From Diplocarpon mali (taxonomy: Eukaryota > Ascomycota > Leotiomycetes > Helotiales > Drepanopezizaceae): a stretch of DNA of 28,836 nt. The stretch covers positions 1-28,836 of the forward strand of contig JAENRP010000454.1 in the NCBI GenBank assembly GCA_024741835.1, read 5' to 3'. Made by a program: the position numbers and the translations under genes. This document shows positions 1 through 28,836 of this stretch, one piece after another; position 1 is the stretch's first letter; every line of letters starts with the position of its first letter. The notes under the pieces were generated by a model. It was not told the DNA's origin and made no database searches. It was given only the letters and a program-made list of their open reading frames with translations.

Positions 1-261
1 AGAGAAACTCTAATCCACTTAATTCTTTCTTATAAAGAGTACTATAATTAAAGACGTACTCTTATATAGAAAATAAAAGAAGAATATAAGGGATTTAAAG
101 AGCTATCTTTACCTTTACTATTTGAAATAAAAACTGGAATTAAACACTTTTTAATATTCTTAAAAGAAACAAAGATCTATATGCGTTAATAGCACTTAGA
201 TAAAGAAACAAAGGCTATTATAGCTCTTGATTCGCAATACTATTCTAATAAAGAATTCTAA
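1..261 (+). pseudogene. C-terminus of LINE ORF2 (RT/RNase H polyprotein), RIP-decayed
   Basis: Frame 1 reads from the first base to TAA at 259-261, with in-frame TAA/TAG codons in between where Gln or Trp is expected. The peptide starts with an ETLIHLIL segment followed by Y and R residues. That fits the 'ETxxHLLLxCPxY' zinc-ribbon-like tail that closes many fungal LINE ORF2 proteins. It continues through a 'G(I)KxFLxFLKET' stretch and an MR-stop-stop-HL segment, which resembles the ATRRWxLG ending seen in Tad1 elements. In the family this protein reverse-transcribes the element RNA at a nicked target. Here only the last 86 codons are present and the copy is dead. The assignment rests on the tail pattern alone, so clade placement is tentative. 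Confidence 0.55.
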
Positions 262-284
262 TAGGTAGTTTAAACTACCTATTA
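259..284. repeat. 26-bp perfect palindrome just after the LINE stop codon
   Basis: The left half TAATAGGTAGTTT is followed directly by its exact reverse complement, with no spacer. The palindrome overlaps the stop codon of the LINE frame. As RNA it would fold into a stem with no proper loop, or dimerise. It may be a 3' UTR structure or a chance product of decay. Confidence 0.85.
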
Positions 285-494
285 ATCTCTTTTAAAAACC
301 TGTCTTTTATTTAAGCGTTATAGTTTATTTTTGTTTTTGTTTTTATTTTCTTTTAAGCGAATTTTTCGCTAGGGAGCCTATTCCCAAATGAATATTAGCA
401 ATTATAGTAGAAAGGATACTATATATATACAATTAGACACACTAGTAGATTAGCTGTGCCATATAGTTTAGAACTAATAAAGTACGTTAAAAGG
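262..494 (+). other. LINE 3' UTR
   Basis: This gene-free stretch lies between the LINE stop and the poly(A). It contains a T-rich tract at about 325-350, a hairpin (AGCGAA, loop TTT, TTCGCT) at 356-370, and an unremarkable AT-rich remainder. In LINEs the 3' UTR is where the reverse transcriptase binds, so the hairpin is a candidate recognition element. This is inference only. Confidence 0.5.
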
Positions 495-515
495 NAAAAA
501 AAAAAAAAAAAAGCG

Positions 516-831
516 CCTATATTAATTAGAAATCCTTAAAAGAATTGATCCGTGTATTAGGCTATAAATACCTTAAGGTCCTTTTAAATAGGTTTATTAA
601 TCCTTATTATTGAGAGGTATTTAGCCTTTTGCTTTTTAAGCTGGTTAAGCATAATTCTTAAGTCATATTCCTTATTAGAAGCTAGGAATACTATAGTAAA
701 GTTGATATTATTATCTTTAAGGTTACTACTTGCTTAATCCTTCACTTTTAAAGACGTTTCCAGTTTATCGTTATTAGTCCTATTATCTTTCGAACGTGCT
801 CTATTTTCCTTTTAAAATAGGTATGCCTTAT
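516..831 (-). pseudogene. Decayed reading frame of unknown function, fragment
   Basis: The segment between the LINE poly(A) and the first LTR has one markedly open frame on the minus strand, about 105 codons, broken only by about five TAA codons where Gln would fit. It is rich in Lys, Asn and Asp, and contains a stretch of the type LNQLKKQKAKYLSII. I do not recognise the family. The composition would suit the N-terminal or Gag region of another retroelement. It is interrupted on the right by element A at 832, and perhaps on the left by the LINE. Plus-strand frames here are much more broken. Confidence 0.35.
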
Positions 832-1026
832 TGTTGAGATAGGTGATATAGCTATTACTCCGATGTATTATCATATGACCTTATTGCTTAGTCAGTAGGA
901 TATTGATATGTAAATAGCTATAGGGAAGGAAGGGGTAACCTTCCTTCCTTAACTCTTACTAATATATCGACTATTAACCTTTAGAAGCCTCTTTTACCTA
1001 CTGCGCCGACTTACTTAAGCTTAATA
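832..1026 (+). repeat. 5' LTR of element A (195 bp)
   Basis: It begins TGTTGAGAT and ends AAGCTTAATA, where the final TA is a RIP-changed CA. The boundaries are fixed by comparison with the two 196-bp LTRs of B (10101-10296, 16092-16287) and the inverted LTR of D (2550-2744), and by the primer-binding site that starts at the next base. It contains TCATATGA at 871-878, which also occurs in the LTRs of elements C and F. Confidence 0.88.
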
Positions 1027-1039
1027 GGTTATAAGCCCT
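1027..1039 (+). other. Primer-binding site, half-tRNA type, element A
   Basis: GGTTATAAGCCCT starts directly after the LTR. It is the complement of the anticodon arm of a yeast-type initiator tRNA-Met (GGTTATGAGCCCT) with one TpG to TpA change. This position and target fit priming by a tRNA cleaved in the anticodon loop, as established for Drosophila copia. The same site follows the LTRs of B and C. Confidence 0.7.
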
Positions 1040-1407
1040 AGCTAAACTAATAATTGATTATTAACTTCCTTTAGAAAGCACTTATACTATAACTATTAAT
1101 AGGAAGTTAAACGAGACTTATAGTAAAAGGCGAGCAATTGGCGAATAGGAGGTATGATTCCCTATTTAGCCAACTTGTATTGCAAGAGGTATGATTCCTT
1201 GCTTTATAACCCTTGGTACTATAAGAGGTATAATTCCTTACTTTACTATATTTTATAAGAGGTATGATTCCCTGCGTTATAGCTTAAGAAACCCTTTTCG
1301 ATAAGAGGACTTCCTCCCTATTTAATACTTTTATAATACTGCTATTTAATCATTTTTACTTTTCGATAGGAGGAGTGCCTTTAACTATTTAATTTATTTG
1401 ATTTTCA
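1040..1407 (+). other. Untranslated leader of element A with short direct repeats
   Basis: There is no gene here. Four copies of a unit around AGAGGTATGATTCC occur between about 1147 and 1275, roughly 38-48 bp apart, followed by two more degenerate versions (near 1303 and 1366). The same series is present in the leader of element B (10425-10560). In retrotransposons this position holds the RNA dimerisation and packaging signals, so that is a possible role. Confidence 0.7.
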
Positions 1408-2549
1408 ATGTATATTCCCTTTGAAACGGTAATAGCTTTAGATTCCAATCGAAATACTAGACTTAAAGACCTTTAACTCTTTTAAAAGAATTAGTAATAA
1501 TGGTTCGACGATTTAAAGCTTTACTTTAAAAGCAAAGGCATTGAAATAGCGATTCAAAAGACACTTATTAAATATATAAGAATAGTCCCTTATACTCCTT
1601 CTACTAATTCGTCTACTTCTACTTTAATAGCTAATATAACTGCTAAAGACCTTTTAGATATATTGAATAAGCTTAGCTTAAGAGCTTTAATAGATAATAA
1701 TTAAGAATCCTAAAGGCAGATTTTAAATATAGAAAAGGAGAAGGAGTATAAGCTAGCCTCTGCTAAATATAAGTTTAAGATTGATAAAGGTTTAAGCGAC
1801 GAAGATAAAGACTTTATTTAAGCTTATAATAACGCAAAGATAAGATAAGATACTTTAAAGGTAAAATACCCTTAAATAACTGCCTTTGATACCTAGTATC
1901 TATTATAATAGATCACTTTATTTTAATATGGAAAAGATAAAGATAGTAAGGATATAAATATAAATATTGACTTTACCTAATCTATACCTTATAAAGTAAG
2001 AAGGAGAGTAAGAGCTATAGATCCTAAGATAGCTATGACTTTTAAGGAAACTCAGCTTTTTAGTTTCCTACTTAATAGCCTCCCTTTTAAGTTCGCTATT
2101 GCAAAACAATCTCTTCTCGTTTAACTTAACCTTAAGATCTTTAAGAACATCGACCTCCTTTAAACTATTAATTAAGACCTTAAAGGACGCTTTAAATCGG
2201 CAAATATTATATTATAAGGCAATAATGAGCTTAAAAAGAGGAAAGAGCGTAGGACAAGTCCTTAAGCTTATTAGGGATACTACTTTTATAATAGTACTTA
2301 TAATATTATTAATTATAAAGTTAAAAGGCAATTGATCGATATAGTTGCTAACTTTAATATTAAGAAGCAATTAAAGCAGAAGTTAAGAAGCAAACTGCCC
2401 TTATCCTACCGAAGGCTATAACTATTAAGGAAACGCAAAGGAAAAGGCTATTTAGCTAAGACTTTAGTAGATACTTCTAATAATAATAGTAGGTTATTTA
2501 AACTTAAATCCACTTTTAATAATTTAAACGATAATTAAAATAAAGATAC
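1408..2549 (+). pseudogene. gag: Element A gag, RIP-decayed and truncated by element D
   Basis: This is a continuous frame of about 380 codons, interrupted only by TAA/TAG codons, that matches the Gag part of element B codon by codon. An ATG lies at 1408. The start used in B (ATG at 10696) corresponds to an ACG at 1426 here, so the true start is uncertain. The protein is Lys-rich, with KEKEYKLA and FIxAYNNAK stretches resembling the coil-forming capsid region of fungal Copia Gag. The basic PLSYRRL segment near its end would be the nucleocapsid. The frame stops where D was inserted (GATAC, 2545-2549). Confidence 0.75.
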
Positions 2550-2744
2550 TATTAAGCTTAAGTCAGTTGGCGCAATAGGTAAAGGAGGCTTCTAAAGGTC
2601 GATAGTCGATATATTAGTAGCAGTTAAGAAAGGAAGGTTACCCCTTTCTTCCTTATAGCTATATACGTATTAATATCCTACTAACTAAGCAGTAGGGTTA
2701 TATGATAATATATCAGAGTGATAGCTATATTACCTTTCTTAATA
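2550..2744 (-). repeat. 3' LTR of element D (inverted, 195 bp)
   Basis: This is the reverse complement of the A/B family LTR. Its family-end (AAGCTTAATA) is at 2550 and its family-start at 2744. The preceding GATAC (2545-2549) is the presumed target-site duplication inside element A gag. The partner copy is beyond the window, so it is unverified. Relative to A and B, the shared TCATATGA word is changed by one base here. Confidence 0.85.
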
Positions 2745-3068
2745 CCCTTACTTAGACTTTACTCCGATTGACCTGCAGTTAGGAAAAAAAATAATAACTA
2801 TCCTTTTGCGCTAATCTAACTCTTAAGTATCTTTTCAAATTAAAAATAATCAATTAATAGCAACCTCTATTGAAATTACCAAACTCTATTCGCAAGGTAG
2901 GACTAGGAGTTAATTTTCCTAAAAGCGTTCCTTTATAAGATTATATAACTTAACTCGCAGTTTAGGCCTAAGAGTTAATTTAAAAACTTTCCTTTATAAG
3001 ACTATATAACTTAATTCGTAAGGTAGGCCTAAGAGTCGTCCTTATGCCTACTAAGCCCCTACGGCCTT
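2745..3068 (-). other. 3' UTR of element D with three palindromic words
   Basis: This is a non-coding stretch beyond the pol stop. It holds three degraded copies of the 26-bp palindromic word, at about 2887-2912, 2953-2978 and 3014-3038. Each is followed by a TTTATAAGA/CTATATAACTT segment, so the arrangement is a tandem repeat of about 62-65 bp. It is the inverted counterpart of 15804-15956 in element B. Confidence 0.75.
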
Positions 3069-3396
3069 TTATAACCTTAGTATATCTTTAAAGGCTTTGA
3101 ACTTTGCAATTGTCTTTAATAGCTTTATAAATCCGTCTACTACTATTCAATTGATTAAGATATAGGTAATTAATAATTTATTCTTTATAATAAGGTTATA
3201 AATAAAGTAGTAAGTAATATAAATATATTTCAATCGCTTATATAAGTATAGATTCTTTATAAGTGCAATCGCCTTTATATTATCTATTTGAAAACTAATA
3301 TAGTTCTTATTTTATTTAATATACTTAATAAGACTTATATCTTTTAAAACTTAAGCAATTTATAATCCTTATTTGCAATTAGACAATATTAATATA
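3069..3396 (-). pseudogene. pol: Element D pol, C-terminal end (RNase H), RIP-decayed
   Basis: On the minus strand this encodes the last part of a Copia RNase H domain, ending at a TAA at 3069-3071 that aligns with the stop of element B at 15769. The peptide contains a version of the 'HI(D)IxYHxI' block and the 'TKxxxADxFTK' tail as altered by C-to-T changes. It is continued upstream by 9011-10100 after the C insertion. It is not functional. Confidence 0.75.
3392..3396. repeat. Target-site duplication ATATA, left copy (element C)
   Basis: ATATA directly precedes the first base of the 5' LTR at 3397. The same five bases follow the 3' LTR at 9011-9015. Five base pairs is the usual length for LTR retrotransposon integration. 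Confidence 0.85.
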
Positions 3397-3645
3397 TGTT
3401 GCAGGTATGCCTATCACATGTTTGTCATATGATCTGTCATATGATATATCATACATATGATATATCATATGACTTGCCATATGACTTAGCGGCTTCGCTA
3501 AGAAGCCCGCTTACCTTAAGTAGCTCGTAGTTAGAGAGCTCTTATGAATCAAGACACTCAATATTGTCGTTTGCACCTTATACTTCTTTATGCCCTCTCT
3601 TCTAGTTTACTATCAAGTTCACTATCTGAGAACCTCCTTGCTATA
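3397..3645 (+). repeat. 5' LTR of element C (249 bp)
   Basis: It runs from TGTTGCAGG to CTTGCTATA (TA replacing the canonical CA). It differs from the 3' LTR only by transitions, about 20 by eye, with no indel. It contains three exact TCATATGA words (3425, 3437 and 3465) plus CCATATGA at 3477. A perfect hairpin CTTAGCG-GCTT-CGCTAAG lies at 3486-3503. The expected promoter lies here, but no convincing TATA box stands out. Confidence 0.93.
3486..3503 (+). promoter_or_regulatory. Hairpin conserved in both LTRs of element C
   Basis: CTTAGCG, loop GCTT, CGCTAAG is a 7-bp perfect stem. The copy in the 3' LTR (8850-8867) is identical, although surrounding bases differ by RIP changes. As part of the LTR transcript it could act in RNA 3'-end formation or strand transfer. 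The role is inferred. Confidence 0.5.
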
Positions 3646-3658
3646 GGTTATAAGCCCT
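3646..3658 (+). other. Primer-binding site, half-tRNA type, element C
   Basis: GGTTATAAGCCCT follows the 5' LTR with no gap. It is the same 13-nt word as in element A, although the LTRs of the two families are unrelated. It matches the complement of the initiator tRNA-Met anticodon arm except for one TpG to TpA change. Confidence 0.72.
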
Positions 3659-5079
3659 ATATGCCTATGAATAGCATTCGACAAATTCCATCGATTAGAG
3701 TCTCTCTTACAAACGAAAAGGCTGATCGACATTTTGAGTTTTACTTAACTAACGACGTATAATAAGCGTTATCTTAATAATAAAACAGTAGCTACTCCCC
3801 TTTTGGAGCGCTATGCAATAATCTAAGCTTACGCAAGATTCGTTACCATGGCTAAATCATTAGGACTGATAGCTGAGATTACTAGCTTAATTGCTAAAAG
3901 TACTCTACTGCTTGAATCACCTATTTTTAAAGGGACTAATATATAGTACTCTAAACTCGAATTTAATAGTTCATCTCCTCCTCCTCCTCCTTCTCCTCCT
4001 TTTGACAACTCTATATATAAATATACAAATAAGATGTTGTCGTTATCTTCGGCTGCCCTTAGCCTCCTTAAGTCTTAAAAGCTTAAAGGCGCAAAGGACT
4101 ATAGCTAGTAGAGGAATAAGGTTTTAAACCTTGCAAAGTCAAACGCCTTAACTATACATCTTTATACAAAAGCTAGAATATATGCTCCACCTAAGGTTGA
4201 CTTATAGGACTGTTCTATTACAAATAAGGAAAGGGACAATTGGGTTAGATAAGAAGCTAAGGAATCTTAGATAAAGCTTGCTATTACACTTAATTGCAAA
4301 CTAGGACTACTAGCTTATACAAAAGGCGATAAATCTGCCTTAGATATATAGGAAGCTCTTTAAAAACAGTACGAAGGATCTGGAATAGTACTTGAATATA
4401 ATGCTATATAAACTTATGTTACTATTAAATATGACGACTTCAATTCACTTAAAGCTTACGTCATCGCCTTTAGGCTTTTAATCACTAAATTGGAAGCTCT
4501 CGATTCTGCCCCTCCCTCTTACTAGCACCCTATTATATTTATTGCTAGCTATTCCAATAGATGGCCTATTTAGGTAGATCGATAACGTTCTAACCTTCGC
4601 TTAGCTATAGCAGCTGGACGAAAATCAGAGATCACGCTTAAAGCTCTTATTGAAGATATTACTAATAAAGCTCGAGCCTTATAGAGTTTAAAAATGAATA
4701 GAACCGTCTTATACAGTAACAAATCGGCTAGCAAGCCGCATTCCTCTGACTATAAGAAGTCAGAAAATAAGGGAGGTTTCAAAGACTTAAAGAAGAGCAC
4801 CTTTAGGAATACTACCACCTCCTCCCCTAACTCCTCCTATCCTTATTATAAGCAACTAGAGCTATACTATAAGGCAGAAGATTGCTTTGCAATTAATAAA
4901 TTGAAAAGAGAGGCTTAGGAGAAGGATTTAAGGAAGAAGTACGTATTCTATCACCTTAAAGGTAAGGACGATAAGTCCTTGCTATTATTACCAAAAGGTA
5001 AGAAGCCTTTTAAGAAGATTCAAAAGGAAGATGAAGAGTTAGATAATGACCTCTTTAGGCATACTATACTATTACTAAC

Positions 5080-5185
5080 CCTAGGGCCAATTCTTACTTG
5101 CGAGCTAGGCCTAGGAGTCAATTCTAACTCCTTCCTAGGGCCAATTTCCACTCGCGGGCCGGGCCTGGGAGTCAGTTCTTCTACC
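5080..5185 (+). repeat. 54-bp tandem duplication carrying two palindromic words (element C, Gag-protease linker)
   Basis: Two consecutive 54-bp units (18 codons each) begin with CCTAGGGCCAATT and carry the 26-bp word in its minus orientation, at 5096-5121 and 5150-5175. They read TCELGLGV and TRGPGLGV and stay in frame. They lie just before the protease active site, in a part of the polyprotein that tolerates length change. Confidence 0.85.
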
Positions 5186-6559
5186 TACTTCTTATTAAAA
5201 TTGAGGAATCGTTAGCTATATAATATAAGTACTAGTAAGCATATCTCTAATGATCTCTTTAAGTTCACTTCCTATACTACTTAAAACAATCTACCCTCCT
5301 TGAGTATAGTTAATAAATCTGTTTAACCTTTTAGTATTAGCACTTGTAAAGTCAACGCACTTAAATCCTATAGAAAGGTATATATTCTTAAGTTAATTAA
5401 TACTCTTTATATACCTTAATCTCCTATCTACTTATACTTAGGTGGCAAACTTAATAAAATCAAAGGCTTCTATCGAAATAGCAAGCTATTCCTATCTAAT
5501 AAGAAGGAAATTCGCACTATTAATAATAATATATATATTAATAAGGAATAGCCTTCTACTGACTCCTTTAGTTACGTAAGTGGATATGCTCTCCTAGCTG
5601 CTATTGAGAATAGACCTTTTGATATTAAGCTCTAGTACTATCGATTAGGCCACGCTAGCTTACAAACGGTTAGAAAGACCTAATCTGCTATCACTAATAT
5701 GCAGATTAAGGAAACAAAATCAGGGAAGACGCGAATTTGCGCTCCTTGCGAGAAAGGCAGACCTCTCCGATATATTAATAAACGTTTAGCTCGCCCTCGA
5801 CCTATAAAGGCACTTGACGAGCTATACGTTAATATAATTCATCTAAAGCCAACTGGCCTTAATAGCTACAAATACGCTTCTATCTTCACTTGCGTAGCTA
5901 TAATAGCTAGATAGGGATGGACTTATATAAACAAATCTAACGCCTTTAAGGCAAATAAGAAAATAATTAGCCTTTTACAAACTTAGTATAATCGCATAAT
6001 TAAGCGTTGGAGAACTGATGGAGGCAAGGAGTACTCTCTTATATAGATGCGAATACTTATAGAAAACCTTAGTATAATTTTGGAAGAATCTACTTTATAT
6101 ACGCTAGAATAAGACAGTAGATCGGAACGATTAATTCGTACACTAATAGAAAAGTTGCAAATAGCTGTAATTGACTAAAATATCCCCTCCTTTCTCTGGC
6201 CTTACCTCCTTCTTTCGGTGATACATATTACTAATCTTACTGCCTTTGATATTCTAAGTGGCAAGACTTTATATAAGGTCTTTTGGGATAATATCAAGCC
6301 TAATAAGCCTTATACTCCCTCTGTCAAGTATCTCTAAGTACTAGGCTGTCGCGTCTATGTGCTAATTAAGAAAGAAAGGCGAACTTAGAGCAACAAACTC
6401 GCTCTAAGAGCAGAGGTAGGTACTTTTATCGGATTTGATAGTAGAAGTATCTATTAGATCTATATACTATTGCAAATAGGTGAAAAGATTATTCGATTAT
6501 CTTACGTTCAATTCAATAAAGACGGCCTGATTATAGAGCCGCAATTAAGGGGTGATTTA

Positions 6560-6684
6560 ACTCCTAGTCTGGGACCGCGAGTCAATTCTCACTCTTATAA
6601 TTTCACTCCTAGGCCGGGACCGCGAGTCAATTCTAACTCTTATAATAATGATGATTTTACTCCTAGGCCAGGACCGCGAGTCGA
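6560..6684 (+). repeat. Three palindromic words in the integrase-RT linker of element C
   Basis: Plus-orientation copies lie at 6560-6585, 6605-6630 and 6659-6684. Starts are 45 and 54 bp apart, and all are in the same codon phase, reading TPSLGPRV, TPRPGPRV and TPRPGPRV with Asn-Ser-rich spacers. They are much more GC-rich than their surroundings and are the least RIP-damaged copies. The first is preceded by TTAAGGGGTGATTT, which also precedes the copy in the 3' UTR. Confidence 0.88.
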
Positions 6685-8485
6685 TTCAGGAGAAGCTAAT
6701 GAAGCTGAGCTTCCAACTCTAAGAAAGAGAGAAAGACCTCCTGGTTCAAAGAATAAGGCTTACCCTTAGCCTTCTAAGAAGAGAGCTACTCGCTCTACTG
6801 CTCTTAGATTCAAAGCTGATAACTCTAATAATAAGGAAGCCTATTTAGGCGCCTTCCATATAGCCTTACTCGACTCTCCATACTTAAATGACCTGAAAAC
6901 AGTCGAATAAGCCCTCTCTCGCGCCAACGCTAACAAATGGCGATCTGCGATTAACTTTAAGTACAATTCCCTCGCTTATAAGAACATATAGGTAGTAGTA
7001 AAACGCTTAAAACTCTCTAAAGACGATAGAGTACTTGGATTAAGGCTTGTCTTTAAAACAAAAAGAGACTAAAACGGGGAAATCTCCTAATAGAAGGTCA
7101 GATTCGTTGTGCAAAGTTATATATAATAACAAGGTCGAGATTACAACTAGACATTTGCTAGAGTATGCAAATCTGCGATTTAGAAGATTGCAATTGCGCT
7201 CGCAGCGCTATACAACTTCAAGCTAGATCAATTCGACATTGAGACAGCTTTCCTTAATTTAGAAGCTGACTCTAATATCTATATTAAGTTACCTCCTAGA
7301 TACACTTAAGACAAGGTCGTTCTATTATCTTAAGACTACTGTCTTAAGCTTCTTAAGGCCTTATATAGCTTAAAGCAATCTCTACAACTATAGTAAGAAA
7401 AGCTATAGTCTAAGCTATAAAAGCTCGATTTTCAACCTTTCAATACTAACAATTGCGTATATATCAACCGCGCCTCTCGGATTCTCATCGTCACCTACGT
7501 CAACGACTTCCTTATAGTAGCAAAGAAGGGTGATATATATAATAAGTTTAAGAGAGATCTTCGCAACCTCTTCGAAATCATAGGTAGCGAACTGGCTAAC
7601 TACTTCTTAAAAGTATATATAGTTAGAGATCGATAAAATAGAACGATCTCACTTTATTAAGACGCTTATATTAATAAGGTTCTTAAACGTTTTCATATGA
7701 CTAATTGCAAGAGCGTACTAACGCCTTTTACTAATGGCTATAAAGTTCATATAGTCAAATTTGAAGGCCAAGCCACTCTATAGGAAGTAAAGCTATACTA
7801 AGAGATCTATGGTTCTCTATAGTACCTTGCGCACTATACGCATTAGGATATACTATACCACTGCTCTATTCTTAGCAAATTCCTTACTAACCCTTTACTA
7901 TAATATATAGTAGCTTTAAAACGAGTTTTATAATACTTGCAAGGAACGCGATTCTATTATACTACCTTTAGAAGCAAAACAACTGACCTAGAGCTTTAGA
8001 AATTGCATAGCTACTGCGATTCTGACTAGGCAGGTGACAGAGGAAGTAAAGCCTCCCATTCTAGGGCCGTCTTCTTCCTTAATAATAGTATAATTACCGC
8101 CTCCTTTAAGCGATAAACTATTATCGCTCTCTCATTTATAGAAGCAGAGTACGTCGCTATATGCAAATTCGCATAAGAAGCCTCTTAGATACGCTAGGTA
8201 CTTAAGGAAATAGGCTACGCTAGCGATAACGCTACCAAAGTCGAGATGATCTGCGATAACTAAAGAGCCCTTCATCTTACCGAAAACCCCGAATATCATC
8301 AGAGAACGAAGCATATCAATATCAAGTTCTATTATATTTAGCAAGAACTTTAGAAAGGCCATTTAGACCTCTAGTATATAAATACTAAAGACAATGCCGC
8401 CGACGGCCTTACTAAGAGCTTAAATAGCTCCAACCATGCCGCCTTTATCAAATTGTTGAATATAAAGGTTCTGCACCTCGATTAA

Positions 8486-8761
8486 GGGGTGATTTTTTTT
8501 GCACCCCTATTATAGGGTGATTTTTTTTTGCACTTCTATTAAGGGGTGATTTTTTTTTTTTACTCCTAGGCCAGGCCCGCGAGTTGATTTTGACTTACTA
8601 AGGGGTGGATTTCCTACTTTAGAGTAGAGCGCGCTAGCGAACTCTACTCTATTTCCAATATCTGCAGGTTGATTTTTTATGCGAAACTGTAAAATATAAC
8701 AAAAGTTATAACGTTATATATATTACTAGCGAGTACCTTTAAAGGTCTCCCTAAAGGGGTG
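8486..8761 (+). other. 3' UTR of element C: GGGGTGATTT repeats, palindromic word, hairpin, purine tract
   Basis: Three tandem units of roughly 28-33 bp start with AAGGGGTGATTTTT (about 8484-8561). One palindromic word follows at 8562-8587, then a further AAGGGGTG unit. A hairpin has arms TAGAGTAGAG (8620-8629) and CTCTACTCTA (8642-8651). A short purine run, AAAGGGGTG, at about 8753-8761 is next to the 3' LTR and serves as the polypurine tract. No gene is present. Confidence 0.75.
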
Positions 8762-9010
8762 TATTACAGGTATGCCTATCATATATTTATCACATGATCT
8801 ATCATATAACACATTATATATATGATATATCATATGACTTGCCATATGACTTAGCGGCTTCGCTAAGAAGCCCGCTTACCTTAAGTAGCTCATAGTTAGA
8901 GAGCTCTTATGAATCAAGACACTTAACATCGTCGTTTGCACCTCATACTTCTTCGTGCCCTCTCTTCTAGTTTACTATCAAGTTCACTATCTGAGAACCT
9001 CCTTGCTACA
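8762..9010 (+). repeat. 3' LTR of element C (249 bp)
   Basis: It has exactly the same length as the 5' LTR. It begins TATTACAGG (TG changed to TA) and ends GCTACA. The hairpin CTTAGCG-GCTT-CGCTAAG is kept at 8850-8867. ATATA at 9011-9015 follows as the right target-site duplication. Confidence 0.93.
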
Positions 9011-10100
9011 ATATATATTCGGCCTTAATACTTATAGTAGCTACTGATTTCTACTTCCTACTTTCTTATAATATAGCTCTGCTATATAATACTACTATAC
9101 TTTTAAATATAATTTTCTAACCTTTTATATTTGCCTAATTAGAATTGGTATATACTTTAAGCTTTATACTTATATATTTTATTAATCTATATTTTACCTT
9201 TTAAATAATTATCAATCGAAGGTATCTTTTAAATCGCTTAATTGGGTTTATATATTAAATCATTAAATCCTTTAAGTTTTAATTAAGTTACTTAATAATA
9301 AAGGCAATATCTAATCTTATATATACTATAATATATATAATCGCTTTAATATCCTATTAGTACTTCTTTAGATCTCCTCTTTACTTATTTTTATTAGTAG
9401 GTTTTAACTTATTATACTTTCCTTTAATTGGAATACGTCTTATCTTAAAGTTGAAAGTATAAGTAAAGAGTCCTATTCGATTTAGGATCTTTTTAATATA
9501 TTACTCTTAATCTAATTAGAGTTTTTAAGTAGAGCGGTTCCTTATAATATAGATACTAAGGATCTTATAAATTCCCCTTAGATCCTTAGTATTAAAACGC
9601 TTTTAAATAGTTATAAAGAACTAATCTAATTAAGTAGTTGTTTTCGCAGCTATAGTAATATTATTAATATATAATAGCAACTTAATTCTACGCTTAATAT
9701 AAGTAAATAGATAAGGGTTAACTAGGCTTTAAATGAATCCTATTTCTATTAAAGTAAAGCTATATAAGAGGTTTTAATTATAAGCTAATTGCTTAAGCCT
9801 ATAAATATTGTAAAGTATATAAAAAGAGTAGCCAACGCGTATAGAAATACTATTAAGTTAAAAGAGAAAAATCCGTTCCTTTATAATCGCCTTAATAAAT
9901 GCATTTTGAATATTATACTATTTATATTTAAAGTCCTTAGCAGCTACTATTACTATAAATATATAAAGGGTATTTATACGAACTATTAGTGCGAATATAT
10001 TAAAGTAGTCTTCTTTATATTATTAAAAGAAGCCCTTAGCTATAAGTCTTACTTTATAGCATTTCAAGGTCCTATCTATATATATCTTAATTATAAAGAC
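9011..10100 (-). pseudogene. pol: Element D pol, middle piece (RT to RNase H), RIP-decayed
   Basis: The minus strand matches element B from about 14355 to 15455: the RT fingers, palm and connection, then the first part of RNase H. The RT active site reads YINN (bases 9657-9671 on the complement), the same two Asp-to-Asn changes as in B. The segment is bounded by ATATA (element C insertion) and AAGAC at 10096-10100 (element B insertion). Short plus-strand frames here are shadows of the decayed minus-strand frame. Confidence 0.82.
9011..10100 (-). mobile_element. Element D, piece 2
   Basis: This is the middle of the inverted A/B-family Copia element, lying between the insertions of C and B. 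It aligns to B with no gap once C is removed. Confidence 0.85.
10096..10100. repeat. Target-site duplication AAGAC, left copy (element B)
   Basis: AAGAC precedes the 5' LTR of B and is repeated at 16288-16292 directly after its 3' LTR. The sequences on the two sides join into a continuous element D frame. Confidence 0.87.
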
Positions 10101-10296
10101 TATTAAGATGGGTGATACAGCTATCACTCTGATGTATTATCATATGACCCTACTGCTTAGTCAGTAGGATGTTGATACGTATATAGCTATAGGGAAGTTA
10201 AGGGGTAACCTTCCTTCCTTAACTCTTACTAATATATCGACTATCGACCTTTAAAAGCCTCCTTTAACTACTGCGCCAACTCACTTAAGCTTAATA
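10101..10296 (+). repeat. 5' LTR of element B (196 bp)
   Basis: It starts TATTAAGATG (TG changed to TA) and ends AAGCTTAATA, next to the primer-binding site GGTTATAAGCC at 10297. It contains TCATATGA at 10140-10147. It matches the 3' LTR at 16092-16287 and the LTRs of A and D. Confidence 0.9.
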
Positions 10297-10309
10297 GGTT
10301 ATAAGCCTT
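10297..10309 (+). other. Primer-binding site, half-tRNA type, element B
   Basis: GGTTATAAGCCTT is the same site as in A and C with one further C-to-T change. It sits directly after the LTR. Confidence 0.68.
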
Positions 10310-10695
10310 AGATAGACTGATAATAGATTATTAACTTCCCTTAAAAAGCACTTGCACTGCAACTATTAGTAGGAAGTTGAATGAGACTTATAGTAAGAGG
10401 CGAGCAATCGGCGAATAGGAGGTATGATTCCCTATTTAGCTAACCTGTATTATAAGAGGTGTGATTCCTTGCTTTATAACCCTTTGGTACTATAAGAGGT
10501 GTGATTCCTTGCTTTACTATATTTTATAAGAGGTATGATTCCCTACGTTATAGCTTAAAAAACCCTTTTCGATAAGAGGACTTCCTTCCTATTTAATACT
10601 TCTATAACACTTGCTATTTAATCATTTTGACTTTTCGATAGGAGGAGTGCCCTTAACCATTTGATTTATTTGATTTTAATATAATTCTATTCGAA
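10310..10695 (+). other. Leader of element B with AGAGGTATGATTCC-type repeats
   Basis: There is no gene. The short direct repeats seen in element A recur here (near 10429, 10456, 10494 and 10528, with degenerate versions near 10572 and 10638). They keep the same order and spacing. Confidence 0.7.
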
Positions 10696-13600
10696 ATGGC
10701 AATAGCTTCCGATTCCGATCGAAATACTAGACTTAAAGACCTTTAACTCTTTCGAAAGAACTAGCAATAATAGTTCGACAATTTAGAGCTTTACTTTAAG
10801 AGCAAAGGCATTGAAATAGCGATTTAAAAGACACTTATTAAATATGCGAGAATAGCCTCCTATACTCCCTTTACTGATTCGTCTACTTCTACTTTAATAG
10901 CTAATACAACTGCTAAGGATTTGCCAGATATATTAAATAAGCTTAGCCTAGGAGCTTTAATAGATAATAATTAAGAGTCTTAAAGGTAGATTTTGAATAT
11001 GGAAAAGGAGAAGGAGTATAAGCTAGCCTTAGTTAAATATAAGCTTAAGATTAATAGAGGTTTAAGCGATAAAGACTAAGATTTTATTTAAGTTTATAAT
11101 AATACAAAGATAAGATAGGATACTTTAAAGGTAAAATACTCTTATATAATTGCCTTTAATACTTAGCATCTACTTTAATAGATTACTTTATTTTAATATA
11201 AAAAAGATAAAGATAGTAAGGATATAGATATAAATATAGACTCTGCTTAATCTATACTATATAAAGCGAGGAGGAGAGTAAGAGCCGCAGATCCTAGGAT
11301 AGTTATAACTTTTAAAGAAACTTAGCTTTTAAGTTTCCTACTTAATAGCCTTCCTCCTAAGTTCGCTATTGCGAAATAATCTCTTCTTATTTAACTTAAC
11401 CTTAAGATCTATAAGAAGATCGACCTCCTTTAACCTATTGAGTAAGACCTTAAAGGACGCTTTAAATCGGCAAATGCCGTATTATAAGGTAACGATAAGC
11501 CTAAGAAAAGGAAGGAGCGCGGGATAAGCCCTTAAGCTTATTAGGGATGCTACTTTTATAATAGAGCTTATAATATTACTAATTATAAAGTTAAAAGGCA
11601 ATTGATTAATATAGTTGCTAGCTTTAATATTAAGAAGCAATCGAAGCAGAAGTCAAGAAGCAAACTGCCCTTATCCTATCGAAGGCTGCAACTATTAAGG
11701 AAAGGCAAAGGAAAAGGCTATTTAGCTAAAACTTTAGCAGATACCTTTAATAATAATAGTAGGTTATTTAAACTTAAATCCACTTCCGATAATTTAAATG
11801 ATAATTATAATAAAAATGCTTATATTTTAAAAGCCGATCTTTATAAGATCCTTAAATCTAATTAATATAGTAATACTAGTTGTATAGTATATATAATTAA
11901 TAAACCTTACCTATTTAAAGGCCCGCTTATTTAAATAAAAAGGCGCTTTATTAAGGTTAGTAGTAAAAGGTTATATATAGACTCAATAGGTATAGTAAAG
12001 ATGAATATTACTAGTATTTCTTTCTTTTTATAAAATGTTCTCCTTATGCCTAGTCTAAGTATTAATCTTTTATTTAGCCGCAAGATCTATATAAAGTTAA
12101 ATTATATAAGAGTTTTTAATAATCAATTTATATAATTTATAAATAATAATTATAAAGTGATCTTTAAAGTTAAAATTAAAGATAGGCTTTATATTATTTT
12201 AAAGGTAATATTATAGAAATTGACTTTTAAACTAAACTTATAAGTAGATTCCTTTAAGGAAAGTGCACTCTTTACCTTAATATAATTAAGTAAGGATAAG
12301 GAGAATAGATGGACTCTTAAGCTAGGATTATAAGTGAAATTTGCGAAAATAACTCTTAAGCTAAGATTATAAGTAAATTATAAAGTATCTTTAAAAGTGA
12401 CTCTTAAGCTAGGATTATAAGTGAATTTAATAGAAATAACTCCTAGGCTAAGACTGCAAGTAGATTCTATAAATTTACTAATAATAACTCTTAAGCTAAG
12501 ATCGCAAGTGAAATTCGCAAAAATAACTCTTAAGCTAGGACTATAAGTGAAATTCGCAAATTCGTTAGAAACGACTCTTAAGCTAGGACTATAAGTGGAT
12601 CTTGCTATTTCTAAAAAATCGACTCTTAAGCTAAGACCGCAAGTAGATCTTATAATTTTATTAAAAACGACTCTTAAGCTAGGCTTATAATTAGAAAATA
12701 GCAAAACCTTAAACTATTATTACTAATCCTTTCTAGCCGCTGATAATAAAGCATTAACTAATAATAGGCTACTAAAGCTATTAGAAGCTAAAAGCCTATT
12801 AAGGTATTAGCTAATATATAAAAAATTTACGCATCTAAAGCTAAAGAAATTAAAGGGCTTATATAAGGTCTCGACTTTAAAACAGAAGATCTAAGTACTA
12901 AAGGATCGCTTAGTATACCGAATTTGCAAGCTAATAAAACTTCGAAATCGAACGCAAATTAAGCTTAGTCTATAGAAAGATTCAATACTAGCGCTAATAT
13001 CTATTAATACCGCTAGACCATTTACAACCTTAATTAAAGGCAATAATTGGTTTTCTTAAATAGTAGATAACTCTACTTAGCAGATATAGACTATTTGCAC
13101 TAGGACTAAATCTAAGCTTATAGAAAAGCTAGAAATTTAAAAAGTAATAGAAGAACGCTAGACTTAATTAAAGCTAATAGCTATTAAGTCTAATAATACA
13201 TTAGAGATTAAGGCAAAGCTTAATAAATAGGCAAAATAAGGAGTTTACTATAAACTAACTATAATATACAAAGATTCCTATTAGAATAGTATTATTAAGT
13301 AAAGTATTTAGTAAGTAGAGACTAACTATTGCACTCTACTATAAGATACTAACCTACTGCTAGAATTCTAAGACCTTGCGATTAAGGCAAATGTATACCT
13401 GCGAAATAGAATAGGTAATAGACTAATAGTTAATAGCACTTAAATATCGCTATATAAGGCATATTTCAAATAGAAACTAAGCTTGGACTATATCTGCATC
13501 TTTAAAAGCGTCTACTATTCTTATATTAGCTCAAAGTCCTAGCCTATAAGTATAAAGAGTAAGAAGCTAATAGACTGAGGTAAAGAGTATATATTTATTA

Positions 13601-15771
13601 AGTATATTAAATAGATAATAAAGCAATAGATAGTATACGCGCTAGATCTAAGGCGAGTAATTATATCCTTAGTAGTTAAGTTCGACGAATCTTAAAATAA
13701 GGGAAAGCTGTCCTTAAAGCTCTATATACTTGAAGATTCGCAAGGTATACTATTCGATAGTAATACTATTAAGCCGAACTAATAACCCCTTTCTCTTAGC
13801 TTAAGCATATTAAGCGTACCTGCTAATCGATAACCTACTAGTCGCCTAAAGGCCGAATAGACTATTCCTATTATTTGCAAACTGCTTAAAGTATAAAATA
13901 ACTTTAATATTATCATCCCTTTAATTAAAGTACCTATAGTAAAGGATATTCCTAAAATAAGTATAAGTAATAATAAGCCTCTACTATTAAAAAGCAATTC
14001 CCTAAATGATAAGCCTATAGAACCTATAGCTAAACCTACGCCTTTAAAGAGGAATAGAGACCTAGAACTGAAAGACACCTTAGACAAACGCAAGTCTAAG
14101 CGTATCTAGGTTATAATAGTATATAGGATCTACGAGCTCGAACTTTAATAGAGCTTTAATAAAGATAATGCGTTCTTAACCACTAGGAGGATAATGAAAA
14201 TCTCTCTTTTAAAGATATATAATAAAGCTATTAATAATCTAAAGAATAGAGAAGTATAGAATAAGGCAATTTAAGAGGAGATAAGTTCTCTTATTACAAA
14301 TAGTATATAGATAAAGGAACTAACGCTAAAGGACGTGAACCTAGTTTTAATAAAGTGGGTCTTTATAATTAAGATATATGCAAATAGGACCTTAGAACGT
14401 TATAAGGCAAGGCTTATAGCTAGGGGCTTCTTCTAATAGTATGAAAAAGACTACTTCGATACGTTTGCGCTAATAGTTTGCATAAATACCCTTTGTATAT
14501 TTATAGTAATAATAGCTGCTAAGGACCTTAAATGCAAAAAGTATAATATTAAAAATATATTTATTAAAGCGATTATAAAGGAACGGATTTTTCTCTTTTA
14601 ACCTAATAGTATTCTTATACGCGCTAGCCACTCTCTTTATATACTCTGCAGTATCTATAGGCTTAAGTAATCAGCCTATAATTAGAACCTCTTATATAGC
14701 TTTACTTTAATAGAAATAGGATTCGTTCAAAGCTTAGCTAACTCTTATCTATTTACCTATACTAAGTATAGAATCAAATTGCTATTATATATTAATAATA
14801 TTACTATAGCTGCGAAAACAACTACTTAATTGGATTAGTTCTTTATAATAATTTAGAAACGTTTTAATACTAAGGATCTAAGGGGAATTTATAAGATCCT
14901 TAGCATTTGCGTTATAAGGAACCGCTCTACTTAAGAACTCTAGTTAAATTAAGAGTAGTATATTAAGAAGATCCTAGACTAAATAGGACTCTCTACTTAT
15001 ACTCTTAACTTTAAGCTAAAGTGTACTCTAATTAATAGAAAGTATAATAAGTTAGAGCCTATTAATGAAAATGAGTAGAGAGGAGATTTGAAAAAGTATT
15101 AATAGGATATTAGAGCGATTATATATACTATAGTATATATAAGACCAGATATCGCCTTTATCATTAGGCAACTTAGTCAGAACTTAAAGGATCTGACGAT
15201 TTAATATAAGAATATAGTCAAGCGACTTAAAAGGTACCTTCAATCGATAATCATATAGAAAGTAAGATATAGATTAATAAAACATATAAGTGCAAAGCTT
15301 AAGGTATATACCGATTCCGACTAGGCAAATATAAAAGGTCGGAAAAGTATATCTGGAAGCGTAGCAATACTATATAATGGACCTATATTATAAGGAAGTA
15401 GGAAGTAGAAATCAGTAGCTATCGCAAGCACTAAGGCCGAATATATATTGATATTATTAAATTGCAAGTAAGGATTATAAATTGCCTAAGTTCTAAAAGA
15501 TATAGGTTTCGCTAAGTATATTAAATAAGATAGGAACTATATTAATCTCTAAGCAGATAATATAAGGGCAATTGCACTTATAAAGAATCCATACTTATAT
15601 AAGCAATTAAAACATATTAATATTACCTACTACTTTATTTGCAACCTTATTATAAAGAATAAGTTATCAATTACCTATATCCTAACCAATCGAATAGTAG
15701 TAGATAGATTTATAAAGCTATTAGAGATAGTTGCAAAGTTCAAAGCGTTTAAAGATATACTAAGGTTATAG
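10696..15771 (+). pseudogene. gag-pol: Element B Gag-Pol polyprotein (Copia), RIP-decayed
   Basis: One frame of about 1690 codons runs from ATG at 10696 (MAIASDSDRN) to TAG at 15769 with no net frameshift. Gag comes first. The protease has its catalytic D-T/S-G changed to Asn-Thr-Ser (11872-11880), followed by the LFKGPL and RRxIKV blocks typical of Copia proteases. A linker of nine palindromic words follows (12313-12695). The integrase has its HHCC region near 12810-12950, a core Asp changed to Asn in the segment ISINTARPF, and a VYLRNRIG block near 13400. The RT (14330 on) has the active site YINN at 14788-14799, where YVDD is expected. The RNase H has YTDSD and a TKAEY block. Alignments with D and A support every part. 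Function is lost. Confidence 0.92.
12313..12695 (+). repeat. Array of nine palindromic words between protease and integrase (element B)
   Basis: Copies start at 12313, 12352, 12400, 12439, 12487, 12526, 12574, 12622 and 12670. Spacings are 39 or 48 bp only, all multiples of three. Each reads T-L-K-L-G/R-x-Q(stop)-V in the gag-pol frame, so nine peptide repeats of 13 or 16 residues result. Palindromy also leaves the minus strand open (12378-12704), which is a shadow. Compared with element C, most C residues are now T, but the word is still clear. Confidence 0.9.
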
Positions 15772-16091
15772 AAGACAATAGGGACTTAGTAGGCTTAAGG
15801 ACGACTCTTAGGCCCACCTTGCAAATCAGGTTATATAGTCTTATAAAGGAAAAGTTTTTAAATCAACTCCTAGGCTTAGATTGCAAGTCAAGTCATATAG
15901 TCTTATAAAGGAACGCTTTTAGGAAATTTGACTCTTAGTCCCGCCTTGCGAGTAAGGTTAGTGATTTTAATAGAAGTTGCTATTAATTGATTGTTTTTAT
16001 TTTAAAGAGATACTTAAGAGTTAGATTAGCGCAAAAGGATAGTTATTATTTTCCTAACTATAGGTCAATTAGAGTAAGGTCTAAGTAGGGG
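15772..16091 (+). other. 3' UTR of element B with three palindromic words and a purine tract
   Basis: Plus-orientation words lie at 15804-15829, 15866-15891 and 15931-15956. The second and third are preceded by a shared TATAGTCTTATAAAGGAA segment, giving a tandem unit of about 62-65 bp. After that, no gene is visible. The run AAGTAGGGG at about 16083-16091 is the polypurine tract next to the 3' LTR. Confidence 0.8.
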
Positions 16092-16287
16092 TATTAAGAT
16101 AGGTAATATAGCTATTACTCTAATATATTATCATATGACCCTACTGCTTAATTAGTAGGATATTAATACATATATAGCTATAAGGAAGTCAAAGGGTAAC
16201 CTTCCTTCCTTAACTCTTACTAATATATCGACCATCGACCTCTAGAAGCCTCCTTTACCTACTGCACCGACTCACTTAAGCTCAATA
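16092..16287 (+). repeat. 3' LTR of element B (196 bp)
   Basis: It begins TATTAAGAT and ends AGCTCAATA. TCATATGA is at 16131-16138. The copy is followed by AAGAC (16288-16292). It differs from the 5' LTR by transitions. Confidence 0.9.
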
Positions 16288-17003
16288 AAGACCCACTTTA
16301 TTAATACTAGGTTTACGTCTTTTAGCATTAGTTCTTCAATTTATATACTATTTATAATAAGAGAGCTTATTTCCTTTTAAATTGCCTTATTTTATACTAC
16401 TCTATTCTTTAAGTTATTAATAGCTTTATTATACGTCTTTAAAAGAGAGATTTTTATTATCCTCCTAGTAGTTAAAAATATATTATCTTCGTCGAAGCTC
16501 TATTAAAGTTCAAGCTTATAGATCTTATGAACAATTATAGCCTAAATACGCTTAGATTCGCATTTATTTAAAGTATCTTCTATTTCTAAATCTCTATTCC
16601 TCTTTAAAGGCGTAGGCTTGGTTATAGATTCTATAAGCTTATTATTATAAGAACCGCTTTCTAGTAGTAGAGGCTTATTATTACTTATACCTATTTTAAG
16701 AATATCCTTTACTATAAGGATAATAATATTAAAGTTATTTTATACTTTAAGTAATTCTCAAACGTTAGGAATAGTCTATTCGGCCTTTAGGCGATTAGTA
16801 GGTCGTTAGTTAATAAGTACGCTTAATATACCTAAGTTAAAAGAGAGAGGTTATTAATTCAGCTTAATAGTATTACTATTAAGTAGTATACCTTATGAAT
16901 CTTTAAGTATATAAAGCTTTAAGGATAGCTCCTTCTTATTTTGAGATTCGTTAAACTCAACTACTAAGGAAATAATTACTTACTTTAAATCTAGCGCATA
17001 TAC
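16288..17003 (-). pseudogene. pol: Element D pol, integrase C-terminus to RT N-terminus, RIP-decayed
   Basis: The minus strand matches element B from about 13628 to 14358. This is the region after the integrase core, the variable linker and the first RT block (KWVF-type motif). It continues 9011-10100 once B is removed. The match ends at 17003, where element E begins with TGTAAC. The last five bases (TATAC, 16999-17003) are the presumed duplication made by E. Confidence 0.8.
16288..17003 (-). mobile_element. Element D, piece 3
   Basis: This is the rightmost visible part of the inverted Copia element D. Its 5' LTR and gag must lie beyond element E, outside the window. Confidence 0.82.
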
Positions 17004-17310
17004 TGTAACGGCTGTACCCCCAATTGGTGCAATTACTTAGGAGTATAGCGTTTTAAGGTTTTGCAATCTCGATTCGATGCAGGGTTATTTCGAATCGACC
17101 CTAAAGGTGCAAAAGGATATTCTTGCATAATATCACGTAAACGGGTAAAGAGCTTTAAGCTATTTATATATATAAGGAAGAAGGGCTCTCTTATAGGGAG
17201 GGCTCTTTAACTTCTTTGTTTCTTTTATATTAGACCTATAGAATACGCCTTTTGCACTACTTTTTACTATTATACTTGATCTTGTACTTTAGCGGTTCTA
17301 TATTGTTATA
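17004..17310 (+). repeat. 5' LTR of element E (right end tentative)
   Basis: The left end TGTAAC is set by the break in element D. The right end at 17310 is proposed because GTTATA there would be GTTACA before C-to-T change, the inverted complement of TGTAAC. No second LTR is in view to confirm it. Inside are an inverted repeat, TCGATTCG (17069-17076) with CGAATCGA (17091-17098), and a TATA-like run TATTTATATATATAAG near 17160. Confidence 0.5.
17160..17176 (+). promoter_or_regulatory. TATA-like promoter element in LTR of element E
   Basis: A TATTTATATATATAAG run lies about 155 bp into the LTR, where an RNA polymerase II TATA box would be expected. In so AT-rich a sequence this is weak evidence. 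Confidence 0.35.
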
Positions 17311-17618
17311 TTAAATAAAGAAGTTCTTTTCCGCTAAGGACGGCTTTTAATAATATCTTACCCTTTTTAAAAATCGATTCGCGGTTGTTTCAACTTTTGA
17401 TAGAGTTAAAATCCTAGAGATCTTTTGGATAAACTAGGAGCTTAAGTGTAGCTTATTAACTAATATAATCGAGGAACGCTTTCATTAGCCGGATTTTCTT
17501 AACTACTCCTTTTATAGAAGTACTATAGGCAGAAGTTAGGAGAGCACTATGCTATTAGAACCCTTTTTCTATAGAACCCCTTTTTAACCGAATTACTATT
17601 GAAACTAAAATCGGTAAA
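17311..17618 (+). other. Leader of element E, no gene seen
   Basis: This is the stretch between the proposed LTR end and the gag ATG. I could not identify the primer-binding site. No recognisable reading frame or repeat stands out. Confidence 0.4.
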
Positions 17619-18976
17619 ATGAATTCCTTACTAGCCGGAAGTTAGCAAACCCGGAATATACCCGGTTCATTTAGGGAAGCAGCTTCTATAAGGAGTACCC
17701 CTACCTTAGCCCCTAAGGCTAGACCTTCCTTTGCTGCTAAGGGCAAGAGATAATAATACTATAGCTAAGCTAATTGAGATAAATAAGACTTTTCGAATCT
17801 AAATGTCTTATAAGGAATAGTCTTAGGTTTAGAGGAATCCTTATAATGCTAAGATCAATCTAATCGATAATTGCAAAGCGAGATTAGTAGGATTGCCTAA
17901 GCTATCTTTGGCCTAGAGACCTTAGCTTATTAAAGCTAAGAGATAGCTTAGCGCGTATATTAGACTATTAAGCGAGAATCCACCTACCTTTGATAAAGCA
18001 AAACCTAGCCTCTTTTGGAAGTCGATATAGATATAAAACGGCTAAAAATTCAGCTAATTGAAAAGATTACCCCCTTTAATAATAGGACCTCTTTAATATA
18101 TAAGTAGTAGTTAGCTTTAATCTAAGACCGATTGCAAATTAATGCTGACTTATATCTAAATGAGCAAGCTTGCTAAGCCCTTATTTAAGGATCTACTATA
18201 AGATAAGCCTAAATATACCTCGAACCCTAGTACCTTTTAAAGACTAACCCCTTTCGAAACTATTAAGAAATAGTAGAACTGCTAAGCAATTACTTTTTAA
18301 CTAGCTAAGAAGTAGACCTATTTCGATCTACTTTCTATTACCTTTATATAAGAGAAGCTAGTTATTTTAAAGAAACTTTCCCTTAATTTCAAGCCCGATT
18401 CTAATCTACTGCGATCTAGGGAAAGGTCTTAAGATTTAAGTAGTTCTTCTTTATATAGAATAAGATTACCCCTTAGCTTAGAGCTGCCTATGCCTTAGCT
18501 AAGGCCTTTTAAAGGAAGGACTATATTATTATATTTAATCAATTGAACGCCTTTAATGCCAAATGCTAAAGTAACTAACTTTTTAACCTTTTAATTAAAA
18601 GCAAAGCGACCTTAGTATTATATTAGAAGATATCCGATTCGCTCTTTAATAAGACTGCTCGCGGTCTAAGCGCTAAAAGTACTACTTGAGTTTCTAAGCC
18701 ACTAGCCCTAAAGCCAACTACCCCTTTTCGCTAAGATACGCTAGCTAAGGCTAGTTCTTCTACTTTACCCTTTAAATAAGCTACTTATTAGACCTATGGT
18801 AAAACCGGTTACTATAAGACTAAGTATCCTTTTGCAAGTAAGATTAATGCTTTAAAAGATATAAAGGAAGCTAATCCGACTTTAAACTTAATTAAGAATA
18901 GGGTCGAAATAGAAGAAGATTAAGAAAACGAAAAGGCTTAGGAAAAGACTCTTACTTAGGCTTGCGAAAGTATGAC
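17619..18976 (+). pseudogene. gag: Element E Gag (Ty3/Gypsy), zinc knuckle destroyed
   Basis: The frame runs from ATG at 17619 through about 450 codons with roughly 45 TAA/TAG/TGA, nearly all at Gln or Trp positions. The protein starts with a Ser/Thr/Pro-rich region, has a capsid-like middle (FFIQNKIT, AYALAKAF) and ends with a nucleocapsid. The C-x2-C-x4-H-x4-C knuckle is recognisable by its spacing, but all four ligands are Tyr: 18786, 18795, 18810 and 18825, around the segment GKTG. TGT to TAT and CAC to TAC are exactly RIP-type changes. In the living element this protein would form the particle and bind the RNA. The end is not certain, because the pol frame begins in -1 phase near 18902-18962. 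Confidence 0.85.
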
Positions 18977-20797
18977 TTATTAAAGCTAGATCTTAACTCT
19001 TTAATAAGAGGGAAGCAATTCCTAACCTTTTATACTATTAGTATAAATAGACTTAGAGTATCGTTATTAGCTTTAGTAGATACTAAAGCCCTTAGTTACC
19101 TATTTTTAAATTGTTCCCTTTCTATACGTCTTTCGAAAGCGATTAGCTTTAAAATTCTTCCTCTTCCAGCCTCTATTCCTATCTATAGATTTTAGAAATC
19201 TATTTGCGCGCAAGCTACGTACTATATATGCTTTTACTTAACAATTGATAAAAGGCGTATTTACAACTGCCCTTAGGTTATTCTTGACTTAAGCTAGCGT
19301 AATGCTATTATTAGAGTTAAATAGATACGCCGATTCTGACTTAAACTTAATTTAAAGGAAAACCGATTTATATAGCCTTTGTATTACCCCTTATCTTTCC
19401 GATTTGCAAAGGAAATTGTTATTTGTCTTTCCCCTTTTAAAGGACTTCGGATCCGATCCGATTATTAAGCTGATATTAACTATAGAGAATAGAAAATAGC
19501 TATAGACGAAGCTTGATAGATTAATAGAAGATAGTCTTATATTAATTTAATAGTCCTAGCTAGGCGCGAGATCCTTATTACTATTACTAGGCCAGCGCCC
19601 TTACTTATAACTAAGCTAGATCTAGGAAAACAGTCTAATATAAATCGACTATAATCTGACCCTATTCGCAAATGCCCTAAAGCTGCGGTTCCTATTTACA
19701 AAATTAATACTAATGCCTTTTATTATAATATAAAGTATAAGGAGATTGAGTTCTTTTAAACTAGTATTTATAAAGTGGATAGGATTTTAAAGGAAAGATA
19801 TAAGCCTAAGAATCCTAATATTAAAAAGCTAATTAACAATCGACTCTTAAAATAGTACCGATCTTTAAGATAAGCTTTCTTAAAAAGGGATGCAAATACC
19901 CTCCTTCCCTATTAGTACTACGATTATAAGATATAGTTAAAAGGGCCTTTGCCTAATGCCTATTCGCTCCTTTACTATTAATCTACTAAGGAGCTTAAGG
20001 TTATAAAGGAGTACTTACTTGAGAATTTAAATAAAGGCTTTATTAAAACAAGTACTAGCCCCTTTGCTTTACTAGTACTATTTATAAAGAAGGCCGATAG
20101 TAGCCTTCGATTTTATATAGACTACCGGAAGCTAAATGCACTAACTCAAAAGGATGCTTACCTGATTCTAAGGATAAATAAGCTTTTAAGGCGAGTATCT
20201 AAAGCTAAGATTTTTATAAAGTTGGATATTTAAGCCGCTTTTAATTGAATACAAATGGACCCTGAATTAAAGGAATATACTACCTTTCGAATAAAGTATA
20301 GATCCTATAAATGTAAGGTTCTCCTATTCGGCCTTTATAACAGACCTAGTACTTATTAGTAATATATAAATAATATTCTTTTAAATTACTTAGATGATTT
20401 TTATATAGTATATTTAGACGATATTTTAATTTACTTTAAGAATATTAAGGAGTACTAAGGTTATATCGAAAAGGTATTAAAACGACTCTTAAAGGCTGAC
20501 CTTTAAGTAGATATTAAAAAGTATAAGTTCTATATTACTTGAACTCAATATCTTAAATATATTTTAATAATAACTAGGATCGAATTAAACCTTAAAAAGG
20601 TCGAACTATTGCGCAATTAGAAATACCTAAAAACTATTATTAAAGTAAAGTCTTACCTAGGATTTTATAAGTTCTATTAATAATTCATTTGCAACTTTAA
20701 GCTAATTGCTAAACCCCTTTCTATTCTAACCCGACTAATAGTACCTTGGAATTAAATAGAAAAGTGCCGAATCGCTTTTAAAGAGCTTTATAAGCAA
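18902..20797 (+). pseudogene. pol: Element E Pol (protease and RT), truncated by element F
   Basis: The frame is -1 relative to gag. The protease has Asp-Thr-Lys at 19079-19087 where DTG is expected, followed by ALSYLFLN, which fits the fungal Gypsy pattern D(S/T)GAxxxLFIN. The RT follows: ENLNKGFIKTSTSPFA near 20030, LRFYIDYRKLN near 20107, and the active site VYLDDILIYF at 20408-20437, with both Asp intact. The downstream YLGFYKFY block near 20655 ends in the connection segment FKELYKQ, where F is inserted. About 630 codons remain, with many TAA/TAG. The frame would have produced the protease and polymerase, but is not functional. Confidence 0.87.
20793..20797. repeat. Presumed target-site duplication AGCAA (element F)
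   Basis: These are the five bases of element E directly before the start of F. The right copy would be beyond the window, so this is positional inference. Confidence 0.4.
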
Positions 20798-21057
20798 TGT
20801 GGAGACCTGAGATGGATAGGTCTTGTGACATATATCATATGATCGGCGCAGGCCGGTAGGAGGATAAAAGGGCCACCTTCTATATATAGAGACAGCGCGT
20901 GTCGCTATAGTACTAAATATACCCTATACTTGGGACTTATTCCTAATATCTTATCTAAGAGAGCCCGCTTGTGGTGCTTCCTCCTTTTGTTTTTAGGTCT
21001 TCCCTTAGGCCTATTCTTATATTGTCTCCCCTTAGTTTTATATTAGTGACCTACGCA
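20798..21057 (+). repeat. 5' LTR of element F (right end tentative)
   Basis: The left end is exact, because it breaks the E frame. The right end is proposed at CCTACGCA (21057), but there is no second LTR to test it. The LTR is the most GC-rich and least mutated stretch in the window. It contains TCATATGA at 20835-20842, a GACCT/AGGTC inverted repeat near 20803-20823, and a TATA-like TCTATATATAGAG at about 20878-20890. Confidence 0.5.
20878..20891 (+). promoter_or_regulatory. TATA-like promoter element in LTR of element F
   Basis: TCTATATATAGAGA lies about 80 bp into the LTR, inside the comparatively GC-rich part, so it stands out better than similar words elsewhere in the window. Confidence 0.45.
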
Positions 21058-21328
21058 GGGACCGATTTCTTAAGATTTCTGTCCTTATATAACCTTATCA
21101 ATCTCTTAGTTTGTAGATAAGAGACTGGCCTTTAAAATACGTCTTTAAAACACTTATAGCATTTTAATCAACTTTAAAACCCTTATCCTTAATTGCCTAG
21201 TTACTTAGAACTATCGATTTTCGTTTAGCAATTATTAATAACCTCAGATTTTCCCTTTTCAGCTCTGCTTTAAAAACCCCTATTTTCTTCCTTAACTCCG
21301 AGATTCTCGGAATTTTCGGCTTTTCGAT
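21058..21328 (+). other. Leader of element F, no gene seen
   Basis: This is the stretch between the proposed LTR end and the gag ATG. The primer-binding site was not identified. A TTCGGCTTTTCGATATG segment leads into the start codon. Confidence 0.4.
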
Positions 21329-24300
21329 ATGAAAAGTTTGATAAACCCTATAATAGCAATCTCAAACAGTAGTAGTTTCAAGTACTTAAGTAATACTAAG
21401 CGCAAACTCTAATAGGAAATGCCTTCTTAGAATCTTTAGAAATCCGAATCTGATAATTCAGCCGCCTCGGCTTGATAGAACTTTAAAAATTGCCTTAGAA
21501 TCGTCTCTAGAGACCCCTTTATTCTAAAGACTAATAGGAATTAGCCTAAAGGCTAAGAAGAATCTTAGATACAAATCTTATTTTAGAAATTGGTCTTAGA
21601 TTAGGTAAACCTTATCTTATTGCGATTAGTCGCAACGCTCCTATTAGCTATTTAGCACCTATTTAAAATCTTTTAGTAAACTCGGATTAAACTTTTAATA
21701 GAATCCGGAATTCTACTCCTAGGCCTAGCCTATAAGTAGGAGGATAAAAAGACATCCTTGAATAACTTAGGACTGCTACCTACTTTTTTAATATTAACGC
21801 TTGAAAACACTAATAATAATAACAATTTTGAACTTTTCATTAACCCTTTATTTAAATCTTTTTAAACTCGTCCTAATCACTTTAAGATTAACTCGGATTC
21901 TAAACGCTCTTTAAACCCTTTTGAATTTCAAAGTACTCCTTTTAGCAATCAATCTCGCAATATCAAAGCTTCCCCTTTGCCCCTTATAGATTCTATCAAC
22001 TTAGACAGTTAGTATGAAACAATAATGGCCGCATTTAAGGCTATTACTAATCACTTTCCCCTCTTTAATTCCCTTAGCGCTCCTTACTTTATAGGCGCTA
22101 ATATTACTGATTTCCTTAAGTAATATAAGGAAACTTATTACAATTTTGGTATTATATAAGAGGATATGATTTCTCGACTTCCTTGCTACTATAATTATAT
22201 AAGTAAGGATATTATCAAGTCCCTCCTTAAATGGAAAACTTATAGTTTATAGGAACTCCTTATTAAGGCCCTCAAATCTGAATTTCGCAAATTTAATAGA
22301 TAGTAGATTTGCGATACCCTAGCTTTCTTAAAGGAATTTATTCTAGTCACTTATACTCTTAAGGAATTTAAAAACTACTATCGGACTTTTACTTATATAT
22401 CAAATACCTTGATTAGCTAGAAAATACTTAGCGAAGTTGAAAGAGGCCGCCTTTTCTTACTTAGATTACCTATTAGCCTTTGAAATAAGATTATTAAGCA
22501 TTTTAGGATTAATAAGTAAGACCTTATAACCTTTGCCTTATTTAAGGAATTCTTAGCCTTTACTTTAAAATCAGATCTTAATAAGAGAATTATTAATGCT
22601 ATAGAATAGGAAAAAGCCCCTATTCCCTCTTATATTAAAGACCTTAAGAGCCTGGTCTAAGAATACTTAAAGGCTTTAGAAGTTATAGAGGAGGCAAAGA
22701 AGAACCTAGTGGTCATACCTTTCACTTGCGGTCTTAACCTAAGAGTAAGATCTAACCTTAGAATTAAGGAACTTAAGACTCAATTTGCAAAACTCTAAAT
22801 CTAAAGCTTAGAAACTAAGATTAATAATCTTTTATAAGAAAAATAGTATATTCCCTAATTTGATAATAGATAAAACTCGGCCACTATAAGCCAACCTAGT
22901 AGTTCCTATTATCAGACTTCTACTTCTTATTATTTAGAACAATTAGCTAATATAAGAACGCAATAGCTAGCTAAAGAAGGAGGAATTGATCCTAACTAGC
23001 ACTTTGCTAATATTAATACTATAGGGTATTAAGGAAATAGCAATAGAAGACGACTAACCTGCAACTTTTGCAATAATAAAGAACCTAACTATACTTTATA
23101 TAAGTATTGCAATAATTGCCCTCTTTTCCTTCGTTTTATTAACACTAGGGTTATATATATTAATAAGTATAAGATGCTTTACATTAGGGATCCTAGGCTA
23201 GAAGCTATCCCTATTAAAAAGTACTAGAATCACTTATAGTTATAGACTATTCAAACGATAATATATAGTATGAAATAGGACGAGAATTTAGTCGAACGAT
23301 AGCGTATTATAAATATAAATGCTAAAATCCTAACTTATATATATATAGGTCTAACTAGCAATCTACCTAAAGGAGTTCTTAAGGACCTAGCTTTTAATTA
23401 AATAGCTATAGAAGTTAGAGGCATCTCTATCTTAAAATAGGTTAATAATAACGTATCTGCTAATATTAATATTGCTTCTATATCTAGAAACCCTTAGAAT
23501 ACTTAGCGTCCTTCTAGATCTACTACTCCTTTAATATTAATAAAATTAGCTAAAGTCTAGAAATTAATGCGTGTAACTTGGGAATCTTAATATAGAGTCC
23601 AAACGCTAAAAGATACTTAATAATCTAGAACCGCAGTAGATAAGGATAAAGCTGATATAGCAGACAAATTGATCAAAGATATAATAGATAAAGATGGCTT
23701 TAAGCTTAAAGATTAAGAAGTTGAAGTTATTACATAGACCTTTGACCTTAAGCGAAAGAGACAAATGTTAAAACAGGAGAAATTCGTCGATAAATACGCT
23801 AGTTCAACCGCAATAGAGAAAGCTATAGAGAATGTTATAGCTTAGCAAATTAACCTTACGTTTAAAGACCTATTTAGTTTAATTGGACGCTTTGATAAAG
23901 TGCTAGGAAAGCATATCCTAGTTGCTTTTAAAAATTTGAATGATAATAAGGAAATGGAAATTGTAATGCGAAAGAACTTTAAGAAGTACCTAGCCTTGAT
24001 TAAATGTCTTTAGATTATAAAAGACAAAGGAACCTAAAGGTACTATAATATTATAGTAATAGCTTTAATATCTTAGAATATTAATCGAAATTGTTTAGCA
24101 GTTGTAATAAAAAGCCTTATTATTATTTATTTTATAGAAGAATCAGTTAAAGCAAAGGCTTTAATCGATTGTAGTTTAAAAGTTAATATAATAATTAGAA
24201 AAGTGGCGGAAATGGCTTGATTGACAATTATTAGCGATCGACTCCTTATTTATTTAACTGTCTTTAGATTAAAACACAATTTTAATAGATAGGTAAAAAA

Positions 24301-24606
24301 TATAAAGGTTAGAGTTAAAGGAATTATTAATTATACTAACTTTCTAATAATAGAGAATTCTTTAAATAATATTCTTTTAGGAATGCCCTTTATTTTAAAA
24401 TCTTAGCTAATATTTAACTATCCTAAAGATAGGCTTATAAAAGCTAGCCTTTAGAATATAGATCGATCCTTAGAAGGATAAATGGTTATTGTAAGAGATA
24501 TAGCCGAATTCTAAAACGAGGTTTTAGGAAACGATTAGCTAGCATAAGGGCTAGGCTTAATACTAGTAAAGGAAGGCACCTAGCGAGGAGTTATAGCAAA
24601 AGAAAG
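21329..24606 (+). pseudogene. gag: Element F Gag-protease (Ty3/Gypsy), RIP-decayed
   Basis: The frame runs from ATG at 21329 to about 24606 (some 1090 codons) with many TAA/TAG and rare TGA. The first 230 codons are low-complexity (Ser, Asn, Leu). A capsid-like region follows from about 22025 (MAAFKAI, then WKTYSLQELLIKALKSEF). A coiled, Lys/Glu-rich segment comes next, then a nucleocapsid with Cys at 23060 and 23069 and a partly lost second half (CNFC...YKYCNNCP). The protease motif is LIDCS at 24161-24175, where the Gly of D-x-G is now Ser, with VNIIIRKVAEMA after it. Two palindromic words lie in gag (21715, out of the usual phase; 22724, in phase). Gag end and pol start are uncertain: pol runs in -1 phase. 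Confidence 0.82.
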
Positions 24607-27600
24607 GTAAGTTTATCGATTTTGAATAATAGTGATTTAACTTGCGGTCTTAGACTAGGAGTCAAATTTGGAATTTTGAAAAATAGTATAATTGGCGTTT
24701 TATCAGCTTAATAATTAAGAAAAAAGAAAAATAAGGTAGAGAAGAGAGTTTATTTTACAAATTTCGATAATTCATTAATTATTTTAAAAAACTTAAAAAC
24801 CACTTATAGGCCAGACCTATAAGTGAAAAATAATAAAATTATTAATAATATTTCTATTTACGCACTTCAAATTGATAACTTAGAAAATCTTTTATTTGTT
24901 TTTAAAAAGGAAAATTCGAATTGTTTCGCAGGATTTGATAAAAAAGGAAAGAAGTAAAGAAGTATAGTATTAGCTAATATTCGAACTATATATAAAAGCA
25001 AGGCCGATAAAGTATAACCGGTAGATTAGGGAATCTCTAATGGCTTAAAGCCTAGAGGACTAGATGATTAGTTTGAATAAGATAAGAAGCTTCGACCTCT
25101 GAAGCTAGGTAGCAAATTCGATAAGTTTATTATAGGCAGATTTTCTAATAAACCTATCGGATATTAATTAATAAAAGAATATTTCGATATGCTAAAAATT
25201 AAAGAAGACTTAATAGAGCAAGAATGCGAACTACTTTATAAAACCTTAACAAATCGAAAGGGCGCTTTAGCTTTTGACTAGACGGAACTTGGCCAGATTC
25301 GAGAAGAGGTCATACCTTATATTAAGATTAAGATAATACCTTACAAAGCTTAGCAAGAGAAAACATTTAGAATCCCTAAAGCTCTTTAAGAAAAGGTAAT
25401 CGAAATATTAAAGGATAGGCTAAAGCAAGGTATTCTTAAGTTTTATAATAGCCCTTATAAGAATAAATAGTTCTTAGTTGCTAAAAAGGAAAAGGGAACT
25501 TATAGACTAATAATAGTAGTAGTAGAAATGAACCGAGTAATTGTTAAAGACGCTAACGTTCCTCTAAATATAAATGAGTTCTTAAATGAATTCGCAGGAT
25601 TAACCTATAGCTCTCTTATTAACTTCTTCTTTAAATATAACTAATTTATTCTTAATATTAAATTAAGAGATATAATAGCAATTTAAACCCCTTTCAAACT
25701 ACTTTAAATAATAAGATTACCTTAAAAGGCTATAAATTCGATCGCTCAATTTGTCTGAGTAATTTATAAGATACTAATAGATTATATACTTAATATTGCG
25801 CTCCCTTATATAGACGATATAAGAGTAAAAGAATTAAGATTATTCTATAACTATAAAGAAGTTCTCCTTAGTATATAATGATTTATAATAGAATACATTT
25901 AGAACTTAGATTAAGTGCTTATACAATTCGAAAGGGCAAGAGCAATAGTTGGTCCGAAGTTATAATACTATCTCCTATTGATGGAAATTGTTGGTTTTAT
26001 TACTGATTCTAATGGCCGAAGTCCTTAAAGGGCTAAAGTACTTAAAATCGACAAATGGAAGAGGTATAATAATGTGGTAGAAGCTCGCGCGTTTATTAGA
26101 GTTATAGTATATTATCGCATTTGGATTAAGGATTTCGCTAAAAAGGCAGTACCTATTTACTCCTTATTTCGGAAAGGGGCTGAGTTTTAGTAAGAGAAAC
26201 CCTAAATAGAGGCTATGAAATAACTAAAGCAAGCGTTGCTTAAGGCGCCTTATTTAATTAAAATAGACTATAGAGCTGACGCTAGGCCAATTATACTAAT
26301 AGTTAACGTAAGCTTAATCGGATAGGGTACTATCCTTTAATAAGCTAATAGCTAGTAGAAAAGATATCTAGCTCGCTTTAAAAGTGGTCTTTAGAATCTA
26401 GTAGAAATAAAGTATAATACTATTAAATAGGAATGCAGAGGCGCCTTAAAGGCGATGAAAAAGATAAGAAGCGACCTTTATAGTACTTACTTCATTCTCG
26501 AAACCGATGCTAAAGTGCTAGTAGAACAATTGAATAGAGCTGCAAGCGACCTATTAAGAGCCTTGCTAATAAAATAGATTACTTAAATAAGACTAATAGA
26601 CTTTAAAGTCAAATATATTTTAGGAATGAAAAACACCGCTGCCGACGGCCTTTTAAGAAGAACTCGGCCCTACCCTTTTAATTTAATTAAAGAAGATAAA
26701 ATAGATATTAATAAGTAGGTAGAAAACGAAGTTAATTATCTATTAATATATTGCCTTAAAGGGACTCGACTTGCGAGCCCGGCCTGTGAGTCAAATAAGA
26801 GAATTTTATTACCTAACTACTTAAGTGACTTTGAAGAAATCGTAAAGTTTTTAATTATACTTAAATAATTAAAGACAATTGCTCTTAAGGATTTTCAGAA
26901 ATTCAAAGCTAAAGCTTTGATTTATCTAATATAAGGAAGACGATTATTTAAAAGGAGCGATAACTCATTCCCTATATAACTCTACTTAAATAATGAAAAA
27001 CTAAGGGCTAAGGCTATCTAGGATATTTATAAGGAAACTGGCCACTAAGGAGCTAAGTCCACTTACTACTAACTCTTAAGAAAATTCTTTTAAAAAGGCT
27101 CTTTTAAAGATTGTAAAGCTTTTATAAAGAGTTGCGTCCTTTATTAGAAATGAAAACCTAGTTGTAAGGAAAATCCCTTATTCCTAACCTAGCTATTAGG
27201 CCTTTTTTATAAAGTCAGCCTTAATATTATATAAGTACTAACTATTAAGAATAGGATAATATATTTTACTCTAATAAAGGAAGACCTATTAAGATAGCTT
27301 AAAGGACGACCTTTAAGATCTGCTAACTTTGAATCTATTGCGAAGTTCCTTTAAGAAGATATAATCTATTACTATAGACTTTTTAGCAGATTAACTATTA
27401 ATAGAGGCCTTGAAAATAAAGGAGTAGTTAAAGCTTTCTTATGAAAATATAGTATCAAACGGGTTTAAATCTCAGTATATAACTCGAAAGCTAATAGAAT
27501 AGTAGAATAAGGATATTATAACATTCTTAATAGTCTATCTAAAGTTACTTATAAAGGATTTAAGGATTAAATAAAACGCTTTTATAAAATACTCTTTACT

Positions 27601-28320
27601 TATCGAACGATAATTTATAAACCGACTGGAGTTATACTATTCTTCCTTATTTATAATAGAGAGGTATAGCTCCTTTTTAAATCCCGATAGTCTATTTAAA
27701 GATTATTCGACTATAGTCAAATTTAGAACCATTCCGATTTGCTTATAATAAGATGCTGATAACTTAAGCTCTAAGATATAGATATAGAGGAAATCATTCT
27801 ATAAAAGAAACAATATTAGGAAAAAGCTAAGGAAGCGTAGGCTGCTTTTAAAGTACTTAAAACGCACCCTATTCGAAAAGATGATCTTGTCCTAGTCTAC
27901 GATATTATAAGAAGTATTAATATATTAGCAGATACTAAACTTAACTATCGATAGCTTAGTCTATTTAAGGTTAAATCTGAGTAGAAAGATAAGGGATATT
28001 ATTCTCTTTAGGAACTTAATAGAGTCGATATTAAAGGAACCTTTATAGCCAACCGACTGAAGCACTTTTATTAATACGACTAGACCTTATTCCCTTTAAA
28101 AGACGAATCAGAAATTGATACAACCTCCGAATCCTTTATAGGAACCGACGGCGATATAAGCAATTTTGAACCCTTGGATAAAGATTAAGATTTTTCCAAT
28201 TTAACCTATAAGCCAGTCCTGCGAGTGAAGAATATTAAAATACCTAACTAATCGCAACTTTAAATTATTATTCCTAAAATATCTGAAGAACGCAAGTAGG
28301 AATACTAAACGATTTTCTAG
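24607..28320 (+). pseudogene. pol: Element F Pol (RT, RNase H, integrase), RIP-decayed
   Basis: The frame is -1 relative to gag and open through about 1240 codons, apart from Gln/Trp stops. RT: IPKALQEKVIEILKDRLKQG near 25372, active site YIDDI at 25807-25821 with both Asp kept, and a HIQNLD-like thumb segment near 25890. ARAFIRVIVYYRIWIKDFA follows in the connection. RNase H: ILETDAKVLVEQLN near 26493. Integrase: the H-x4-H / C-x2-C finger is half lost (Tyr27028, His27043, Cys27133, Tyr27142). The core triad is Asn27223, Asn27400 and Glu27505, where D, D(about 34)E is expected, in blocks resembling SVYNSKANRIVEQG. The tail IIPKISEERKQEYQ matches the usual end of this family. Palindromic words lie at 24640, 24802, 26769 and 28204. 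Confidence 0.88.
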
Positions 28321-28620
28321 CCTATTAATTGTCTTACCTTCCTCTAATCCTTGTTTTTATATTTTCGGTAAGGTCGCCTCCTTTATTATTTAAAATATAG
28401 ATCTTTTAGGATCACTTTAAATTCTTGCCTACTTTGACTTATTTTACATTTTTAATATTAGCCTTTAATTATAATATTCTTATTACTTTCCTTAAATAAT
28501 AAATAAAAAGTCCAATTTCCTTAATATATATATAGTAAACCTATTGCAGCTTATATGCCCTTTTAATTCTTATACCCTATTAAACTCTCTTATTTATACT
28601 ACCTATCTTTTATAAGTAAT
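28321..28620 (+). other. AT-rich stretch after element F pol, nothing recognised
   Basis: There is no reading frame of note, no LTR end and no palindromic word. It may be the 3' UTR of F. It is rich in TTTATA and TATAATA strings, with a TATATATATATAG run near 28523. Confidence 0.4.
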
Positions 28621-28836
28621 ATGCCTTTAAAGAACTCATAAATGGTTTTGTCTATTATAATAAGGGATAAATAAGCATTAGTTATAAACTTCTCTTAGGA
28701 TAGTAAAGCTATTGCATCGTTAGAGAGCTTTAAATCGACCTACGCAGCCTTAGGAGATATAGAGTAATAAAAACTCCTTTTAGCTTACGCGAATGCTATT
28801 AGCAACCTTTTAACCTAAGTGGCCCTTGGAATTCTC
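28621..28836 (+). pseudogene. Decayed reading frame of unknown function, cut by the window end
   Basis: From ATG at 28621, one frame runs to the last base (72 codons), broken only by six TAA/TAG at plausible Gln or Trp positions. It reads MPLKNS-stop-MVLSIIIRDK, then a helical-looking segment with IASLESFKSTYAALGDIE and LLLAYANAISNLL. I do not recognise the family. It could be an extra frame of element F or the Gag of a further nested element. The stop pattern shows RIP decay. Confidence 0.4.

What the first reader, a model, noticed from the sequence alone, without database searches (positions are those of the whole stretch)
5096..28229. A 26-bp near-palindromic word dispersed through three unrelated retrotransposon families
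The word has outer arms ACTC and GAGT around GC-rich inner halves, roughly ACTCCTAGGC / CGGGACC / GCGAGTCAA. I count about 27 copies. Element C has 5096, 5150 (minus orientation), 6560, 6605, 6659 and 8562. Element B has nine at 12313-12695 plus 15804, 15866 and 15931. Element D has about 2887, 2953 and 3014. Element F has 21715, 22724, 24640, 24802, 26769 and 28204. None was seen in E, in the visible part of A or in the LTRs. Two Copia families and one Gypsy family share no other sequence here, so common ancestry of hosts does not explain it. Horizontal spread as a minimal mobile palindrome (comparable in size to mitochondrial GC clusters or double-hairpin elements, but in nuclear retroelements) is one reading. 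Recurrent selection for a linker module is another. I know of no named nuclear element of this form.
Basis: seen in the sequence. Interest (0 to 1): 0.9.

Follow-up and report, generated by a model that had tools for sequence, protein, structure and literature searches.

The report
Palindromic word shared by unrelated retrotransposons
A 23-letter, nearly mirror-symmetric DNA word recurs hundreds of times in one fungal genome (likely that of the apple-blotch fungus), lies inside unrelated LTR retrotransposons in every copy sampled, and was likely copied from element to element; whether it does anything there is untested.

Summary
All 27 listed words are there. Genome-wide a strict form occurs 512 times against 0 for the reversed pattern; a near-identical pattern occurs once in 257 Gb of prokaryote DNA, about chance. 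The genome is RIP-mutated and its best protein matches are Diplocarpon coronariae. Relatives in other fungi lack it. Conservation is symmetric: pyrimidine at -2 and purine at +2 in 35 of 35 site classes, ending about 6 bp outside the word. No target duplication, no arm-to-arm covariation. Seven of eight coding places use the phase that gives a Pro-Gly linker peptide. Best reading: one bounded palindromic module copied between retroelements and filtered by what the proteins tolerate. The copying route is inferred; a shared protein-binding site is the main rival.

The parts
5096..5118 (-). word, Copia C gag-protease linker, first of pair
   Evidence: 5 mismatches; in phase in frame 3671; TREPGPGV at the same place in intact protein P0001
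5150..5172 (-). word, Copia C gag-protease linker, second of pair
   Evidence: 3 mismatches on minus strand; in phase
6560..6582 (+). word, Copia C integrase-RT linker 1
   Evidence: 2 mismatches; in phase
6605..6627 (+). word, Copia C integrase-RT linker 2
   Evidence: 0 mismatches; alignment A1
6659..6681 (+). word, Copia C integrase-RT linker 3
   Evidence: 1 mismatch; alignment A1
8562..8584 (+). word, Copia C 3' UTR
   Evidence: 2 mismatches; out of the gag-pol phase
   Evidence: placed by eye from the homologous site in L011, L014, L015, L017, L022, L026; phase 0
12313..12692 (+). nine tandem words of Copia B: 12313, 12352, 12400, 12439, 12487, 12526, 12574, 12622, 12670
   Evidence: family D4; spacing 39 or 48 bp, all in phase; array in P0076
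15804..15953 (+). three words at the 3' end of Copia B: 15804, 15866, 15931
   Evidence: family D16; spacing 62 and 65 bp, three different phases
   Evidence: D10, I3, I8, I12, I13
21715..21737 (+). word, Gypsy F 5' UTR
   Evidence: 7 mismatches; homologous site in G
22724..22746 (-). word in the Gypsy F gag reading frame
   Evidence: 6 mismatches; homologous site in G; in phase
24640..24662 (-). word, Gypsy F, upstream of the RNase H domain match
   Evidence: 5 mismatches; in phase
24802..24824 (.). word, Gypsy F
   Evidence: family D4; in phase; L027:1198 is the same site by eye
26769..26791 (-). word, Gypsy F RNase H-integrase linker; the one coding place in another phase
   Evidence: 5 mismatches; phase and sequence
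28204..28226 (+). decayed word, Gypsy F
   Evidence: 8 mismatches; weak on its own
3399..9017 (+). Copia C element: LTRs 3399-3652 and 8764-9017, no word in the LTRs
   Evidence: LTR pair D5; Retrotran_gag_2, SH3_retrovirus, RVT_2; one search lists no match in the LTRs

Best explanation
A 23-bp near-palindromic DNA module, with symmetric conservation to about 6 bp on either side, occurs at about 20 different places in four LTR-retroelement lineages of one RIP-mutated fungal genome (likely Diplocarpon coronariae), and it was likely copied from place to place rather than evolved anew each time, probably by template switching or repair between retroelement nucleic acids. Shown: the word and its places, both orientations, an invariant internal spacing, absence from related elements of other fungi at the protein level, and gain or loss of word-plus-spacer units in tandem. 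Inferred: the copying and its route. In coding DNA the surviving copies are mostly those read as a Pro-Gly linker peptide between protein domains; in UTRs any phase survives. After arrival each copy multiplied with its host element and decayed by RIP. Copying during reverse transcription would explain why every sampled copy lies in an LTR element.
For: 512 strict matches against 0 reversed; 0 in IMG/VR and 1 in 257 Gb of prokaryote DNA with a near-identical pattern. 20 of 20 places picked from the roughly 100 listed of the 512 match Copia C (11), Copia B (7) or Gypsy G (2) by flank, words masked. P0001 (Copia C) and P0076 (Copia B) of D. coronariae carry the word peptide 5 and 6 times; of the 105 homologues returned by three searches only these two match the peptide pattern. 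P0003 of Rhynchosporium graminicola, 55% identical over 1492 columns, has a gap where the gag-protease pair sits and an unrelated integrase-RT linker. Two Copia lineages only 25% identical over 310 integrase columns and Gypsy lineages F and I, 25% over 130 columns, share it. Every listed match of a pattern allowing 2-20 bp inside the word has the same spacing (290 matches, the first 100 or so listed). Within Copia C, the gag-protease and linker words share a 14-bp flank CAATTCYGACTCTT. One Copia B/Gypsy F pair shares 15 bp of flank apart from transitions, 0.16 pairs expected. Tandem units differ between copies: C linker 2 units in L016 and L017, 3 in the other seven.
Against: Between families, flank similarity beyond 6 bp is not above chance (15 pairs above the 99% null, 16.5 expected), so apart from one pair no carried tract is seen; the earlier excess (56 against 16.5 from the word edge) is the conserved rim of the word. 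No clean empty/filled pair at DNA level was found in this genome; the empty sites are protein-level, from other species. No target duplication (a mild unassessed excess of direct matches at k = 7-10). Strict pyrimidine/purine at -2/+2 fits a recognition site at least as well. Confinement to LTR elements rests on 20 of 512.
Confidence: 0.5

Rival explanations
1. The word is a dyad binding site for a sequence-specific DNA-binding protein (host or element-encoded) that benefits retroelements, for example as an insulator or anti-silencing site; unrelated families acquired and multiplied it under selection.
For: The two arms vary independently (69.2% paired cells against 70.5% shuffled, 26 classes); pyrimidine at -2 and purine at +2 in 35 of 35 classes, with only 2 matches of a looser pattern carrying a pyrimidine at +2 beside at least 512 words; the rim ends about 6 bp out; several to many copies per element, partly in arrays; at diverged non-coding sites fewer transversions in the word than in the flank (F/G 5' UTR 1 of 23 against 16-20%; G 3' sites 1-2 of 23 against 11-16%).
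Against: The conserved letters are more than a binding site needs; the flank contrast is biased because words were found by similarity, and it fails in one close pair (gag of F, L020: 1 of 23 against 0 of 140); no binding protein is known.
Confidence: 0.3
2. An active or formerly active mini-element (hairpin mobile element) inserted as a 23-35 bp unit by its own or a borrowed enzyme.
For: Near-palindrome at many places in both orientations; bounded unit; the CTGGG form has no stop in any of six frames.
Against: No target duplication; arms do not covary; every sampled copy is in an LTR element, which a free inserter would not explain.
Confidence: 0.12
3. A protein linker peptide (TPGPGPRV-like) under selection, spread by recombination between coding regions.
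For: 7 of 8 coding places use one phase; peptides lie between protein domains.
Against: Words in non-coding DNA (F/G 5' UTR, C 3' UTR, B 3' end in three phases, G 3' sites); one coding place in another phase; conserved bases at -2/+2 in coding and non-coding classes alike.
Confidence: 0.08

Closest known systems
Mitochondrial repetitive hairpin-forming elements: yeast GC clusters, fungal double-hairpin elements, sponge RHE (PMC2800124, passages read); Fusarium mitochondrial palindromic repeats (PMC7218506, passages read)
   Same: short palindrome dispersed in a genome, also inside genes away from structurally important parts
   Different: here nuclear and inside LTR retroelements; arms do not covary; no insertion-site signature found
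Rickettsia palindromic elements (recalled; only search listings seen)
   Same: palindromic repeat tolerated in frame in unrelated coding regions
   Different: much longer (recalled), bacterial, in host genes; here all sampled copies are in retroelements and also in UTRs
Su(Hw) sites of the Drosophila gypsy insulator (PMC2374998, passages read)
   Same: a cluster of repeated motifs inside a Gypsy-type retrotransposon, separated by short AT-rich stretches
   Different: 12 bp consensus, 12 sites in the 5' UTR of one element; here a 23 bp dyad across four lineages, coding and non-coding; no binding protein known
VANC target motifs of Arabidopsis VANDAL transposons (PMC5735166, passages read)
   Same: short motif that accumulates inside transposons, partly through tandem repeats
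   Different: 9 bp motif, mainly non-coding, rare outside its own family; here shared by unrelated families
Conserved palindrome/hairpin next to the 5' LTR of fungal GalEa Copia elements (PMC5445492, passages read)
   Same: palindrome in fungal Copia elements
   Different: 9 bp, one fixed place by the LTR, different sequence

Membership tests
Mobile palindromic/hairpin element (GC cluster, DHE, RHE type) | similar palindrome at many non-homologous places | tested here: met
Mobile palindromic/hairpin element (GC cluster, DHE, RHE type) | hairpin kept by compensatory changes | tested here: not met
   69.2% paired against 70.5% shuffled, 26 classes
Mobile palindromic/hairpin element (GC cluster, DHE, RHE type) | insertion signature: target duplication or clean empty site | tested here: inconclusive
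   no duplication; empty sites only at protein level in other species
Mobile palindromic/hairpin element (GC cluster, DHE, RHE type) | organellar genome | tested here: not met
   words lie in nuclear-type LTR elements
Protein-binding motif array of a transposon (Su(Hw)/VANC type) | motif clustered in transposons | tested here: met
   20 of 20 sampled
Protein-binding motif array of a transposon (Su(Hw)/VANC type) | specific binding protein | not testable with these tools
   needs pull-down or EMSA
Protein linker module | confined to coding DNA in one phase | tested here: not met
   UTR words and one out-of-phase coding place
Copia LTR retrotransposon (host element C) | LTR pair with gag, integrase-side and RVT_2 domains in that order | tested here: met

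The most novel reading that the evidence does not exclude
Unrelated Copia and Gypsy elements of this fungal lineage share one palindromic address, passed between families during reverse transcription and multiplied in arrays, because a single trans-acting protein reads it, so that rival retroelements exploit the same factor.
Probability: 0.22. Interest if true: 0.85.

Novelty: new variant of a known kind. Interest (0 to 1): 0.6.

Why it matters
Short dispersed palindromes are known from mitochondria and some bacteria. A module that passes between Copia and Gypsy lineages would be a nuclear counterpart carried by retroelements, a marker of exchange between unrelated retroelements, and a clear case of how new linkers and regulatory sites enter polyproteins. 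If it is instead a binding site, several unrelated elements would depend on one factor that can be pulled down directly.

Tried and rejected
Rejected: chance. A code with TAA/TAG as sense: frames open up, but also on antisense strands, and TpA/ApT 1.25-1.58 with (CpA+TpG)/(ApC+GpT) 0.55-0.89 over window and 20 loci point to RIP. A hairpin kept by pairing. Target duplications. Rfam families (0 matches). Separate status of D and of my provisional families H and K: D is B inverted; the words of L013, L020, L024, L018 and L062 belong to the 3' part of Gypsy F. Carried flanks between families: first counted as 60 against 18.8, but that count treated parts of F as separate families; recounted the excess vanishes 6 bp outside the word, and I lowered the best reading from 0.55 to 0.5 for that. 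A looser peptide pattern also caught P0050, an RT-side motif by eye and not the word. Flank mapping for empty sites gave mostly tandem-unit shifts and no clean single-word empty site in what was shown; its output was cut.

Literature: and the find in the D. coronariae genome paper (PMC11527701, passages only: 'palindrom' 0, 'rip' 0) gave no description of this word; the library lacks most subscription journals.

Full report
Setting. The window is contig C454 of a 49.37 Mb assembly of 676 contigs. Composition shows RIP (window TpA/ApT 1.43, (CpA+TpG)/(ApC+GpT) 0.62).

The word. A scan with ACTCCTAGGCCGGGACCGCGAGT gives 14 matches with at most 6 mismatches at 13 places (0.0 expected); the more decayed copies appear in repeat families D4, D10 and D16. 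Genome-wide the strict degenerate form occurs 512 times, the reversed control 0. A near-identical pattern gives 0 in IMG/VR and 1 in 257 Gb of prokaryote DNA, where about two are expected by my own arithmetic. The window plus 20 loci of 10 kb, chosen because they hold strict hits, contain 170 words in a RIP-tolerant scan and 0 in the reversed sequences.

Host elements. Copia C: LTRs 3399-3652 and 8764-9017, gag, SH3-like and RVT_2 matches. Copia B: RVT_2; P0001 and P0076 are 25% identical over 310 columns. Gypsy F: LTR from about 20801 by eye, RNase H and integrase zinc matches; its 3' part, outside the window, carries more words (L013, L020, L024, L062). G (L022, L025, L028): gag region similar to F's and F-like LTR sequence after its 3' word (L030, by eye), so I take it as a gag-only derivative. 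Gypsy I (L009): RNase H matches just before two words, 25% identical to F over 130 residues.

Places. Coding: C gag-protease, C integrase-RT, B array, F gag, F 24640, F 24802, F RNase H-integrase, I RNase H-integrase. At seven of these eight ACT is a codon, on either strand of the word; at F RNase H-integrase it is not. There the CTAGG form would put TAG in frame; the three copies read (window, L020, L024) have other letters. Non-coding: F/G 5' UTR, G 3' sites, C 3' UTR, B 3' end (three words in three phases). The CTGGG form has no stop in any of six frames. Spacing is a multiple of three in coding arrays (39, 48 in B; 45, 54 in C) and not at B's 3' end (62, 65).

Empty sites. P0003 of Rhynchosporium graminicola is 55% identical to P0001 over 1492 columns, with a gap over the gag-protease words and an unrelated integrase-RT linker. 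Gypsy homologues P0078-P0090 show other sequence at the RNase H-integrase site; P0091 does not reach it. Among all 105 returned proteins the word peptide occurs only in P0001 and P0076. Copies of these families in D. coronariae therefore have it where more distant relatives do not; at what point it arrived is not known.

Anatomy. Over 35 site classes (16 F/G, 10 B, 6 C, 3 I; tandem copies included, so not independent) -2 is a pyrimidine and +2 a purine in 35 of 35, with A/T-rich preferences further out, symmetric. A looser genome-wide pattern with a pyrimidine at +2 has 2 matches beside at least 512 words. Columns 5 and 19 are mostly C and C, which breaks the palindrome. The arms do not covary. 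Spacing inside the word is the same in every listed match of a variable-gap pattern. The half-word ACTCCTAGGCCNGG has 790 matches, with an RAGT end 575; at least part of the difference is words with other ends, as in L018 and L062.

Spread. No target duplication (mean direct matches at k = 7-10 slightly above the mismatched pairs, e.g. 3.33 against 2.42 at k = 10, significance not assessed). Word-plus-spacer units are gained and lost in tandem (a 45-bp unit by eye between L034 and L041). Within Copia C the gag-protease and linker words share CAATTCYGACTCTT on the same side although the core is turned round. Between families, flank similarity counted from the word edge is above the null (56 pairs above the 99% cut, 16.5 expected, of 1648) but from 6 bp outward it is not (15 against 16.5), so the shared unit is about 35 bp with a soft rim; one pair (B 3' word and a Gypsy F word) shares 15 bp (0.16 pairs expected). 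So copying as a bounded unit fits; carriage of longer flanks between families has one example. Why only retroelements: copying during reverse transcription is the simplest reason and is inferred.

Constraint. At diverged non-coding sites the word has fewer transversions than its flank (F/G 5' UTR 1 of 23 against 16-20%; G 3' sites 1-2 of 23 against 11-16%). The comparison is biased, since words were found by similarity, and one close pair goes the other way (L020 gag). I hold copying of a module at 0.5 and a binding site at 0.3; both can be true.

Literature. What was read of each paper is stated in Closest known systems. The searches gave no description of this word.

Noticed in passing
window 20801 onward; L013, L020, L024, L062: Gypsy F appears unusually long (about 15 kb by adding distances between loci), with a long TGA-free frame beyond the integrase (L062 2959-6921, minus strand).
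   Followed up: partly
L022, L025, L028, L030, L032, L039: Family G looks like a gag-only element with F-like LTR sequence; its 3' word in L025 and L030 is nearly a perfect palindrome, and runs of N fall near the same place in L022 and L028.
   Followed up: partly
window 8462-8560: The Copia C 3' UTR holds repeated AAGGGGTGATTTTTTTT units resembling the polypurine tract; nearly the same letters encode QLRGD just before linker word 1.
   Followed up: no
window 13529-13551: A minus-strand stretch with 8 mismatches to the word inside Copia B; near chance level.
   Followed up: no
window 17030-20800: Gypsy E is cut by F's LTR before its RNase H-integrase linker, so its lack of words says little; a 23-residue match to Gypsy I (43%, E 0.084) only hints at kinship.
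   Followed up: partly
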